Assembly (NCBI RefSeq): GCF_003583935.1
Contig: NZ_QYRN01000001.1
Coordinates: 620,001 to 684,000 of the forward strand
Source: Aureimonas flava
GTDB lineage: Bacteria > Pseudomonadota > Alphaproteobacteria > Rhizobiales > Rhizobiaceae
Length of the DNA: 64,000 nt
Reading direction: 5' to 3'
Position 1 is the first letter of the stretch. Every line of letters starts with the position of its first letter. The notes beneath the pieces are model-generated. The model worked only from the letters and a program-made list of their open reading frames with translations, had not been told where the DNA came from and did no database searches. The position numbers and the translations under genes are program-made. Positions 1-64,000 of this stretch are shown in pieces.

Positions 1-570
1 GACGTCGGCCTTGGCCTCGGTAGCCTCGGTGGCTTCGCCCGCTTCGTCAACGCCCGTCACCGCCTCGGCGGTTTCCGGACCGGCCTCGCCGGACGCGGTC
101 TCGCTGCCGTCGGCCGCGGTATCCGCGATCTCGGCGTCGTCGCCGGTCTCGCCTTCGACCACTTCGGACACGCTGTCGTCCGTCGCCTCGGCGGCCTTGG
201 CCTCGGCGGAGCGCGAGCGGCGGCTGCGCGAACGGCTCGGCTTGGCGGGCTTGCGCTCCTCGACCTCGTCGTCCTCCTCGGCCTGCGCGAGGTCGTGCTC
301 GATCAGCGCCTGACGGTCGGCGTGGGGGATCTGGTAGTAGTCGGGGTGGATCTCGTTGAAGGCGAGGAAGCCGTGGCGGTTGCCGCCGTACTCGACGAAG
401 GCGGCCTGGAGCGACGGCTCGACGCGCGTCACCTTCGCCAGATAGATGTTCCCCTTGATCTGCTTCTTGTGCTCGGACTCGAAATCGAACTCTTCGACCC
501 GGTTACCCTTGACGACGACGACCCGGGTTTCCTCCGGGTGGGCCGCGTCGATCAGCATCTTGTCTGCCAT
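1..570 (-). CDS. rne: Ribonuclease E/G, N-terminal part (runs off the window)
   Basis: This is the N-terminal 190 codons of an RNase E/G family endoribonuclease, which initiates mRNA decay and processes rRNA. The start is the ATG at 570 (MADKMLIDAAHPEETRVVVV). The S1-like part begins with IKGNIYLAKVTRVEPSLQAA followed by FVEYGGNRHGFL, the usual start of the RNase E catalytic half. From about residue 95 the frame becomes a low-complexity Glu/Ala/Ser/Thr/Asp insertion with an Arg-Ser patch ([12 protein letters not shown]). Alphaproteobacterial RNase E commonly has such an acidic insertion inside the S1 domain. The catalytic DNase I-like and zinc-link parts lie outside the window. The gene is divergent from amiC across a roughly 550-bp gap. 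Confidence 0.9.
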   Translation of the reverse strand, partial: MADKMLIDAAHPEETRVVVVKGNRVEEFDFESEHKKQIKGNIYLAKVTRVEPSLQAAFVEYGGNRHGFLAFNEIHPDYYQIPHADRQALIEHDLAQAEEDDEVEERKPAKPSRSRSRRSRSAEAKAAEATDDSVSEVVEGETGDDAEIADTAADGSETASGEAGPETAEAVTGVDEAGEATEATEAKADV

Positions 571-1118
571 GGAAATACAACTCCGGGACCCGCGGGCGCC
601 CGGATCGCGCGACCTCGAAGGTCGGACGCGGAGCTGGCGCTGGGGGGTCCGCAATGGTGCGTTCGGGCCGTGGGGAGGCGAGCATCCGCGACGGACGAGC
701 GTCCGGCCCGATGGGGCGGGAGGCGGGCGTCGATGGGAGCCGGTATGCCAATGACACGCGAGAACGACCTGCAACATAGGATGGCCGCTTTCGCGGCCGA
801 CGAGAACGCGACTTCGGCGGAGTCTTATCCATGCCTCGTTCGCGAAGAGACCGGTGAGCGTGTGAGACCCTGCCGGCACAAATCTGTGTGAGTTTCCCGC
901 GCCGGTCGGATCGTGCGCCGGTCGAGGGGGCCGACCCGCACGGGCCGACGAATTCGACGACGCACCCGTTCTGGTGACGCGGGAGCCTCAATCATGCTTG
1001 TAAGGCTCTATAGTCCCGCAAACAAGGGGAGAGCCCGCCAAAGCGGCAGTTGCGGCTTTCGCCTCCATGTTGTTCGACCCGCCCAGCACGTGAACTCAGC
1101 ATCCGACGGTCGCCACTC
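571..1118. promoter_or_regulatory. Long rne-amiC divergent intergenic region, probable rne leader
   Basis: This gap of 548 bp contains no convincing gene. Long structured 5' leaders that mediate autoregulation are known for rne in enterobacteria, and a long leader on the minus strand is inferred here by analogy. A perfect 6-bp stem with a 4-base loop (GGCCGC TTTC GCGGCC, 783-798) lies about 215 bases upstream of the rne start. On the plus strand a TATAGT hexamer at 1009-1014 is a possible -10 for amiC, but I see no good -35 partner. Confidence 0.35.
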
Positions 1119-2291
1119 GTGTCCTTCCATCGCTTCGTACTCGCCCTGTTCGCTTCGCTCCTGCTGGCCGCCGCCGTGCGGCCAGCCTGGTCGGCGGGCG
1201 ATCCATCCATCGTCACGGCCATCCGCGAGATATCCGGCCCCGACGGATTCGGTCTCGACATCGACGTCGAAGGGGCCGCCAAGCCGCGGCTGATTCTGCT
1301 GCGCAATCCCTATCGCGTGGCCCTCGACTTCGACCACACGCTGGCGGCGGCGAAACTACCACCTGTCCCGGACGGCCCCCTGGTGAAGGATCTGCGGCAC
1401 GGGCTGATCGGGGCGGACCGCTACCGGCTGATCCTGACGCTGGCCCGCGCCGTGCGGCCCGAGCTCAGCGTGGTGCCGCGCGGCGATGCCTCGCGCGTCT
1501 CGCTGCACCTCGAGCCGGCGGCGGACGACGCTTTCGTCGCCGCGCCCGTCCGCAGCGCGCCGACGCCGGTCCAGGCCAAGGGCGGCGCACGAAGCCCCTT
1601 CGTGGTCGTGCTGGATCCCGGCCACGGGGGAATCGACCGGGGGGCCACGGGCGAGAACGGGACGGAGGAGAAGGCCGTCAATCTCGCCTTCGGCATGGCG
1701 CTGCGCGACGCCCTGGCCCGCTACCCCGGCGTGAAGGTGCTGATGACGCGCGAGGACGACACCTTCATTCCGCTGAACGAGCGCGCCGCGATCGCGCGCC
1801 GGGCGAACGCCAACCTCATGGTGTCGCTCCATGCGGATTCGATCCGCTACAAGGACCTGCGGGGAGCGACGGTCTACACGCTTTCGGAAAAGGCCTCCGA
1901 CAGCCTTTCGCGCGAGCTGGCGGACGTGGAGAACTCGGCGGACCGTTTCGCGGGCCCCGAATGGGACCAGGATGCGCCCGAGATCCACGACATCCTGGTC
2001 GATCTGGTTCGACGCGAGACCGAGGGGCTTTCCGAGCATTTCGCCGTGCGACTGGTGGCCGACCTGCGCGACGGCGAGATCCGCCTCATCAACAACCCCA
2101 AGCGTTCCGCAGGCTTTCGCGTCCTGCGTGCGCCGGACGTGCCGTCGATCCTCCTGGAGATGGGGTACCTCTCCAACCCGGAGGACGAACGGGAGCTGAA
2201 GTCGGCCGAGTGGCAGAAGCGACTGGCCGAGATTCTCGCGCGGTCGATCGCCGATTTCGCCGGCCGAGCACCCGTCTCTGCCAAGCCCTGA
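1119..2291 (+). CDS. amiC: N-acetylmuramoyl-L-alanine amidase, AmiC type
   Basis: This is a periplasmic amidase that cleaves the amide bond between N-acetylmuramic acid and the peptide stem during septum splitting. A GTG start at 1119 is preferred because it opens directly into a signal peptide (SFHRFVLALFASLLLAAAVR, cleavage after WSA); the frame is open upstream to 1050. An N-terminal AMIN-like domain is followed by an Amidase_3 zinc domain with VVLDPGHGGIDRGATG (first zinc His), the Glu of GTEEKAVNLAF, VSLHADS (second His) and ILLEMGYLSNPEDE near the C-terminus. The length of 390 aa is typical of AmiC. It is followed by mrcA on the same strand after 186 bp, an amiC-PBP1a order common in Hyphomicrobiales. 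Confidence 0.92.
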   Translation: MSFHRFVLALFASLLLAAAVRPAWSAGDPSIVTAIREISGPDGFGLDIDVEGAAKPRLILLRNPYRVALDFDHTLAAAKLPPVPDGPLVKDLRHGLIGADRYRLILTLARAVRPELSVVPRGDASRVSLHLEPAADDAFVAAPVRSAPTPVQAKGGARSPFVVVLDPGHGGIDRGATGENGTEEKAVNLAFGMALRDALARYPGVKVLMTREDDTFIPLNERAAIARRANANLMVSLHADSIRYKDLRGATVYTLSEKASDSLSRELADVENSADRFAGPEWDQDAPEIHDILVDLVRRETEGLSEHFAVRLVADLRDGEIRLINNPKRSAGFRVLRAPDVPSILLEMGYLSNPEDERELKSAEWQKRLAEILARSIADFAGRAPVSAKP

Positions 2292-2477
2292 CGGTGCAAT
2301 CGTTGCGGGCGCGCAACAGTCGGGGCGGCAACACCCCGCGATCATCCGGCCGCCGCATTCTCCACGCATGAACGATGCGTTAGGAATTCCTCCAACGCGG
2401 GGCCATCCCGCCATGCCCGGCCCACCGAGCCGCGCGGCGTCTCCCTGCGCCGCCGGACCGGTAGCCATGGAGACACG

Positions 2478-4919
2478 ATGATCAGACTTCTCGGCTACCT
2501 GTTCGGCATCGGCACGGTGTTCGCGCTGATCCTCGCTGGCGGCGTCGCCTGGTACGTGGCGAGCATGAGCCAGGACCTGCCGGACTATCAGGTCCTCGAA
2601 AAGTACGAGCCGCCGGTCACCACGCGCCTCCACGCCGCGGACGGCTCGCTGATGGCCGAGTACGCCAAGGAGCGGCGGCTGTACCTGCCGATCCAGGCGA
2701 TCCCGCAGCGCCTCAAGGACGCGTTCCTCTCGGCCGAGGACAAGAACTTCTACAACCACCCGGGCGTGGACCTCGAGGGGATCGGCCGCGCCGCGCTGCT
2801 CTACGTGCGCGGCGGCCCCATGCAGGGCGGCTCGACCATCACGCAGCAGGTCGCCAAGAACTTCCTGCTGACCAACGAGCGGTCGCTGGAGCGCAAGGTG
2901 AAGGAAGCGATCCTGTCGCTGCGCATCGAGCAGGCCTACTCCAAGGACCGCATCCTAGAGCTGTACCTGAACGAGATCTATCTCGGCATGGGCTCCTACG
3001 GCGTCGCCGCCGCCTCGCTCGCCTATTTCGACAAGTCGGTGAACGAGCTCGAGATCCAGGAAGTGGCGTATCTCGCCGCCCTGCCGAAGGCGCCCGAGAA
3101 CTACAACCCGTTCCGCGACCCGGAGGAGGCGATCGGCCGCCGCAACTGGGTGATCCAGCGCATGGCCGAGAACGGCTTCATCACGCAGGACGAGGCGCTG
3201 GCGGCGATCGCCAAGCCTCTCGGCGTCAACCCGCGCCCGAGCGGCACCTATCTCGCCTCCGCCGAGTATTTCACCGAGGAAGTGCGCCGTCAGGTGATCG
3301 CCCGCTACGGCGTCAAGGCGCTCTACGAGGGCGGCCTCTCGGTCCGCTCGACGCTCGATCCGCAGTTGCAGGTCGAGGCGCGCACCTCGCTCCAGCACGC
3401 GCTGGTGCAGTACGACCAGACGCGCGGCTATCGCGGGCCGGTCGAGACCGTGGAGCTGGGAGGCGACTGGGGGCAGGCGCTCAACAAGATCGAGCCCTAT
3501 GCGGACGTGCCGGAATGGCGCCTCGCGGTGGTCCTCTCGTCCGACGCGAACTCCGCGAGCGTCGGCCTCCAGCCGCCGCGCGAGGTTTCGGGCCGTCGCG
3601 GCGCCGAGCGCGAGATCGCGACGCTGAGCCAGGCCGACATGAAGTGGGCGATGCGCCAGGATCGCGACGGAAAACGCAGCACGGCGCGTTCGGTGGACGA
3701 CGTCTTGGCGCGCGGCGACATCGTCTATGTCGAGCGGCAGGCCGACGGCGACGGCTACGTCCTGCGCCAGCCGCCGAAGGTGCAGGGCGCGCTGGTGGCG
3801 ATGGACCCGCACACGGGCCGCGTGCTGGCGATGGTCGGCGGGTTCTCCTACGCGCAGTCCGAATTCAACCGCGCCACGCAGGCGATGCGCCAGCCCGGAT
3901 CGGCCTTCAAACCCTTCGTCTACGCCGCGGCGCTGGACAACGGCTACACGCCGGCGTCCGTGATCCTCGACGCGCCGGTCTCGATCCCGGACGGGCGGGG
4001 CGGTTTCTGGGAACCGAAGAACTACGGCGGCGAGGTGGCCGGCCCCTCGACGCTGCGGCTCGGCATCGAGAAGAGCCGCAACCTCATGACGGTACGCCTT
4101 GCCGACGACATGGGCATGAAGCTCGTGGCGGAATACGCGGAGCGCTTTGGCATCTACGACAAGATGGCGCCTTATCTTCCGATGGCGCTGGGCTCCGGCG
4201 AGACCACGGTCCTGCGCATGGTGTCGGCCTATTCGGTGATCGCCAACGGCGGCCGTTCGATCGAGCCCTCGGTGATCGACCGCGTGCAGGATCGCTACGG
4301 ACACACCGTGTATCGCCACGACAACCGCCAGTGCGACGCGTGCAACGCTTCCGGCTGGGACGGCCAGAGCGAGCCGGAACTGGTGGACGAGCGCCAGCAG
4401 GTGCTGGACCCGATGACCGCCTACCAGATCACCTCCATGATGGAAGGCGTGGTCCAGCGCGGCACCGCGACGGTGGTCAAGCAGGTGGGCGTGCCGATCG
4501 CCGGCAAGACCGGTACCACCAACGACGAGAAGGACGCCTGGTTCGTGGGCTTCACGCCGAACCTCGTGACCGGCGTGTACCTGGGCTACGACAACCCGCA
4601 GTCGCTGGGCCATGGCGGAACCGGGGGCGGCTTCGCGGCGCCGGTCTTCAACGAGTTCATGAAGCAGGCCCTGGCCGGCAAGCCGGTGGTGGACTTCCGA
4701 ATTCCCGACGGCATGACGCAGATCGCAGTGAACCGGGCCACCGGCATGGCCGCTTCGCCGGGTGCCGAAGGCTCGATCATCGAGGCCTTCAAGCCGGGCA
4801 CCGGCCCATCCGATCAGTACGAGGTGATCGGCGGCACCTATGCGAGCGCCCCGGCGGAACAGGCGATCTCGCCCGAGGCCGCACAGGCGATCGCGAGCGG
4901 GGCGGGCGGGCTGTTCTAG
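2478..4919 (+). CDS. mrcA: Penicillin-binding protein 1A (bifunctional glycosyltransferase/transpeptidase)
   Basis: This class A PBP polymerises glycan strands from lipid II and cross-links peptide stems in the periplasm. A membrane anchor (residues about 4-28) is followed by a GT51 domain with the catalytic-Glu motif EDKNFYNHPGVDLEGIGRA and the motifs GGSTITQQVAKNFLL and RKVKEAILSLRIE. The transpeptidase domain has the SxxK motif in RQPGSAFKPFVY, an SxN motif in EKSRNLM, and KTGTTN. An OB-like insertion lies between the two domains. The length of 813 aa fits PBP1a. The ATG at 2478 is the first codon that precedes the anchor. Confidence 0.96.
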   Translation: MIRLLGYLFGIGTVFALILAGGVAWYVASMSQDLPDYQVLEKYEPPVTTRLHAADGSLMAEYAKERRLYLPIQAIPQRLKDAFLSAEDKNFYNHPGVDLEGIGRAALLYVRGGPMQGGSTITQQVAKNFLLTNERSLERKVKEAILSLRIEQAYSKDRILELYLNEIYLGMGSYGVAAASLAYFDKSVNELEIQEVAYLAALPKAPENYNPFRDPEEAIGRRNWVIQRMAENGFITQDEALAAIAKPLGVNPRPSGTYLASAEYFTEEVRRQVIARYGVKALYEGGLSVRSTLDPQLQVEARTSLQHALVQYDQTRGYRGPVETVELGGDWGQALNKIEPYADVPEWRLAVVLSSDANSASVGLQPPREVSGRRGAEREIATLSQADMKWAMRQDRDGKRSTARSVDDVLARGDIVYVERQADGDGYVLRQPPKVQGALVAMDPHTGRVLAMVGGFSYAQSEFNRATQAMRQPGSAFKPFVYAAALDNGYTPASVILDAPVSIPDGRGGFWEPKNYGGEVAGPSTLRLGIEKSRNLMTVRLADDMGMKLVAEYAERFGIYDKMAPYLPMALGSGETTVLRMVSAYSVIANGGRSIEPSVIDRVQDRYGHTVYRHDNRQCDACNASGWDGQSEPELVDERQQVLDPMTAYQITSMMEGVVQRGTATVVKQVGVPIAGKTGTTNDEKDAWFVGFTPNLVTGVYLGYDNPQSLGHGGTGGGFAAPVFNEFMKQALAGKPVVDFRIPDGMTQIAVNRATGMAASPGAEGSIIEAFKPGTGPSDQYEVIGGTYASAPAEQAISPEAAQAIASGAGGLF

Positions 4920-4948
4920 CCGTCGGCCGAGACGCGACGCGGATGTTT

Positions 4949-4981
4949 CCGGCCCCGGCGGTTCGCTCCGTCCGGGGCCGG
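4949..4981 (+). terminator. Strong hairpin downstream of mrcA
   Basis: A perfect 10-bp GC stem (CCGGCCCCGG at 4949-4958 with CCGGGGCCGG at 4972-4981) and a 13-base loop lie 30 bp after the mrcA stop. Only a weak T-rich stretch (CTTTA) follows, so it may be a poor intrinsic terminator or an mRNA-stabilising 3' hairpin. Confidence 0.5.
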
Positions 4982-5055
4982 TCCGCTTTACAGCCCGGCG
5001 CGCCGTCCCTATGGTCCGCGCCATTCTTCCAGGACATCACGAGGGGAATGCCGGC

Positions 5056-6184
5056 ATGCGTGCCGAAATCGAATCCATTGTCTCCGACATCAAGCAGGCC
5101 GTAAGCCTGCTGAGGAGGCATCTTTGACTGGGATCAATCGGTCCGAGAACTCGATCGCCTGAACGCGGCCGCCGAGGATCCTTCCCTGTGGAACGATCCG
5201 GCCGAGGCGCAGCGCCTGATGAAGGAGCGCCAGCGCCTGGAGACCGCCATCACCGGCATCCGCGCGCTGGAGCAGGGCCTCCAGGACAATATCGAACTCA
5301 TCGCCATGGGCGAGGAGGAGGGTGACGCCGAGGTCGTGACGGAGGCGGAGAACGCCATCCGTGCGCTGGAGAAGGACGTCGCCGAGCGGCAGATCGAGAC
5401 GCTGCTCTCGGGCGAGGCCGACGCCAACGACACCTACGTGGAAATCCACTCGGGCGCCGGCGGCACGGAGAGCCAGGACTGGGCGTCGATGCTTCTGCGC
5501 ATGTACATGCGCTGGGGCGAGCGTGCCAAGATGAAGGTCGAGATGCTGGAGCACAACTCCGGCGAAGAGGCCGGCATCAAGTCCGCCACCATCCTGCTGA
5601 AGGGGCACAACGCCTACGGCAAGATGAAGGTGGAATCGGGTGTCCATCGGCTCGTGCGCATCTCGCCCTACGACAGCCAGGCGCGCCGGCACACCTCGTT
5701 CGCGTCCGTCTGGGTCTATCCGGTGGTGGACGATTCGATCGAGGTCGACGTCAACGAAGGCGACGTGCGCATCGACACCTATCGCGCCTCGGGCGCGGGC
5801 GGCCAGCACGTCAACACGACCGACTCGGCCGTGCGCATCACCCATCTGGCGACCGGCATCGTGGTGCAGTGCCAGAGCGAACGCTCGCAGCACAAGAACC
5901 GCGCCACGGCCTGGAACATGCTGCGCGCGCGGCTCTATGAGGAGGAGCTGAAGAAGCGCGAGGAGAAGGCGAACGCCGAGGCCGCGTCCAAGACGGACAT
6001 CGGCTGGGGCCACCAGATCCGCTCCTACGTTCTGCAGCCCTACCAGATGGTCAAGGACCTGCGCACCGGCGTCGAGAGCACGGCGCCGCAGGACGTGCTG
6101 GACGGCGGGATCGACGGGTTCATCGAGGCGGCGCTGGCGCAGCGCGTCTTCGGCGGCGACGTCGAGGTCACCGACGTCGACTGA
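5056..6184 (+). CDS. prfB: Peptide chain release factor 2, made by programmed +1 frameshift
   Basis: RF2 recognises UGA and UAA stop codons and triggers peptide release. Translation starts at the ATG at 5056 (RBS GAGGGG), runs 23 codons and meets an in-frame TGA at 5125-5127. Shifting +1 over CTT-T continues at GAC 5126 ([13 protein letters not shown]) to the stop at 6184, for about 375 aa in total. The GGQ peptidyl-hydrolysis loop is at residues 248-250 (SGAGGQHVN). The stop-codon-reading tripeptide is SPY at residues 203-205, where E. coli RF2 has SPF. A gene caller that ignores the frameshift would start at an internal ATG (5219) and lose about 54 residues. A terminator follows at 6211. 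Confidence 0.95.
5113..5128 (+). promoter_or_regulatory. prfB programmed +1 frameshift site
   Basis: An internal Shine-Dalgarno AGGAGG (5113-5118) lies three bases before the slippery CTT (5122-5124), followed by TGA C (5125-5128). This is the canonical RF2 autoregulatory layout; E. coli has AGGGGG-TAT-CTT-TGA-C. Low RF2 is expected to stall ribosomes at UGA and favour the shift, so RF2 feeds back on its own synthesis. The motif is seen directly and the mechanism is established for prfB. Confidence 0.95.
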
Positions 6185-6210
6185 CCGGTCTGCATCGAAC
6201 GAACGGAGAG

Positions 6211-6244
6211 AGGCCGCCCCGAACCGGGCGGCCTTTCGCTTGTT
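6211..6244 (+). terminator. Intrinsic terminator of prfB
   Basis: A perfect 9-bp stem (AGGCCGCCC at 6211-6219, GGGCGGCCT at 6226-6234) with a 6-base loop is followed by TTCGCTTGTT. It sits between convergent prfB and the M23 peptidase gene and may slow transcription from both sides, although the T-rich tail is only on the plus strand. Confidence 0.8.
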
Positions 6245-6250
6245 GGAAGG

Positions 6251-7453
6251 TCAGAGTTCGGCCCAGCGGCGACCGGCGTCGATGTAGCGTTGCGGATTGA
6301 CGGCCTCGCCGTTCACCCGCACCTCGTAGTGCAGGTGCGGCCCCGTGCTGCGTCCCGTGGTGCCGATCAGGCCGAGCCGCGTGCCCGGCGCAACGCTCTG
6401 TCCGACGCGGACGTCGATCCGCGACATGTGGGCGAAGCGCGTGGTGACGCCGTTGCCGTGATCCACCTCGACCGCCAGCCCGTAGCCGCCCTGGTCGCCG
6501 GCCGAGATCACGCGGCCTTCGCCCGTGGCACGGACTGGCGTGCCCGGCGCCCCGGCGAAGTCGATGCCCGTGTGCATCGCCGCGCGGCCGAGGAACGGGT
6601 CGGTGCGCAATCCGAAGGTCGAGCTTCGCACCGTGCCCGGCGGCTTGGGGTCGGCCAGCGGCAGGCGCTCGGCCGTGCCGCGCAGGTCGTCCATGCGCGA
6701 CAGCATGCCCTCCAGCAGATGCAGCTGCGTGTCGAAGGAGGCGTCGGCCGGGGGCGGCACGAAGATGCCGCCTTCCCCCATGTCCGCTCCAAGAGGACGC
6801 AGGAGATCGCTCATGCGATCGACCTTCTCGGCGGCGTCCTGCGACAGCTTGGCGACGCCGGCCGCCTGCTGGCCCTCGACCATGCCGACGCTCTGGCGGA
6901 TGGAGGGCAGCACCACGTCCCGGATATGCTCCACCGCATCGGCCCGCGCGTCCCGCGAAGGCGCCAGCGCCTTGCCGATGCGCCCGAGCATGCCCCAGCC
7001 GCCGGCGGCGGGCTCCGTGGACGCTGTCGTGGCGGCATCGATCAGCCCCTCGGCCGCTGCCTTGTCGAGCAGGGGTTCGAGCTTCTCGAACCGCCCGACG
7101 AGCTGCGCCTGCTGCGAAAGCAGAACGTCCAACTGCTTGGCGATCTGATCCCGGTCGATGTGCTGCCGGGTGGTCAGCTTGTCCACCTCCTGGCGGAGCC
7201 CGCTGATGCGCTTCTCGTAGACGGTGGTCGTCGCGACCTCGCGCTCCACCATCATCCGCACCACGCTGTCGCCCGACAACGACAGGCCCACGGCGCCGAT
7301 CCCGCCGACGACGCCGAGAACCGCCGCTACGGCGGCGGTGCCCAGGAGCCAGGACGGCACGGTCCAGTGGCGCACGCGCTCGCCGCGCGCGATGACGATC
7401 GTATGGGATCTGACTCGGTTTCCGAAAACGGAACCGCGAGGCTGCAAACTCAT
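6251..7453 (-). CDS. M23 family (LytM-type) peptidase, membrane-anchored
   Basis: This is a putative murein endopeptidase or amidase activator of the LytM/NlpD/EnvC group. The start is placed at the ATG at 7453 (MSLQPRGSVFGNRVRSHTIV); the frame is open to 7489. One transmembrane segment (about residues 35-60, LLGTAAVAAVLGVVGGIG) is followed by a long predicted coiled coil (about 75-270) and a C-terminal M23 domain. The zinc ligands are visible in MHTGIDFAG and GPHLHYEVRVNGEAVNP, so the domain looks catalytically competent, unlike NlpD and EnvC. The gene is convergent with prfB. A role in cell-wall remodelling or division is inferred from the domain only. Confidence 0.88.
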   Translation of the reverse strand: MSLQPRGSVFGNRVRSHTIVIARGERVRHWTVPSWLLGTAAVAAVLGVVGGIGAVGLSLSGDSVVRMMVEREVATTTVYEKRISGLRQEVDKLTTRQHIDRDQIAKQLDVLLSQQAQLVGRFEKLEPLLDKAAAEGLIDAATTASTEPAAGGWGMLGRIGKALAPSRDARADAVEHIRDVVLPSIRQSVGMVEGQQAAGVAKLSQDAAEKVDRMSDLLRPLGADMGEGGIFVPPPADASFDTQLHLLEGMLSRMDDLRGTAERLPLADPKPPGTVRSSTFGLRTDPFLGRAAMHTGIDFAGAPGTPVRATGEGRVISAGDQGGYGLAVEVDHGNGVTTRFAHMSRIDVRVGQSVAPGTRLGLIGTTGRSTGPHLHYEVRVNGEAVNPQRYIDAGRRWAEL

Positions 7454-7543
7454 GCACCCGCTCCACCCGCGCCGGACAGTCGGCAACATGGAGGAATTAG
7501 AAACGGTTAAGGTTAAGGGGTCGTTGACGCGGCGTGCCGACGG

Positions 7544-8365
7544 CTATTGCGAGAGCGGCGACAGGTTGCGGTAGAAGGTCGGCGTCAACCCGGCTTCCGC
7601 GCGGGCGCGGTCGTTGAAGGGCGCCTTGACCTCGCCGCGGAAGCACTCGCGCACGAGTTCCTGGAACCGCCGCGCCGGATCGATCCGCTGGCGCGCGCAC
7701 AGGAAGCGGAACCACTTGGCGCCGACCGCGACGTGACGTTTCTCGTCGTTGTAGATGACGTCGAGGATGGCCGCCGTTTCGGGGTCTCCGACCTCGTGGA
7801 GCTTGGAGAGGAGCGATGGCGTGACGTCCAGCCCGCGCGCCTCGAGAATCAGCGGCACAACGGCAAGGCGCGCCGCCAGATCGTGGCCGGTGACCTCCAC
7901 GGCCTGCCAGAGACCGTCGTGGGCGGCCATCGCGCCGTAGCGCGAGCCGAGCGCGGCGAGCCTGTCCGACAGCAACCCGAAATGGCGCGCCTCGTCGGTC
8001 GCCACCATCATCCAGCCGTCGAAGAACGAGCGCGGCACCGGCTGGCCGCAGAAGCGGGCGACGATGTCGAGCGCGAGGTCGATGGCGTTAAGCTCGATAT
8101 GGGCAAGGGCGTGGATCATCGCGATCCGCCCGTCCAGCGTATGAACGGAACGCCGTGGCACGTGGCGCGGCGAGACCAGCATCGGCTCGGCCGGGCGGCC
8201 CGGCCGCGCGGGCAGGGGCGGATCCGAAGGCGCCGACAGGCCGAGCGTACGCGCCGCCCACCGTTCGCCGGCCAGACGCGTCAGTTGCCGCTTGCGATCG
8301 AGGTCGGGCTCGCCCAGCGCCTCGATCGCGAGCCCGCGCAGGGTGGGCGTCGCCAGACGGCTCAC
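7544..8365 (-). CDS. DUF455 family ferritin-like protein
   Basis: This 273-aa protein has the DUF455 pattern of a ferritin-like four-helix bundle. Metal-ligand type motifs are AHIELNAIDLALDI (ExxH-type helix start), ATDEARHFGLL and YNDEKRHVAVG, each pairing Glu with a following His. It may be a di-iron protein, but no substrate is established and I assign none. The GTG start at 8365 overlaps the bcp stop codon, so the gene is probably the second cistron of a bcp operon. That hints at a link to oxidative stress, an inference from context. Confidence 0.85.
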   Translation of the reverse strand: MSRLATPTLRGLAIEALGEPDLDRKRQLTRLAGERWAARTLGLSAPSDPPLPARPGRPAEPMLVSPRHVPRRSVHTLDGRIAMIHALAHIELNAIDLALDIVARFCGQPVPRSFFDGWMMVATDEARHFGLLSDRLAALGSRYGAMAAHDGLWQAVEVTGHDLAARLAVVPLILEARGLDVTPSLLSKLHEVGDPETAAILDVIYNDEKRHVAVGAKWFRFLCARQRIDPARRFQELVRECFRGEVKAPFNDRARAEAGLTPTFYRNLSPLSQ

Positions 8366-8844
8366 GCGGCGGCGCCCGCCAGCTTGCGCGCCTCGTCCAG
8401 CACCTCGCGAGCGTGCCCGTCCACCTTGACCTTCGGCCAGACACGGCGGACGACGCCTTCGCCGTCGACCAGGACGGTGGTGCGTTCCACCCCCATGTAG
8501 GTCTTGCCGTACATGCTCTTCTGCACCCAGACGCCCGCGGCTTCCAGGAGGGTGCGCTCGGTGTCGGCCAGAAGGGGCACGGCGAGCCCGTGCTTGTCGC
8601 GGAAGCGGCAGTGCTTGTCCACCGGATCGGGAGACACGCCGTAGACCGGCACGCCGGCAGCGGCGAAGTCCGGGGCGAGGGCGGTGAAGTCGAGCGCCTC
8701 CAGCGTGCAGCCGGACGTGTCGTCCTTGGGATAGAAGAAGGCGACGAACGGCCGGCCGCGAAGCTGCCCGCTCGCCACCCGGCCGCCGTCGTCCGCCGGG
8801 AGGTCGAAATCCGGAAATGCCTGTCCCGCGGTCAAGTTCGCCAT
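8362..8844 (-). CDS. bcp: Peroxiredoxin, Bcp/PrxQ family
   Basis: This thiol peroxidase reduces hydroperoxides in the cytoplasm. The ATG at 8844 (MANLTAGQAFPDFDLPADDG) is preceded by AAAGGACG and gives 160 aa, the normal Bcp length; longer starts up to 8946 are unlikely. The peroxidatic Cys lies in FFYPKDDTSGCTLEALDF. The resolving Cys that atypical 2-Cys Bcp proteins carry five residues later (GCTxEACxF) is replaced by Leu, so this looks like a 1-Cys type needing an external thiol. It overlaps the DUF455 gene by four bases and is divergent from the YhdP-like gene. Confidence 0.93.
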   Translation of the reverse strand: MANLTAGQAFPDFDLPADDGGRVASGQLRGRPFVAFFYPKDDTSGCTLEALDFTALAPDFAAAGVPVYGVSPDPVDKHCRFRDKHGLAVPLLADTERTLLEAAGVWVQKSMYGKTYMGVERTTVLVDGEGVVRRVWPKVKVDGHAREVLDEARKLAGAAA

Positions 8845-9049
8845 TCGTCCGTCCTTTCGGTCCTCATGCGCCTCACTCGGCGTCGCGTCCGGCGCGACCG
8901 AGCCGCTCGCGAAACGAGCGCACGCTTCCAATTCGCCCTCAATCATAGCGTCGGCAAGTCGAAGGCAAGCTATCGCCGTATTGATGGGTCCTTAAGGGTG
9001 GGGTGGCTTGTAGCGCCCTTCGCCGCTCAATGGGAGACGATCGGACTTG

Positions 9050-12000
9050 ATGGGAAGAATTCGGCGTCTCGTCGGTGCGGTTCTCGGCCTCCTTCTGTTT
9101 CTCGTCGTGCTCGTTGCGGGCGCGGCGGCGTTTCTCCTTGCCACCGATACCGGCGAGCGCTTCGTCCAGTCGCAGACCCAGGCGGCGCTTTCGCGGCTTC
9201 TGGGACCGCGCTACGAGGCCTCGCTCGGACGCCAGCAGCTCGAACTGCGCCGGGACGGCACGCTGGCGCTGAACTGGTACGACGCCGCCCTGCATCGCAA
9301 GGACCGGCCGGACCGCGAATCGCGGGTCGACCGGGTGTCGGTGGCGCTTCGGCTGATGCCGCTTGTCGGCGGCTCGCTGGAGTTCGGCAGGCTGGAAATC
9401 GCCGGAGCCGACCTCGACCTCGCCGCCTTCGCGGGAAACGCCCCTCGGGCGCCCAGGGACTCCGCCGCGGCTGCGGACGGACGCTCAGTGCTGGCGCGCA
9501 CGATCGACAACGGCGTCGCGGCGCTCGAACGACAGCTCCAGGCCTTGCAGGCGTTCCATTTCGATACGCTGAGCCTCCAGGACATCCGCGTCGTGGGATT
9601 GCCGGACGCCGCGAAACCGTGGTCGGACCTCGTGGTCCGGCGAGTGGAGTTGCACCGGGCGCTGGACGGCACGCTGCGGCTCGTTTCCAACGTCGAGGCG
9701 GGGGCGATCCCGCTGCTGCTTTCGGGCACGGCGGAGTTCGATCCGGCCACGAGCCGACTGACGCGGCTCGGCGCGCATTCCGGTCGGATCGACCTCGGCG
9801 CCGTGGCGCCTCCGGCGGACGAGGCCGACGAGCAGGACGAGCGGCCATTCGGGAGCGATTCCGAAACCTGGTTCGATCTGTCGCTCGACCGCGCCCGGCC
9901 CGACGAACCCGCCGTCGTACGCGCAAGCGCCCACCTCGGCGCGGGGCATCTCCAGCTCGGCCTGAACCGCACGCGCGTGGAAAGCGGGCGGCTCGACGCG
10001 ACCTATCGCCAGGGCGACGAGCGGCTCGTCATCGAACCGAGCCCGTTCCGCTTCCGCGACGTCGCCTTCGACCTGTCGGGCTCGGTGGAGCAGACCAACC
10101 GCGACGCGCCGGACGAAGCGCCGGTCTACGGGTTCAAGGTCGCGGCGCCGGCGATCCGCTCGGCGGTCGGGCGGGACGCCGCATCGGAGGGCTCACCGAT
10201 GAGCGCCGACCTCGAGCTGGAAGGCAGCTTCACGCCGCGCGCGCGGCAGCTCGAACTGCGGTCCGCCTCGCTGCGAACCGACGGCGGGACGCTGGAAGGC
10301 AGCGCCGGCTACGACGGCTCGGCGCCCGATGCGCGCAGCTTCCTGAACCTCGGCGCGACGTCCATTTCGGCCGCCTCGGTGAAGGCGTTCTGGCCGTTCA
10401 ACATCGCCGGAAAGGCCCGTCGCTGGGTCCTGGATCACCTGGCGTCCGAGGGTCATGTGCCGAGCGGCACGATCGCGATCGACATCCGGCGCGACCGGAT
10501 CGGCGAGGCCTTCAAGATCGGCGGTTCGCCAAGCGACACCGAGCTGCGGCTGGACGTTCCCGTACGCGGCGTGGCGCTCGCGACCGTCGGCGATCTGCCT
10601 GGTCTGCGGCAGATGGACGGTCTGTTGACCGTGCGCGGCATCCGCACCGACATCGCGGTGGAGAAGGGGGCCGTCGACGGTTTCGACAAGATCGCGATCG
10701 AGCCGTCCCACCTGGTTCTCCAGCGCCCTCCCGAGGGCAATCCCCGCGATCTCGGGATCGAGCTCGACATGCAGGCGTCGGGCGAGATCGCGCAGCTCAT
10801 GGCGGTGGCGGATCGTGAGCCGATCCACGCCTTCCGCAACGTTCCGCTCGCGATCGACCCGTTCAAGGGACGCGCGTCCGCCAAGGTCGGCGCGACGCTC
10901 GTGCTCGGCGACGACATCCCCCGCGACCGACAGGTAACGAGCTGGAGCGTGGAGGCCGAACTCGACGGCATCGATCCGGGACAGGCGATCGAAGGGCGGA
11001 GGTTCTCGGACCTGCACGGCTTGTTCCATGCGATCCCCGGACAGGCGAGCGGTTCGCTCGACGGTTCGATGGACGGCATACCGGCCAAGATGACCTTCGC
11101 CTTACCCTTCGGCGCGAACCCGGTGGGAGCCCGCAGTCTCGAGGCGGACCTCAAGGTGCCGTCCGCCAAGGTCGTCGACCTCGTGCCAGCGCTGGACGGT
11201 GTGGTGAAGGGGACGATCGCCGCGCGGATCACCGACGACGCCGACGGCATGCATGCCCGACTCGACCTCGGCCAGACCCAGCTCGACCTGCCGGCCGTGG
11301 CCTGGAGGAAGGGCGCCGGCATCGCGGCCGAGCTCTCCTTCGCGCTGCGGCGCGACGGCGACACGACCGAGCTGCGTGATCTCGATCTGAAGGGCGACGG
11401 GTTCCGCGCGAGCGGAACGATCGCGGTGGACAAGCGCGGGCTGCGCCGGGCCAGCCTCAGCCGCGTCGCTCTCAATCCGGGAGACGCGGTCGCGGTGGAC
11501 GTCGAACGGCACGGCGACGGGTTCGGCATCCAGGTCCAGGGCGACCGCTTCGATGCACGTCCGATCCTGGCCGAGATCAAGGCCGGCCTCGGACGCGACA
11601 AGAAGGGCCGCGTGGGCGGCGGCACGTTCGACGTGACGATGGACGTCGGGCGGCTCGACGGGTTCAACGGACGCGCCGTGGACGGGTTCTCCCTGAACTA
11701 CGCGTCGGCGGACGGGCGCATGGCGGCGCTGGCGCTCGGCGGTTCGATCAACGGCGCCAGCCTCGCCGGCGATCTCGCGCCGCAGAAGGACCAGCGCCGC
11801 ATCCGCATCGCGGCGGGCGACGTGGGCGGCCTGCTCGGCTTCGCCGGGCTCTACGGCCACATGGAAGGCGGGCAGGGAACCCTTGCAGTCATCGGCTCGG
11901 CCGACGCGGGCTATGCGGGCGACCTGAAGCTCACGAATTTCACCTTGGTGGACGAGCCGCGCCTGTCGCGCATCGTGGGCTCGTCGCCGACACCTGGTGC

Positions 12001-12391
12001 CGCCAGCCTGTCGCAGGCGATCGGGCAGGACCTGCGGACGGAACGGGCCTTCTTCGACCATGCCTCGGCCAAGCTCGCCTATGGCAAGGGCAGCCTGCGG
12101 GTGGCGGACGGGATCGTGCGCGGGCCCATCTTCGGATCGAGCTTCGCCGGCGTCGTCTACGATCCGAGCGGCCAGATCGACGTGTCGGGCTCGTTCATGC
12201 CGGCCTACGGGATCAACCGGGTGTTCGGCGCGATCCCGCTTCTCGGGCAGATCCTCGGAAACGGCCAGGAGGGGGGGCTGATCGGGATCACCTACCGCTT
12301 GAGCGGGGCCATGGCCTCGCCGTCGCTGGTGGTGAACCCGATCTCGGCCATCGCGCCCGGCATCTTCCGCCAGATCTTCGCCTTCGACTGA
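9050..12391 (+). CDS. AsmA/YhdP-like envelope protein (DUF3971 and AsmA-like C-terminal regions)
   Basis: This 1113-aa protein has one N-terminal membrane anchor (MGRIRRLVGAVLGLLLFLVVLVAGAAAFL without its last residues) and a long beta-rich periplasmic body. Repeated DL-x-L-x-G strand patterns are typical of the AsmA/TamB/YhdP group, which bridges the periplasm and is implicated in phospholipid transport to the outer membrane. The C-terminal part (LGQILGNGQEGGLIGITYRL, then a conserved SPSLVVNPISAIAPGI-type end) matches the AsmA_2-like region. ATG 9050 is chosen over the adjacent TTG 9047. The gene converges with tyrS, with only two bases between the stop codons. The transport role is from family knowledge, not seen here. 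Confidence 0.85.
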   Translation: MGRIRRLVGAVLGLLLFLVVLVAGAAAFLLATDTGERFVQSQTQAALSRLLGPRYEASLGRQQLELRRDGTLALNWYDAALHRKDRPDRESRVDRVSVALRLMPLVGGSLEFGRLEIAGADLDLAAFAGNAPRAPRDSAAAADGRSVLARTIDNGVAALERQLQALQAFHFDTLSLQDIRVVGLPDAAKPWSDLVVRRVELHRALDGTLRLVSNVEAGAIPLLLSGTAEFDPATSRLTRLGAHSGRIDLGAVAPPADEADEQDERPFGSDSETWFDLSLDRARPDEPAVVRASAHLGAGHLQLGLNRTRVESGRLDATYRQGDERLVIEPSPFRFRDVAFDLSGSVEQTNRDAPDEAPVYGFKVAAPAIRSAVGRDAASEGSPMSADLELEGSFTPRARQLELRSASLRTDGGTLEGSAGYDGSAPDARSFLNLGATSISAASVKAFWPFNIAGKARRWVLDHLASEGHVPSGTIAIDIRRDRIGEAFKIGGSPSDTELRLDVPVRGVALATVGDLPGLRQMDGLLTVRGIRTDIAVEKGAVDGFDKIAIEPSHLVLQRPPEGNPRDLGIELDMQASGEIAQLMAVADREPIHAFRNVPLAIDPFKGRASAKVGATLVLGDDIPRDRQVTSWSVEAELDGIDPGQAIEGRRFSDLHGLFHAIPGQASGSLDGSMDGIPAKMTFALPFGANPVGARSLEADLKVPSAKVVDLVPALDGVVKGTIAARITDDADGMHARLDLGQTQLDLPAVAWRKGAGIAAELSFALRRDGDTTELRDLDLKGDGFRASGTIAVDKRGLRRASLSRVALNPGDAVAVDVERHGDGFGIQVQGDRFDARPILAEIKAGLGRDKKGRVGGGTFDVTMDVGRLDGFNGRAVDGFSLNYASADGRMAALALGGSINGASLAGDLAPQKDQRRIRIAAGDVGGLLGFAGLYGHMEGGQGTLAVIGSADAGYAGDLKLTNFTLVDEPRLSRIVGSSPTPGAASLSQAIGQDLRTERAFFDHASAKLAYGKGSLRVADGIVRGPIFGSSFAGVVYDPSGQIDVSGSFMPAYGINRVFGAIPLLGQILGNGQEGGLIGITYRLSGAMASPSLVVNPISAIAPGIFRQIFAFD

Positions 12392-12393
12392 GA

Positions 12394-13644
12394 TCAGTCG
12401 GCGGTCTTCACCAGGACATGCCGCTTCTTACCCAGCGAGAGCTTGGCGACGCCGTCCGCCAGCGCCGACGCGGTCACCGTCATGCGCTCGTCCGAGACGG
12501 GCTGGTCGTTGAGCCGGACCGCGCCGCCCGCGACATGGCGCCGCGCCTCGCCGTTCGAGGCGGCAAGACCGGCCTTCACGACGAGCGACAGGATGCCGAC
12601 GCCGCCATCCAGTTCGGCCTTCGGAAGGAGAACGGTCGGCAACGTGTCGGCGAGCGCACCTTGCTCGAAGGTCGTGCGGGCCGTCGCCTCGGCTTCCTCG
12701 GCCGCGGCGCGTCCGTGAACGATCGCGGTGGTCTCGGTGGCGAGGATCTTCTTCGCCTCGTTGATCTCGGCCCCACCGAGCGCGGCGAGGCGCGCGATTT
12801 CGTCCAGCGGCAGGCGGGTGAAGATCTTCAGGAAGCGTCCGACGTCGGCGTCCTCGGTGTTGCGCCAGTACTGCCAGAACTCGTACGGGCTGAAGAGGTC
12901 GCCGTTGAGCCACACGGCGCCCGAGGCCGACTTGCCCATCTTCTCGCCGGAGGACTTGGTGAGCAGCGGCGTGGTCAGCGCGTAGAGCTGCGGGCCGCCC
13001 ATGCGGTGGCTGAGGTCGACACCGTTGATGATGTTGCCCCACTGATCGGAGCCGCCCATCTGCAGCACCGTGCCGTAGCGCCGGTTGAGCTCGGTGAAGT
13101 CGTAGCCCTGCATGATCATGTAGTTGAATTCGAGGAAGCTCAGCGACTGCTCCCGGTCGAGCCGCAGCTTCACCGAATCGAAGCTGAGCATGCGGTTGAC
13201 CGAGAAATGCCGCCCCACATCGCGCAGGAACTCGACGTAGTTCAGCTTCATCAGCCAGTCGGCATTGTTCACCATGATGGCCGCATTGGGCCCGTCGTAG
13301 CGCAGGATGTTGCCGAAGACGCGCTGGATGCCGTCGATGTTCGTCTGGATCTGCTCGGGCGTCAGCATGCCGCGCTGGCTGTCCCGGAACGACGGATCGC
13401 CGACCATCGACGTGCCCCCGCCCATCAGGCTGATCGCCTGGTGGCCCGTCTCCTGGAGCCAGTAGAGCATCGTGACCGAGATCAGGTTGCCGATGTGGAT
13501 CGACGTCGCCGTGGCGTCGTAGCCGACATAGCCGGTGATCCGGCCCCGATGCGCGAGCGCGTCCAGTCCCTCGGGGTCGGAGACCTGATGGATGAACCCG
13601 CGCTCGTCGAGAACGCGCAGGAAGTCGGATTTGAAGCGGCTCAT
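12394..13644 (-). CDS. tyrS: Tyrosyl-tRNA synthetase
   Basis: This enzyme charges tRNA-Tyr. It is 416 aa from the ATG at 13644 ([20 protein letters not shown]). The class I signatures are [11 protein letters not shown] (HIGH motif) and [10 protein letters not shown] (KMSKS-type motif). [15 protein letters not shown] is the TyrRS substrate-binding stretch. A C-terminal S4 RNA-binding domain (about residues 345-410, [20 protein letters not shown]) completes the usual architecture. It is followed upstream on the same strand by the alpha/beta hydrolase gene with a 61-bp gap. Confidence 0.97.
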
Positions 13645-13705
13645 GGGTCTGTTCCGTCGCATGGGCGGCGGCGGCGCGCTCGGGCGCGGCCGCCGGCTGT
13701 CGGGC

Positions 13706-14380
13706 TTACTTCAGGCGCTTGGGCCGGGCGTCGGAGAGCTCTCCGGCCAGGCGGCGGTCGAGATATTCGGAGCACTCGGCCAGAAGCTCCTCGGTCTGCT
13801 CGCCGAAGAAGTGGTTGGCGCCCGCCAGCGTCTTCTGGGTGATCATGATGCCCTTCTGGGTCTTGAGCTTGTCGACAAGCCCCTGGACGTCCTTGGGTGG
13901 CGCCACCTTGTCCTTCTCGCCGTGAATGATGAGGCCCGAGGACGGGCAGGGCGCCAGGAACGAGAAGTCGTAGGAATTGGGCTGCGGCGCGATGGAGATG
14001 AAGCCCTCGATCTCCGGCCGGCGCATCAGGAGCTGCATGCCGATCCAGGAACCGAACGAGTATCCCGCCACCCAGCAGTGCTTGGAATCGGGGTGCAAGG
14101 CCTGGATCCAGTCCAGCGCGGCGGCGGCGTCCGACAGCTCGCCCGCGCCGTGGTCGAACTCGCCCTGGCTGCGCCCGATTCCGCGGAAATTGAAGCGCAG
14201 CGTCGTGAAGCCGCGCTCCACGAACATGTAGAAGAGCTGGTAGACGATCTGGTTGTTCATCGTGCCGCCGAAGCGGGGATGCGGATGGAGAACGATCGCG
14301 ATCGGCGCGTTCTTCTCCTTCGCCGCCTGATAGCGACCTTCCAGGCGGCCGGCCGGTCCGTTGAAGATGACTTCGGGCAT
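13706..14380 (-). CDS. Alpha/beta hydrolase
   Basis: This 224-aa single-domain alpha/beta hydrolase has the nucleophile elbow GYSFGSW (GxSxG), an oxyanion-region [12 protein letters not shown], an acid-loop [10 protein letters not shown] and a late His in [16 protein letters not shown] catalytic Ser-Asp-His triad is therefore plausible. It belongs to the small serine hydrolases often annotated next to tyrS or the suf operon in rhizobia. The substrate is unknown. It is divergent from the SUF cluster, and its upstream region is shared with the suf promoter. Confidence 0.88.
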
Positions 14381-14426
14381 TGCATAACCTCAAGGGGGAC
14401 TCGGGTGACCGGACGGGCCAGGCACC

Positions 14427-14478
14427 TTGACGGGGAATGGGCAGCCTCTTAAAGTTCTTGGTTAGAACGATTCAAAAC
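14427..14478 (+). promoter_or_regulatory. suf promoter with Irr-type (ICE-like) box
   Basis: A sigma70-like promoter can be read: TTGACG (14427-14432), a 17-bp spacer and TAAAGT (14450-14455). Six bases further is the imperfect palindrome GTTAGAACGATTCAAAAC (14461-14478), centred on TTAGAA-CGA-TTC. It resembles the iron-control element bound by the rhizobial regulator Irr, reported with a TTAGAA...TTCTAA core. Its position over the predicted transcription start would suit repression or heme/iron-responsive control of the suf genes. The sequence match is seen; Irr binding is inferred. Confidence 0.5.
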
Positions 14479-14598
14479 TACACGGGTCCTACAGGGGCGC
14501 TATGTAGTCCGCCGAGTGCTTCGAACACAAACATTTTCGAGCGTCGGCTGTTGAGCGAACCCTCGACGGGCCAACCGGAAGAAGCGCGAAGGTCGGCT

Positions 14599-15774
14599 GT
14601 GCGCGAGACGCGTCTTTATCTGGACCACAACGCGAGCGCGCCCCTCCTGTCCGAGGCGCGGGACGCCATTGTCGCCGCGCTGGCGACAGTGGGCAACCCG
14701 TCGTCGGTCCATGCGGAGGGACGCGCCGCACGCTCGCTCCTGGCGACGGCCCGCGCCGACGTGGCGCGGCTGGCGGGTGCCGAGGCCGAAGCCGTGGTCT
14801 TCACCAGTGGCGCGACGGAAGCGGCGTCGACCTGCCTGACGCCGCATTGGGCGCGGGACGGGCGGGACGTGACCGCCGCTCGGCTTGCGGTGATCGACAC
14901 CGACCACCCCTGCATCCGCGAAGGCGGCCGCTTCGCATCCGCCGACGCGACGCGCCTTCCGGTCGATCCGAACGGCGTGGTGCGGCTCGACGCGCTGGAC
15001 CGGTGGCTCGCGGCCGGGCCACCGGGTCTCGTGGCCTTCTGCGCCGCCAACAGTGAGACCGGGTTGCTGCAACCGGCGGGCGAAATCGTGAGCCGGGCGC
15101 GAGCCGCAGGCGCGATCGTCGTCTGCGACGGCGTACAGGCGGCCGGGCGGATCCCGCTGGATGCGCTGGCGCTCGGGGCGGACGCGTTGATCCTGTCTGC
15201 CCACAAGATCGGCGGCCCGAAGGGGGTGGGTGCGTTCGTGCTCGGCTCCACCGGCCTTCGCCCCCGTCCGCTGCTGACCGGCGGCGCGCAGGAGACGCGC
15301 CAGCGCGCCGGAACGGAGGCTGCGGCCCTGATTGCCGGCTTCGGCGCGGCGGCATGCCTCGCTCGGCGCACGCCCGAAGAGCGCGCCCGCATGCTCGACC
15401 TTCGCGAGCGGCTGGAGCGCGGCATCCTGACGCTGTCGCCGGGATTCTCGATCGTCGGCGGCACGGCGGAACGCCTGCCGCAGACCGTGATGCTGCATCA
15501 TCCCGGCCGACGCGCCGAGACGGCGCAGATCGCCATGGACCTCGCCGGGATCGCGGTCTCGGCCGGGTCGGCCTGCGCCTCCGGCAAGGTGGGCGGGTCG
15601 TCGGTCCTGGAAGCGATGGCGCGCGGCGGCGCCGCCGTGGAGCCCGACATGGGCGGACTGCGGATAAGCTTCGGGCCGGAAACGGAAGCGGCCGCGATCG
15701 ACCGCTTCCTGTCGGCCTTCGGCGCGCATTGCGCCCGCTCGGCCGAAAGGGCGGGCACACGACAAGTCGCGTGA
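14599..15774 (+). CDS. Cysteine desulfurase, IscS/NifS type
   Basis: This PLP enzyme takes sulfur from cysteine for Fe-S cluster assembly. The GTG start at 14599 gives VRETRLYLDHNASAPL at the N-terminus, matching family alignments; the frame upstream to 14437 has no family similarity. The PLP lysine is in LILSAHKIGGPKGVG. The mobile active-site loop is VSAGSACASGKV, of the IscS (class I) type, so it differs from the class II SufS further down. The length is 391 aa. It opens the SUF cluster behind the promoter with the Irr-like box. Two desulfurases of different class in one cluster are common in alphaproteobacteria. Confidence 0.9.
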   Translation: MRETRLYLDHNASAPLLSEARDAIVAALATVGNPSSVHAEGRAARSLLATARADVARLAGAEAEAVVFTSGATEAASTCLTPHWARDGRDVTAARLAVIDTDHPCIREGGRFASADATRLPVDPNGVVRLDALDRWLAAGPPGLVAFCAANSETGLLQPAGEIVSRARAAGAIVVCDGVQAAGRIPLDALALGADALILSAHKIGGPKGVGAFVLGSTGLRPRPLLTGGAQETRQRAGTEAAALIAGFGAAACLARRTPEERARMLDLRERLERGILTLSPGFSIVGGTAERLPQTVMLHHPGRRAETAQIAMDLAGIAVSAGSACASGKVGGSSVLEAMARGGAAVEPDMGGLRISFGPETEAAAIDRFLSAFGAHCARSAERAGTRQVA

Positions 15775-15828
15775 ACGGCGTCAGCCAATCTGGTCCGGCA
15801 CCTTCAACTTTTAGGGTCGGACCCCCAT

Positions 15829-15856
15829 TTGAACCGTTGTGAACTGCCGCTATAGG
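15829..15856 (+). promoter_or_regulatory. Candidate internal promoter before sufB
   Basis: TTGAAC (15829-15834), a 16-bp spacer and TATAGG (15851-15856) form a reasonable sigma70-like pair about 55 bases before the sufB ATG. The 136-bp gap after the desulfurase gene leaves room for a second start. Confidence 0.4.
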
Positions 15857-15910
15857 GCAGTCCACGAGCCAACCACCGGACCTTGAATCCGGCGAGTGTG
15901 GAGAGAGACG

Positions 15911-17449
<1,539 letters not shown>

Positions 17450-17526
17450 GCGTCGACGCCTGCCAGCCCACACCATCTCGACCGCGCACCGACCGATGCG
17501 CCGACCAACGCTCTAGAAGAACGAAG

Positions 17527-18282
17527 ATGCTGGAAATCAGAAACCTGCACGCCCGTGTGGCGGATACCGACACCGAAATCCTGCGCGGCCTGGACCTGAC
17601 GGTCGCGGACGGCGAGGTTGCGGCGATCATGGGGCCGAACGGGTCGGGCAAGTCCACCCTGTCCTACATCATCGCCGGCCGCGAGGACTACGAGGTCACC
17701 GAAGGCGACATCCTGTACAACGGCGAGTCGATCCTGGAGATGGATGCGGCCGAGCGCGCGGCCTCCGGCGTGTTCCTGGCCTTCCAGTACCCGCTGGAGA
17801 TCCCGGGCGTCGCCACGATGACTTTCCTCAAGACGGCCCTCAACTCGCAGCGCAAGGCGCGCGGCGAGGGCGAGCTGACCACGCCCGAGTTCATGCGCCG
17901 CGTGAAGGCCTCGGCGGCCGATCTCAAGATCGAGGCGGAGATGCTCAAGCGCCCCCTCAACGTCGGCTTCTCCGGCGGCGAGAAGAAGCGCGCCGAGATT
18001 CTGCAGATGGCGTTGCTAGAGCCCAAGCTCTGCGTGATGGACGAGACCGATTCCGGCCTCGACATCGATGCGCTGAAGATCGTGGCGGACGGCGTCAACG
18101 CGCTGCGCGGCCCCGACCGCTCGTTCTTGGTCATCACGCACTACCAGCGCCTGCTCGATTACATCGTGCCGGACAAGGTGCACGTCCTCTACAAGGGCCG
18201 GATCATCAAGTCCGGCGACAAGTCGCTGGCGCTGCAGCTCGAGAACGAGGGTTACGCTCAGATCATCGGCGAGGCGGCCTGA
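17527..18282 (+). CDS. sufC: Fe-S assembly ATPase SufC
   Basis: SufC is the ABC-type ATPase of SufBC2D. The ATG at 17527 (MLEIRNLHARVADTDTEILR) gives 251 aa. Walker A is GPNGSGKST, the signature is FSGGEKKRAEI, and Walker B with the SufC-type acidic run is CVMDETDSGLDIDALK. It has no transmembrane partner, as expected for this soluble member of the ABC family. The TGA stop overlaps the sufD ATG by one base, so the two are translationally coupled. Confidence 0.97.
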   Translation: MLEIRNLHARVADTDTEILRGLDLTVADGEVAAIMGPNGSGKSTLSYIIAGREDYEVTEGDILYNGESILEMDAAERAASGVFLAFQYPLEIPGVATMTFLKTALNSQRKARGEGELTTPEFMRRVKASAADLKIEAEMLKRPLNVGFSGGEKKRAEILQMALLEPKLCVMDETDSGLDIDALKIVADGVNALRGPDRSFLVITHYQRLLDYIVPDKVHVLYKGRIIKSGDKSLALQLENEGYAQIIGEAA

Positions 18283-19517
18283 TGTCGGCCGTCACCCAGA
18301 CCCGCACCAAGGCGGAACTGGCGCTGATCCAACGCGGCCAGACCTCCGCCGCCACCGACGCGCAACGGCGCGCGCTCGACGTGCTGGCGGCCGAGGGCCT
18401 GCCGAGCCGTCGCGTCGAGGCCTGGCACTACACGGATCTGCGTGTCCTGCTGGGACGCCAGGCCGAGGCGGGGAACGAAGGCGGCGAGCCGAGCTATCTG
18501 ACGCCCTTCCTGCCGCACAGCGTGGTGGTGGAGCTCGGAACGGCGGGCGCCGGCAACGACCCGGCGCCGGGCGTCGCGATCGAGGCGGCTACGCAGGCCC
18601 CGGGGTACGACGAGGTGGTCAACCATCTCGATCGCGCGGTGGATACGGTTCGCCTCGTCAATACGGCGATGGGGGCGGCGGGCTCGCACCTGCGCATCGG
18701 CAAGGCCGAGGGCGCCGAGAGCGTCACCGAGCTGCGCCCGCAGCCAGGCGCCGGCGGCAGCCATGCCTTCTCGCGCGTCGAGGTCGGCGCGGGGGCCCGG
18801 GCGACGCTGGTCGAACGCGCGCCGGCGGGCGCGGCGGGCGACCTGTCCTCGGCCGTGCACGATCTCGACATCGGCGACGGCGCGGAAGCGCTGTGGATCG
18901 TGGTGCAGGAGAAGGGCGCGGCCGAGACGCATCTCGGCCAGCTCAACGTGCGCCTCGGCGCGGATGCCAAGCTGCGGCTGTTCGTCCTGAACGCCGGAGG
19001 CGCCGTCGTGCGCCAGGAAGTCCACGCGGTGACGGTGGGCGAGGGCGCCGACATCCAGATCCGCGGCGTCAACCTTCTCGAGGCGGGCCAGCACGTGGAC
19101 GTCACCACGACGCTGAACCACAACGTCGCGCACACGACCTCCACCGAGATCTTCCGCAACGTGGTGTTCGGCGGACACGGCGTGTTCCAGGGCATGATCC
19201 GCGTGGCCAAGGGCGCGCAGAAGACCGACGCGCGCCTCGCCTGCAACACGTTGCTCCTATCGGACGACGGCGACTTCTCGGCCAAGCCCGAGCTGGAGAT
19301 CTTCGCGGACGACGTTCAGTGCGGCCACGGCGCGACGGCCGGCGAGATCAACGCCGATCACCTCTTCTACCTCATGAGCCGAGGCATTCCCGAGGCGCCC
19401 GCGCGCGCGCTTCTCGTGAAGGCCTTCGTGGACGAGGTGGTGGAGGACCTGGAGGACGAGGCATTGGTCGAAGCGCTGGAAGCGCGGATCGACGATTGGC
19501 TGGCGCGGGACCGGTAG
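18282..19517 (+). CDS. sufD: Fe-S assembly protein SufD
   Basis: SufD pairs with SufB on the SufC dimer and is needed for iron acquisition by the complex. The protein is 411 aa. The N-terminal helical part (RRVEAWHYTDLRVLL) and the C-terminal SUF_FeS_assembly beta-helix with CGHGATAGEINADHLFYLMS and the conserved His are visible. It starts within the sufC stop codon and is followed by sufS after 52 bp. Confidence 0.96.
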   Translation: MSAVTQTRTKAELALIQRGQTSAATDAQRRALDVLAAEGLPSRRVEAWHYTDLRVLLGRQAEAGNEGGEPSYLTPFLPHSVVVELGTAGAGNDPAPGVAIEAATQAPGYDEVVNHLDRAVDTVRLVNTAMGAAGSHLRIGKAEGAESVTELRPQPGAGGSHAFSRVEVGAGARATLVERAPAGAAGDLSSAVHDLDIGDGAEALWIVVQEKGAAETHLGQLNVRLGADAKLRLFVLNAGGAVVRQEVHAVTVGEGADIQIRGVNLLEAGQHVDVTTTLNHNVAHTTSTEIFRNVVFGGHGVFQGMIRVAKGAQKTDARLACNTLLLSDDGDFSAKPELEIFADDVQCGHGATAGEINADHLFYLMSRGIPEAPARALLVKAFVDEVVEDLEDEALVEALEARIDDWLARDR

Positions 19518-19569
19518 TCCCGCGCACCATCCGAGCCGGCTTGCCGCCGGAAACGCGGAGAGCGGACCG

Positions 19570-20814
19570 ATGAACATTCAGACCGTCGCCAGCGAGCGAT
19601 ACGATGTCGAGGCGATCCGTCGCGACTTTCCGATCCTCGCGCGAGAGGTGCACGGGAAGCCGCTGGTCTATCTCGACAACGGCGCCTCGGCGCAGAAGCC
19701 GCGCCAGGTTCTGGACCGTATCCAGTCGGCCTATGCGAGTACCTATTCCAACGTGCATCGCGGGCTGCACTTCCTGTCGAACAAGGCGACGGAGGAGTTC
19801 GAGGCCGCGCGCGAGACCGTTCGCGGCTTCCTGAACGCCGCGAGCCACGACGAGATCGTCTTCACCCGCTCGGCCACAGAGGCCATCAACCTCGTGGCCT
19901 ACGGCTACGGGATGAAGGAGATCGGGGAGGGCGACGAGATCGTGCTCACGGTGATGGAGCATCACTCCAACATCGTGCCATGGCATTTCCTGCGCGAGCG
20001 CAAGGGAGCCAAGCTCGTCTTCGTGCCGGTGGCGGACGACGGGTCGATCGCGCTCGAGGACTTCGAGCGGGCCCTTTCGCCGCGCACCAAGCTCGTCGCC
20101 TTCACACACATGTCCAACGTCCTCGGCACCGTGACGCCGGCGAAAGCGGTGACGGCGCTCGCGCATTCGCGCGGCATCCCCGTGCTGATCGACGGCAGCC
20201 AGGGGGCCGTCCATCTGCCGGTGGACGTGCAGGACATCGGCTGCGACTTCTACGTGCTGACCGGGCACAAGGTCTATGGCCCGACCGGCATCGGCGTCCT
20301 CTACGGCCGCTTCGAGATGCTCGACCGCATGCAACCGTTCAACGGCGGCGGCGAGATGATCGTGGAGGTGAGCGAGGAGAGCGTGACCTACAACGCCCCG
20401 CCGCATCGCTTCGAGGCCGGCACGCCGCCGATCGTCCAGGCGATCGGGCTCGGCGCCGCGCTCGACTATATGCTCGCGGTCGGGCGGGAGCGGATCGCGG
20501 CGCACGAGGAGAGCCTTCGGGCCTATGCCCACGAGCGCTTGAAGGCGGTGCCCACGCTGCGCATCTATGGCGAGGCGCCGGGCAAGGGCGCGATCGTCGC
20601 CTTCGATCTCGAAGGCATCCATGCCCACGACGTGTCGATGGTGATCGACCGCGAGGGTGTGGCGGTCCGCGCCGGCACGCATTGCGCCCAGCCGCTGCTG
20701 CGGCGTTTCGGGGCGACATCCACTTGCCGCGCCTCGTTCGGCATGTACAACACGCTGGCCGAGGTCGACCGCCTCGCCGAAGCGCTGGAAAAGGCGCATC
20801 GCTTCTTCGCCTGA
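19570..20814 (+). CDS. sufS: Cysteine desulfurase SufS (class II)
   Basis: SufS is a PLP-dependent enzyme supplying persulfide sulfur to SufBC2D. The PLP lysine is in YVLTGHKVYGPTGIGVLYG. The class II active-site Cys is in AVRAGTHCAQPLLRRFG. The ATG at 19570 follows GCGGAGAGCGGACCG and gives 414 aa, the usual length. No sufE or sufU partner gene is seen in this cluster, so the acceptor must be encoded elsewhere or be different. Confidence 0.96.
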   Translation: MNIQTVASERYDVEAIRRDFPILAREVHGKPLVYLDNGASAQKPRQVLDRIQSAYASTYSNVHRGLHFLSNKATEEFEAARETVRGFLNAASHDEIVFTRSATEAINLVAYGYGMKEIGEGDEIVLTVMEHHSNIVPWHFLRERKGAKLVFVPVADDGSIALEDFERALSPRTKLVAFTHMSNVLGTVTPAKAVTALAHSRGIPVLIDGSQGAVHLPVDVQDIGCDFYVLTGHKVYGPTGIGVLYGRFEMLDRMQPFNGGGEMIVEVSEESVTYNAPPHRFEAGTPPIVQAIGLGAALDYMLAVGRERIAAHEESLRAYAHERLKAVPTLRIYGEAPGKGAIVAFDLEGIHAHDVSMVIDREGVAVRAGTHCAQPLLRRFGATSTCRASFGMYNTLAEVDRLAEALEKAHRFFA

Positions 20815-20825
20815 GGAGCCATCTG

Positions 20826-21251
20826 ATGGCCGACACACACGACACGGCGGCGCTCGATACGCCGCAGACCACCGACGCGGAGCGCGTCGGCGCCAACCTC
20901 CAGACTGCCGGAACGGCCAAGGAATCGGCCATTCCGCCGGACGAGCTCGCCCGGCTGACGGACGACATCGTGGCCGCGCTCAAGACCGTCTACGATCCCG
21001 AGATTCCCGCCGACATCTACGAGCTCGGCCTGATCTACAAGATCGACATCGACGACGACCGCAACGTCGACATCGACATGACGTTGACGGCGCCGGGCTG
21101 CCCTGTGGCGGGCGAGATGCCGGGCTGGGTGGAGAACGCCGTCGGATCGGTGGAAGGCATCCAGGTGGTCAAGGTCGAGCTGGTGTTCGATCCGCCCTGG
21201 ACGCCCGAGCGCATGAGCGAGGAAGCCCAGGTGGCCGTCGGCTGGTTCTGA
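20826..21251 (+). CDS. sufT: SufT/MIP18-family Fe-S assembly factor (DUF59)
   Basis: This 141-aa protein has a variable, low-complexity N-terminus (about 45 residues) and a DUF59/MIP18 domain. Hallmarks are KTVYDPEIPADIYELGLIYK, MTLTAPGCPVAGEMP with the conserved Cys, and the ending FDPPWTPERMSEEAQ. SufT proteins act late in Fe-S maturation. It lies 11 bp after sufS and before sufA, which supports co-transcription. Confidence 0.92.
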   Translation: MADTHDTAALDTPQTTDAERVGANLQTAGTAKESAIPPDELARLTDDIVAALKTVYDPEIPADIYELGLIYKIDIDDDRNVDIDMTLTAPGCPVAGEMPGWVENAVGSVEGIQVVKVELVFDPPWTPERMSEEAQVAVGWF

Positions 21252-21325
21252 CCAGCCGGAACGGGCTTGCGCGACCGCGCCGCACGTCCCAACTTGCTGA
21301 TGACACCGCCTTGAAGGAGCCTCCC

Positions 21326-21709
21326 ATGGGCCGCTTTTCCGTTCTTTCCCTGTCCGACGCCGCCGCCGAGCGTGTGCGCGCGATCGTGGAAGCGCGCGGC
21401 GGCGAGGCGCTGGGCCTGCGCGTCGGCGTCAAGAAGGGCGGCTGCGCGGGCATGGAATACACGATCGACCTTGTGACGGAGCCGAAGCCCGGCGAGGACA
21501 TGGTGGAGCACGCCGGGGCCAAGGTCTTCGTGGCCCCCGAGGCGGTGCTGTTCCTGCTCGGCACACGCATGGACTACGAGGAGACGACGCTCCGGTCCGG
21601 TTTCACCTTCACCAACCCCAACCAGACCTCGGCCTGCGGCTGCGGCGAATCCATCGAACTCAAGCCGGCGGACGACGCGGCCGTGGCGGCGGCGCGATCC
21701 GCGGCCTGA
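21326..21709 (+). CDS. sufA: A-type Fe-S carrier SufA/IscA
   Basis: This 127-aa A-type carrier delivers clusters to target proteins. The three conserved cysteines are present in KKGGCAGMEY and SACGCGESIEL. The ATG at 21326 is preceded by a good AAGGAG. It ends the SUF run, seven bases before the TfoX-like gene. Confidence 0.95.
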   Translation: MGRFSVLSLSDAAAERVRAIVEARGGEALGLRVGVKKGGCAGMEYTIDLVTEPKPGEDMVEHAGAKVFVAPEAVLFLLGTRMDYEETTLRSGFTFTNPNQTSACGCGESIELKPADDAAVAAARSAA

Positions 21710-21716
21710 GACCGCC

Positions 21717-22121
21717 TTGGACGACGAAACGCTCCACGAGCTGTTCGCATCGCTCCAGCCGATCTCGATCCGCCGCATGTTCGGGGGGAAGGGCGTCTAC
21801 GCCGATGGGCGCATCTTGGCCGTCGTCCTGAGGGACGAACTCCTGCTAAAGACCGATGCCCTCACCGCCGCCCGGTTCGAGGCGGCCGGCGCGCGCCGCT
21901 GGACCTACCAGCGCGAGGGCCGGGCCCCCGTCGACATGCCCTATCACAGCCTTCCCGAGGACGCCTGGGACGATCCCGAGATAATGGCCGAATGGGCCCG
22001 GCTCGCGGGCGAGGCCGCCGTGCGGCATGGCATGAAAAAGCCGCCGAGGCGCGGCAAGCGTCCACCGGCAGCCGAAGAGAAAGGCGAACCGCGTCGGCGG
22101 ATCAGGCGCCCGTCTGAATGA
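21717..22121 (+). CDS. TfoX N-terminal domain protein
   Basis: This 134-aa protein matches the TfoX/Sxy N-terminal domain: LFASLQPISIRRMFGGKGVY, then DELLLKTDALTAARFEAAGA and MPYHSLPEDAWDDPE. The TTG start at 21717 is the only reasonable start, seven bases behind the sufA stop. The C-terminal 30 residues are a basic Lys/Arg/Pro tail and may contact nucleic acid. Its C-terminal competence-type domain is missing, as in many single-domain homologues, so a role in competence is not implied. The last 20 bases overlap the 3' end of the convergent DEAD-box gene. Confidence 0.85.
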   Translation: MDDETLHELFASLQPISIRRMFGGKGVYADGRILAVVLRDELLLKTDALTAARFEAAGARRWTYQREGRAPVDMPYHSLPEDAWDDPEIMAEWARLAGEAAVRHGMKKPPRRGKRPPAAEEKGEPRRRIRRPSE

Positions 22122-23622
22122 GCATGAAGGCGGGGATCTCGTCGCCGAAGCCGACGGGCGTCGCGTCGTCTCGGCCCGAGCCGCCGCGCTCGCCGGACCG
22201 CCGCCCACCACCCGCCTGCGGGCGGTCGTTGCGGCGCGCGGGACGGCTCTCCTCGCGCGGGTCGGCGCGCTTAGCCGGCTCGGCAGGAATGGCCTCCAGA
22301 AGCTCCGACGCTGCCTGCTCCACCTCGTTGCCGCTCTCGTCGTCCACGACGCTCTCGGCGGCCGCCTCGCGGCTGCGGCGGGTGGTCCGTCCCGAACGCG
22401 AGGACGAGCGCCGCCCGTCCGTCTCGCTCCGGCGACTGGCGCCCCGGCGGCCCTTGGGCGCCTCTTCGGTCTCCTCGACGGCCGGTAGCGACGCGACGTC
22501 GCCGTCGAGCCATTCGACCTGCTTGCCGATCATCGTCTCGATCGCGTCGAGATATTTCTTGTCGGCCTTCGCGACGAGGGTGAACGCCTTGCCCGAGCGG
22601 CCGGCACGGCCGGTACGGCCGATGCGGTGAACGTAGTCCTCGGCATGGATCGGAACGTCGAAATTGAAGACGTGGCTGACCATCGGGATGTCGAGGCCGC
22701 GCGCGGCGACGTCGGAGGCCACCAGCAGCGTCAGCTTGTTGTCGCGGAAGGCCTGCAGCGTCATCGTGCGCGCGCGCTGGTCCATGTCGCCATGCAGCGC
22801 GCCGACGGAGAATCCATGCTTCTCCAGCGAGCGGAAGAGCAGCGACACGTCGCGCTTGCGGTTGCAGAAGATGATGGCGTTGGTCAGCTCGTCGCCCTGC
22901 TCGCGGATCACCCGGCGCAGCGTCTCGCGCTTCTCGTAGTCCTCCTTGCGGGTCGCGACCAGCCGCTGCTCAACGGTGAGAGCGGTGGACGAGGCCTTGG
23001 CGACCTCGACCCGCACGGGGTTCTGGAGGAACTGGTCCGCGAGGCGCGTGATCTCGGGCGGCATCGTGGCCGAGAAGAACAGCGTCTGGCGCGTGAAGGG
23101 GATCATCTTGCAGATGCGCTCGATGTCCGGGATGAAGCCCATGTCGAGCATCCGGTCGGCTTCATCGATCACGAGGATCTCGACGCCGGTCATCAGCAGG
23201 CGGCCGCGCTCGAAATGGTCGAGAAGGCGGCCCGGCGTCGCGATCAGGACATCGACGCCGCGTTCCAGCTTCTTGTTCTGCTCCTCGAAGGAGACGCCGC
23301 CGATCAGCAGCGCCACGTTGAGGCGCTGATTGACGCCGTACTTGACGAAGGATTCTTCGACCTGCGCGGCGAGCTCGCGCGTCGGCTCGATGATCAGCGT
23401 GCGCGGCATGCGCGCGCGGGCGCGGCCCTGCTCCAGCAGCGTCAGCATCGGCAGCACGAAGGAGGCGGTCTTTCCCGTTCCGGTCTGGGCGATGCCCAGC
23501 ACGTCCCGCCGCTGGAGTGCGTGCGGGATCGCTTGTGCCTGAATCGGCGTCGGCTCCGTGTAACCGGCCGCTTCCACGGCGGACAGAACCTTCGCACTCA
23601 GACCAAGATCAGAAAAGGGCAT
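22102..23622 (-). CDS. rhlE: DEAD-box ATP-dependent RNA helicase, RhlE type
   Basis: This RNA helicase is likely to act in ribosome assembly or RNA decay. The ATG at 23622 (MPFSDLGLSAKVLSAVEAAG) follows the Q-motif register and gives 506 aa. Motifs in order are the Q motif (GYTEPTPIQAQAI), AQTGTGKT, PTRELAAQ, TPGRLLD, VIDEADRMLDMGF, FFSATMP, and HRIGRTGRAGRSGKA. After about residue 375 comes a disordered Arg/Ser/Glu-rich tail, typical of RhlE-like enzymes that bind RNA or RNase E. The frame is open upstream to 23736 but lacks family similarity there. Confidence 0.93.
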   Translation of the reverse strand: MPFSDLGLSAKVLSAVEAAGYTEPTPIQAQAIPHALQRRDVLGIAQTGTGKTASFVLPMLTLLEQGRARARMPRTLIIEPTRELAAQVEESFVKYGVNQRLNVALLIGGVSFEEQNKKLERGVDVLIATPGRLLDHFERGRLLMTGVEILVIDEADRMLDMGFIPDIERICKMIPFTRQTLFFSATMPPEITRLADQFLQNPVRVEVAKASSTALTVEQRLVATRKEDYEKRETLRRVIREQGDELTNAIIFCNRKRDVSLLFRSLEKHGFSVGALHGDMDQRARTMTLQAFRDNKLTLLVASDVAARGLDIPMVSHVFNFDVPIHAEDYVHRIGRTGRAGRSGKAFTLVAKADKKYLDAIETMIGKQVEWLDGDVASLPAVEETEEAPKGRRGASRRSETDGRRSSSRSGRTTRRSREAAAESVVDDESGNEVEQAASELLEAIPAEPAKRADPREESRPARRNDRPQAGGGRRSGERGGSGRDDATPVGFGDEIPAFMLIQTGA

Positions 23623-23842
23623 GAAATCGGATGTCTCTTGCTGCCGGACTTGGGAGCAAGTCCGAAGGAGCTTCGTATCCCGTGACGGGCGATAGGCGTC
23701 CAAGTCCGGTCTGTCAACCAGAGAACAAGTTCGCACGCATCTTATCCTCCGCCGAAGATTAGTCCGGCGGCGGCGATTCTTGCTGCGACTTCGTATCCCG
23801 AACTATTGGCGCCCGCGAAGGCGCGCGTCGAGCCGGGGCGGC

Positions 23843-24433
23843 TCAGTTCGACGCGGGACCGAAGCGATAGGGCTGGCCGGGCGCCACGAACAGCTCGTAG
23901 GTCTCGGAAATCTCGCCGTCGAGCGGCACGATGTCGAAGAACAACGTCAGGTTGCTTTCCTCGCCCTCCGCCGGCGCGTCCGCGCGGTAGCCGACGATCG
24001 CCCCGTCGACCTCGGCGATCTCGGTCACCTCGGTGCTCGCCACCACCAGCGGCTTGCCGTCGCGCTCCTCGACCTGCTGGAAGAAGAACCGGCTTCCCTT
24101 CGTCTCGCCGAGCGCCTGCGTCATGATCGTGCGCCACACGCCGTTGCGCTCGCCCTCCACCCAGGGACCGACGATCTGCACGTCGCCGATGACGGGCGAC
24201 AGGTTGGCGATCGCGCTCATGACCTCGGCGTTGCGATCCGTCGACGGCGACGCGGCCGGAGCGTCCGATCCGGCCGGCGCTGCGGGCGCTGCGGGTGCCG
24301 GCGCAGTTGGAGCCTCGGCGGGGGCCGGAGCGGCGGCGCCGTCCTGCGGGGCGGGCGCGGCAGGCTCCTGCGCCATCGCCGGCACGGCCGAGACGATCGC
24401 CATGGCGAACGCGGTGCGGATCAATCGATTCAT
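23843..24433 (-). CDS. Secreted Ala/Pro-rich hypothetical protein
   Basis: I do not recognise the family. The ATG at 24433 starts a clear signal peptide (MNRLIRTAFAMAIVSAVPAM, cleavage after MAQ). Residues about 23-75 are a Pro/Ala-rich linker. A 120-residue globular part follows (NAEVMSAIANLSPVIGDVQI to the end) with mixed polar beta-type sequence and the ending LFVAPGQPYRFGPASN. It is predicted to be periplasmic. It lies 31 bp downstream of parE on the same strand and could be its last cistron. Confidence 0.75.
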   Translation of the reverse strand: MNRLIRTAFAMAIVSAVPAMAQEPAAPAPQDGAAAPAPAEAPTAPAPAAPAAPAGSDAPAASPSTDRNAEVMSAIANLSPVIGDVQIVGPWVEGERNGVWRTIMTQALGETKGSRFFFQQVEERDGKPLVVASTEVTEIAEVDGAIVGYRADAPAEGEESNLTLFFDIVPLDGEISETYELFVAPGQPYRFGPASN

Positions 24434-24464
24434 GGTCGTACCCCCGGCTGTCGGCAAAGTCTCT

Positions 24465-26501
24465 TCAGACGTCGAGATCCTGGACGAAGGCCGCCCGATC
24501 CTGGATGAAGCGGAAGCGCGCCTCGGGCCTGTTGCCCATCAGCGCATCCACCGCACCCGCCGTCCCGGCCTCTGGAGAAGCATCGATCTCGACGCGAAGC
24601 AAGGTGCGCCGTCGCGGATCCATCGTGGTTTCCTTGAGCTGGGCCGGCAGCATCTCGCCGAGGCCCTTGAACCGGCTGACCTCGACCTTTCCCTTGCCCT
24701 TGAACTCGCGCGCCACGATCCGCTCCCGGTCCGCGTCGTCGCGGGCGTAGATCGTCTTGCCGCCCTGCGTCAGCTTGTAGAGCGGGGGCACCGCCAGGAA
24801 GAGGTGACCGTTGCGGATCAGCTCGGGCATCTCCTGGTAGAAGAAGGTGATGAGTAGGGAGGCGATGTGCGCGCCGTCGACGTCGGCGTCGGTCATCACG
24901 ACCACCCGCTCGTAGCGCAGGTCGTCGTCGCGATACTTGCCGCGCGTGCCGCAGCCGAGCGCCAGGGTGAGGTCGGCGAGCTGCTGGTTGGCGCCGAGCT
25001 TTTCGCGGCCGGCCGACGCGACGTTGAGGATCTTGCCGCGCAGCGGCAGCACCGCCTGGCGCGCGCGGTCCCGCGCCTGCTTGGCCGACCCGCCCGCCGA
25101 GTCGCCCTCCACGATGAACAGCTCCGCCCCGGCAGCGCCGGTCTGCGAGCAGTCCGCCAGCTTGCCGGGCAGGCGCAGCTTGCGTGTCGCCGTCTTGCGG
25201 CTGACCTCCTTTTCCTGCTTGCGCCGAAGCCGCTCGTCCGCACGCTCCACCACCCAGTCGATCAGCCGCGAGGCATCCTGCGGCGAGGAGGCGAGCCAGA
25301 TGTCGAAGGAATCGCGGATGGAGGTCTCGACGATCCGCTGCGCCTCCGCCGTGGCGAGGCGGTCCTTGGTCTGTCCCACGAATTCCGGCTCGCGGATGAA
25401 CACCGACAGCATGGCCGACGCGGTGATCATCACGTCGTCGGCGGTGATGCTGGCCGCCTTGCGGTTGCCGGACAGCTCGGCGAACGCCTTGAGGCCGCGG
25501 AGCAGGACCGCGCGCAGGCCCGCCTCGTGCGAGCCGCCCTCCGGCGTCGGGATGGTGTTGACGTAGGAACGGACGGCGCCGTCCTCCATGGTCCAGGACA
25601 CGGCCCATTCCACCGCGCCGTGGCCGGACACCTTCTCCGTCCGCCCCGCGAAGATCTGCGAGGTGACACGCGTCTGGCCGCCGAGCGAGGCCTCCAGATA
25701 GTCCTTGAGGCCGCCCGGGAAATGGAAGCTGGCGCGGGCGGGAACCTTGCCGTCGCCCGGCAGCAGAGCGGGCGCGCAGGACCAGCGGATCTCGACGCCG
25801 CCGAAGAGGTAGGCCTTGGAGCGCGCCATGGCGAAGAGGCGGGCCGGCTGGAAGGTCGCGCCGTCGCCGAAGATCTTGGTGTCCGGGCGGAACCGCACGC
25901 GGGTGCCGCGCCGGTTCTGCACCTCGCCCACCTCCATGAGGCCGGACGTGGGAATGCCGCGCGAATACGTCTGCCGATACAGCCGCCGGTTGCGCGCGAC
26001 CTCGACCTCCAGCGCGTCGGACAGCGCGTTGACAACCGAGATTCCGACGCCGTGGAGGCCGCCCGAGGTCTCGTAGACCTTGGAATCGAACTTGCCGCCA
26101 GCGTGCAGCGTCGTCATGATGACTTCCAGCGCCGACTTGTCGCGATACTTCGGGTGCGGGTCGATGGGAATGCCGCGCCCGTTGTCGGTCACCGACAGGA
26201 AACCCTCCTCGTCCAGCGCCACTTCGATGAAGTTGGCATGGCCGGCGACGGCCTCGTCCATCGAGTTGTCGATGACCTCGGCGAAGAGATGGTGCAGGGC
26301 CTTCTCATCGGTTCCGCCGATATACATGCCGGGCCGGCGGCGAACGGGCTCGAGCCCTTCCAGCACCTCGATATCGGCCGCCGTATAGTCGGCGGGCGGC
26401 ATGGGGGAGGGCGCGGGAGCCGGTTGCGCCCGATCGCTCTGCGCGCGCTCGGCGGACGGACGGGACGGCGCGCGGGCTCCGGCGAAAAGATCCTGACTCA
26501 T
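24465..26501 (-). CDS. parE: DNA topoisomerase IV subunit B
   Basis: This is the ATPase subunit of topoisomerase IV, which decatenates daughter chromosomes. The ATG at 26501 (MSQDLFAGARAP) gives 678 aa with a Pro/Ala-rich N-terminal extension. GHKL ATPase motifs are EVIDNSMDEAVAGHA, SVTDNGRGIPID and SGGLHGVGISVVNALS. The TOPRIM part shows FIVEGDSAGGSAKQARDR and VMTDADVDGAHIASLLITFF. It lacks the long insertion of gram-negative GyrB, and its length matches ParE. It is divergent from the secreted hydrolase gene. Confidence 0.95.
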   Translation of the reverse strand: MSQDLFAGARAPSRPSAERAQSDRAQPAPAPSPMPPADYTAADIEVLEGLEPVRRRPGMYIGGTDEKALHHLFAEVIDNSMDEAVAGHANFIEVALDEEGFLSVTDNGRGIPIDPHPKYRDKSALEVIMTTLHAGGKFDSKVYETSGGLHGVGISVVNALSDALEVEVARNRRLYRQTYSRGIPTSGLMEVGEVQNRRGTRVRFRPDTKIFGDGATFQPARLFAMARSKAYLFGGVEIRWSCAPALLPGDGKVPARASFHFPGGLKDYLEASLGGQTRVTSQIFAGRTEKVSGHGAVEWAVSWTMEDGAVRSYVNTIPTPEGGSHEAGLRAVLLRGLKAFAELSGNRKAASITADDVMITASAMLSVFIREPEFVGQTKDRLATAEAQRIVETSIRDSFDIWLASSPQDASRLIDWVVERADERLRRKQEKEVSRKTATRKLRLPGKLADCSQTGAAGAELFIVEGDSAGGSAKQARDRARQAVLPLRGKILNVASAGREKLGANQQLADLTLALGCGTRGKYRDDDLRYERVVVMTDADVDGAHIASLLITFFYQEMPELIRNGHLFLAVPPLYKLTQGGKTIYARDDADRERIVAREFKGKGKVEVSRFKGLGEMLPAQLKETTMDPRRRTLLRVEIDASPEAGTAGAVDALMGNRPEARFRFIQDRAAFVQDLDV

Positions 26502-26717
26502 ACGTTCATCCGGCTTCGGACAGACCACTCGCGGACGTGCTGCGGCATGATGTCGAGGTAACCTTTCGACCTTTGTTCTGCAAGTGTTCTCACCCGTCGC
26601 GCATGATGCGGCGGGGGACCGGGCGCGTTTATCCCGCACATGGCGCATCGCCGCAACGCCTGCCCGCGTGCCGGCCCGCTAAGGTGAGCCGGAACCGGGG
26701 CGAAAGGGGAACCGAGG

Positions 26718-27617
26718 ATGCGCAGAACAAGCCGGGTGCTGGGCCTGGCCGTCGGCCTGCTTTGCGCGGCCACGGCGAGCCGGGCCGAGCCCTTCGCGCC
26801 GTTCCGGGACGAGCTTTTCGCCTATCCGCAGCCGGTCGCGAGCCTCGACGACGGCCGACGGCTCGACGTGCCCTACAGCGAGGAACGGGATATCGATCGC
26901 AGGGACGAGATACCCGAGCGCCGCGTGAGGCGCGCCTATGTCGAGCTACGGGGCCTGGGCGCGGCGTCGGAGCGGACACTGCGCACGCCGGATGGCCTCT
27001 TGCGCTTCGCAACCTTGGGTGCGTCGCGGGGCGGGAGCACCGTTCTCGTGTTCGTGCACGGCCGCAACGGGGATCGCCGACTGGGCCTCAACGACTGGTC
27101 GTTCGGCGGAAACTTCAACCGGCTCAAGAACCTCCTCGTGCGCGCCGGCGGGACCTACGTCACGGTGGACGGAGGCCGGCTGGACGACGCGGACGCCGGC
27201 CGCGTCGGGCTCCTGCTCCGCGAGCTTCGGCGCGAGCATCCCGCCTCGACGCTGATCCTCGCCTGCGCCTCCATGGGCGGGCAGATCTGCTGGTCGCTGG
27301 CCACCAGCAACGCTGCGCCGCCGATCGACGCGATGGTGCTGCTCGGCACCGACTCGGCGCCGGAGCGTTTCCGCGCGCTGCGCAGCAGCCGGCCCGAGCC
27401 GATGCCTGTCCTGATCGCGCACGGGACACGCGATAAGGTCTACGCCTTCGATCGCCAGCTCGCGGCGTATCGATCCGTGCGTGCGGCACAGCCGACCTAT
27501 CCCATCCGCTTCGTGGGCTTCGAGGACGGCAACCACGGCACGCCGATCCGCATGGTCGACTGGCGCGACACGTTGAATTGGATCGCCGGCGCGGTTAGGC
27601 CTCCCGGGTCGCCATAG
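26718..27617 (+). CDS. Secreted alpha/beta hydrolase
   Basis: This 299-aa protein has a signal peptide (MRRTSRVLGLAVGLLCAATA, cleavage near SRAEP) and a compact alpha/beta hydrolase fold. Candidate elements are an oxyanion-region VFVHGRNGD, the nucleophile elbow LACASMGGQICW (xxSxG), an acid loop IAHGTRDKVYAF and the late His of EDGNHGTPIRM. The substrate is unknown. The RBS GGGGAACCGAGG precedes ATG 26718. The following glutaminase gene starts 48 bp later on the same strand, so the pair may be co-transcribed. Confidence 0.8.
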   Translation: MRRTSRVLGLAVGLLCAATASRAEPFAPFRDELFAYPQPVASLDDGRRLDVPYSEERDIDRRDEIPERRVRRAYVELRGLGAASERTLRTPDGLLRFATLGASRGGSTVLVFVHGRNGDRRLGLNDWSFGGNFNRLKNLLVRAGGTYVTVDGGRLDDADAGRVGLLLRELRREHPASTLILACASMGGQICWSLATSNAAPPIDAMVLLGTDSAPERFRALRSSRPEPMPVLIAHGTRDKVYAFDRQLAAYRSVRAAQPTYPIRFVGFEDGNHGTPIRMVDWRDTLNWIAGAVRPPGSP

Positions 27618-27665
27618 GGCGGGCGGATCGCGCTGGCCCCCGTCCACCCTGTAGGAGCTCCCGCT

Positions 27666-28604
27666 GTGATCACGGGTCCCGATCTTCAGTCGCTCGTCTC
27701 GCAGATCGCGGACGAGATGCGTGCGCGGCCGGACCGGGGTCGGGTCGCCGACTACATTCCCGAACTCGCGCGCGTCGATCCGGCCTATTTCGGCATGGCG
27801 GTGGCGCTTCCGGACGGAACCGTGGCAGCGGCCGGAGACGCCGACACGCCGTTCTCGATCCAGAGCATCTCGAAGGTCTTCACCCTGACGCTGGCCCTCG
27901 GCATCGCCGGCGACCGGCTCTGGAAGCGGGTGGGGCGCGAGCCCTCGGGCAGCGCGTTCAATTCGATCGTCCAGCTCGAGAGCGAGAAGGGGGTCCCGCG
28001 CAACCCCTTCATCAATGCCGGGGCGATCGCCGTGACGGATGTCATCCTGTCCGGCCACAAGCCGCGCGAGGCGCTGGGCGAGATCCTACGCTTCATGCGT
28101 TTCCTGTCGGACGACCAAGGCGTCGCGATCGATAAGGCGGTGGCGGAATCCGAGCAACGCACCGGCTTCCGCAACATGGCGCTGGCCAACTACATGAAGT
28201 CGTTCGGCGTGATCGAGAACCCGGTGGACTACACGCTTGGGGTCTACTTCCATCACTGCGCCATCGCGATGTCCTGCCGGCAGCTCGCGCTGGCGGGTCG
28301 CTTCCTGGCCCAATCGGGCCGCCACCCCGCGACGGGGCTCTCGGTGATCCAGGCGGAGCGGGCACGCCGCATCAACGCGATCATGCTCACCTGCGGCCAC
28401 TACGACGGGTCGGGCGAATTCGCCTATCGTGTCGGCCTGCCCGGCAAGAGCGGGGTGGGGGGCGGCATCCTGGCCGTCGTCCCGGGCCAGGCATCCATCG
28501 CGGTCTGGTCGCCCGGGCTGGACGCCGCGGGAAACTCCCACCTCGGGCGCATCGCGCTGGAGGCTTTCGCCAAACGCTCGGGCGTCTCGATCTTCGGCGC
28601 CTGA
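27666..28604 (+). CDS. glsA: Glutaminase
   Basis: This enzyme hydrolyses glutamine to glutamate and ammonia in the cytoplasm. It belongs to the serine-dependent beta-lactamase-fold glutaminase family: the SxxK motif is in [16 protein letters not shown], with [13 protein letters not shown] and [20 protein letters not shown] further on. The GTG start at 27666 follows GTAGGAGCTCC and gives 312 aa, the standard length. Its location next to the glutamine synthetase cluster joins glutamine synthesis and breakdown in one neighbourhood. Confidence 0.95.
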
Positions 28605-28614
28605 GGCTCCGAAG

Positions 28615-28800
28615 TCAGGCGTCGCTTCGCGGCTTGGCCTCGTCCACCGCGGCCTGATGGTACCAGGCGTCGCAGTCCACCACCATTTCGGGAACCGGAT
28701 TCCTGTCTGCCGCCTGTGCGGCCCAGGCGCGAGCGCCGCGCCGACCGCCGAGCGGGAAGGCCAGGATGGTTGCGCCTTGGATCGATGCCGTCCGTTCCAT
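28615..28800 (-). CDS. Small DUF2735-like protein
   Basis: This 61-aa protein starts at ATG 28800 behind GGAGAGGAGATC. The pattern ATILAFPLGGRRG near the N-terminus and CDAWYHQAAVDEAKP near the C-terminus resembles DUF2735, a small family that in rhizobia lies beside glnII. Here it is divergent from glnII across 374 bp, in the expected place. The function is unknown; the context suggests nitrogen control. The family call rests on remembered motif shape and should be checked by profile search. Confidence 0.7.
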   Translation of the reverse strand: MERTASIQGATILAFPLGGRRGARAWAAQAADRNPVPEMVVDCDAWYHQAAVDEAKPRSDA

Positions 28801-28867
28801 TGCGATCTCCTCTCCGAGGATATGCCGCGCCTTTCAGCATCGCGGCCTGCTCATTTCATATTCAATA

Positions 28868-28884
28868 TGCACCTTATTTCAGCA
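28868..28884 (+). promoter_or_regulatory. Candidate NtrC site upstream of glnII
   Basis: TGCACCTTATTTCAGCA is a 17-bp imperfect palindrome with TGCACC on the left and GCA on the right. It compares with the NtrC-type consensus TGCAC-N7-GTGCA. It lies about 230 bp upstream of the sigma54-like element, in a patch of lower GC than its surroundings. The right half is weak. Confidence 0.3.
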
Positions 28885-29113
28885 GTTGTAAGGCCCTCGC
28901 GCGATCCTTCGGGGCCTGCCGAGCGTCCCACGATGAGGGTAAAGAAACTTCGTTATGCGCCCGCATGGGTGCCTATCGGAGCTCAAACCCTGCATATGCG
29001 GTGGTTTGACGGTTTGGCACGGCGACCCCGACAGCTCGTCGGCACGGCCGACTCCAACGTAGCTCACCTCATCCCGCGGAACTGGCATGAGATATGCATG
29101 TGCTCCTTTAGGC

Positions 29114-29129
29114 TGGCTCTGGCCGTGCG
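29114..29129 (+). promoter_or_regulatory. Candidate sigma54 promoter of glnII
   Basis: TGGCTCTGGCCGTGCG keeps the invariant GG and GC doublets with the obligatory 10-bp spacing, plus TGGC and TGC contexts, of the sigma54 consensus TGGCAC-N5-TTGC. It sits 46 bases upstream of the glnII ATG. Rhizobial glnII genes are known to be NtrC/sigma54-controlled, which supports the call. The rest of the 28801-29174 gap holds no gene that I can see. Confidence 0.5.
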
Positions 29130-29174
29130 CCATGCGAGGCGCGCGAGAGCCGGCCGACGCTTTGGAGAGTTGGG

Positions 29175-30215
29175 ATGACGAAATACAAGCTCGAATACAT
29201 TTGGCTCGACGGCTACACCCCGGTGCCGAATCTTCGTGGCAAGACGCAGATCAAGGACTTCGCGGAGTTCCCGAAGCTGGAGGAGCTTCCGCTCTGGGGC
29301 TTCGACGGCTCGTCCACCATGCAGGCAGAAGGCCGCAGCTCGGACTGCGTTCTCAAGCCGGTCGCCGTGTATCCCGACCCCGCCCGCACCAACGGCGCCC
29401 TCGTCATGTGCGAGGTCATGATGCCGGACGGCGTGACGCCGCACGCATCGAACGCCCGCGCCACCATCCTGGACGACGAGAACGCCTGGTTCGGTTTCGA
29501 GCAGGAGTACTTCTTCTACAAGAACGGTCGTCCGCTCGGCTTCCCCGAGAGCGGGTTCCCGGCGCCTCAGGGTCCGTACTACACGGGCGTCGGCTACTCC
29601 AACGTCGGCTCCGTGGCGCGCCAGATCGTCGAGGAGCATCTCGACCAGTGCCTCGCCGCCGGCATCAACCACGAGGGCATCAACGCCGAGGTGGCGAAGG
29701 GCCAGTGGGAATTCCAGATCTTCGGCAAGGGCTCCAAGAAGGCCGCCGACCAGATCTGGATGGCGCGCTACCTGCTCCAGCGCATCTGCGAGAAGTACGA
29801 GATCGACATCGAGTGGCACTGCAAACCGCTCGGCGACACCGATTGGAACGGCTCGGGCATGCACTGCAACTTCTCGACCGCGCACATGCGTGACGTCGGC
29901 GGCAAGGCCTACTTCGAGGCGCTGATGGCGGCCTTCGAGAAGAACCTCGAGGCCCATATCGCGGTCTACGGCCCGGACAACCACATGCGCCTGACCGGCA
30001 AGCACGAGACCGCGCCCTGGAACAAGTTCTCCTACGGCGTGGCCGACCGTGGCGCTTCGATCCGCGTGCCGCACTCGTTCGTCAACAACGGCTACAAGGG
30101 CTATCTTGAGGATCGCCGCCCGAACTCCCAGGGCTGCCCCTACCAGATCGCCAGCCAGGTGCTGAAGACGATCTCCGAAGTGCCGATGGACGCCGAGGTC
30201 TCGGCCGCCGCCTAA
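29175..30215 (+). CDS. glnII: Glutamine synthetase type II (eukaryote-like)
   Basis: This enzyme makes glutamine from glutamate, ammonia and ATP. The 346-aa length and motifs DGSSTMQAEG, FEQEYFF, GSGMHCNFSTAHMR and NKFSYGVADRGASIRVPHS are those of GSII, the octameric/decameric type found in eukaryotes and in rhizobia and relatives. GSII lacks the adenylylation site of GSI. RBS GGAGAGTTGGG precedes ATG 29175. It faces the glnB-glnA operon tail to tail, with terminators between. A sigma54-like element precedes it. Confidence 0.97.
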   Translation: MTKYKLEYIWLDGYTPVPNLRGKTQIKDFAEFPKLEELPLWGFDGSSTMQAEGRSSDCVLKPVAVYPDPARTNGALVMCEVMMPDGVTPHASNARATILDDENAWFGFEQEYFFYKNGRPLGFPESGFPAPQGPYYTGVGYSNVGSVARQIVEEHLDQCLAAGINHEGINAEVAKGQWEFQIFGKGSKKAADQIWMARYLLQRICEKYEIDIEWHCKPLGDTDWNGSGMHCNFSTAHMRDVGGKAYFEALMAAFEKNLEAHIAVYGPDNHMRLTGKHETAPWNKFSYGVADRGASIRVPHSFVNNGYKGYLEDRRPNSQGCPYQIASQVLKTISEVPMDAEVSAAA

Positions 30216-30247
30216 CGCGGTCGTCTCCTCGAAACGCATCGAAGGGC

Positions 30248-30273
30248 CCGGCGGAGCGATCCGCCGGCCTTTT
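30248..30273 (+). terminator. Intrinsic terminator of glnII
   Basis: A perfect 8-bp stem (CCGGCGGA at 30248-30255, TCCGCCGG at 30260-30267) with a GCGA tetraloop is followed by CCTTTT. It lies 32 bp after the glnII stop. Confidence 0.8.
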
Positions 30274-30403
30274 CGTGTCGGGCCGTGGATGTGGGGCCGG
30301 CGCGATCCCGAGCCGCACCGGGGCAGGGCGGCCCAAGACCGCCAATCGCTTTACGTGGAAGCCGATGGGCGGCGCCGCGCGGTCCATGCGCCGGGTGTTG
30401 CGC

Positions 30404-30439
30404 AACGAAAAAGGCCCCGGCGCGATGTGCGCCGGGGCC
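30404..30439 (-). terminator. Intrinsic terminator of glnA
   Basis: On the minus strand a perfect 11-bp stem (GGCCCCGGCGC at 30429-30439 in complement, partner at 30413-30423) with a 5-base loop is followed by a TTTTTCGTT tail. It lies about 27 bp after the glnA stop, back to back with the glnII terminator. Confidence 0.88.
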
Positions 30440-30465
30440 CGCAAACGCAGTCCGATCGCGACGGA

Positions 30466-31875
30466 TCAGACCGAGTAGTACATGTCGAACTCGACCGGAT
30501 GCGGCGTCATCTCGAAGCGAAGGACCTCGGCCATCTTCAGGTCGATGAAGGCGTCGATCTGGTCGTCGTCGAACACGCCGCCGGCCTTCAGGTAGTCGCG
30601 GTCGGAATCGAGGCTCTCCATCGCCTCGCGCAGGCTGCGGCAGACCGTCGGGATCTCCTTCAGCTCCTCGGGCGGCAGGTCGTAGAGATCCTTGTCCATG
30701 GCGGAGCCGGGATGAATCTTGTTCTTGATGCCGTCGAGGCCGGCCATCAGCATGGCGGCGAAGGCGAGGTAGGGGTTCGCCGTCGGATCCGGGAAGCGGA
30801 CCTCGACGCGCTTGGCCTTCGGCGACTGGCCGAACGGGATGCGGCAGGAGGCCGAGCGGTTGCGCGCAGAATAGGCGAGCAGCACCGGCGCCTCGTAGCC
30901 CGGCACCAGTCGCTTGAACGAGTTGGTCGACGGGTTGGTGAAGGCGTTCAGCGACTTGGCGTGCTTGATGATGCCGCCGATGTAGAACAGGGCGTTCTCG
31001 GACAGACCGGCATACTCGTTGCCCGCGAAGGTCGGCTTGCCGCCCTTCCAGATCGACTGGTGGACGTGCATGCCCGAGCCGTTGTCGCCGAAGATCGGCT
31101 TCGGCATGAAGGTCGCCGTCTTGCCGTAGGCATTGGCGACCTGGTGGATCACGTACTTGTAGATCTGCATCTTGTCCGCGTTGCGGACCAGCGTGTCGAA
31201 CTTGATGCCGAGTTCGTGCTGCGCGGCTGCCACCTCGTGGTGGTGCTTCTCGACCGAGACGCCCATCTCGGCCATGACCGTCAGCATCTCGGAGCGCATG
31301 TCCTGGCAGCTGTCGACCGGCGGGACGGGAAAGTAGCCGCCCTTGACGCGCGGACGGTGGCCGAGATTGCCGGTCTCGTACTCGCTGTCGTCGTTGGAAG
31401 GCAGTTCGGTCGAGTCCAGCTTGAAGCCCGTGTTGTACGGGTCGGCCTTGTAGCGGACGTCGTCGAAGATGAAGAACTCGGCTTCCGGGCCGAAATAGGC
31501 CGTGTCGCCGATGCCGGACTGGTTCAGGTAGGCCTCGGCCTTCTTGGCCGTGCCGCGCGGGTCGCGGTTGTAGCTCTCGCCCGAGACCGGGTCGAGGATG
31601 TCGCAGTAGAGGACCATCGTCGACTGCGCGAAGAACGGATCCATGTGGGCCGTCTCGGGATCCGGCATGAGCGTCATGTCGGACTCGTTGATCGCCTTCC
31701 ACCCGGCGATCGACGAACCGTCGAACATCGAGCCTTCCGAGAACATGTCCTCGTCGACGATGGACTGGTCCATCGTCACGTGCTGGAGCTTGCCCTTGGG
31801 GTCCGTGAAGCGCAGGTCGACGAACTTGACGTCGTTGTCCTTGATCTGCTTCAGAATATCGTTGCCCGAAGTCAT
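30466..31875 (-). CDS. glnA: Glutamine synthetase type I
   Basis: This is the dodecameric bacterial GSI, 469 aa from ATG 31875 ([20 protein letters not shown]). Signatures are the metal-site [25 protein letters not shown], the loop [12 protein letters not shown] and NRSASCRIP. The adenylylation tyrosine is Tyr398 in [10 protein letters not shown], so GlnE-type covalent control is expected. glnB lies 59 bp upstream on the same strand, forming the classic rhizobial glnBA operon that couples PII to GSI. Confidence 0.98.
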
Positions 31876-31934
31876 GAGTGTCCTTTCTGTCTGGACGACC
31901 GAACTCGTTTGGCTGACTGGAATGCTGCCGGAAA

Positions 31935-32486
<552 letters not shown>

Positions 32487-32494
32487 TCACCAAG

Positions 32495-33970
32495 ATGCGT
32501 TCTTCGGTATCGCCGACATCGCTGCTGGACGACGGAGGCGTCAAACGGGCGGACGCCCTTGCCGTCGCGTCAGGCATCCCGCTGGCCGAGCTCGTGCAGA
32601 GGGCCGGGCGGGCCGTGGCCGAGGTCGCCGCGACCGGCCTTGCGAATGGTGCGCGGGTGGCGGTCTGGGCCGGGCCGGGCATGAACGGGGCGGACGCCCG
32701 CGTCGCCGCCCGCTGCCTCGCCGAGCGCCACGACGTATCGCTCTTCGCGTTCGGGAGCGGTGAGGGCGACCAGCCGCTGAGTGCCTTCGAGGAGGACCGA
32801 TACGATCTCGTGATCGACGGCCTGTTCGGGATCGGTCTCCAACGCCCGTTGGATCCCGTCTGCACCGAGGCCGTGCGCAGGCTCGCCGCCGGAGGATCAC
32901 AGGTTCTCTCGATCGACATGCCCAGCGGTGTCGACGCCGCGAGCGGCGCGTTGCTCGGTGCCGCCGTCCGGGCGCACCGGACGGTGACGTTCGAGCGGCG
33001 CCGGGTGGGCCACCTCCTGATGCCCGGACGTGCGCAATGCGGCGCGCTGATCGTCGCCGACATCGGCATGCCGCCGGACATCTGGAACGACGTGCCGAGC
33101 GTTGCCGACGCCAACGAGCCGCGGCTTTGGCTCGCCGCGTTGCGGCACCCCTCCGCCGCCGGCCACAAGTACGACCGTGGCCATGCGGTGGTGTTCGCCG
33201 GCCCGGTGGAGAAGGGCGGCGCGGCGCGCCTTTCGGCCATGGCGGCGCTTCGCGGTGGCGCCGGTCTCGTCACGCTCGCCGCCCCGCGCGAGGCGCTGTC
33301 GGGCCTCTCCGCCCAGGTCACCGCCCTGATGCTGCGGGGCTGCGATGCGCAGGACGATTTCGACGGCCTGCTCGAGGACGAGCGGTTCAACGCCTTCGTG
33401 CTCGGGCCGGGCTTCGGCGACGCGGCCAAGGCTCGCCGTTTCGCCGCACGCATCATCGAGGCGAACCGCGCCGTCGTGCTGGATGCCGACGCGATCACGG
33501 CGTTCGGTGAGGCTCCCGAGGACCTGTTCCGCCTGTGTGCCGGGGGGACCGGCGGGGACGTGGTCCTGACACCGCACGGCGGCGAGTTCCGGAGATTGTT
33601 TCCCGATATCGCGGGCGACGGGGGGTTGTCGAAGCTGGAGGCGGCGCGCGCGGCAGCGGCACGCCCCGGCGCGGTGGTGGTGTTCAAGGGCGCCGACACG
33701 GTGATCGCGGCCCCGGACGGGCGGGCGGCGATCAACGCCACCGGCACGCCATGGCTCGCGACGGCGGGGACGGGAGACGTGCTGGCCGGTATCGTCGCCG
33801 CTCAGCTTGCCCAGGGCACGCCGGTGTTCGAGGCGGCCTGTGCCGGCGTCTGGATGCACGGGCGAGCCGCCGAAGCGTTCGGGCCGGGGCTGATCTCGGA
33901 GGATCTGCCGGGCGCGCTGCCGCAGGTCCATGCGGAGATCGCGGCGCTGCGGGCGCCCGGCGGCGGCTGA
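32495..33970 (+). CDS. nnrD: Bifunctional NAD(P)H-hydrate epimerase / ADP-dependent dehydratase
   Basis: This enzyme repairs hydrated NAD(P)H: the N-terminal YjeF_N domain epimerises NAD(P)HX, and the C-terminal carbohydrate-kinase-like domain dehydrates it using ADP. The 491 aa show both domains. Epimerase features are DLVIDGLFGIGLQRPLD and SIDMPSGVDAASG. Dehydratase features are DADAITAF, TPHGGEFRRLF, and the anion-hole segment LATAGTGDVLAGIVAA. The usual epimerase motif GNNGGDG reads GMNGADA here, an odd change in the phosphate-binding loop. It sits next to glnBA and converges with uvrA with a 24-bp gap. Confidence 0.92.
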   Translation: MRSSVSPTSLLDDGGVKRADALAVASGIPLAELVQRAGRAVAEVAATGLANGARVAVWAGPGMNGADARVAARCLAERHDVSLFAFGSGEGDQPLSAFEEDRYDLVIDGLFGIGLQRPLDPVCTEAVRRLAAGGSQVLSIDMPSGVDAASGALLGAAVRAHRTVTFERRRVGHLLMPGRAQCGALIVADIGMPPDIWNDVPSVADANEPRLWLAALRHPSAAGHKYDRGHAVVFAGPVEKGGAARLSAMAALRGGAGLVTLAAPREALSGLSAQVTALMLRGCDAQDDFDGLLEDERFNAFVLGPGFGDAAKARRFAARIIEANRAVVLDADAITAFGEAPEDLFRLCAGGTGGDVVLTPHGGEFRRLFPDIAGDGGLSKLEAARAAAARPGAVVVFKGADTVIAAPDGRAAINATGTPWLATAGTGDVLAGIVAAQLAQGTPVFEAACAGVWMHGRAAEAFGPGLISEDLPGALPQVHAEIAALRAPGGG

Positions 33971-33994
33971 CCGACCCGCCGGGCTCAGTTTCGG

Positions 33995-36871
<2,877 letters not shown>

Positions 36872-37025
36872 GGAGACTGGCCGCGCTGTGTCGAATTCGG
36901 AATCTTGAATGAAATGCCGCAGGGATCGGTTCGCCCGGCCCGGCCCGGATTTTTCTTTTCCCCTGCGTCGCCCATATCGTGGGACAGGCGGCAAGAATCA
37001 AACGCGAAGGCGGCGGGTCGGTGTC

Positions 37026-37051
37026 GAAACGATTTCGTTCCACGTTTGTTC
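37026..37051. promoter_or_regulatory. LexA (SOS) box between uvrA and ssb
   Basis: The direct repeat GTTCCACGTTTGTTC (GTTC-N7-GTTC, 37037-37051) is an exact match to the alphaproteobacterial LexA box. An overlapping GAAA-N7-GTTC (37026-37040) lies just before it. A LexA-controlled divergent uvrA-ssb promoter has been described in Sinorhizobium, so damage-inducible expression of both genes is expected. The rest of the 329-bp gap shows no gene. Confidence 0.85.
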
Positions 37052-37200
37052 TAGATGAAGGACGCCGATACGGCAATCGGCGACGGCGCTCCCTACGGGC
37101 GCCGGACGGCAAGAGTTGGGGATCGCGCTCCGCGGGCGGTATCGAAACCGCCACGCAGCCTCTAGGGTCCGCGCGACGAGCGTTCATACGGAGAAGAAGA

Positions 37201-37746
37201 ATGGCGGGCAGCGTCAACAAGGTCATCCTCGTCGGCAATCTGGGCGCCGATCCCGAGATCAAGCGGCTGAATTCCGGCGATGCGATCGCGAACCTGCGCA
37301 TCGCGACGTCCGAAACCTGGCGCGACAAGAACTCGGGTGAGCGCAAGGAGCGCACCGAGTGGCACAGCGTGGTGATCTTCAACGAGAACCTGGTAAAGGT
37401 CGCCGAGCAGTACCTGAAGAAGGGGTCCACGATCTACATCGAGGGCCAGCTTCAGACGCGCTCGTGGGAAGACCAGCAGGGCCAGAAGCGCTACACGACC
37501 GAAGTCGTGCTCCAGCGCTTCCGGGGAGAACTGCAGATGCTGGGCGGTCGCGGCGACGGCGGCGGCGGCGGCTCGTCCTACGAGGGCGGCGGCGGAGATC
37601 GCTCCGGCGGCCGCTCGGGCGGTGGAGACTACGGACGCGGCTCCGGCGGCGGTGGCGGCCGAGGGCAGGGCGGCGGCGGGTTCGGCGGTGGCGGTGGCGG
37701 CGGTGGTCGCCCGTCCGACGACATGGACGACGAAATCCCGTTCTGA
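37201..37746 (+). CDS. ssb: Single-stranded DNA-binding protein
   Basis: SSB coats single-stranded DNA in replication, repair and recombination. The ATG at 37201 ([20 protein letters not shown]) gives 181 aa: an OB fold to about residue 112, a Gly-rich linker and the acidic tip DDMDDEIPF that recruits partners. The frame extends upstream to 36979 without similarity. Its last nine bases, stop codon included, are the left attachment repeat of the island, so insertion left the protein intact but separated ssb from its native downstream sequence. Confidence 0.97.
37738..37746 (+). repeat. Left attachment-site repeat (attL) at the ssb 3' end
   Basis: CCGTTCTGA forms the last two codons and stop of ssb. 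The same nine bases occur at 57138-57146 in direct orientation, just outside the other element end. This is the footprint expected of site-specific insertion or target duplication. Confidence 0.7.
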
Positions 37747-37750
37747 CAGG

Positions 37751-37773
37751 TGGGGTCGGCGCAGTGTAAACTG
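37751..37773 (+). repeat. Left terminal inverted repeat
   Basis: TGGGGTC (37751-37757), six bases, then GTGTAAACTG (37764-37773). The right end has the same two blocks in inverse orientation (57112-57130) with a two-base spacer. A further GTGTAAACG lies at 37869-37877, giving a subterminal repeat on this side. Confidence 0.65.
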
Positions 37774-37855
37774 AAAGCCTGATTGCGGAGCTTTCGCAAC
37801 GAGTTGAGTCGTGCGCACCTCATTGCGCTTGCACCGCCAATTTTTCACTGATCTT

Positions 37856-37890
37856 TTGGCGCTCATCCGTGTAAACGAGATGGGCGCCAA
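37856..37890. repeat. Inverted repeat around a GTGTAAAC core, just before TR-A
   Basis: Arms TTGGCGCTCAT (37856-37866) and ATGGGCGCCAA (37880-37890) match at 10 of 11 positions and flank a 13-base centre containing GTGTAAAC. The layout of two arms around a short spacer is that of a tyrosine-recombinase core site or a dimeric operator. The right arm ends at the A of the TR-A start codon, so binding here could also repress TR-A. Confidence 0.5.
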
Positions 37891-39140
37891 TGCGTGCTGA
37901 ACAGGCATCACAGGCTACCGGAAGCGTAAAGGTGACGATCCTGCGCGGCGGGGAGCGTTTCCCGCTGTACCACGGCCGGAATGGTGTTCCGGACCCCTGG
38001 ATCACGCGCTACTGCGCCGTCGAGCTCCGCACGGCCGGCCTTTCGGTGAATACCATCGCCCGTGCAGCGAAAGCGGTGGCGCTCCTGCTGGACTGGGCGG
38101 CGGCGAGGTCGGTCGACATCACGGCGCGCATCGAGTCGGGCGATTTCTTCACGCACGAAGAAAGCCTCGACCTATCGAACTGGCTCCGGCGGAGCCGCGC
38201 GAGGGCAAAGGCAGACGGCACCGTAAAGGCCGTCGTGGACGCCAACACCCATGAGAATCGTGTGAGCTGCGTGCGCAGCTACATTCGCTGGCGCGGGGAA
38301 ATCGCGGTCCACCGCATCCCAGTCGCTTCCGGTCGGTACGGAGACGGTTCGAAAAAGCTGGCGGCCTGGGACCGCATGATGTCCGGCCTCGCGCGGGGCG
38401 GGACGACGAAAAAGAGGTACGGGCTCACCGATGAGCAGCGCGCGTTGTTCCTCCGGATCATCCATCCCGACGCCGACGGCAATCCCTTCGACCGTCATCA
38501 CCGCCACCGCAACTACGCTATCCTCCTCGCATACTACGAACTTGGACTGCGGCGCGGGGAACCCTTCGTTCTAAAGTCCGGCGACCTGCGAATCAGCGGA
38601 GCGACCCCGAAACTCGCGGTGCGAGCTAGGCCGGACGATCCCGATGATCCACGTCCCGACCAGCCGCTCGTGAAGACGGCGGAGCGGCTGCTCCCGGTCG
38701 GAGCGGAGCTGCTCGGCGCCCTCGACACCTGGATCTTGCGGAACAGGTCCGACAAGGATCGCTATCCGGGCGCCAAAAAGCACCCCTTCGTCTTCGTCTC
38801 GGAGAACGGGCGCCCGATGGCGCTCCGCACCGTCTACGACCTCTTCGTCAAGATGCGGGAGCGCTATCCCGAGCTGCCGCGGGACTTCTCGCCGCATATC
38901 CTCCGCCACGACTGGAACGACAGGTTCTCCGCCCTTTGCGACCGCCGGCGGGAGGCCGACGCGTTGGCCAACGTCCCGCAGTCGCATCGACTGACGAAAG
39001 CGAAGGAGGAGAGCGTGAGGAACTACCTGATGGGATGGAAGAAGCACTCCAAGCGCGCGGCGACCTACACGAACCGCAGCACCGAGGCGACCGCCTCGGA
39101 ACTGATGCTGACTTTGCAGGACCGCAGCACCAATGGCTAG
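37890..39140 (+). CDS. Tyrosine recombinase TR-A
   Basis: This 416-aa site-specific recombinase has a SAM-like core-binding N-terminal domain (about residues 20-130) and a C-terminal catalytic domain. Catalytic residues are visible: Arg I in YELGLRRGEPFVL, His-x-x-Arg in SPHILRHDWNDRF, a late His in WKKHSKRA, and the nucleophile Tyr in ATYTNRSTE. All look intact. It is the first gene inside the left end, reading inward. Its stop (TAG in ATGGCTAG) overlaps the start of a truncated TR-B relic, so a coupled TR-A/TR-B pair was once complete here. Confidence 0.88.
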   Translation: MRAEQASQATGSVKVTILRGGERFPLYHGRNGVPDPWITRYCAVELRTAGLSVNTIARAAKAVALLLDWAAARSVDITARIESGDFFTHEESLDLSNWLRRSRARAKADGTVKAVVDANTHENRVSCVRSYIRWRGEIAVHRIPVASGRYGDGSKKLAAWDRMMSGLARGGTTKKRYGLTDEQRALFLRIIHPDADGNPFDRHHRHRNYAILLAYYELGLRRGEPFVLKSGDLRISGATPKLAVRARPDDPDDPRPDQPLVKTAERLLPVGAELLGALDTWILRNRSDKDRYPGAKKHPFVFVSENGRPMALRTVYDLFVKMRERYPELPRDFSPHILRHDWNDRFSALCDRRREADALANVPQSHRLTKAKEESVRNYLMGWKKHSKRAATYTNRSTEATASELMLTLQDRSTNG

Positions 39141-39241
39141 AACCGCAACGGGTCGCCCGCCCATGCCTCAGCCCCGCATTTAGGTCAGGCGCGCCCCCGA
39201 GGACGAGCGGTTCGTCGTGGCGCGCGCCGGCACGACCCTCG
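39133..39241 (+). pseudogene. Relic of a TR-B recombinase 5' end
   Basis: Starting at ATG 39133, the translation MARTATGRPPMPQPRI, stop, then VRRAPEDERFVVARAGTTLD aligns with the start of intact TR-B at 50232 (MARSATHPPSAPQPAVEVRS, then VPEGERFVVTRAGTTLD). An in-frame TAG at codon 17 and loss of similarity after about 39241 make it a dead fragment. It marks where an ancestral recombinase operon was cut. Confidence 0.75.
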
Positions 39242-39351
39242 ACGTGGCGGCTGACGCCGGACACCGACAGGTTCATCTCGGCCGCAGCGCGCGTCATGCT
39301 CCGCGCTTCCGCGACCCTGACGAACGCCTGCAACTCGGTCCAGCGATCCAT
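39242..39351 (-). pseudogene. Truncated LysR-type regulator, N-terminal helix-turn-helix only
   Basis: On the minus strand from ATG 39351 the translation MDRWTELQAFVRVAEARSMT, then RAAAEMNLSVSGVSRHVE, is a recognisable LysR-family winged HTH start. Similarity stops at about 39242, where the sequence abuts the TR-B relic from the other strand. Only about 37 residues remain, so it cannot be functional. The junction of two 5' fragments head to head implies a deletion or recombination event. Confidence 0.65.
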
Positions 39352-39757
39352 TTCGGAGCCTTCGTTGACAGCGGCGTCTTCGACACTCACCGCCGGTTCT
39401 CCGATGTAGTGGGTGGGCTGTAACTGAGTCGAGGACGTCGGACCCGAAAACCAATAGGTCCGATTTTGACAAATGCCGTCACAAGCTCGTGGCGAAGAAG
39501 CCGTCGGCTGGCAGGCCGGATCGGTTGCTCCGCGGTCACGCTATCCTCTTAACGTGCATGTCGAGATTCTAAGCTCGGGGAAGCCGCGCGCGCCATATGT
39601 CTTGGCTCACATCACCCCGGAATACGTAGTAGAACCTGGGAATGAAGCCACTAATCGCTCCCGAGAAACGATTTCCTGCTGATATGGTTGTTCGGTCGTC
39701 GATCATGCCGGACATCAGAGTCCGCAGACCATCGGCGCGAGCTTGAGGAGGGAAGCT
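39352..39757. other. Intergenic region upstream of mkoA
   Basis: About 400 bp without a supported gene. Short open frames here show no family pattern. A TTGACA hexamer at 39466-39471 has no acceptable -10 partner. The mkoA promoter is probably in the second half but cannot be fixed by eye. Confidence 0.4.
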
Positions 39758-42700
39758 GTGGGACGAGGTTCTCGGCAACTCGGCAAGCACACCCTCGCCG
39801 CCCGCTTCCGGTTCTCCGAGGACTCGATAAGGGTCGCGGGAGGCGCGCTGGCGTCGCGGCTAGCCCGGGCTACCGACGTGGAGACGGGCGAGCCATGCCT
39901 CATGAGGTTGTTCGCCAAAACCGGCACGGCGATCGATGAGGATGTTCGCAGGCTTGTCGACGGCGGTATCCGCCGCATCCGCCGCGTCTTCTCCTCACGG
40001 CGGGCGAGAGAGGTTCTCGTCGAGGTGACCGAGGTCGTGGAGGACGAGCACGAGCTTGGCATCGTAATGCTCGATCCCGGAACTCCGTTGCTCGGCTCTG
40101 CGCGAAGGACTGCCCTTCGGCGCCAATCCTGCATGACGAACCGCGGCCGGCGGGACTTCTGGCTCAACATGTCCCGGGTCATCGAGGGACTGACAAATTG
40201 TCACGACGCGGGCATCGTGCACGGTGCCATCGACGGGTCGGCGATCTTCGCCGGCGACGAGCAGGCACTGAGCTACCGGCTCGGCGGCTACGAGGCGTGC
40301 GTGCATATCACCGACGATCCGCGTCCGTCCGAAATGGCGCTCAGGACGTCGAGCGCCGTTTCCTTCCGTCAAGATCTGGCTGACTTAGCCGAAGTGATAC
40401 GCTCGGCGCTCGGTCTCGGACAGCCGGAAGAACCCGTCCTGACGAATATCGAGAGGCGCATGCTGGCCAGGATGGCCGATCCGCCGCACTTCCAGCTCTA
40501 CGACGGCCATGTCGCCCTCTCGGATTTGGCCGAGGTCATCGAGGACCTTGCTCGGCTCGGCACGAGCGTCGAGGGCGAGTTGGTCCTCTACCCGGGGCAA
40601 GACGTCCTGCGGAGCGATCTGCCGTCCTTGGCATCAGGGGCGATCCCGGCGGAGAACAGGGAAGCGGTTCTGCGGTTCGTCGCGGACGACCTGCTCGGAC
40701 CGGACACGCGCCTGGTGGGAATCGACGATCGCAAGGTCCGGGTCGTGACCGACCTCGCCACGTATGTGGTCGAACTCGTCGACGATCGGATCGGCATGAT
40801 CGTGCGCGGGGGGAAGCGACGGCCGAACGACGCCATCGCGGATGCGGTCGACATTAAGCGGCGCATCCATCTGGCGAGGCACCGAGGCGCGGCGGCCGAG
40901 CGTGTCCGCCGGCTCGGCAACGGTGCCCTGTCCTGGATGGGCGTGCGGGAGGCACCCGCGCCCACGGCGCCATTCGACGATCCGCCCTCCTGGCATGCAC
41001 TGATCCTGTTGGAGGCATTCGCGCTCTTGAGGCAGCAGTTCCGCACCTTCCCGGTCGAGACGATCGCACCTCCTCGATCCCGAGCCGATCTCGTGTGGAT
41101 CGCCGCTCGGAGCGACGAGGAACGCGCAGAGCAGCGGAAGCGATTGAAGCTGCCGCCGCTGGCCGTAGCGCTGGATCGGGAAATGAAGCATGACGAGGGG
41201 CGCGCGGATTGGACGGTCTCGCTCAGCGACACACTGGGCCGACCCAGGGAGCGGCTCCCCGAACTCGCCCTGGAAATGATCGATGAGATCGGGGGTCGAC
41301 TGGCCTATGGTTTCAGGTCGAGCGAACCCGTCCTGACTGGACAGGACCTCTTTCTGCGACCGCGCACCGAAGCCGGAACCGAGGGCGCCATTCGCCGCCG
41401 GCTGCAAAACGTCGTGGCCGCAAGGGCGAACGTCGAGCTTCTGAGGGCGCTCGACGACCCCGCAAGCGTCGCGATGGACGCGGCCCTGCGGGCCGTCGCA
41501 GTACCGGGTGAGCCTCCACCCGACCTCGACGGATCCAAGAGAGGAGCTTGGGAGGCTATTGCGGAGGGGCGATCCATCAACGTTGTCGTTGGGCCACCCG
41601 GCGTCGGGAAGACATATCTCATAACCCGGCTGATTGAGAGCATCCTCGTGGGGACGCCGAACGCACGCATCCTGGTGGCGTCCCAGAACCACGAGACGCT
41701 CATCACGATGGAACACGAGCTGAAGGAGGTGCTGACGGCACACGGCAAGATCGTCGTGCGCGTGGAGAAGTCCGAAGTGCAGGCGGATGCCACACTCCTG
41801 AGGCAGACCTCGCGAGCCTGCCTCGAGGCAGCGCTGCGCTCGGAGATCACGGGCCCGCTCGTCAATCCCTATCGCGAGATCCGTGAGGCGCTGCGGCCGA
41901 CCGACGTGGCCGAGCGGGTTCTCGCCGAACGTGTCATGCGCGACACCGACAGCCTGCTCCTGCGCTCGGCGGACGTGACGCTCGCGACGACCTCGTCGTC
42001 GTTCGTCGAGGACATGATAGCCGATGGGGAGCAGTTCGACTGGGTCTTCGTCGAGGAGGCCGCCCGTGCCAACGGGGCCGAGCTGATTGGCGCGCTTCTC
42101 CTCGGCAACCGGCGCGTGATGATCGGCGACCATCGGCAGCTATCTCCCTTCGAGGCGGATGAGCGGAAGAAGTTCTTCGAACCTTTCCGCGCGGAGGAGC
42201 TGCTCAAGGACGGGGCGGAGCGGCTAGCGTCGATCCCGGATCTCCCGCCGGAGGTCGATACGACGTTCGAGCGACTGAACGCCGATCGAGGGCTGCTGAT
42301 CGATGTGTTGGCCACCGCCACCCGACTGGAGGAGCCGTTCCGCTCGATTGCCGAGAGGGAGAAGGAACGCGAGGTCGATCTGGGTCGTCCGAGCGTCGTG
42401 GCGAAGACACTGCGGGAACAGAGCCGCATGCACCCGGCCATCTGTCGGATCGTCTCCCGCACGTTCTACGACGGCGATCTCGTCCCGACCGACCGGGTCA
42501 TGGACCGGAAAGCGACGGTTCGCTCGCGGGGCGGTTTCCCGACGTCGCCGATCGTCGTGCTGGATCTGCCGCCACTCGGTACGTCCAGCCTTCGATCCTT
42601 CGAGAGGAGGAAAAGGAAGGATCTGACAAATCCGTCCGAGGCCGCGGCCTTGGTCGAAGCGGTCAAAGGCGTGGCTCCGGCCGTGGACGCTGAAGTTCAG

Positions 42701-43171
42701 CCGAGCCTCGTCGTGTTGGCGACCTACACCGGGCAGGTCAAACTTCTCGAACTTCTCCTAAAGCCGAGGATCGACGCAGAGGGGCGACTTAGGGGCTTCG
42801 TCTCCCCACGCGGAGACGGGCGCTTCGTTTATACGAGCGACAGCTTCCAAGGCGGCGAGGCGGACGTGGTCCTGGCGAGCTTGGTGCGCAACAACGTCGT
42901 GGTCGGCAGGCCGGCTCTGGGGTTCTTGAGCAACCCGCAGCGATTGAACGTCCTCCTGAGCCGGGCGAGGCAGAAGCTTATCGTCGCGACGAGCCTCCAG
43001 TTCCTCTCCGATGTCGTGGACGGGACCGATCGAGACAGGACCGGCGGGCCATTGAGTTTCATCCGGACGCTCGTGGAGGAGTTGCGCGAATCGGCAGGCG
43101 AGGCGGACGCGGGCCATCCACGAGGCGCGACGATCCTGGCGCGGGACGAGCGCGGAAAGAGCGCCCGATGA
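39758..43171 (+). CDS. mkoA: Mokosh-like MkoA: pseudokinase domain fused to Upf1-type SF1 helicase
   Basis: This large cytoplasmic protein of about 1137 aa is probably an anti-phage effector or sensor. GTG 39758 behind GAGGAGG is preferred over TTG 39743. Residues about 15-260 have a Ser/Thr kinase shape: an N-lobe Lys region (EPCLMRLFAKTGTA) and a catalytic loop HDAGIVHGAIDGSAIF. HRD has become HGA (residue 155 on), and DFG has become GGY (176-178), so it should be inactive as a kinase. From about residue 595 an SF1 helicase of the COG1112 kind follows: GPPGVGKT (about 612-619), VFVEEAARA, IGDHRQLSPF, REQSRMHPAI, DSFQGGEADVVL and LNVLLSRARQKLIV. A kinase-helicase protein followed by a PLD protein is the described type I Mokosh layout. 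mkoB overlaps by four bases. Confidence 0.75.
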   Translation: MGRGSRQLGKHTLAARFRFSEDSIRVAGGALASRLARATDVETGEPCLMRLFAKTGTAIDEDVRRLVDGGIRRIRRVFSSRRAREVLVEVTEVVEDEHELGIVMLDPGTPLLGSARRTALRRQSCMTNRGRRDFWLNMSRVIEGLTNCHDAGIVHGAIDGSAIFAGDEQALSYRLGGYEACVHITDDPRPSEMALRTSSAVSFRQDLADLAEVIRSALGLGQPEEPVLTNIERRMLARMADPPHFQLYDGHVALSDLAEVIEDLARLGTSVEGELVLYPGQDVLRSDLPSLASGAIPAENREAVLRFVADDLLGPDTRLVGIDDRKVRVVTDLATYVVELVDDRIGMIVRGGKRRPNDAIADAVDIKRRIHLARHRGAAAERVRRLGNGALSWMGVREAPAPTAPFDDPPSWHALILLEAFALLRQQFRTFPVETIAPPRSRADLVWIAARSDEERAEQRKRLKLPPLAVALDREMKHDEGRADWTVSLSDTLGRPRERLPELALEMIDEIGGRLAYGFRSSEPVLTGQDLFLRPRTEAGTEGAIRRRLQNVVAARANVELLRALDDPASVAMDAALRAVAVPGEPPPDLDGSKRGAWEAIAEGRSINVVVGPPGVGKTYLITRLIESILVGTPNARILVASQNHETLITMEHELKEVLTAHGKIVVRVEKSEVQADATLLRQTSRACLEAALRSEITGPLVNPYREIREALRPTDVAERVLAERVMRDTDSLLLRSADVTLATTSSSFVEDMIADGEQFDWVFVEEAARANGAELIGALLLGNRRVMIGDHRQLSPFEADERKKFFEPFRAEELLKDGAERLASIPDLPPEVDTTFERLNADRGLLIDVLATATRLEEPFRSIAEREKEREVDLGRPSVVAKTLREQSRMHPAICRIVSRTFYDGDLVPTDRVMDRKATVRSRGGFPTSPIVVLDLPPLGTSSLRSFERRKRKDLTNPSEAAALVEAVKGVAPAVDAEVQPSLVVLATYTGQVKLLELLLKPRIDAEGRLRGFVSPRGDGRFVYTSDSFQGGEADVVLASLVRNNVVVGRPALGFLSNPQRLNVLLSRARQKLIVATSLQFLSDVVDGTDRDRTGGPLSFIRTLVEELRESAGEADAGHPRGATILARDERGKSAR

Positions 43172-44928
43172 TGATCTACATCGCGGCTTGGCACTATCGA
43201 GCACGTGTGGTCTTTCAGCGGACCTGGGGCTGGAGCCCGGTAGAGGAGCTCGTGCTCTTGCATCTCGATAACTCGCCTGGATCGATGGAGACCATCAGGG
43301 TCGATCTGGGTCTGGATGCGCAGGTGGTCGGTGCGACTTTGTCACGGCTGATGCGGTTCGGCTTGATCGAACTGCGGACATATCCCTCTCCATCCCTGAC
43401 CACGAGCGCGTTGGGTCGGCAGTTCATACGTTCAGGCCAGCCTCTGCCAGAGCGAACCGTTGATCGCGAGGTGCCCGTGAGCCTCGTCTACGAGCGCGTC
43501 GGCCAATCGGTGTTTAAGCGCCGGGACGTGGACTTTGTGCCCGAACGGGAGATCGGGCATTTCCACTCCGCCGTGAGGTTCTCGCGGGAGGAGCGTGACG
43601 AGACCGACGAGACAATGGCGCTACGCGTCGGACGTCACATGGCAGGCTCGATGCGGCCTGGGGAGTGGCTACGGGGTGTCACCGCCATCAACTCGGTCTT
43701 GCGGCGCGTCTACCTCAAGATCGACCTGACCGACGTGCGGAACGGCATCTTCCCAAAGAACGCGAGCGAGGAGCTCGTCGCTGCCCTTCGCGCGACGATG
43801 GAGAGCGGGAGCCTGCCGTCCCTCACGCGCGAGGAGCCTCCGCCGTCCCCATCCATCGAAACCGAATTTGGACCGGAAAACTTCCTTGTGGGATCCGCCG
43901 ATCATGTGGATCGGTTCGTCGAGATCGTGGATCGTGCCAGCCAAGACGTGTTCGTCCTTTCTACCTTCGTTGCTGACCAAGCTGATGAAAAGGGCCGCGA
44001 CCGCCGGAACCGCATCCTCGAAGCTCTGGAGCGTGCGCTCAAGCGTGGCGTGCGATGCCACCTATTCTTCGGGACCTCGCGCGACGAGCACGGCAAGCAC
44101 GCGCAGGCAATGGAAGACCTGCGCCTCAGGCTGTCGGCAGGAAGCGTAACCCGCGGGTACCTGAAGGTCCACCGTGATCCCGTCAGGAGCCATGCCAAGA
44201 TTTTGGCGGCCGACGACGGAGCGGGGGGCGCGGTCGCTGTCATCGGATCATGCAACTGGTTGTCGTCACCCTTTTCGGCCGTGGAGGCTTCGGTGATCCT
44301 TAAGGAAGCCGGTGCCGCGGCCATTGGCTTGAACATCCTGGGCTCCATCGTGGCGCCGCTCGCGGACGCGAGCCGATCCCGCGAGTCCTTGCGCTTCATG
44401 GCGGCCGAGCTACGCCGTTCCCTGGAAAGCCCCGGTAAGCGCCCAACGCCGTCCGCGCTCCCGAAAGCCCGCCTGTCCGTCGTCTACTCCGCCGACCACG
44501 AACGTTTGCTCCGGAAGGCGGCCCATGAAGCCGATCGGCGCTTCGTCTGTTGCACGCACAGGCTTGGTGCGCCGATGGTCCCGGCATTGTTCACTCCCGC
44601 GGAAGTGGCGGGTCGACGCCTGGAGGACGTAAGGGTGCTCTACTCACGGCAGACGGGACCCGTCAAACGACGTCACGTTTCCGAGCAGCGCGAGCGTCTC
44701 GACGGTCTGGTGCAGGTAATAGGGGTGAAAGAGCCCCAACTTCACTGCAAGTTCCTGCTTTGGGACGACGACGACGTGGTGGTCAGTACGATGAACTGGG
44801 GGTCACAGTCGGGAAGGGACGACGATCCGTTGGACGAGATTGGCGTCCACCTTCAAGGGCCTGGATTGGCAGCAGCGCTCCTCGAACGCGTCGAGCATTT
44901 GCTGCTGGCGACAGACGGAGGCGAGTGA
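43168..44928 (+). CDS. mkoB: Mokosh-like MkoB: phospholipase D-family nuclease
   Basis: This 586-aa protein starts in the mkoA stop (ATGA overlap). Residues about 15-90 resemble a winged-helix domain (VEELVLLHLDNSPGSMETIR, then LSRLMRFGLIELRTYPSPSL). Two PLD half-sites follow: HAKILAADD with GSCNWLSS (His342, Lys344), and HCKFLLWDDDD with STMNWGSQSG (His526, Lys528). Together they form one composite PLD active site, in this setting expected to cut nucleic acid. In described type I Mokosh systems the PLD protein is the nuclease partner of the helicase. Substrate and trigger are unknown. The gene is followed by about 340 bp without a gene and a terminator. Confidence 0.75.
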   Translation: MMIYIAAWHYRARVVFQRTWGWSPVEELVLLHLDNSPGSMETIRVDLGLDAQVVGATLSRLMRFGLIELRTYPSPSLTTSALGRQFIRSGQPLPERTVDREVPVSLVYERVGQSVFKRRDVDFVPEREIGHFHSAVRFSREERDETDETMALRVGRHMAGSMRPGEWLRGVTAINSVLRRVYLKIDLTDVRNGIFPKNASEELVAALRATMESGSLPSLTREEPPPSPSIETEFGPENFLVGSADHVDRFVEIVDRASQDVFVLSTFVADQADEKGRDRRNRILEALERALKRGVRCHLFFGTSRDEHGKHAQAMEDLRLRLSAGSVTRGYLKVHRDPVRSHAKILAADDGAGGAVAVIGSCNWLSSPFSAVEASVILKEAGAAAIGLNILGSIVAPLADASRSRESLRFMAAELRRSLESPGKRPTPSALPKARLSVVYSADHERLLRKAAHEADRRFVCCTHRLGAPMVPALFTPAEVAGRRLEDVRVLYSRQTGPVKRRHVSEQRERLDGLVQVIGVKEPQLHCKFLLWDDDDVVVSTMNWGSQSGRDDDPLDEIGVHLQGPGLAAALLERVEHLLLATDGGE

Positions 44929-45187
44929 CCGCCGTCGCGCCGGACCGGGTGCCGGCGTGTCGGGAGCCAACGCTCCGCGGCGCAGGGCCGGCCGTCACTG
45001 TTGCCGACGTTGGTCCTCGGCGTGGCTCAACCGGCATCTTGCGAAACCTGATCGGTTGACGTTGGAAGTTGGCGCGTCCGCGACGGCGGCCGACGGTCAC
45101 GTTCGCCGCAGGACGGGAGAATGCTAGTCCATCGAGATCCCTTCCGTCGGCTAGCCGGCGAAGCGGCCAAGGCGTCGACCGAGTTGG

Positions 45188-45233
45188 GGGAGGCGGCACC
45201 GCCCGACGCCGCCTCCCGGTTTGTTCGTTTGTT
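45188..45233 (+). terminator. Terminator downstream of mkoAB
   Basis: A perfect 10-bp stem (GGGAGGCGGC at 45188-45197, GCCGCCTCCC at 45208-45217) with a 10-base loop is followed by a T-rich run (GGTTTGTTCGTTTGTT). It lies 260 bp after mkoB and just before the end of the convergent zinc-ribbon gene. The stretch 44929-45187 holds no supported gene. Confidence 0.75.
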
Positions 45234-45271
45234 CAGGTTCCATCGACGGATCCTGCACACCAGCTTCGTCC

Positions 45272-45625
45272 TCAGAGCCCGTCGCAGGCATCACATCGGA
45301 CCCGCCACTGTCCGCCCTCGCTCCGCAGACGTCCCGACCAGCCACATCGATCGCAAATCCGCTTGGACGCCGCCTCGGCCCAGTCCACGATGTCCTCGAT
45401 GCGATCGCCGCCGTAATGCGTCATGCGCAAGGCGCCCCACTTCTCCTTGATGTCGGACCAGGCGAAATCGGCCCGCTCGTCGTCCTCGAGAGCCGCGTCG
45501 ACACGCCGGAACACCTCGGCGAGTAGATGGTCCCAGCCATCGCCGACAGCGAAGCCGAACGGCGTCCCACCAAACTGAGCGCTCCAGCGGCGGCCGAGGT
45601 GTCGGCGCCAGTCCGATTCGTCCAT
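45272..45625 (-). CDS. Small zinc-ribbon-like hypothetical protein
   Basis: ATG 45625 (MDESDWRRHLGRRWSAQFGG) gives 117 aa; the frame is open to 45688, but that would overlap the upstream ATPase. The pattern DIKEKWGALRM, then an AEAASKRICDRCGWSGRLRS stretch and RVRCDACDGL, places two CxxC pairs (CDRC and CDAC) in a probable zinc ribbon. Similar short proteins (KFGxLRFY...CexCG) are frequent on phages and islands, with unknown function. It is the last gene of the leftward block, 17 bp after the AAA+ gene. Confidence 0.65.
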   Translation of the reverse strand: MDESDWRRHLGRRWSAQFGGTPFGFAVGDGWDHLLAEVFRRVDAALEDDERADFAWSDIKEKWGALRMTHYGGDRIEDIVDWAEAASKRICDRCGWSGRLRSEGGQWRVRCDACDGL

Positions 45626-45641
45626 GTCCACCGACACTGCG

Positions 45642-47177
45642 TCAGTTCCGCCGTGCGAGCGACGCACGGGCGTCGAGAAGTGCCTCAACGTAGCGCCGCA
45701 GATCCCGCAGGCTCCCCTCTAGGCCGAAAGAGACGGTCAGCGCCTCGAGCTCCTCGACGTCGAGCGGCGGCTCCATGCCAAGGTCCAGCCCCCGCTCGCG
45801 GACGAGGTCGCGCCGGATCCGGTCGGCGAGCGCAGGCACGTGCGCCGAGGAGGGCAGAGGTACCTTCAGCACCCGAAGCCGGTTGAGCAGCGGGCCCGGG
45901 ATGCCAGTCGTTGAGTTCGCGGTACAGAGCCATACGACGTGCGAAGCGTCGAGCTCGGCATCGAGGAAGTGGTCTCGCCAGGCGCGGGACGACAGCGGCT
46001 CTAGGAGCGAGAGGAGAGGGTCATGGATGGCCCCGGCCGACGAACGCCCGGCCTTTTCCAATTCGTCAACCAGGATGCCGGGGTTGGCCACCTTGTGCTG
46101 GGCGAACAGCCGAAGCGGAACGGACGGGTGCGCGTCGCGCCATCGCCGGGGAGATCCTGTCAGGCTCTGATCCATGGTCGTGCCCGCGTCGACGGGGGCG
46201 AACGGGATGCCGAGCGCGTCAAGGACGTCCCTGCACAGGCGTGATTTACCAGCTCCCGGAGGTCCGACGAGAAGGACAGGACGAAGGCGCACCGGACGGC
46301 CCTCCGCGAGATCGCCGAGCATTCGCTCGATGGCGGCCGCAGCGTGAGGATGGGCGGCGAGGAGATCCCGTCGCACCTCGACGAGTTCGCGGGCCGGCAC
46401 GAGGGGAAGCGCGATGCCGAGGATGTCGCCGACGCCAGACTCCTTTCTCAGCTCGCGGGAAAGGTGAACATGGGGGACGACCACGATCTTCGGCGCCTCC
46501 TGCGGGGACGAGGCCGCGCCTGTCCGACCTGAGCCCTTGCCGACCTCCGCGCCATGCAACGTCGTGAGGCCGTAGCCGGCCGCGTAACCTTCCTGGTAGC
46601 CGATCTCCCGAGCATGCGAATCCACGGACGCCCAGAGAGCTGCCACAACCTCCAGCCCCAGCTCCTTCGGTTGCTGAGTCACTCCAACTGCGCCGGCGCG
46701 AAACTTGCTGTCGATGCCGTTGGCGAGAGCTCCCCAGCCCACGGCATGTCCGAGCATCCATTCGGCGTCGTTGACGGCGCGGGTGACAAGGCGGATGTCG
46801 TCCGGCTTCTCGAGGGTGCGCCCCCTGACCGTGTCGTGGAGGGCGACCATGAGATACGCCTCGGCCGCGCACCGCGCTGAGACCTCAAGTTGCGCCGAGC
46901 GGTACCGCCGGGCCGCGAGGTAGGCCAGCATCGTCCACTTCAGGGTCTCGTCGGCGGTCTCCAGCAGCTCGGCGAGCGGCATGTCGACGAGGTGCGGGAG
47001 GTCTGCCGCCGCGGCGTTGATGATGCTGTCGATGAGGAGGCGGGTGCGCCCGTGTGCCTGCTTAGCCAGCAGGATGCGCGCGCGCTCCTCAAGGGCAGCG
47101 GGCCCGCAGGACATCAGGTCATGGATGGGATGGCGCTCTCGCAGGCGCGCCGCTTCTTTTTCGGTCAGTGCGGTCAC
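45642..47177 (-). CDS. Lon-type AAA+ ATPase without protease domain
   Basis: GTG 47177 gives 511 aa. The N-terminal half (about residues 1-280) is helical and not recognised. The C-terminal AAA+ module has Walker A LLVGPPGAGKSRLCRDV, Walker B NPGILVDELEKAG, a sensor-1-like VVWLCTANSTTGIPGPLLNR and an Arg-rich sensor-2 segment RDLRRYVEAL. Spacing and wording resemble Lon's ATPase module, but the Ser-Lys protease domain is absent, so it should remodel rather than degrade. It sits in a leftward block with the 221-aa protein, the DUF6634-like gene and the zinc ribbon. A role in defence or element maintenance is inferred from context only. Confidence 0.82.
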   Translation of the reverse strand: MTALTEKEAARLRERHPIHDLMSCGPAALEERARILLAKQAHGRTRLLIDSIINAAAADLPHLVDMPLAELLETADETLKWTMLAYLAARRYRSAQLEVSARCAAEAYLMVALHDTVRGRTLEKPDDIRLVTRAVNDAEWMLGHAVGWGALANGIDSKFRAGAVGVTQQPKELGLEVVAALWASVDSHAREIGYQEGYAAGYGLTTLHGAEVGKGSGRTGAASSPQEAPKIVVVPHVHLSRELRKESGVGDILGIALPLVPARELVEVRRDLLAAHPHAAAAIERMLGDLAEGRPVRLRPVLLVGPPGAGKSRLCRDVLDALGIPFAPVDAGTTMDQSLTGSPRRWRDAHPSVPLRLFAQHKVANPGILVDELEKAGRSSAGAIHDPLLSLLEPLSSRAWRDHFLDAELDASHVVWLCTANSTTGIPGPLLNRLRVLKVPLPSSAHVPALADRIRRDLVRERGLDLGMEPPLDVEELEALTVSFGLEGSLRDLRRYVEALLDARASLARRN

Positions 47178-47393
47178 GAGGCTCTCGGAAGTTCAGGCCG
47201 CGGCACCAAGGTGAAGGGCGGCGGACCAATGGGCCTTACGCGGACATCAGGAAGGACGCCGCCTATCTGAAGCGTTCGCGGGCGGAGGGCTGGTGCAGCA
47301 CCGTCGGATCGCGACGGGGGCTCGAGCGCGAGCAAGATCGGCGGGACGGGTATGGCCGGACTTTTACCCTTTGGGGCGGCCGAGACGCCGTCC

Positions 47394-47729
47394 TCAATGC
47401 CACTTGCTTCGTATGGCGCGGGGGCCGAGCGTGTACCAGCGTGACAGCGTTCGGGCGACGCCGTGCTCGGGCGCCCAGACCCATAGGTCGGATGTCTCGC
47501 CGAGGCGCCCATCGCGGACGGAGGGGTGATGCTCCAGGATGCCGCGCAGGCACGGAACGGGCCGCGTCGACATGGACCAGTCGCGGATGTGGACGGCGTT
47601 TTCCCCGGCGAGTCGTGCCGGGTCGCCGCCGGCCTTCAGTGTTTCAATATCCGCGACGAGGTCCTTAAAGCGTTCGAGGTGCTCATCGAGCTGGAAGACC
47701 CGGCCGGAGGGTTGGATGATGATCGTCAT
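47394..47729 (-). CDS. DUF6634-like small protein
   Basis: ATG 47729 (MTIIIQPSGRVFQLDEHLER) gives 111 aa. A central LVADIETLKAGGDPARLAGE, then the C-terminal TSDLWVWAPEHGVARTLSRW with YTLGPRA, resembles DUF6634, small proteins common on alphaproteobacterial islands and plasmids. The family name is from memory and tentative. The function is unknown. The 216 bp between it and the ATPase gene contain nothing I can support. Confidence 0.6.
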   Translation of the reverse strand: MTIIIQPSGRVFQLDEHLERFKDLVADIETLKAGGDPARLAGENAVHIRDWSMSTRPVPCLRGILEHHPSVRDGRLGETSDLWVWAPEHGVARTLSRWYTLGPRAIRSKWH

Positions 47730-47850
47730 GGCTAGCTTGGCGTTGGCCGCCGCGGGGCGGCGCGCGGGAGGCAAAAATCGGGCAGCAGTTCGGGGGATGG
47801 TTCGTTGCGGCTCGCGGTCAAGCCGCAAGCGTCCAGGGCGTCTAGGCGGC

Positions 47851-48516
47851 TCAGGCGGCCCCTGCGCTGGCTTGCGACATGCTTGCAGACACGCGACTGC
47901 GGTACTCCTCCGAGATGGAGGCTATTCGCTCCGAGACGCTCCCGACGTCGGCGAAGGGCGCAGCGTCGTGGAAGAGCTCTGGGATGTCGCCGGCATAGAG
48001 CGTGAGCCAGCCCAGCGCCCGCCAGATCGGGGCGTCGGGATCGTTGTACGATTTCCAATCCTGCTGGTATGCTAAGGTCGCCGCGGTGACCGCAACCGGA
48101 ATGATCGAGTGCGTATCGCCGAGATTGACGGCGTAGATCCAGCACCTCAGCTTCCCGCTCCTCGCGTCGGGCGACCAGCCGCTCAGGTCCAGGTCCGGGT
48201 TCCTGAACGCCTCCGCCGTTGCCTGCACCGCTTTCAAGGATTCGGTCGCCAGCATCTCGCGGCAGGCCGAACTCAGCTCCGACTGGACGCCCTGCGGATC
48301 CCTTGCCTCCGCCTCCCGGAGCAAGTTCTCGGCGAAGCACCTCATGTCCCGGCCCAACTGCCCGCCCATGAAGGGAAAGCCGCGCAGCAACTGCTGCGCG
48401 GTCGGCAGCGAGTAGCCCGCGAGGATGCGTTCGCGCGCGTCGCTGCCCGGCAGGGCAACCTCTGCCCGCGAGGTGCTGTTGAGCGTTTGCGCGGCGTCCG
48501 CCGACGTGTCTGTCAT
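47851..48516 (-). CDS. Hypothetical 221-aa protein heading the leftward block
   Basis: I do not recognise the family. ATG 48516 (MTDTSADAAQTLNSTSRAEV) opens a soluble, largely helical sequence rich in Trp near the C-terminus (DLDLSGWSPDARSGKLRCWI, WRALGWLTLYAGDIPELFHD), with no signal peptide or membrane segment. It is the first gene of the leftward block and is divergent from the XRE regulator across a 45-bp palindrome, which makes it the likeliest target of that regulator. Confidence 0.65.
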   Translation of the reverse strand: MTDTSADAAQTLNSTSRAEVALPGSDARERILAGYSLPTAQQLLRGFPFMGGQLGRDMRCFAENLLREAEARDPQGVQSELSSACREMLATESLKAVQATAEAFRNPDLDLSGWSPDARSGKLRCWIYAVNLGDTHSIIPVAVTAATLAYQQDWKSYNDPDAPIWRALGWLTLYAGDIPELFHDAAPFADVGSVSERIASISEEYRSRVSASMSQASAGAA

Positions 48517-48622
48517 GGGATCGAACTCCCGGCACCTCTGGATGCCACCTCTCGGACCGGGTTGCGGCCCAGGCGAATCACCGCCGGCCAGTGCGCGATT
48601 CCGTCGCCTGCCCCGGTGAATG

Positions 48623-48667
48623 GAATGGGTAATAAACGGGATTTCAAATCCCGTCTATAACCCATTC
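48623..48667. promoter_or_regulatory. 45-bp palindrome, likely operator of the XRE regulator
   Basis: The sequence is symmetric about 48645: outer arms GAATGGGT/ACCCATTC (48623-48630, 48660-48667) and inner arms ACGGGATTT/AAATCCCGT (48636-48644, 48646-48654). Twenty of 22 base pairs match, with mismatches only in the joining five bases. It lies between the divergent 221-aa gene and xre. A TTGACA at 48701-48706 is the probable -35 for xre, with a poor -10 (GATCCT, 48723-48728). Confidence 0.65.
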
Positions 48668-48735
48668 TAATCCGGGATGCTGCCCGCCCTCCGCAAATTG
48701 TTGACACAAGGGGCCGCTCGGGGATCCTGGCCGGG

Positions 48736-49050
48736 ATGCCCGCAGACCCGAACCTTCTCAAAGCCGCGCGTATCCTGCTTGGCCTGTCGCAGGACGACCT
48801 GGCGAACGCGGTCGGCATCTCCCGGAAAAGCCTTGCCCGCGTCGAGGCCGGCGGCGTCGACTCCACGCTTGGGACGGTCGAGGCGATAAAGGTCGCCCTT
48901 GAACTGCGCGGCGTCACGTTCCTGGGAGGTTCGGAGTCGTTCGGACCGGGCTTGAGGGTGCCCGCCGACCTAGCCTCCGGATGGGAGGCCGAGAGGGCAC
49001 GCCTGGCGCTTGAACGTGGCCGCTCCAAAACCGAGAACGAGGAGCCCTGA
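48736..49050 (+). CDS. XRE-family transcriptional regulator
   Basis: This 104-aa DNA-binding protein from ATG 48736 has an HTH_3/Cro-C1 domain at residues about 7-60: LKAARILLGLSQDDLANAVG, then ISRKSLARVEAG. A short C-terminal tail (PADLASGWEAERARLALERG) may mediate dimerisation. It probably controls the leftward AAA+/DUF6634 block and itself through the 45-bp palindrome. Confidence 0.85.
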   Translation: MPADPNLLKAARILLGLSQDDLANAVGISRKSLARVEAGGVDSTLGTVEAIKVALELRGVTFLGGSESFGPGLRVPADLASGWEAERARLALERGRSKTENEEP

Positions 49051-49841
49051 GCACGCGTGCGGCGTGTCCGCGACGCGACGGAGGCTGATCCGGAACGACT
49101 GCCTAGTGTCGCGTCTGCCCGCCGCGACCGGGATCTCGGCAGGGCGGCGCGGCTCGCGGGGGGCTCCGGCCCGTCGCGGCCGCGGAGGGACAACCTTGTG
49201 CCGGCATCGTGCGCCCGACCGGGGCGGCCGCAGCGACGCGAGGGACTGCGATCCGCAGCTTGAAGGCAACGCGCGCCGTCCCTGGGCATGACCTCGGCCG
49301 TCGACGCTTTGTCGCGGGTCAGTCAACGAAGGCGGGGCTTGGCCCGAGGGACGGGTAGCGGGAGGCGACGGCGGTTCGCGTCATGGCACGGGCGGCCGCG
49401 CGAGTAGCTCGGCGCACGCGCTTTCCCGCGGCGAAGGTCAACGGGGAGGCTGCGCCCGAGGGTGTGCCTCACGTCGGGGGTCATTTTGGCCGCGACCTTC
49501 GCAACCGTTGCCCGCTAGCACCCGAAAGCTCCCTGCACGACAGACCAGCTCTGCCCATTTCTCAGCATCGCCGCGATGCCGGCGTTGCGCCTCGCGTCTT
49601 CGGGCAGACCCTTTGTAGCGACCGTCCGCCTTGGCTCTCACCTGACCCTCACCGATGCGCCGTCGGCGGTCCTCGTCGTCCGTCCTCGCGACCGCTGCGA
49701 GCATGTCGAGCACGTCGAGCATCATCGCGTTGACCGCGTCGAACATTCGACCGCACTAATCGGCGGGAATGGTTGTTGCAGCGACCAGAACGAATGCATC
49801 GTCGCAGTCGTTGGAACGTCAAAGCGCCAAGCTGAAGACCC
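49051..49841. other. Gene-free stretch between xre and the recombinase module
   Basis: About 790 bp in which all open frames look like noise: arginine-rich or cysteine-rich translations without family pattern or RBS. It may be decayed sequence left over from earlier insertions. The GC-rich character ends abruptly near 49840, where an AT-rich patch begins. Confidence 0.4.
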
Positions 49842-49865
49842 GTGAAAAATGAAATCATTCTTCAT
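49842..49865. repeat. 24-bp imperfect palindrome, copy 1
   Basis: It starts GTGAAAAATGAAATCATT and ends CTTCAT. It is almost the reverse complement of copy 2 at 49897-49920, 55 bp further. Both lie in an AT-rich island upstream of the TR-B operon and could be operators, accessory recombinase sites or transposon-end remnants. Confidence 0.6.
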
Positions 49866-49896
49866 TCCTGTATCTGCACAACGTTCTGGCAGCCTT

Positions 49897-49920
49897 GTGA
49901 AAAATGATTTCATTTTTCAC
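49897..49920. repeat. 24-bp palindrome, copy 2
   Basis: The arms GTGAAAAATGA and TCATTTTTCAC are perfectly inverse around a TT centre. A smaller inverted repeat CGAAT-GT-ATTCG (49921-49932) follows directly. A related ATTTTTCAC is found at the left end of the island (37841-37849). Confidence 0.65.
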
Positions 49921-50152
49921 CGAATGTATTCGATGGAGAATTATTCATTTACAGCGAGCGCGCGATTGATTTATCCATCATAGTTAGTCACGATGCCTGC
50001 CCATGTACCAGGAAGCGGCTTCTTATATCGTCAAGGTGCGGCGCTTCGCCGGCGGCGAGCAATGCCCGCTGGCCCACGATGCGAAAGTCATCCTCGCCCG
50101 CGCGCCGAACCTTTGCGCGTTGATCTCGCTTCGCCCGCGTAAGGGGTCGTCG

Positions 50153-50239
50153 GGAACGCTGACTTACACGAACCACAGCATCGAAGAGACCTCCCCTAAA
50201 CTGATACTCGGATTGCAGGACCACAGCACCAATGGCTAG
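50153..50239 (+). pseudogene. Relic of a TR-A recombinase 3' end
   Basis: The last 28 codons (GTLTYTNHSIEE to LQDHSTNG) align with the C-terminus of intact TR-A (AATYTNRSTEAT to LQDRSTNG), including the nucleophile Tyr. No catalytic domain precedes it; upstream similarity is lost at about 50153. Its stop sits in ATGGCTAG, overlapping the TR-B start exactly as at the left copy. The divergence from TR-A shows that the two junctions came from related but different elements. Confidence 0.75.
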
Positions 50240-51797
50240 GAGCGCAACGCATCCTCCCTCGGCGCCCCAGCCCGCTGTCGAGGTCAGGAGCGTCCCCGAA
50301 GGTGAGCGGTTCGTCGTGACGCGTGCCGGCACGACTCTAGACACGGGCGGGATGGTCTGGAAGCTCGAGAACCCTTCGCGCACGTTGACGATCGACCTGC
50401 ACGACATCGAGATGGCGACCGCCGCCGTCCGTAGTGCGATCGAGAGTTATCTGCGCCATACGATACGCCTTTATTCCGTCGGGGAGATCGCTGGGAACTG
50501 GGCAGTCCTTCGGATGGTAGTGGCTTGCAGGTCGGCGGCCGAAGCAGTGCTGCCTTATAGGATCCTTGGCGAAGTTCGGGAGCAGTTGAAGCCCCACGAG
50601 CACTACCGCCTTCACTACCTACGCAAATTCTACAATTGGTGCTGCGACCAGGGGTTCGACGGCTTCTCCGACGAAGTTGCGTTCGAGATGAACGAGCGAG
50701 TGTTCGGCGGGAACGACAAGGGAGAAGCGGTTCTTTCTGCGGACCCTCAGGAAGGTCCACTCGATGATCGTGAGATCTACGCACTGACCAACGCATTGCG
50801 GGGTGCACGCGTGACAGGAGCTTTGACATTGGCCGAACAAGCGGCCGTCTGGCTTTGCGTCGGACTGGGGAGTAACTCCGGCCCCCTCGCTCTGCTACGA
50901 GAGGAAGACTTCAAAAGCATAACCGCCGAAGGGACGGCGGGTAAGACGTATCTGCTTCAGGTTCCGCGACACAAGAAGGGCGATGTCCAATCTCGTAGCC
51001 AGTTCCGGGCTAGAAAGCTCAATGCGGACATCGGTGTCGTCATCGAGGCGTTGTTAGAAGAGAACCGCATGGCCGACGGGGGTGAGCCTGATGCTTCCCG
51101 TCCACTACTCATGCGGTCGAAAGAGCGCCGGGATCTCAGCCGGGAAGGCGAACTGACGGATTATCTATACCACCATACGTCTGTAGGAGTGCTCAACTTG
51201 GTCGCCCGCGCTGTGAAGAAGCTGGGCGTCATATCCCACCGAACCGGAGAGCCGCTGAAGGTGACGGTCCGCCGCCTGCGTTACACCTTCGCCACGCGAC
51301 TTGTTCGGGAAGGCGCCTCGCAGCGCGTCGTGGCGGACGCCCTGGACCACACCGACCTCCAGAACGTGGCCGTCTACTTCGACATGAAGAGCGACGTAGT
51401 GGAGCGGCTGGATGCCGCTATGGCGCTCCAGCTCGGGCCGTTGTCGCAGGCCTTCCTCGGCACCCTGGTCCGAACGGAGGCCGACGCCGTGAACGGCGAC
51501 CGACGCAGCAGGCGCATCCTTCACTCGGATCGGTCGAAGGGCACGCTCAAGCCGCTCGGAACGTGCGGCAGCTTCTCGTTCTGCGGGCTGAACGCGCCCG
51601 TCGCCTGCTACACCTGCGTCCGCTTCCAGCCTTGGATTGACGCCCCGCACCAGGAGGCGTTGGACGGGATGCTCGGTGAACGCCAGCGGCGCGTCGACGA
51701 GGGCCAGGACCCGAGGATGGTCACGCTGTTCGACACGACGATCCTCGCCATCGCTGATGTCATCGTTCAGATCAACGAGATGCGCCGTGCGGCTTGA
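50232..51797 (+). CDS. Tyrosine recombinase TR-B
   Basis: This 521-aa recombinase starts at ATG 50232, inside the TR-A relic stop. The catalytic domain shows VTVRRLRYTFATRLVREGAS (Arg II region), ADALDHTDLQNVAVYFD (late His and Tyr). The Arg I position reads CVGLGSNSGPLALLREEDF, where active enzymes have an Arg (GLRRGE type), so the Arg I residue seems to be lost. A C-terminal Cys cluster (GTCGSFSFCGLNAPVACYTC) suggests a zinc site. It overlaps TR-C by 11 bases. Confidence 0.83.
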   Translation: MARSATHPPSAPQPAVEVRSVPEGERFVVTRAGTTLDTGGMVWKLENPSRTLTIDLHDIEMATAAVRSAIESYLRHTIRLYSVGEIAGNWAVLRMVVACRSAAEAVLPYRILGEVREQLKPHEHYRLHYLRKFYNWCCDQGFDGFSDEVAFEMNERVFGGNDKGEAVLSADPQEGPLDDREIYALTNALRGARVTGALTLAEQAAVWLCVGLGSNSGPLALLREEDFKSITAEGTAGKTYLLQVPRHKKGDVQSRSQFRARKLNADIGVVIEALLEENRMADGGEPDASRPLLMRSKERRDLSREGELTDYLYHHTSVGVLNLVARAVKKLGVISHRTGEPLKVTVRRLRYTFATRLVREGASQRVVADALDHTDLQNVAVYFDMKSDVVERLDAAMALQLGPLSQAFLGTLVRTEADAVNGDRRSRRILHSDRSKGTLKPLGTCGSFSFCGLNAPVACYTCVRFQPWIDAPHQEALDGMLGERQRRVDEGQDPRMVTLFDTTILAIADVIVQINEMRRAA

Positions 51798-53814
51798 ACG
51801 ACTCCCGTCCGGCCTGCTCGTCGAGGCCCGCCGGAACCTCGCTGCCTTCGTTCGTCGCGGGCGCCATGACATCGTTGCGTTGGGCGAAGACCTGCCGTTC
51901 GACGCTCCTGCATGGGACCTCACGCGCTTTTCCCAAGCCCGAGCGTCGTCCGGAAGCCGCAAGTTCGTGCTCTACTTCACGACATCCGAGAACGGGAACG
52001 CGAAGGGGCTGGAAGGACGCGTACCCCTGTCGGAGCCGTTCGCAGGCTTCATCAAGACAGTGGCACGCCTGCGCTACGACGCGAACCCGAAGGTGCCCCA
52101 GACCCTCGCCGTCCTCGTGCGCGCGTCACGCTACCTGCACGACGTCCTGGCGGACCGCGGCTACGATCCGTGCGAGCTGGTGAAGGCGGACTTCGATGAG
52201 GCGGCCGGCTTATGCATGGTCCGGGAAGCGGCGAGTTCGCGCTACCGGGTAGGCGTGTTCCTCGCCGAGATCGCCGACTGGCTGAACCGCTATTCGCTGA
52301 CGAAGGGTAGGATCACCTTCCGCAACCCTTTCCCAAGGGTTGCCTACGACGGCACACGCCTCGGCGACGATCACGACGACCGCGGGAAGAAGAAGCTTCC
52401 GAGCCCCGAGATGCTGGACGCGCTCAGCCAGCTCGCGAACCTCGTCGAGTCGCCGCCGGATGTCATCCGGATGCGAGCGATCGAGCTCTTGGTCTGCGGC
52501 GGCTGGCGCATCAACGAGCTTCTCACGTTGCCGGAGAACTGCGAGGTGGAGGAGGACGCGTTCGAGAACGGCCGCCCGGTCCTCGGCCCCGATGGTGCGC
52601 CGCAGCTCCGTTACGGTATCCGGTACCAGCCTGAGAAGGGCGGGAAGCCCGCGATCAAGTGGTTGCCGACGCCGATGGTGGACGTTGCCAAGCGCGCCGT
52701 CGCCGACATTCGGGACCGGACCATCGAGGGCCGGAGCGTGGCGGCATGGCTCGAGGCCAATCCCGGTCAGGCCTATCTTCCGGACGGTCTTCGCGATCGG
52801 GCGACGCTTTCCAGCCGGGACCTGGAAGCCGCCTTCGGCTTGGTGAACGGCACGGGTAACCAGTGGGCCAAGAACAGGAAGCTCGTGCCGGTCGAGGTCG
52901 TTGCCCGAACATCGCACTACACCCGCCAGGACGTGGAGGCGGCCCTCCTGGCTGACCAACGATCCTTGAAGCCCAAGAACCCGACGAGCATGCCGCTCTC
53001 GAAGCACCTGTTCGTGACCCCGCTCAATCTATTCCATGACCAGCGCGGCACGAACGCCAGCGTCTTGTCCCTCCTGACGGACCAGCAGATTGCCGACTTC
53101 CTCGGCGGGCGGGTGTCCGACCGCGGGGCCGCCAAGTCGGTGTTCGAGCGCTTCGGCTTCGTGGACGAGAACGGCCGGCCGTTCGAGATGAACAGCCACA
53201 TGTTCCGCCACTGGCTGAACACCATGGCCCAGCAGGGCGGCATGGGCCAGCACGAGATCGCCCGGTGGTTCGGTCGCAAGGACGTCGGCCAGAACACCGC
53301 CTACGACCACCGGTCGGCCATGCAGATGGCCGAGGAAGCCAGGGAGCTTCTGGCGACGGGGAAGGTCATCGGCGGGGTCGGGGCACGCCACGATCGGCTT
53401 CCCCCCATCGAACGGCCGAAGTTCCGCGCGGCGGTGTTCGCCACCGGCCATACGACGGATCTCGGCATGTGCGGATCGGACTGGAGCCTTACCCCGTGCC
53501 TCAAGCATGGCGCCTGCGGCCACTGCGAGGAGCTCTTCATCGAGAAGGGCAACCCCGACCAGAAGTGCCGGGCCGAGACCATGCTCGAGGAGCACGAATG
53601 GCTGCTCGAACGGGCGCTCGAGGAGGTTGCCGAGGAGACGTTCGGGGCGTCGAACCACCTCAACCACATCCGCCTCATCGTCAACGGGCTAAGGCGCATC
53701 GTCGCCGTCCACAACGACCCGTCGATCCCGGACGGGACGCTTGTCCACGTCAATCCGGAAGGACTGGACGAGGAACGGCGGCAGTTGCTGGGCCTCGTTC
53801 CCAAGTTGGCGTAG
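51787..53814 (+). CDS. Tyrosine recombinase TR-C (large)
   Basis: GTG 51787 overlaps the end of TR-B and gives 675 aa. The frame upstream to 51637 is a shadow of TR-B. Catalytic residues look complete: Arg I in VCGGWRINELLTLP, the HxxR motif in NSHMFRHWLNTMAQ, and QNTAYDHRSA for the terminal Tyr. A Cys-rich C-terminal segment (MCGSDWSLTPCLKHGACGHC) may bind zinc. The size is close to TnpB of Tn554 (about 630 aa), and the order of two recombinases followed by a small helper also matches Tn554. Confidence 0.85.
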   Translation: MRLERLPSGLLVEARRNLAAFVRRGRHDIVALGEDLPFDAPAWDLTRFSQARASSGSRKFVLYFTTSENGNAKGLEGRVPLSEPFAGFIKTVARLRYDANPKVPQTLAVLVRASRYLHDVLADRGYDPCELVKADFDEAAGLCMVREAASSRYRVGVFLAEIADWLNRYSLTKGRITFRNPFPRVAYDGTRLGDDHDDRGKKKLPSPEMLDALSQLANLVESPPDVIRMRAIELLVCGGWRINELLTLPENCEVEEDAFENGRPVLGPDGAPQLRYGIRYQPEKGGKPAIKWLPTPMVDVAKRAVADIRDRTIEGRSVAAWLEANPGQAYLPDGLRDRATLSSRDLEAAFGLVNGTGNQWAKNRKLVPVEVVARTSHYTRQDVEAALLADQRSLKPKNPTSMPLSKHLFVTPLNLFHDQRGTNASVLSLLTDQQIADFLGGRVSDRGAAKSVFERFGFVDENGRPFEMNSHMFRHWLNTMAQQGGMGQHEIARWFGRKDVGQNTAYDHRSAMQMAEEARELLATGKVIGGVGARHDRLPPIERPKFRAAVFATGHTTDLGMCGSDWSLTPCLKHGACGHCEELFIEKGNPDQKCRAETMLEEHEWLLERALEEVAEETFGASNHLNHIRLIVNGLRRIVAVHNDPSIPDGTLVHVNPEGLDEERRQLLGLVPKLA

Positions 53815-53815
53815 G

Positions 53816-54274
53816 ATGGCGGGCAAGGGAAAGCCGAAGGCACAAGCGAAGCCGACCAAGGCGGGGCGCCGTGTCCCTATCAAGACCTTCCACATCGAGG
53901 CCATCGTCAGCGCGGTCAAAGCGTCGGACATGGCCCCGACCTGGGAGGACATCCGCGACATCGGCGAGCGCGCGTTCGGCCACTGCTGGACGCGACAGGC
54001 GCTCGAACGGCACGATGCGATCAAGGAGGCCTACCTCGCCCGGCAATCCAAGAGCGGAGCGTCCAAGTCGGCTCCGTCCAAGGACCCCGCCATCGACCTT
54101 CTCGAGCAACGGATTGCGTTGCAGGCGGCCGAACTCGAGCGCCTGCGCATGACCATCGGTGAGCTGAACGACTTGTTCGTTCGGTACCAGTACAACGCCC
54201 ATGCCCGCGGCATCTCGCCGGCGGAACTCGAAGCCTCCTTGCCGATCGTGCCGAAGAGGCGTTCCCATGGGTAG
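53816..54274 (+). CDS. Small basic coiled-coil protein of the recombinase operon
   Basis: ATG 53816, two bases after the TR-C stop, gives 152 aa. A Lys-rich N-terminus (MAGKGKPKAQAKPTKAGRRV) is followed by a helical part with an HTH-like stretch (MAPTWEDIRDIGERAFGHCW) and a coiled coil (LEQRIALQAAELERLRMTIG). It is probably a DNA-binding accessory factor of the recombinases. I do not recognise a named family. Confidence 0.7.
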   Translation: MAGKGKPKAQAKPTKAGRRVPIKTFHIEAIVSAVKASDMAPTWEDIRDIGERAFGHCWTRQALERHDAIKEAYLARQSKSGASKSAPSKDPAIDLLEQRIALQAAELERLRMTIGELNDLFVRYQYNAHARGISPAELEASLPIVPKRRSHG

Positions 54275-54656
54275 AAGCGGCGCCGAAGTCGGACGCGAGA
54301 ATGCCAAGCGCTTGCGGTCGTACCTGGACGGCGCACCCGAGCTGCCGGTTCGAGGCGGAAAGCTACACGTCCAGGCGATCGCCGACGCCGCCGGGATCGA
54401 TCGGCAGACGCTCTACAAGAACGCGAGCTGTCGCGCGTTGATCGAGGCCGCGGCCGCGCGCGTCGGCGCAGATGCCGTTGCCAAGGGCGGCCCCGCCGCG
54501 CTCGACCCCGAACATGCGCGCCTGGAGCGGCGCGTGTCCGAACTCGAGCGCGCGAACGCAGCGCTCCGGGTCGAGGTCACTGAGCTGCGGTCAAGGCTTC
54601 GGCGTCTCGCCCACGTCGAGGAACATCTGACTGAGACGGGTCGGTTGGTCCGGTGA
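54267..54656 (+). CDS. HTH plus coiled-coil helper, DUF6262/TnpC-like
   Basis: ATG 54267 overlaps the preceding gene by eight bases and gives 129 aa. A helix-turn-helix of TetR-like shape (VQAIADAAGIDRQTLYKNAS) is followed by a long coiled coil (LERRVSELERANAALRVEVT). This layout resembles TnpC of Tn554 and the DUF6262 family, which accompany tyrosine-recombinase transposons. The family call is tentative. Confidence 0.65.
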   Translation: MGRSGAEVGRENAKRLRSYLDGAPELPVRGGKLHVQAIADAAGIDRQTLYKNASCRALIEAAAARVGADAVAKGGPAALDPEHARLERRVSELERANAALRVEVTELRSRLRRLAHVEEHLTETGRLVR

Positions 54657-56779
54657 CCCAGGCCGTGATCATCGAGTCTGTTCTCACTCCTGACGGAAGA
54701 ATCTTCAACGGCCGGGACGAGGACGGGCAGCGGCGGCGCTTTGTGTGCCGGACGATCTTCCGTCCGCCCGTCGTCGGCGAGACGTGGCAGGTCGCGGGCG
54801 TGGTCAGGAGGCATCCGACGCACGGTCAGCAGGTCGAGGTATCGTCCGCACACCTCGTGGTTTCGGCCGGCCGCGCCATCGTCGAGTTGTTGCAGGGGCC
54901 GAGGTTCCCCGGTGTCGGCCCCGCCGCCGCCTCGCGCCTCTGGTCGGCATTCGGTGCCCGTCTTCCCGAGCTGCTCTCCGAGGGTGAGGAAGGGGCGATC
55001 GCGGAAGCGCTCGGCGGGACGGACAACGCGTGGCGGCAGGCCGCCACGCTCACGGGGACTTGGCCCGACGTGCGCGGCGAGGCTCATGTCGCGACCTGGC
55101 TGGACCGCGCCGGGATCGGCCCCGCGGTCGCGACCAAGGTCGCGTCCTGCTATGGCTCGGACGCCACGGCGTTGCTCGAGGAGGATCCGTACAGGCTGCT
55201 GGCCTTCATGCCGTGGTCGGCGGTGGACGGCCTCGCGACCAGGATGGGGGTGGCCCCCGACGACCGCCGACGGCTGGTGGCAGCATGCGAGGCGGTCCTG
55301 TACGAGGCCCTCGACTCATCCGACACCTGGTTGCCCGACGCGGGCTTCCGTCGCGCGCTGGGCCTTAAGCTCTCCGGGCGGGCGCTCGTCGCCAAAGCCC
55401 TCGCGTGCGCTGTCGAGATGTCGGTCGTCGAGCGCATCGACGGGGGCTGGCAGGCGCTTGGTCCTGCCACCATGGAGAGGTTCGTTGCCGGCCGGGTGGC
55501 CGAACTCGTCCGCCGGGGCGGTCGCTCCGGCCTTGAACTTCCGCCCACCGACCGACATGGACTGTCGGAGGAACAGAAGGCCGCCGTCCGGATGGCGGTG
55601 ACCTGGCGCTTCAGCCTCCTTCTAGGCGGCGCCGGAGTCGGGAAGACCACAGCTCTTCGCGCGCTCTGCGACGTCGCGAGCGGTCAGGGCTTCGACCTGC
55701 ACCTCATGGCGCTCAGCGGCCGGGCGGCCAAGCGCGTCGCCGAATCGACCGGTAGGTCTGCTTCGACGATCGCCAGATGGCTTCAGGCGGTCTCCGCCGG
55801 GACGACCGGCTTCGGGCAAAGGCCACTCGTCGTCGTCGACGAGGCATCCATGGTGGACCTGTCATCGCTCTACAGGATCATGAGGGCCACCCCGGACGAC
55901 GGAGGGTACGTCCTCATCGGCGACCCGGGCCAGTTGCCGCCCGTGTCCTTCGGACTGACGCTGCATGCGCTCGTTCCGTGCGCGTCGGTGCCGCGAGTCG
56001 AACTGTCCACCGTGTTCCGGCAGGCGGCAGCGACCGGCATCCCGACCCTCGCCGCGGCCATACGTGTCGGTGACGTGCCCGAGATCCCTGCCTTCGCAGG
56101 CACGGAGCTGACCGGGGCGCACTTCGTCGAGTGTCCCGTCACGGGCATCGTGGGCACGGTGGCGAACCTGCTGGATCGCCTCGACGACGGCTCCGTCCAG
56201 GTGATCGGCTCCGTGAAGGGCAGGGGCGATTCGAACGACGGCGGCATCCGCGCGGTGAACGCGGTGATGCGGGCCAAGCGATCCGGCGGCAAGCCCGAGC
56301 TGACCGGCGGCTTCTTCGAAGGGGAGCCGGTGGTCTGGACGCGCAACGACCGGGACCGGGGACTGACGAACGGCACGCTCGGCCACGTGGCCGGCGAACG
56401 GGACGGCGACGGTGGGAGACGGCTGCGCGTCACGTTCGACGGGGTCGAGCACGAACTCGCCGGCGATTCGTTGCGCAACCTCGAACTCGCCTGGGCGATC
56501 ACCGCCCACAAGAGCCAGGGATCGGCGTTCGGCACGGTGATCGTCCTCGTCTCGCCAAACCGCCTGCTCGACCGGGCACTCCTATATACTGCGGTGACGC
56601 GCGCCCGCGAGCGGGTCATCCTCATCGGCAGCGTCGGTGCGTTCGCGAAGGCCGTCGGGTCGCCGCCTTCTGCATCGAGGAGGTCGGTCGCGCTCGGCGC
56701 GCATCTCGCCGCGCTCGGCCTCGCCGAATCGGACAATGATGCCGCATCGGCCACAGGGCAGGTGCCGGCCGGGTCCTGA
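54653..56779 (+). CDS. RecD2-like SF1 DNA helicase
   Basis: GTG 54653 overlaps the preceding stop (GTGA) and gives 708 aa. The N-terminal third has RecD2-type helix-hairpin regions (LLQGPRFPGVGPAAASRLWS and GIGPAVATKVASCYG). The helicase motifs are LLLGGAGVGKTTALRALCD (Walker A), VVVDEASMVDLSS (Walker B), IGDPGQLPPVSFG and WAITAHKSQGSAFGTVIV, then YTAVTRARERVILIGS. Being the last cistron of the recombinase operon, it may unwind DNA during excision or integration, or replicate the element. Helicases are not part of known Tn554-type modules. Confidence 0.85.
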   Translation: MTQAVIIESVLTPDGRIFNGRDEDGQRRRFVCRTIFRPPVVGETWQVAGVVRRHPTHGQQVEVSSAHLVVSAGRAIVELLQGPRFPGVGPAAASRLWSAFGARLPELLSEGEEGAIAEALGGTDNAWRQAATLTGTWPDVRGEAHVATWLDRAGIGPAVATKVASCYGSDATALLEEDPYRLLAFMPWSAVDGLATRMGVAPDDRRRLVAACEAVLYEALDSSDTWLPDAGFRRALGLKLSGRALVAKALACAVEMSVVERIDGGWQALGPATMERFVAGRVAELVRRGGRSGLELPPTDRHGLSEEQKAAVRMAVTWRFSLLLGGAGVGKTTALRALCDVASGQGFDLHLMALSGRAAKRVAESTGRSASTIARWLQAVSAGTTGFGQRPLVVVDEASMVDLSSLYRIMRATPDDGGYVLIGDPGQLPPVSFGLTLHALVPCASVPRVELSTVFRQAAATGIPTLAAAIRVGDVPEIPAFAGTELTGAHFVECPVTGIVGTVANLLDRLDDGSVQVIGSVKGRGDSNDGGIRAVNAVMRAKRSGGKPELTGGFFEGEPVVWTRNDRDRGLTNGTLGHVAGERDGDGGRRLRVTFDGVEHELAGDSLRNLELAWAITAHKSQGSAFGTVIVLVSPNRLLDRALLYTAVTRARERVILIGSVGAFAKAVGSPPSASRRSVALGAHLAALGLAESDNDAASATGQVPAGS

Positions 56780-56847
56780 CCCTTGGTGAGCCCCGAGCGA
56801 CCCTCCTCGACACCGCGCCCGCCGCGGTGGATGCCGCCCTTGGTCCT

Positions 56848-57011
56848 GACCCTCGGAGCCGCCCGTCGCGATCCCGGAAAGGCACGGGAGGTTCGACCGA
56901 AGCGACTGAGGCTCAGGGGACCCGCGCCACCTGTGGCGTGGGGTGGCCGCAGGGAGCGCAGGGCGGTCCTTCCGTGCCAGGGATCGTGAGCGACGGGCGG
57001 CTCCGAGGGTC
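56848..57011. repeat. 164-bp imperfect inverted repeat near the right end
   Basis: Perfect 22-bp outer arms (56848-56869 and 56990-57011, starting GACCCTCGGAGCC on the left) continue inward with GATCCC/GGGATC (56870-56875, 56980-56985) and GGCACGG/CCGTGCC (56881-56887, 56972-56978). The loop contains GCCACCTGTGGC. Transcribed, it would fold into a long hairpin 70 bp after the helicase stop. It could be a terminator, a small structured RNA or a folded DNA end. Confidence 0.7.
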
Positions 57012-57034
57012 GATGAAGGACTCGAATGTCAACT

Positions 57035-57130
57035 CCTTTACACCCCGATCTTTTACCCTCAGCGTCGTGCCTCGACGACGAAACCGTTGAGAACCATGGC
57101 ACTGACACACACAGTTTACACCTGACCCCA
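57035..57130 (-). repeat. Right terminal inverted repeat and subterminal repeat
   Basis: In inverse orientation to the left end: TGGGGTC (57124-57130), two bases, GTGTAAACTG (57112-57121), then a weaker GTGTAAAGG (57035-57043). The left end likewise has one terminal and one subterminal GTGTAAA block. Confidence 0.65.
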
Positions 57131-57137
57131 CAAGTAA

Positions 57138-57146
57138 CCGTTCTGA
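57138..57146 (+). repeat. Right attachment-site repeat (attR)
   Basis: CCGTTCTGA repeats the last nine bases of ssb (37738-37746) in direct orientation, seven bases outside the right terminal repeat. The sequence after it (ACGTCGGCC) should be the native ssb downstream flank. Confidence 0.7.
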
Positions 57147-57189
57147 ACGTCGGCCGCCTCGCGACGCGAGGCAATGCCACGACAAACGC

Positions 57190-57212
57190 CGGGGCGACCG
57201 ATCGTCGCCCCG
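57190..57212 (+). terminator. Hairpin that probably was the native ssb 3' structure
   Basis: A 9-bp stem (CGGGGCGAC at 57190-57198, GTCGCCCCG at 57204-57212) with a 5-base loop lies 44 bp after attR. Before insertion it would have been 44 bp behind the ssb stop, a typical terminator position. There is no T-run, so termination strength is doubtful. Confidence 0.45.
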
Positions 57213-57382
57213 CGTCTCCCGGTCGGTCCGGGACGTCCGGCCTTGGCCTGCCGAGGCTGTGCGGTGTCCGCCGCGCCGCCTCCGCCGCAGCATTGGGCTC
57301 GCGGCAAGGAAGGCCGACGTTCGGCAACCGCCAGTTTGAGGCCAGCCGCCTGCGGCAGGGTGCGCTCCGAAAAGGAGACGCC

Positions 57383-57568
57383 ATGCAAGACCTGGTCGAC
57401 ATCGCCGCCGTGACCGAACGCCTCATGCAGACCCTTTCCCAGATCGAGACGATGCTGGGCGAAGACCAGGCGGACGTGGCGCGCCGGCAGGCGGACTACC
57501 TGGACATGCTGCGACGAAAGGCCACCGGTGAGGTGAGCGGCAACGTGACCGCGCAGTTCTTCGCCTGA
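57383..57568 (+). CDS. Small hypothetical protein
   Basis: ATG 57383 behind AAAGGAG gives 61 aa: an N-terminal MQDLVDIAAVTERLMQTLSQ, then IETMLGEDQADVARRQADYL and a short tail ending NVTAQFFA. It is helical and acidic, without membrane segment or Cys. I do not recognise it. The strong RBS and codon use like the core genes support translation. It belongs to the native chromosome just outside the island and was originally close to ssb. Confidence 0.6.
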   Translation: MQDLVDIAAVTERLMQTLSQIETMLGEDQADVARRQADYLDMLRRKATGEVSGNVTAQFFA

Positions 57569-57952
57569 TCGAGCGCGTGAGCGTTGCGAATTGCGGACCC
57601 CAAAACCGACCGCGACCGAGCTTCGATCGCCTGGGCTGCATCCCCGAGCGTACAAGCACCTTGGCACATGCGCACAAGAGGACTCCAGGAGTCGGTCGAA
57701 CTCCGCTCGAAGTATCCTGCTCCGGTTGTATTGGAATGGTCGTCAGATGATCTCTGGACGATGCGCCGGGCTGCGCCGCGGACCGCGGGCGGACGCAAAT
57801 GTGGCAAGATTTCGGCAACGCATTTTCTTCATGATGGGCGACCGCGACTCGCGTGGACTTGCAATCGCTTCATCAGTTGGTAACCTCCCGCGCGGATATG
57901 GTGGGGACGGCGCGACGGGGCATGCGCGCCCTTGTGAATGTTGGGGGCATGA
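57569..57952. other. Gene-free region upstream of rlpA
   Basis: About 384 bp with no supported gene. I looked for a tRNA on either strand and found no cloverleaf. Short frames here have no RBS and odd composition. GC content falls around 57700-57880, so the rlpA promoter is probably there. Confidence 0.4.
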
Positions 57953-59104
57953 ATGATGGCTGGAGCCGGATACGACCGGAAGATCGGGCTTGGCCTCGCT
58001 TTCGGACTGTCCCTCGCGCTGGTCGGTTGCCAGTCCACCGCCTCGTCGACGCATGACGGGGAGCTGGCGCCGGAGGACGACGCGCCGATCTTCAGCTCCA
58101 GCATCTTCGGCGTGAAGGCGAGCCCCCGCGTGACGCGGCTGAAGAAGGTGCCGAAGGGCGGCGGCCGCGACCAGACCGGCAAGCCCTACATGGTCCGCGG
58201 GAAATGGTACTATCCCAAGGAAGAGCCGGGCTACGTCAAGAACGGCACCGCCTCCTGGTACGGCGCCAACTTCCACGGGCGCCTGACGGCGAACGGCGAA
58301 GTCTACGACATGTACCACCTCTCGGCCGCGCACCCGACCTTTCCGTTGCCGTCCTACGCCCGTGTGACCAACCGCAAGAACGGCAGCTCCGTCCTGGTCC
58401 GCGTCAACGACCGGGGCCCCTACGTGCACGACCGGGTGCTCGACGTTTCCTCCAAGGCCGCCGAGATGCTGGGCTTCCAGAACGACGGCGTCGCCGACGT
58501 GAAGGTCGAGTATGTCGGGCGCGCCCCGCTCGAAGGCGACGACACGCCGATGTTGATGGCGTCGTACCGGCAGGGGAACGCGCCCGCCGTCAGCGACGGC
58601 CTGCCGAGCGGTGTGATGATCGCCTCGCGCCACGAGAAGTCGCCGCTGATGATGGCCGCTGCCTTCCTGGCGCCGCGCCAGGCCGCCACCGCGCCTGCGA
58701 CGCAGCGCGCCGTTCCCGCCCGCACGCCGTCCATCGAGGACCTGATCCAGACCTACGACGCGGCGCCCGCCGGCCCCGTGCCGGTGCCGGTGCCCCGCGG
58801 CTCGCTCCTGTCCTACGCGGCCGCTCCCGGATCGACGGGCGCGCATGCCGCGCTGTCCTCGCTGGCTTCGGCCGCCACCCCGCCGGCCGAGACGATCGAA
58901 CTCGGCGCGGTAGACGACGTCTCCCTCCTGATGCGCGTTTCCAGCCTCGTAGAAGGACGCGCCGAGATGACGGAAACCGCCGCCGATGGTCACGTCTCGC
59001 TGGCGCTCGCCGTTCGGCCCGGACAGGACGCCGACGCGCTGCTGCGCGACGTATGGGGTGCCGGTCTGACGGATGCCTTCGTGGTCAGGGCCGACGAACG
59101 CTGA
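57953..59104 (+). CDS. rlpA: Septal ring lytic transglycosylase RlpA-like lipoprotein
   Basis: This outer-membrane-associated lytic transglycosylase cuts glycan strands without stem peptides. ATG 57953 (a second ATG follows at once) opens a lipoprotein signal (IGLGLAFGLSLALVGCQSTA, lipobox LVGC). The double-psi beta-barrel domain has NGTASWYGANFHGRLTANGE with the catalytic Glu region and VRVNDRGPYVHDRVLDVS with the catalytic Asp. The C-terminal part is Ala/Pro-rich without a clear SPOR sequence, although the last 60 residues could form a weak one. The length is 383 aa. It precedes the D,D-carboxypeptidase homologue on the same strand. Confidence 0.9.
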   Translation: MMAGAGYDRKIGLGLAFGLSLALVGCQSTASSTHDGELAPEDDAPIFSSSIFGVKASPRVTRLKKVPKGGGRDQTGKPYMVRGKWYYPKEEPGYVKNGTASWYGANFHGRLTANGEVYDMYHLSAAHPTFPLPSYARVTNRKNGSSVLVRVNDRGPYVHDRVLDVSSKAAEMLGFQNDGVADVKVEYVGRAPLEGDDTPMLMASYRQGNAPAVSDGLPSGVMIASRHEKSPLMMAAAFLAPRQAATAPATQRAVPARTPSIEDLIQTYDAAPAGPVPVPVPRGSLLSYAAAPGSTGAHAALSSLASAATPPAETIELGAVDDVSLLMRVSSLVEGRAEMTETAADGHVSLALAVRPGQDADALLRDVWGAGLTDAFVVRADER

Positions 59105-59195
59105 CGGCGAGGCCGCGGCGCCGATCGGTCGAGATATGCGGGACCGCCGCGATGAGCTATGCTGGGCCGCAGCCACGATCCTGCCGGCTTTCCTG

Positions 59196-60383
59196 ATGCG
59201 TCACCCCAAACGAGTTCTCCGGAACGCCATTCTCCTTGCCGCCATCCTTTCGGTTGGAGGCGCTTCGGCGCAGAACCGCGACGACGCGGTGTTTCCCGAG
59301 ACCGCCGCCAAGGTCGCCGTCGTGATCGACGGTAAGACCGGCGGTGTCCTGTTCGAGAAGAACGGACGGGCGCCGTTTCCGCCCGCGTCGCTCGCCAAGA
59401 TCATGACCGCCGAGATCCTGTTCGGCGCTCTCGCCTCCGGCCAGTTCGCGCCCGACGCGGCCCTGCCTGTCTCCACCCATGCATGGCGCACGGGCGGCGC
59501 GCCGTCGCGCACGGCCACGATGTTCGCGGCTGTCCGGTCCGACGTCCCCGTCGATGCCCTGGCCCAGGGGCTGGTCGTACAGGCCGCGAACGACGCGGCC
59601 ATCGTGATCGCCGAGCACATGGACGGATCGGAGCGGGCCTTCGCCGATCGCATGAACCGGGAAGCCGAAGCGATCGGCATGACCGACAGCCGCTTCGTGA
59701 ACCCCACCGGTCTTCCGGAGGGCGGGCAGGAGGTGACGGCGCGGGACATGGCAATCCTGGCCCGCCATATCCGCTATACCTATCCCGAGCGCTACGCGCT
59801 CTACGCGCAGCCTCAGTTCGAATGGAACAAGATCCTCCAGCGAAACCGAAACCCGCTGCTGGGCACCGTGCCGGGCGCGACGGGCATGGCGACCGGCTTC
59901 TCGCCGGAAGGGGGATACTCGATCGTCGGCGTGGTCGAAGGCGAGGGCGGTCGCCTCACGATCCTAGTGCTGGCCGGGCTCGACAAGGAACAATCCCGGC
60001 TGAGGGAAACCGTCGCGCTCGCGGATTGGGCAGGGTCCGCCTTCGAGGAAAAGGCGATCTTCAGCGCCGGCGCCACGATCGCCGACGCGCCCGTGTTCGG
60101 CGGCGTGGCCGCCTCCGTGCCGCTGGTGCTGGACGAGGATCTCGTGGCGCTCGTCCCCAAGCGCCACCCGGAGGTGGTCTCCGCTTCGGTGCATTACGAT
60201 ACACCCCTGCGGGCGCCGGTCCGCAAGGGCGACAGGATCGGAACGGTGGAACTCAGGATCGACAATCGATTTTCGCTGGAGCGCGAGCTTCGCGCCGGCG
60301 AGGACGTGGGCGAGGGGACGTTCGCCAGCCGCGCGGTGGACGCTATGCACGAGCTTGCCTTCGGCTGGATCAGGAGCCTCTGA
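59196..60383 (+). CDS. D-alanyl-D-alanine carboxypeptidase family protein with altered active site
   Basis: This is a periplasmic PBP5/6-family (S11) protein, 395 aa from ATG 59196, with a signal peptide (VLRNAILLAAILSVGGASAQ). The first motif is intact: PPASLAKIMTAEI (Ser65, Lys68). The second, normally SGN or SAN, reads QAANDAA (Ala130-Ala131-Asn132). The third, normally KTG, reads TGMATGFS (Ala232-Thr-Gly). A C-terminal PBP5-like beta domain (APVRKGDRIGTVELRI) is present. With the motif-2 Ser and motif-3 Lys gone, catalysis should be weak or lost, and it may act as a binding or regulatory paralogue. Its stop overlaps the tmk start (TGATG). Confidence 0.88.
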   Translation: MRHPKRVLRNAILLAAILSVGGASAQNRDDAVFPETAAKVAVVIDGKTGGVLFEKNGRAPFPPASLAKIMTAEILFGALASGQFAPDAALPVSTHAWRTGGAPSRTATMFAAVRSDVPVDALAQGLVVQAANDAAIVIAEHMDGSERAFADRMNREAEAIGMTDSRFVNPTGLPEGGQEVTARDMAILARHIRYTYPERYALYAQPQFEWNKILQRNRNPLLGTVPGATGMATGFSPEGGYSIVGVVEGEGGRLTILVLAGLDKEQSRLRETVALADWAGSAFEEKAIFSAGATIADAPVFGGVAASVPLVLDEDLVALVPKRHPEVVSASVHYDTPLRAPVRKGDRIGTVELRIDNRFSLERELRAGEDVGEGTFASRAVDAMHELAFGWIRSL

Positions 60384-61087
60384 TGGTGGGCGCCCAGCGA
60401 TCCGACATGCCGCGGCGCGGATGCTTCATCACGTTCGAGGGGCCGGACGGCAGCGGCAAGACCACGCAGATCGGCCGTCTGGCGGCGCGGCTGGAGGCGC
60501 GCGGCGTGCGCGTCGTCAAGACGCGCGAGCCCGGTGGGTCGCCCGGTGCCGACGCCATCCGCCACATCGTCCTGTCGGGTGCGGCCGAAGGGCTTGGCGT
60601 TGAGACCGAAGCCCTCCTGTTCGCGGCCGCGCGCTACGACCACGTCCGCACGGTGATCCTGCCCGCGCTTCGGGACGGCTCCTTCGTTCTGTGCGATCGC
60701 TTCCTGGATTCGACCCGAGCCTACCAAGGGTCTGCGCCCGGCCTCGACAGGGCGTTTCTGGACGAGCTCGAGGACGCCACCACGATCGACGCCCAGCCGG
60801 ATCTGACGTTGATCCTCGACCTCCCCATCGACGTCAGCATGCGACGCCTGGCCGAACGGAGGAACGCCGAGGCGGCGGACCGTTTCGAGAAGGACGGCAT
60901 CGACATCCATCAGGCCAGGCGCCAGACCTTTCTCGACATCGCGGCACGCGAGCCGGACCGCTGTGCGGTGATCGAGGCGACCGGGCCGCTGGACGAGGTG
61001 TCCGACCGCATCGAACGCGTCGTGCTGGATCGGTGCGCGGCGGCGCTGAGCGCATCGACACGGATTCGCGACGAGGCGTCGTCTTGA
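60383..61087 (+). CDS. tmk: Thymidylate kinase
   Basis: This enzyme phosphorylates dTMP to dTDP. ATG 60383 overlaps the preceding stop by one base and gives 234 aa. Motifs are the P-loop FEGPDGSGKTTQ, VVKTREPGGSPGAD, and the DRF-type CDRFLDSTRAYQG, with the lid region MRRLAERRNAEAADRFEKDG. It is followed by holB, overlapping by four bases; tmk-holB is a widely conserved pair. Confidence 0.96.
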   Translation: MVGAQRSDMPRRGCFITFEGPDGSGKTTQIGRLAARLEARGVRVVKTREPGGSPGADAIRHIVLSGAAEGLGVETEALLFAAARYDHVRTVILPALRDGSFVLCDRFLDSTRAYQGSAPGLDRAFLDELEDATTIDAQPDLTLILDLPIDVSMRRLAERRNAEAADRFEKDGIDIHQARRQTFLDIAAREPDRCAVIEATGPLDEVSDRIERVVLDRCAAALSASTRIRDEASS

Positions 61088-62133
61088 ACGGCACGGAGGC
61101 GCGGCCGGCACACGACGACATCGACGACGTCTCGCCGCCGGCGGCGACGACCTTCCTGGTCGGGCACGATCGCGCGTGGCAGGACCTCGTGGACGCCGCC
61201 CGGAGCGAACGGATGCACCACGCCTGGCTGCTCCAGGGCGCCCGAGGCATCGGCAAGGCGACGCTCGCCTTCGCCTTCGCGCGACATCTCGTGGGCGTCG
61301 CGTGGAAGGCCGACGAGAACGGCTCCGTGGAGTTCGACGCCGACGATCCGAGGTTGCGTCAGATCGCATCGGGCGCGCATCCGAACGTGATCCATATCCA
61401 GCGAGCCGAGGCCGATCGCGGCGGCGGCTTCAAGACCCAGATCACGGTGGACGAGATCCGGCGCCTCCATGCCTTCTTCAGGTCCACGGCGACGCCCGGA
61501 TGGCGGATCGCCATCCTCGACCCGGCCGACGACCTGAACCGCAACGCCGCCAACGCATTGCTCAAGATCCTGGAAGAACCGCCGCCCCGGTCGATCTTCC
61601 TGATCGCCAACCACGCGCCGGGTCGCCTCCTGCCGACCATTCGCTCCCGCTGCCGGACGCTTCGGATCCCGCAACTCGGCGATCGCCCGCTACTGGACGG
61701 CCTGGCGCGCAAGCTGCCGGACGTTCCCGGCGACGAACGTCGGTCGGCAGCCGAGGTCGCACGCGGCAGCCTGCGACAGGCGTTGCTCGTCCAACAGGGC
61801 GGCGGAGTGGACGTCCTGCGGGAGGCGGACCGCATGTTGGGGCGCGCCATCGAGGACTGGCAGGCGGTGCACACGCTCCTCGACGGCCTGGTACAGAAAG
61901 GGCGGGAGGCGGCATGGGACCTATTTCGCGACCGCCTCTTCGAGACGTTGTCGGCGGAAGCCCGGCGCGCGGCAGTGGGTGGCATGGCGCGCCATAGTGC
62001 GGACCTAGCGAGCTTCTGCCTCGCCGAGCAGGCGCGCTGGCGCGAAGCCGCGGCGTTCAATCTCGATCGCAAGCAGACGATCCTCAGCTTCCTCGACCGG
62101 TTCCAGGCTCTTCGCGACAACGCTGCGCGCTGA
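61084..62133 (+). CDS. holB: DNA polymerase III delta' subunit
   Basis: Delta' is part of the clamp loader. A TTG start at 61084 (TTGA overlap with tmk) gives 349 aa and is the best fit to spacing. Features are FLVGHDRAWQDLVDAARS, the degenerate P-loop LLQGARGIGKATLAFAFA, RIAILDPADDLNRNAANALL with KILEEPPPRSIFLIAN, and the SRC motif in IRSRCRTLRIP. It is translationally coupled with tmk and followed by metG after 81 bp. Confidence 0.93.
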   Translation: MNGTEARPAHDDIDDVSPPAATTFLVGHDRAWQDLVDAARSERMHHAWLLQGARGIGKATLAFAFARHLVGVAWKADENGSVEFDADDPRLRQIASGAHPNVIHIQRAEADRGGGFKTQITVDEIRRLHAFFRSTATPGWRIAILDPADDLNRNAANALLKILEEPPPRSIFLIANHAPGRLLPTIRSRCRTLRIPQLGDRPLLDGLARKLPDVPGDERRSAAEVARGSLRQALLVQQGGGVDVLREADRMLGRAIEDWQAVHTLLDGLVQKGREAAWDLFRDRLFETLSAEARRAAVGGMARHSADLASFCLAEQARWREAAAFNLDRKQTILSFLDRFQALRDNAAR

Positions 62134-62214
62134 CAGGTCTGCACGGGGTTCGTTGAGCCGAGCCGACCGATGGGCTATTGCCCATCTCAAACCGATCCGC
62201 GCAGAAGCACCACG

Positions 62215-63762
62215 ATGGCCGAACGATTCTACACGACGACCGCGATCTCCTATCCGAACGGCAGCCCGCATATCGGCCACGCCTACGAGCTGATCGCGAC
62301 GGACGTGATCGCGCGCTTCAAGCGCCTCGACGGTTTCGACGTGTTGTTCCTGACCGGCACGGACGAGCACGGCATCAAGATGCTGCAGACCGCCCGCAAC
62401 CTCGAGATTTCGCCGCTGGAGCTCGCCGACCGGAACTCCGCCAAGTTCCGCGAGATGGGGCGCGAGCTCCGCAGCTCCAACGACGACTTCATCCGCACCA
62501 CGGAAGAGCGGCACAAGGTCGCCTGCCAGGAAATCTGGCGACGGATGCAGGACGCCGGCGACATCTACAAGGGCTCCTATGCCGGGTGGTACTCGGTCCG
62601 GGACGAGGCCTACTACGCCGAGGACGAGACGCGCCTGACCGAGGACGGCCGGCGGCTCGGGCCGCAGGGCTCGCCCGTGGAGTGGGTCGAGGAGGAAAGC
62701 TACTTCTTCCGCCTGTCGCAGTTCGCCGAACGGCTGCTCGAGCATTACGAGGCTCATCCCGACTTCATCGGCCCCGCCGAGCGTCGCAACGAGATCGTCT
62801 CCTTCGTGCGCTCGGGCCTGAAGGACCTTTCCATCTCGCGGACCACCTTCGACTGGGGCATTCCAGTGCCCGGCGACGAGCGGCACGTGATGTACGTCTG
62901 GGTCGACGCGCTCACCAACTACCTGACCGCCACCGGCTTTCCCGAGGGCGGCGAGCGCGCCGGGTTCTGGCCTGCCGACCTCCACGTGATCGGCAAGGAT
63001 ATCGCACGGTTTCACACGGTCTACTGGCCGGCGTTCCTGCTGTCGGCCGGTCTCCCGCTGCCTCGGCGCGTCTACGTGCACGGCTTCCTGTTCAACCGTG
63101 GGGAGAAGATGTCGAAGTCGGTCGGCAACGTGATCGACCCGCACGCCCTCGTTTCCGCCTACGGTCTCGATCCGGTCCGCTACTTCCTGCTGCGCGAAGT
63201 GCCGTTCGGCCAGGACGGCAACTACTCGCACGAAGCGATCGTCGGCAGGATGAACTCCGAGCTCGCCAACGACCTGGGCAACCTCGCGCAGCGTTCCCTG
63301 TCGATGATCGCCAAGAATTGCGATGGCCGCCTTCCGACGCCCGGCGCCTTCACCGAGGCGGACAAGGCCATTCTCGAGGCGAGCGGGCAGTTGCTGCAGC
63401 GATGCCGCGCGGCGATCGACCGCCAGGAACTTCACCTGATGCTCTCTGCGATCGTCGGTGTCGTTTCGGAGACCAACCGCTACTTCGCCGGCGAGGAACC
63501 CTGGGTCCTGCGCAAGACCGACCCCGCGCGCATGGGCACGGTGCTCTACGTCACCGCGGAGGTGCTGCGGCGCGTCGCGATTCTGCTCCAACCGGTCATG
63601 CCGGACTCGATCGCCAAGTTGCTCGACCTTCTGGGCATCGCGGAACACGAGCGTGGGTTCGAGCGTCTCGACCAGGGGATCATGCTGGAAGGCGGCCAGA
63701 CATTGCCCGCGCCCGCCGGCGTGTTTCCCCGCTATGTCGAACCCGCAACCGACGACGCCTGA
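62215..63762 (+). CDS. metG: Methionyl-tRNA synthetase
   Basis: This enzyme charges tRNA-Met. ATG 62215 ([20 protein letters not shown]) gives 515 aa, the short form without the C-terminal tRNA-binding domain. Class I motifs are [14 protein letters not shown] (HIGH) and [14 protein letters not shown] (KMSKS). It is followed by tatD with a one-base overlap (TGATG), and the holB-metG-tatD order is conserved in alphaproteobacteria. Confidence 0.97.
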
Positions 63763-64000
63763 TGACGACCTGCCTTCTCGTCGACAGCCACTGCCATCTC
63801 GACTTCCCGGACTTCGACACCGATCGAGAGGCACTGATCGCGCGCGCCAACGCGGCGGGCGTCGGCGTCATGGTCAGCATCTGCACCCAGGTCGTGAAGC
63901 ACGAGCGCGTCCTCGCGATCGCCGAACGCTATCCGTGCGTCTTCGCGTCGGTCGGCACGCATCCGCTCAACGCGGCCGACGAGGACGAGGTGCCGGTCGA
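63762..64000 (+). CDS. tatD: TatD-family metal-dependent hydrolase (partial, runs off the window)
   Basis: The first 79 codons of a TatD/YcfH-type nuclease are present. The N-terminal metal motif LLVDSHCHLDFPDFD (DxHxH) and VFASVGTHPLNAADEDE (the conserved GxHP) are visible. The start overlaps the metG stop, so the two genes are coupled. Confidence 0.93.
   Translation, partial: MTTCLLVDSHCHLDFPDFDTDREALIARANAAGVGVMVSICTQVVKHERVLAIAERYPCVFASVGTHPLNAADEDEVPV

Follow-up and report, generated by a model that had tools for sequence, protein, structure and literature searches.

By published accounts, GInts (the Tn6571 family) depend on the whole of ginABCD, found as one operon that encodes three recombinases plus a small protein (PMC5385486, PMC10121019). 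In the published plan, the contiguous ginABCD operon lies at the 5' end of the element and is followed by cargo and then by a short 3' end (PMC5385486, PMC10121019). GInts at the 3' end of ssb have already been published (PMC5385486). The strand-biased circularizing elements (SEs) resemble the island that we examined in having inverted terminal motifs and chosen target sites, and in combining two recombinases with two further proteins (PMC10214605). However, the SE genes are intA-tfp-intB-srap, and SE and GInt proteins fall in separate clusters (PMC10214605).

Judged by its sequence, the island at 37738-57146 of our window (the whole 64 kb stretch of Aureimonas flava DNA that was analysed) is a GInt-type element at the ssb site usual for such elements, with genes for GinA, GinB, GinC, and the small GinD, all matched by profiles and in their usual relative order behind ssb. 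As in other GInts, its insertion is site-specific, at the 3' end of ssb, and leaves the gene product as it was; there are short direct repeats (CCGTTCTGA at 37738 and 57138), and the cargo can be defence genes. In contrast to the published elements, in which cargo follows ginABCD, its cargo lies between ginA and ginBCD. Because ginABCD is not contiguous, with no complete operon at the 5' end, we consider the island to be a GInt variant and not a standard member. The kind of element and its site are already known, and what is unusual is the internal plan, with ginA split from ginBCD.

The first-pass annotation had placed an island directly behind an intact ssb, and the repeats and inverted end motifs indicate that it is real. 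The target gene (37201-37746, + strand) encodes 181 amino acids, and its last nine bases, CCGTTCTGA (37738-37746, +), are the left att core. Besides the end of ssb, the sole copy of CCGTTCTGA on either strand of the 64 kb window is the right att core (57138-57146, +). This pair is weak by itself: chance predicts 0.52 matches, and two or more turned up in 6 of 100 shuffles. The outer ends are inverted arms of 8 and 10 nt, with an 18-nt centre between. The left arms, GTGGGGTC and GTGTAAACTG (37750-37773, +), are matched in inverted orientation by the right arms, CAGTTTACAC and GACCCCAC (57112-57131, - strand). Within them, the inverted blocks are just where they had been described: TGGGGTC at 37751-37757 and GTGTAAACTG at 37764-37773 on the left, and CAGTTTACAC at 57112-57121 and GACCCCA at 57124-57130 on the right. 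GTGTAAA occurs four times in 64 kb, versus 0.59 expected, and 1 of 100 shuffles reached four. These copies (37764, 37869, 57037 on the - strand, and 57115 on the - strand) amount to two per island end, in inverted orientation. Of the two subterminal copies that had been proposed, the left one (37869-37875) is as reported, but the right one is at 57037-57043, not 57035. Similarly, the hairpin reported behind the right core, GGGGCGAC...GTCGCCCC, is present but begins at 57191, which is 45 nt and not 44 nt past that core. The 94 nt past the right core have a folding z of -2.3, with 7 of 200 shuffles folding equally well, and contain further hairpins. The GC content of the island is near that of its flanks, so composition is uninformative. 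We also considered a tRNA as the target, but ARAGORN found no tRNA in the window.

Other GInts have the same spacing at the left end. Of 59 GInt loci beside ssb (a set that includes the window and two repeated genomes), 22 have TGTAAA 18-19 nt past the ssb stop, versus 4 of 1,711 control windows. The other 37 loci lack an exact copy, and many of them have a one-letter variant (by eye). As for the site itself, in four close relatives ssb ends in CCGTTCTGA and runs uninterrupted into a marC-like gene, while another member of the genus has a complete but different GInt at exactly this place. These comparisons bear out site-specific insertion at the 3' end of ssb.

All six genes of the gin region, including gene E and recD, are open, and their profiles are covered nearly end to end. 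(For the gin profiles, which were seeded with the proteins of this window and then trained with those of relatives, the coverage is 1-384 of 385 for GinA, 1-486 of 486 for GinB, 1-630 of 631 for GinC, and 3-134 of 135 for GinD.) ginA (37890-39140, +) encodes a tyrosine recombinase of 416 amino acids that keeps 25 of 26 conserved charged or aromatic columns. ginB (50232-51797, +) encodes another tyrosine recombinase, of 521 amino acids, with 25 of 25 conserved columns. The large recombinase-like GinC (51637-53814, +) keeps 29 of 31; its listed reading frame overlaps ginB, and the true start is probably at about 51.8 kb. The small ginD (53741-54274, +) is followed by gene E (54201-54656, +), whose product of 151 amino acids is a distant relative of GinD and resembles DUF6262 and VPA1267, below both cut-offs. 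Next comes a RecD2-like SF1B helicase of 708 amino acids (54653-56779, +; NCBIfam RecD2 E 2e-98, below cut-off). E and recD are the only genes between ginD and the right end, which is where a GInt would have its cargo. In phylogenetic trees, the sister of the left GinA, of the right GinB, and of the right GinC is in each case the protein from Mesorhizobium locus L125, with supports of 100/99, 100/99, and 97 (GinC by a quick method). By this measure, all three of these surviving genes come from a single subfamily.

The intact ginA on the left and the intact ginBCD on the right are 11,191 nt apart. Wherever else both genes occur, in 83 of 83 loci (80 once repeats are removed), the gap between ginA and ginB is 60-239 nt. 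No other examined locus has the split, which is found in one genome only.

The cargo in this gap includes a Mokosh type I defence system: an MkoA helicase (39743-43171, +; PADLOC MkoA E 3e-192; Pfam AAA_11/AAA_12) and a phospholipase D-like MkoB (43168-44928, +; PADLOC MkoB E 4e-87; Pfam PLDc_2). As in other Mokosh type I systems, the two genes are adjacent (their reading frames overlap by 4 nt), and both are nearly full length relative to the PADLOC models. They differ in being cargo only, outside the mobility machinery. MkoA is known for a kinase domain, and Pfam at E 0.01 finds none in this MkoA. The remaining cargo includes a Lon-like AAA ATPase of 511 amino acids (45642-47177, -; Pfam AAA; NCBIfam Lon E 2e-24, far below cut-off) and an XRE-type HTH regulator of 104 amino acids (48736-49050, +; Pfam HTH_3).

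Both edges of the cargo have signs of joining. On the left, ginA runs into a ginB stub (39133-39243, +) with an in-frame TAG at codon 17, and homology to the right-hand ginB stops sharply at about 39243. A truncated LysR HTH fragment (39241-39339, -; Pfam HTH_1 E 3e-9, profile positions 2-34 of 60) abuts the stub. On the right, ginB is preceded by a chimeric mini-ginA of 78 amino acids (50003-50239, +), in which the N-terminus of another GinA lineage (nearest to the GinA of L127 and L130, not to the left ginA) is followed in frame by the tail end of a ginA close to the left one. The junction between ginA's tail and ginB's start is thus present twice, with 140 of 182 nt identical and with sharp edges; against L125, each copy reaches only about 50% identity. 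The borders of the island had been placed correctly, but internally it is probably a mosaic of at least two GInts and not one unit. We also looked for a hidden second gin operon in the cargo: tblastn with sets of gin, E, and recD proteins against the masked island found the mini-ginA and a few weak matches that we took as chance (L117/L127 GinA at 44843-45019, E 3e-4; L155 GinC at 43713-43868, E 0.004). Of a second set, neither ginC nor ginD, E, or recD left any remnant in the rest of the island by this search. Nor did we find a second GInt elsewhere in the genome, where GinB matches, besides its own gene, only the stub and one weak stretch of 67 amino acids.

Another possible joint lies 121 nt before the mini-ginA, where two near-palindromic arms (49842-49920, no strand assigned) surround the att-core-like CGTTCTGGCAG (49882-49892), the only other CGTTCTGNCAG in 64 kb (0.15 expected). 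It has TGAAAA 8 nt behind it, whereas exact TGTAAA elsewhere is always at 18-19 nt, and the CACACA/TTTAC pattern that others have at the right end is missing here. It also lies within a long hairpin (z -4.9), which could be an operator instead. The region is possibly the junction of two stacked GInts, or else an operator or terminator. Because the spacing is not standard, it backs stacking only weakly.

We think it probable that the island arose from GInts that stacked at one ssb att site and then lost different gin genes, with a full set retained. At least two, and probably three, GInts would have stacked behind ssb, and deletions would then have removed gin genes, though not the same ones in each unit. 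The left unit would still have its left end, ginA, and the Mokosh cargo, with ginBCD gone; of the right unit, ginBCD, E, recD, and the right end would remain, with ginA largely gone. Since ginA, ginB, and ginC are of one subfamily and the outer ends match, the collapsed array would once more be complete, having one set of all the gin genes, a single pair of ends that match, and the cargo between ginA and ginB. Only the whole array would hold one subfamily's full gin set with matching outer ends. CIMEs are a comparable case: elements gather at a shared att site, and what deletions leave behind may depend on others. Pavlovic et al. (in 2004) reportedly described such tandem accretion and deletion for ICEs and CIMEs related to ICESt1. 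The likeness is in the stacking and in the units, possibly dependent on a neighbour, that deletions leave. However, the island has no recognised conjugation genes, GInt recombination needs four proteins, and the gene losses would be complementary between units.

More tentatively, and at less than even confidence, the merged array may be a re-formed working element, with GinA and GinBCD, remnants of different parent elements, acting in trans on the matching outer ends and the cargo trapped between halves that have to move as one. If mobile, the island would show that the gin operon can be broken and yet work, and stacking at ssb followed by complementary loss would be a route by which GInts gain cargo. 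There is no sign of activity: we saw neither a circle nor an empty allele with this right flank.

Somewhat more plausible, if still short of probable, is that the island is a dead relic, in which the split reflects decay, the recombinases no longer cooperate, and the island is fixed. This is compatible with an origin by stacking and loss. The broken ginB stub, the truncated ginA and lysR, the rearranged ssb neighbourhood, and the lack of an empty allele among 20 other genus members all favour this reading. But ginA-D, E, and recD are open, with near-complete profile coverage and most conserved residues kept, and both outer ends match.

Alternatively, there was never a second element: long ago, a single GInt had its ginA-ginB junction duplicated, and cargo entered between the two. 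This would account for the single full ginBCD-E-recD set with no remnants of a second, for the matching outer ends, for the non-standard internal site, and for the junction copies being nearer to each other (140/182) than to L125. However, duplication in place does not give copies that differ by 23%, or a mini-ginA whose N-terminus is nearest to another GinA lineage. We consider a single GInt unlikely.

The right flank raises the question of the assembly, which is a draft of 26 contigs. The flank matches relatives only from about 57329 onward, and there it is not adjacent to ssb. The segment that lies behind ssb in relatives is here on another contig of 10 kb (C12:9-8027). None of the 20 other genus members has ssb beside rlpA (in one of them, the contig ends about 250 nt past ssb). 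So, the ssb-rlpA neighbourhood was rearranged in this lineage, or misjoined. It follows that the predicted empty site, CCGTTCTGA directly followed by ACGTCGGCCGCC, was not found: it is absent from the 20 other genus members, none of which shows this right flank at an empty site. A misjoin of contigs from different GInts would explain why ssb is followed by rlpA and not marC, but the genome has one full copy of ginB and hence no second gin set to confuse an assembler, and the right core is identical to the native ssb end and is followed by hairpins. An assembly artefact is therefore quite improbable. On C12, the marC-like gene has unrelated DNA of 2 kb as its neighbour, and the final 127 nt of that stretch are found again at several contig ends or close to them. 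No GInt end, as might mark the reciprocal junction, was seen on C12, and the island is only a candidate cause of the rearrangement. Finally, it is scarcely credible that the island belongs to a related family (SE, RIT, or Tn554-like): such groups also use several recombinases with small proteins (PMC10214605), but the order and sizes of the genes and the targeting of ssb are those of a GInt, with the separation of SE from GInt taken from the published description (PMC10214605).

A phage origin and carriage on plasmids were considered and rejected. GinC had no match in 50,697 phage records, and relatives of GinC were in 169 of 72,556 plasmid records, all below 60% identity.

Our survey found stacked GInts behind ssb in several bacteria. 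In L197, the second module is cut off within recD by the end of the locus; in L149 and L150, a copy of the core precedes a second ginA. Gene E with a RecD2-like helicase past ginD is also recurrent, at 32 other surveyed loci (31 with E). Both the stacking and the recurrence of E and recD help in understanding how these little-studied, defence-carrying elements move.

The gene set of the island, which lies directly 3' of ssb (37738-57146), is that of GInts as described in PMC5385486. There, ginA, ginB, ginC, and ginD are each required, and six GInts are reported at the same ssb site. GInts are Tn6571-family transposons, and in E. coli they carry defense systems (PMC10121019). In the window, ginA (37890-39140) is followed by a ginB stub (39133-39243), a cut LysR fragment, mkoA and mkoB (Mokosh type I; PADLOC E-values 3e-192 and 4e-87), an AAA protein, and an XRE regulator. 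Then come mini-ginA (a short chimeric ginA reading frame, 50003-50239), ginB, ginC, ginD, a small gene that we call E, a RecD2-like helicase gene (recD), and the right end. (We take the reverse-strand reading frame at 49441-49746 to resemble a serine resolvase tail, possibly a relic; a Pfam search with it gave no match.) The island is real, well bordered, and of a published kind, but its internal architecture has no counterpart in the other loci we examined.

The first-pass annotation placed the borders correctly, by a pair of short direct repeats (the core) and inverted end motifs, and was right that ssb is left intact: ssb is open from 37201 to 37746, and its last bases are CCGTTCTGA. This sequence has only one further copy in the window, at 57138-57146, and by itself the pair is compatible with chance (0.52 expected), but GTGTAAA occurs only four times in the 64 kb, twice at each island end in opposite orientation, and TGGGGTC/GACCCCA is likewise paired across the two ends, inverted. 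If the ends are joined as in a circle, 8-nt arms (GACCCCAC and GTGGGGTC) flank an 18-nt stretch that includes the core, and further arms of 10 nt (CAGTTTACAC and GTGTAAACTG) lie outside the 8-nt ones. An exact TGTAAA lies 18-19 nt 3' of the ssb stop in 22 of 59 ssb-adjacent loci (a count that takes in the window and two repeated genomes), versus 4 of 1711 control windows; the exact copy is absent in 37 of the 59.

We then compared the ssb site across relatives. A DNA match to ssb was present in 38 of the 41 genomes searched, including A. flava itself. In four relatives (G002, G004, G009, and G015), ssb ends with CCGTTCTGA and is directly followed by a convergent marC-like gene and then a gyrA-like gene. 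(We read these genes as marC and gyrA; the names are our own.) The closest relative by ssb (G007, 94%) has a complete and different GInt between ssb and marC (locus L076), with ginA-B-C-D-E-recD contiguous and the cargo after them; one cargo protein resembles, in our judgment, a TIR domain. The six GInt proteins of G007 are 30-43% identical to those in the window. Together, this occupied allele and the uninterrupted ones in relatives confirm the insertion site, the type of element, and its left border.

The right flank (57147-59200) is rlpA-like, unlike what follows ssb in relatives. It matches relatives from 57329 onward, but not adjoining ssb there. In G012, G016, and G019, ssb is ~8-9 kb from the rlpA-like gene, with marC-gyrA in between, and ssb directly adjoins rlpA in none of the other 20 members of the genus (in G010, the contig ends ~250 nt after ssb). 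In A. flava itself, the marC-gyrA segment sits on another contig of 10 kb (C12, locus L090), where we looked for a GInt end beside marC and saw none. (The last 127 nt of C12 recur at or near the ends of several contigs.) Either the neighborhood was rearranged before insertion or the contig is misjoined. We favor rearrangement because the right core looks native and has hairpins behind it. An empty site in which ssb runs directly into ACGTCGGCC had been predicted; because the right flank differs from the ssb flank of relatives, the relatives neither bear this out nor refute it.

Searching 397 genomes of the order for GinC (cut-off E-value 1e-30), we found it in 6 besides the window. From a scan of a genome collection with an alignment of the order's GinC sequences, we took the best 80 of 172 relatives, and we ran profiles for the six genes and ssb over these 80, G007, and the six genomes of the order. 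Among the best 80 of 172, ssb lies at most 1.5 kb before ginA in 52; ginA is absent from four, and some of the remaining loci are cut by contig ends. The gap between ginA and ginB is 60-239 nt in 83 of the 84 loci that carry both genes (window included; the other loci number 80 once three repeats are removed), versus 11,191 nt in the window. The 239-nt gap is in L170, where ginA is broken. Since we measured the nearest ginA-ginB pair per locus, this count could overlook an extra split set where GInts are stacked.

The junction of the ginA tail and the ginB start is present in two copies in the window (39062-39243 and 50161-50342), which are identical at 140 of 182 nt and have sharp edges; each is only ~50% identical to L125, a Mesorhizobium locus. 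The left ginB ends where the shared part ends, with a TAG at codon 17 and then the cut lysR gene, as a deletion would leave them. Mini-ginA reads without interruption, and in frame, as far as the native ginA stop, which overlaps the ginB start. Its N-terminus is closest to the GinA of L127 and L130 (42-47% over 43 amino acids), and its C-terminus resembles that of the left ginA. At 49882, 121 nt 5' of mini-ginA, is CGTTCTGGCAG, the sole further match in the window to CGTTCTGNCAG of the left core (0.15 expected). Two features argue against this being a left end: TGAAAA lies 8 nt behind it, versus TGTAAA at 18-19 nt, and it is within a strong hairpin, possibly an operator or a terminator.

Two GInts are stacked behind ssb in Tepidimonas (L149/L150), where the core is repeated as CCGTTCTAG ahead of the second ginA, and in Paraburkholderia elongata (L197). 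L141 has a second, partial ginC-ginD. A search for end motifs gave nine matches, four of which are ordinary left ends near contig edges. L142 and L161 combine a right-end motif and a core with a new left end, and no ginA is present in the DNA beyond it; a further left end with no gin gene after it is like a gin-less passenger. L139 and L145 have a core and a left end, without a right-end motif of that type. The L144 match lacks any gin context and probably arose by chance. As stacked or partly stacked GInts occur in several surveyed loci, stacking is thus not rare. We found no description of it in the accessible portion of PMC5385486 or in literature searches.

The left GinA, the right GinB, and the right GinC are each sister to L125 (supports of 100/99, 100/99, and 97, in trees of 79 GinA, 83 GinB, and 87 GinC rows; the GinC tree was built by a quick method). 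Given this shared sister and the matching outer ends, the surviving parts are the full recombinase set of one subfamily plus one matching pair of ends. By BLAST score, E is closest to L133 and recD to L140, but a profile search of L125 found neither gene, so L125 cannot compete here. In alignments with the same numbers of rows (window and repeats included), we considered a column to be conserved if R, H, Y, K, W, or D was present in at least 85% of rows. The window keeps 25 of 26 such columns in GinA, 25 of 25 in GinB, and 29 of 31 in GinC, among them the columns of GinA and GinC that we regard as catalytic (H-x-x-R-H and the late Y). Most likely, GinA, GinB, GinC, and GinD would recombine the outer cores, as in GInts, and the whole island, Mokosh included, would move as a circle. 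The leading rival reading is that the same deletions left the island as a frozen relic; a mobile GInt and a relic agree on the anatomy.

Finally, recD is present in 33 surveyed loci (including the window and two repeats), and in 32 of these it is together with E. In those 32 loci, E and the RecD2-like helicase gene follow ginC (54201-56779 in the window). E is DUF6262/VPA1267-like and, as a second GinD-like gene, is distantly related to GinD (hhalign probability 97, E-value 8e-11). The co-occurrence of E and recD suggests that some GInts have a core of six genes. Neither "recD" nor "helicase" appears in the main text of PMC5385486 or PMC10214605. For some GInts, circles are formed although no empty site can be detected (PMC5385486), and a recombinase-linked helicase may relate to this. 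In a plasmid collection, 169 records have a relative of GinC and 115 of these plasmids are predicted to be conjugative, so plasmids are a possible transfer route for GInts. Between recD and the right end of the island, there is a perfect 22-nt inverted repeat (56848-56869 and 56990-57011, 120 nt apart).
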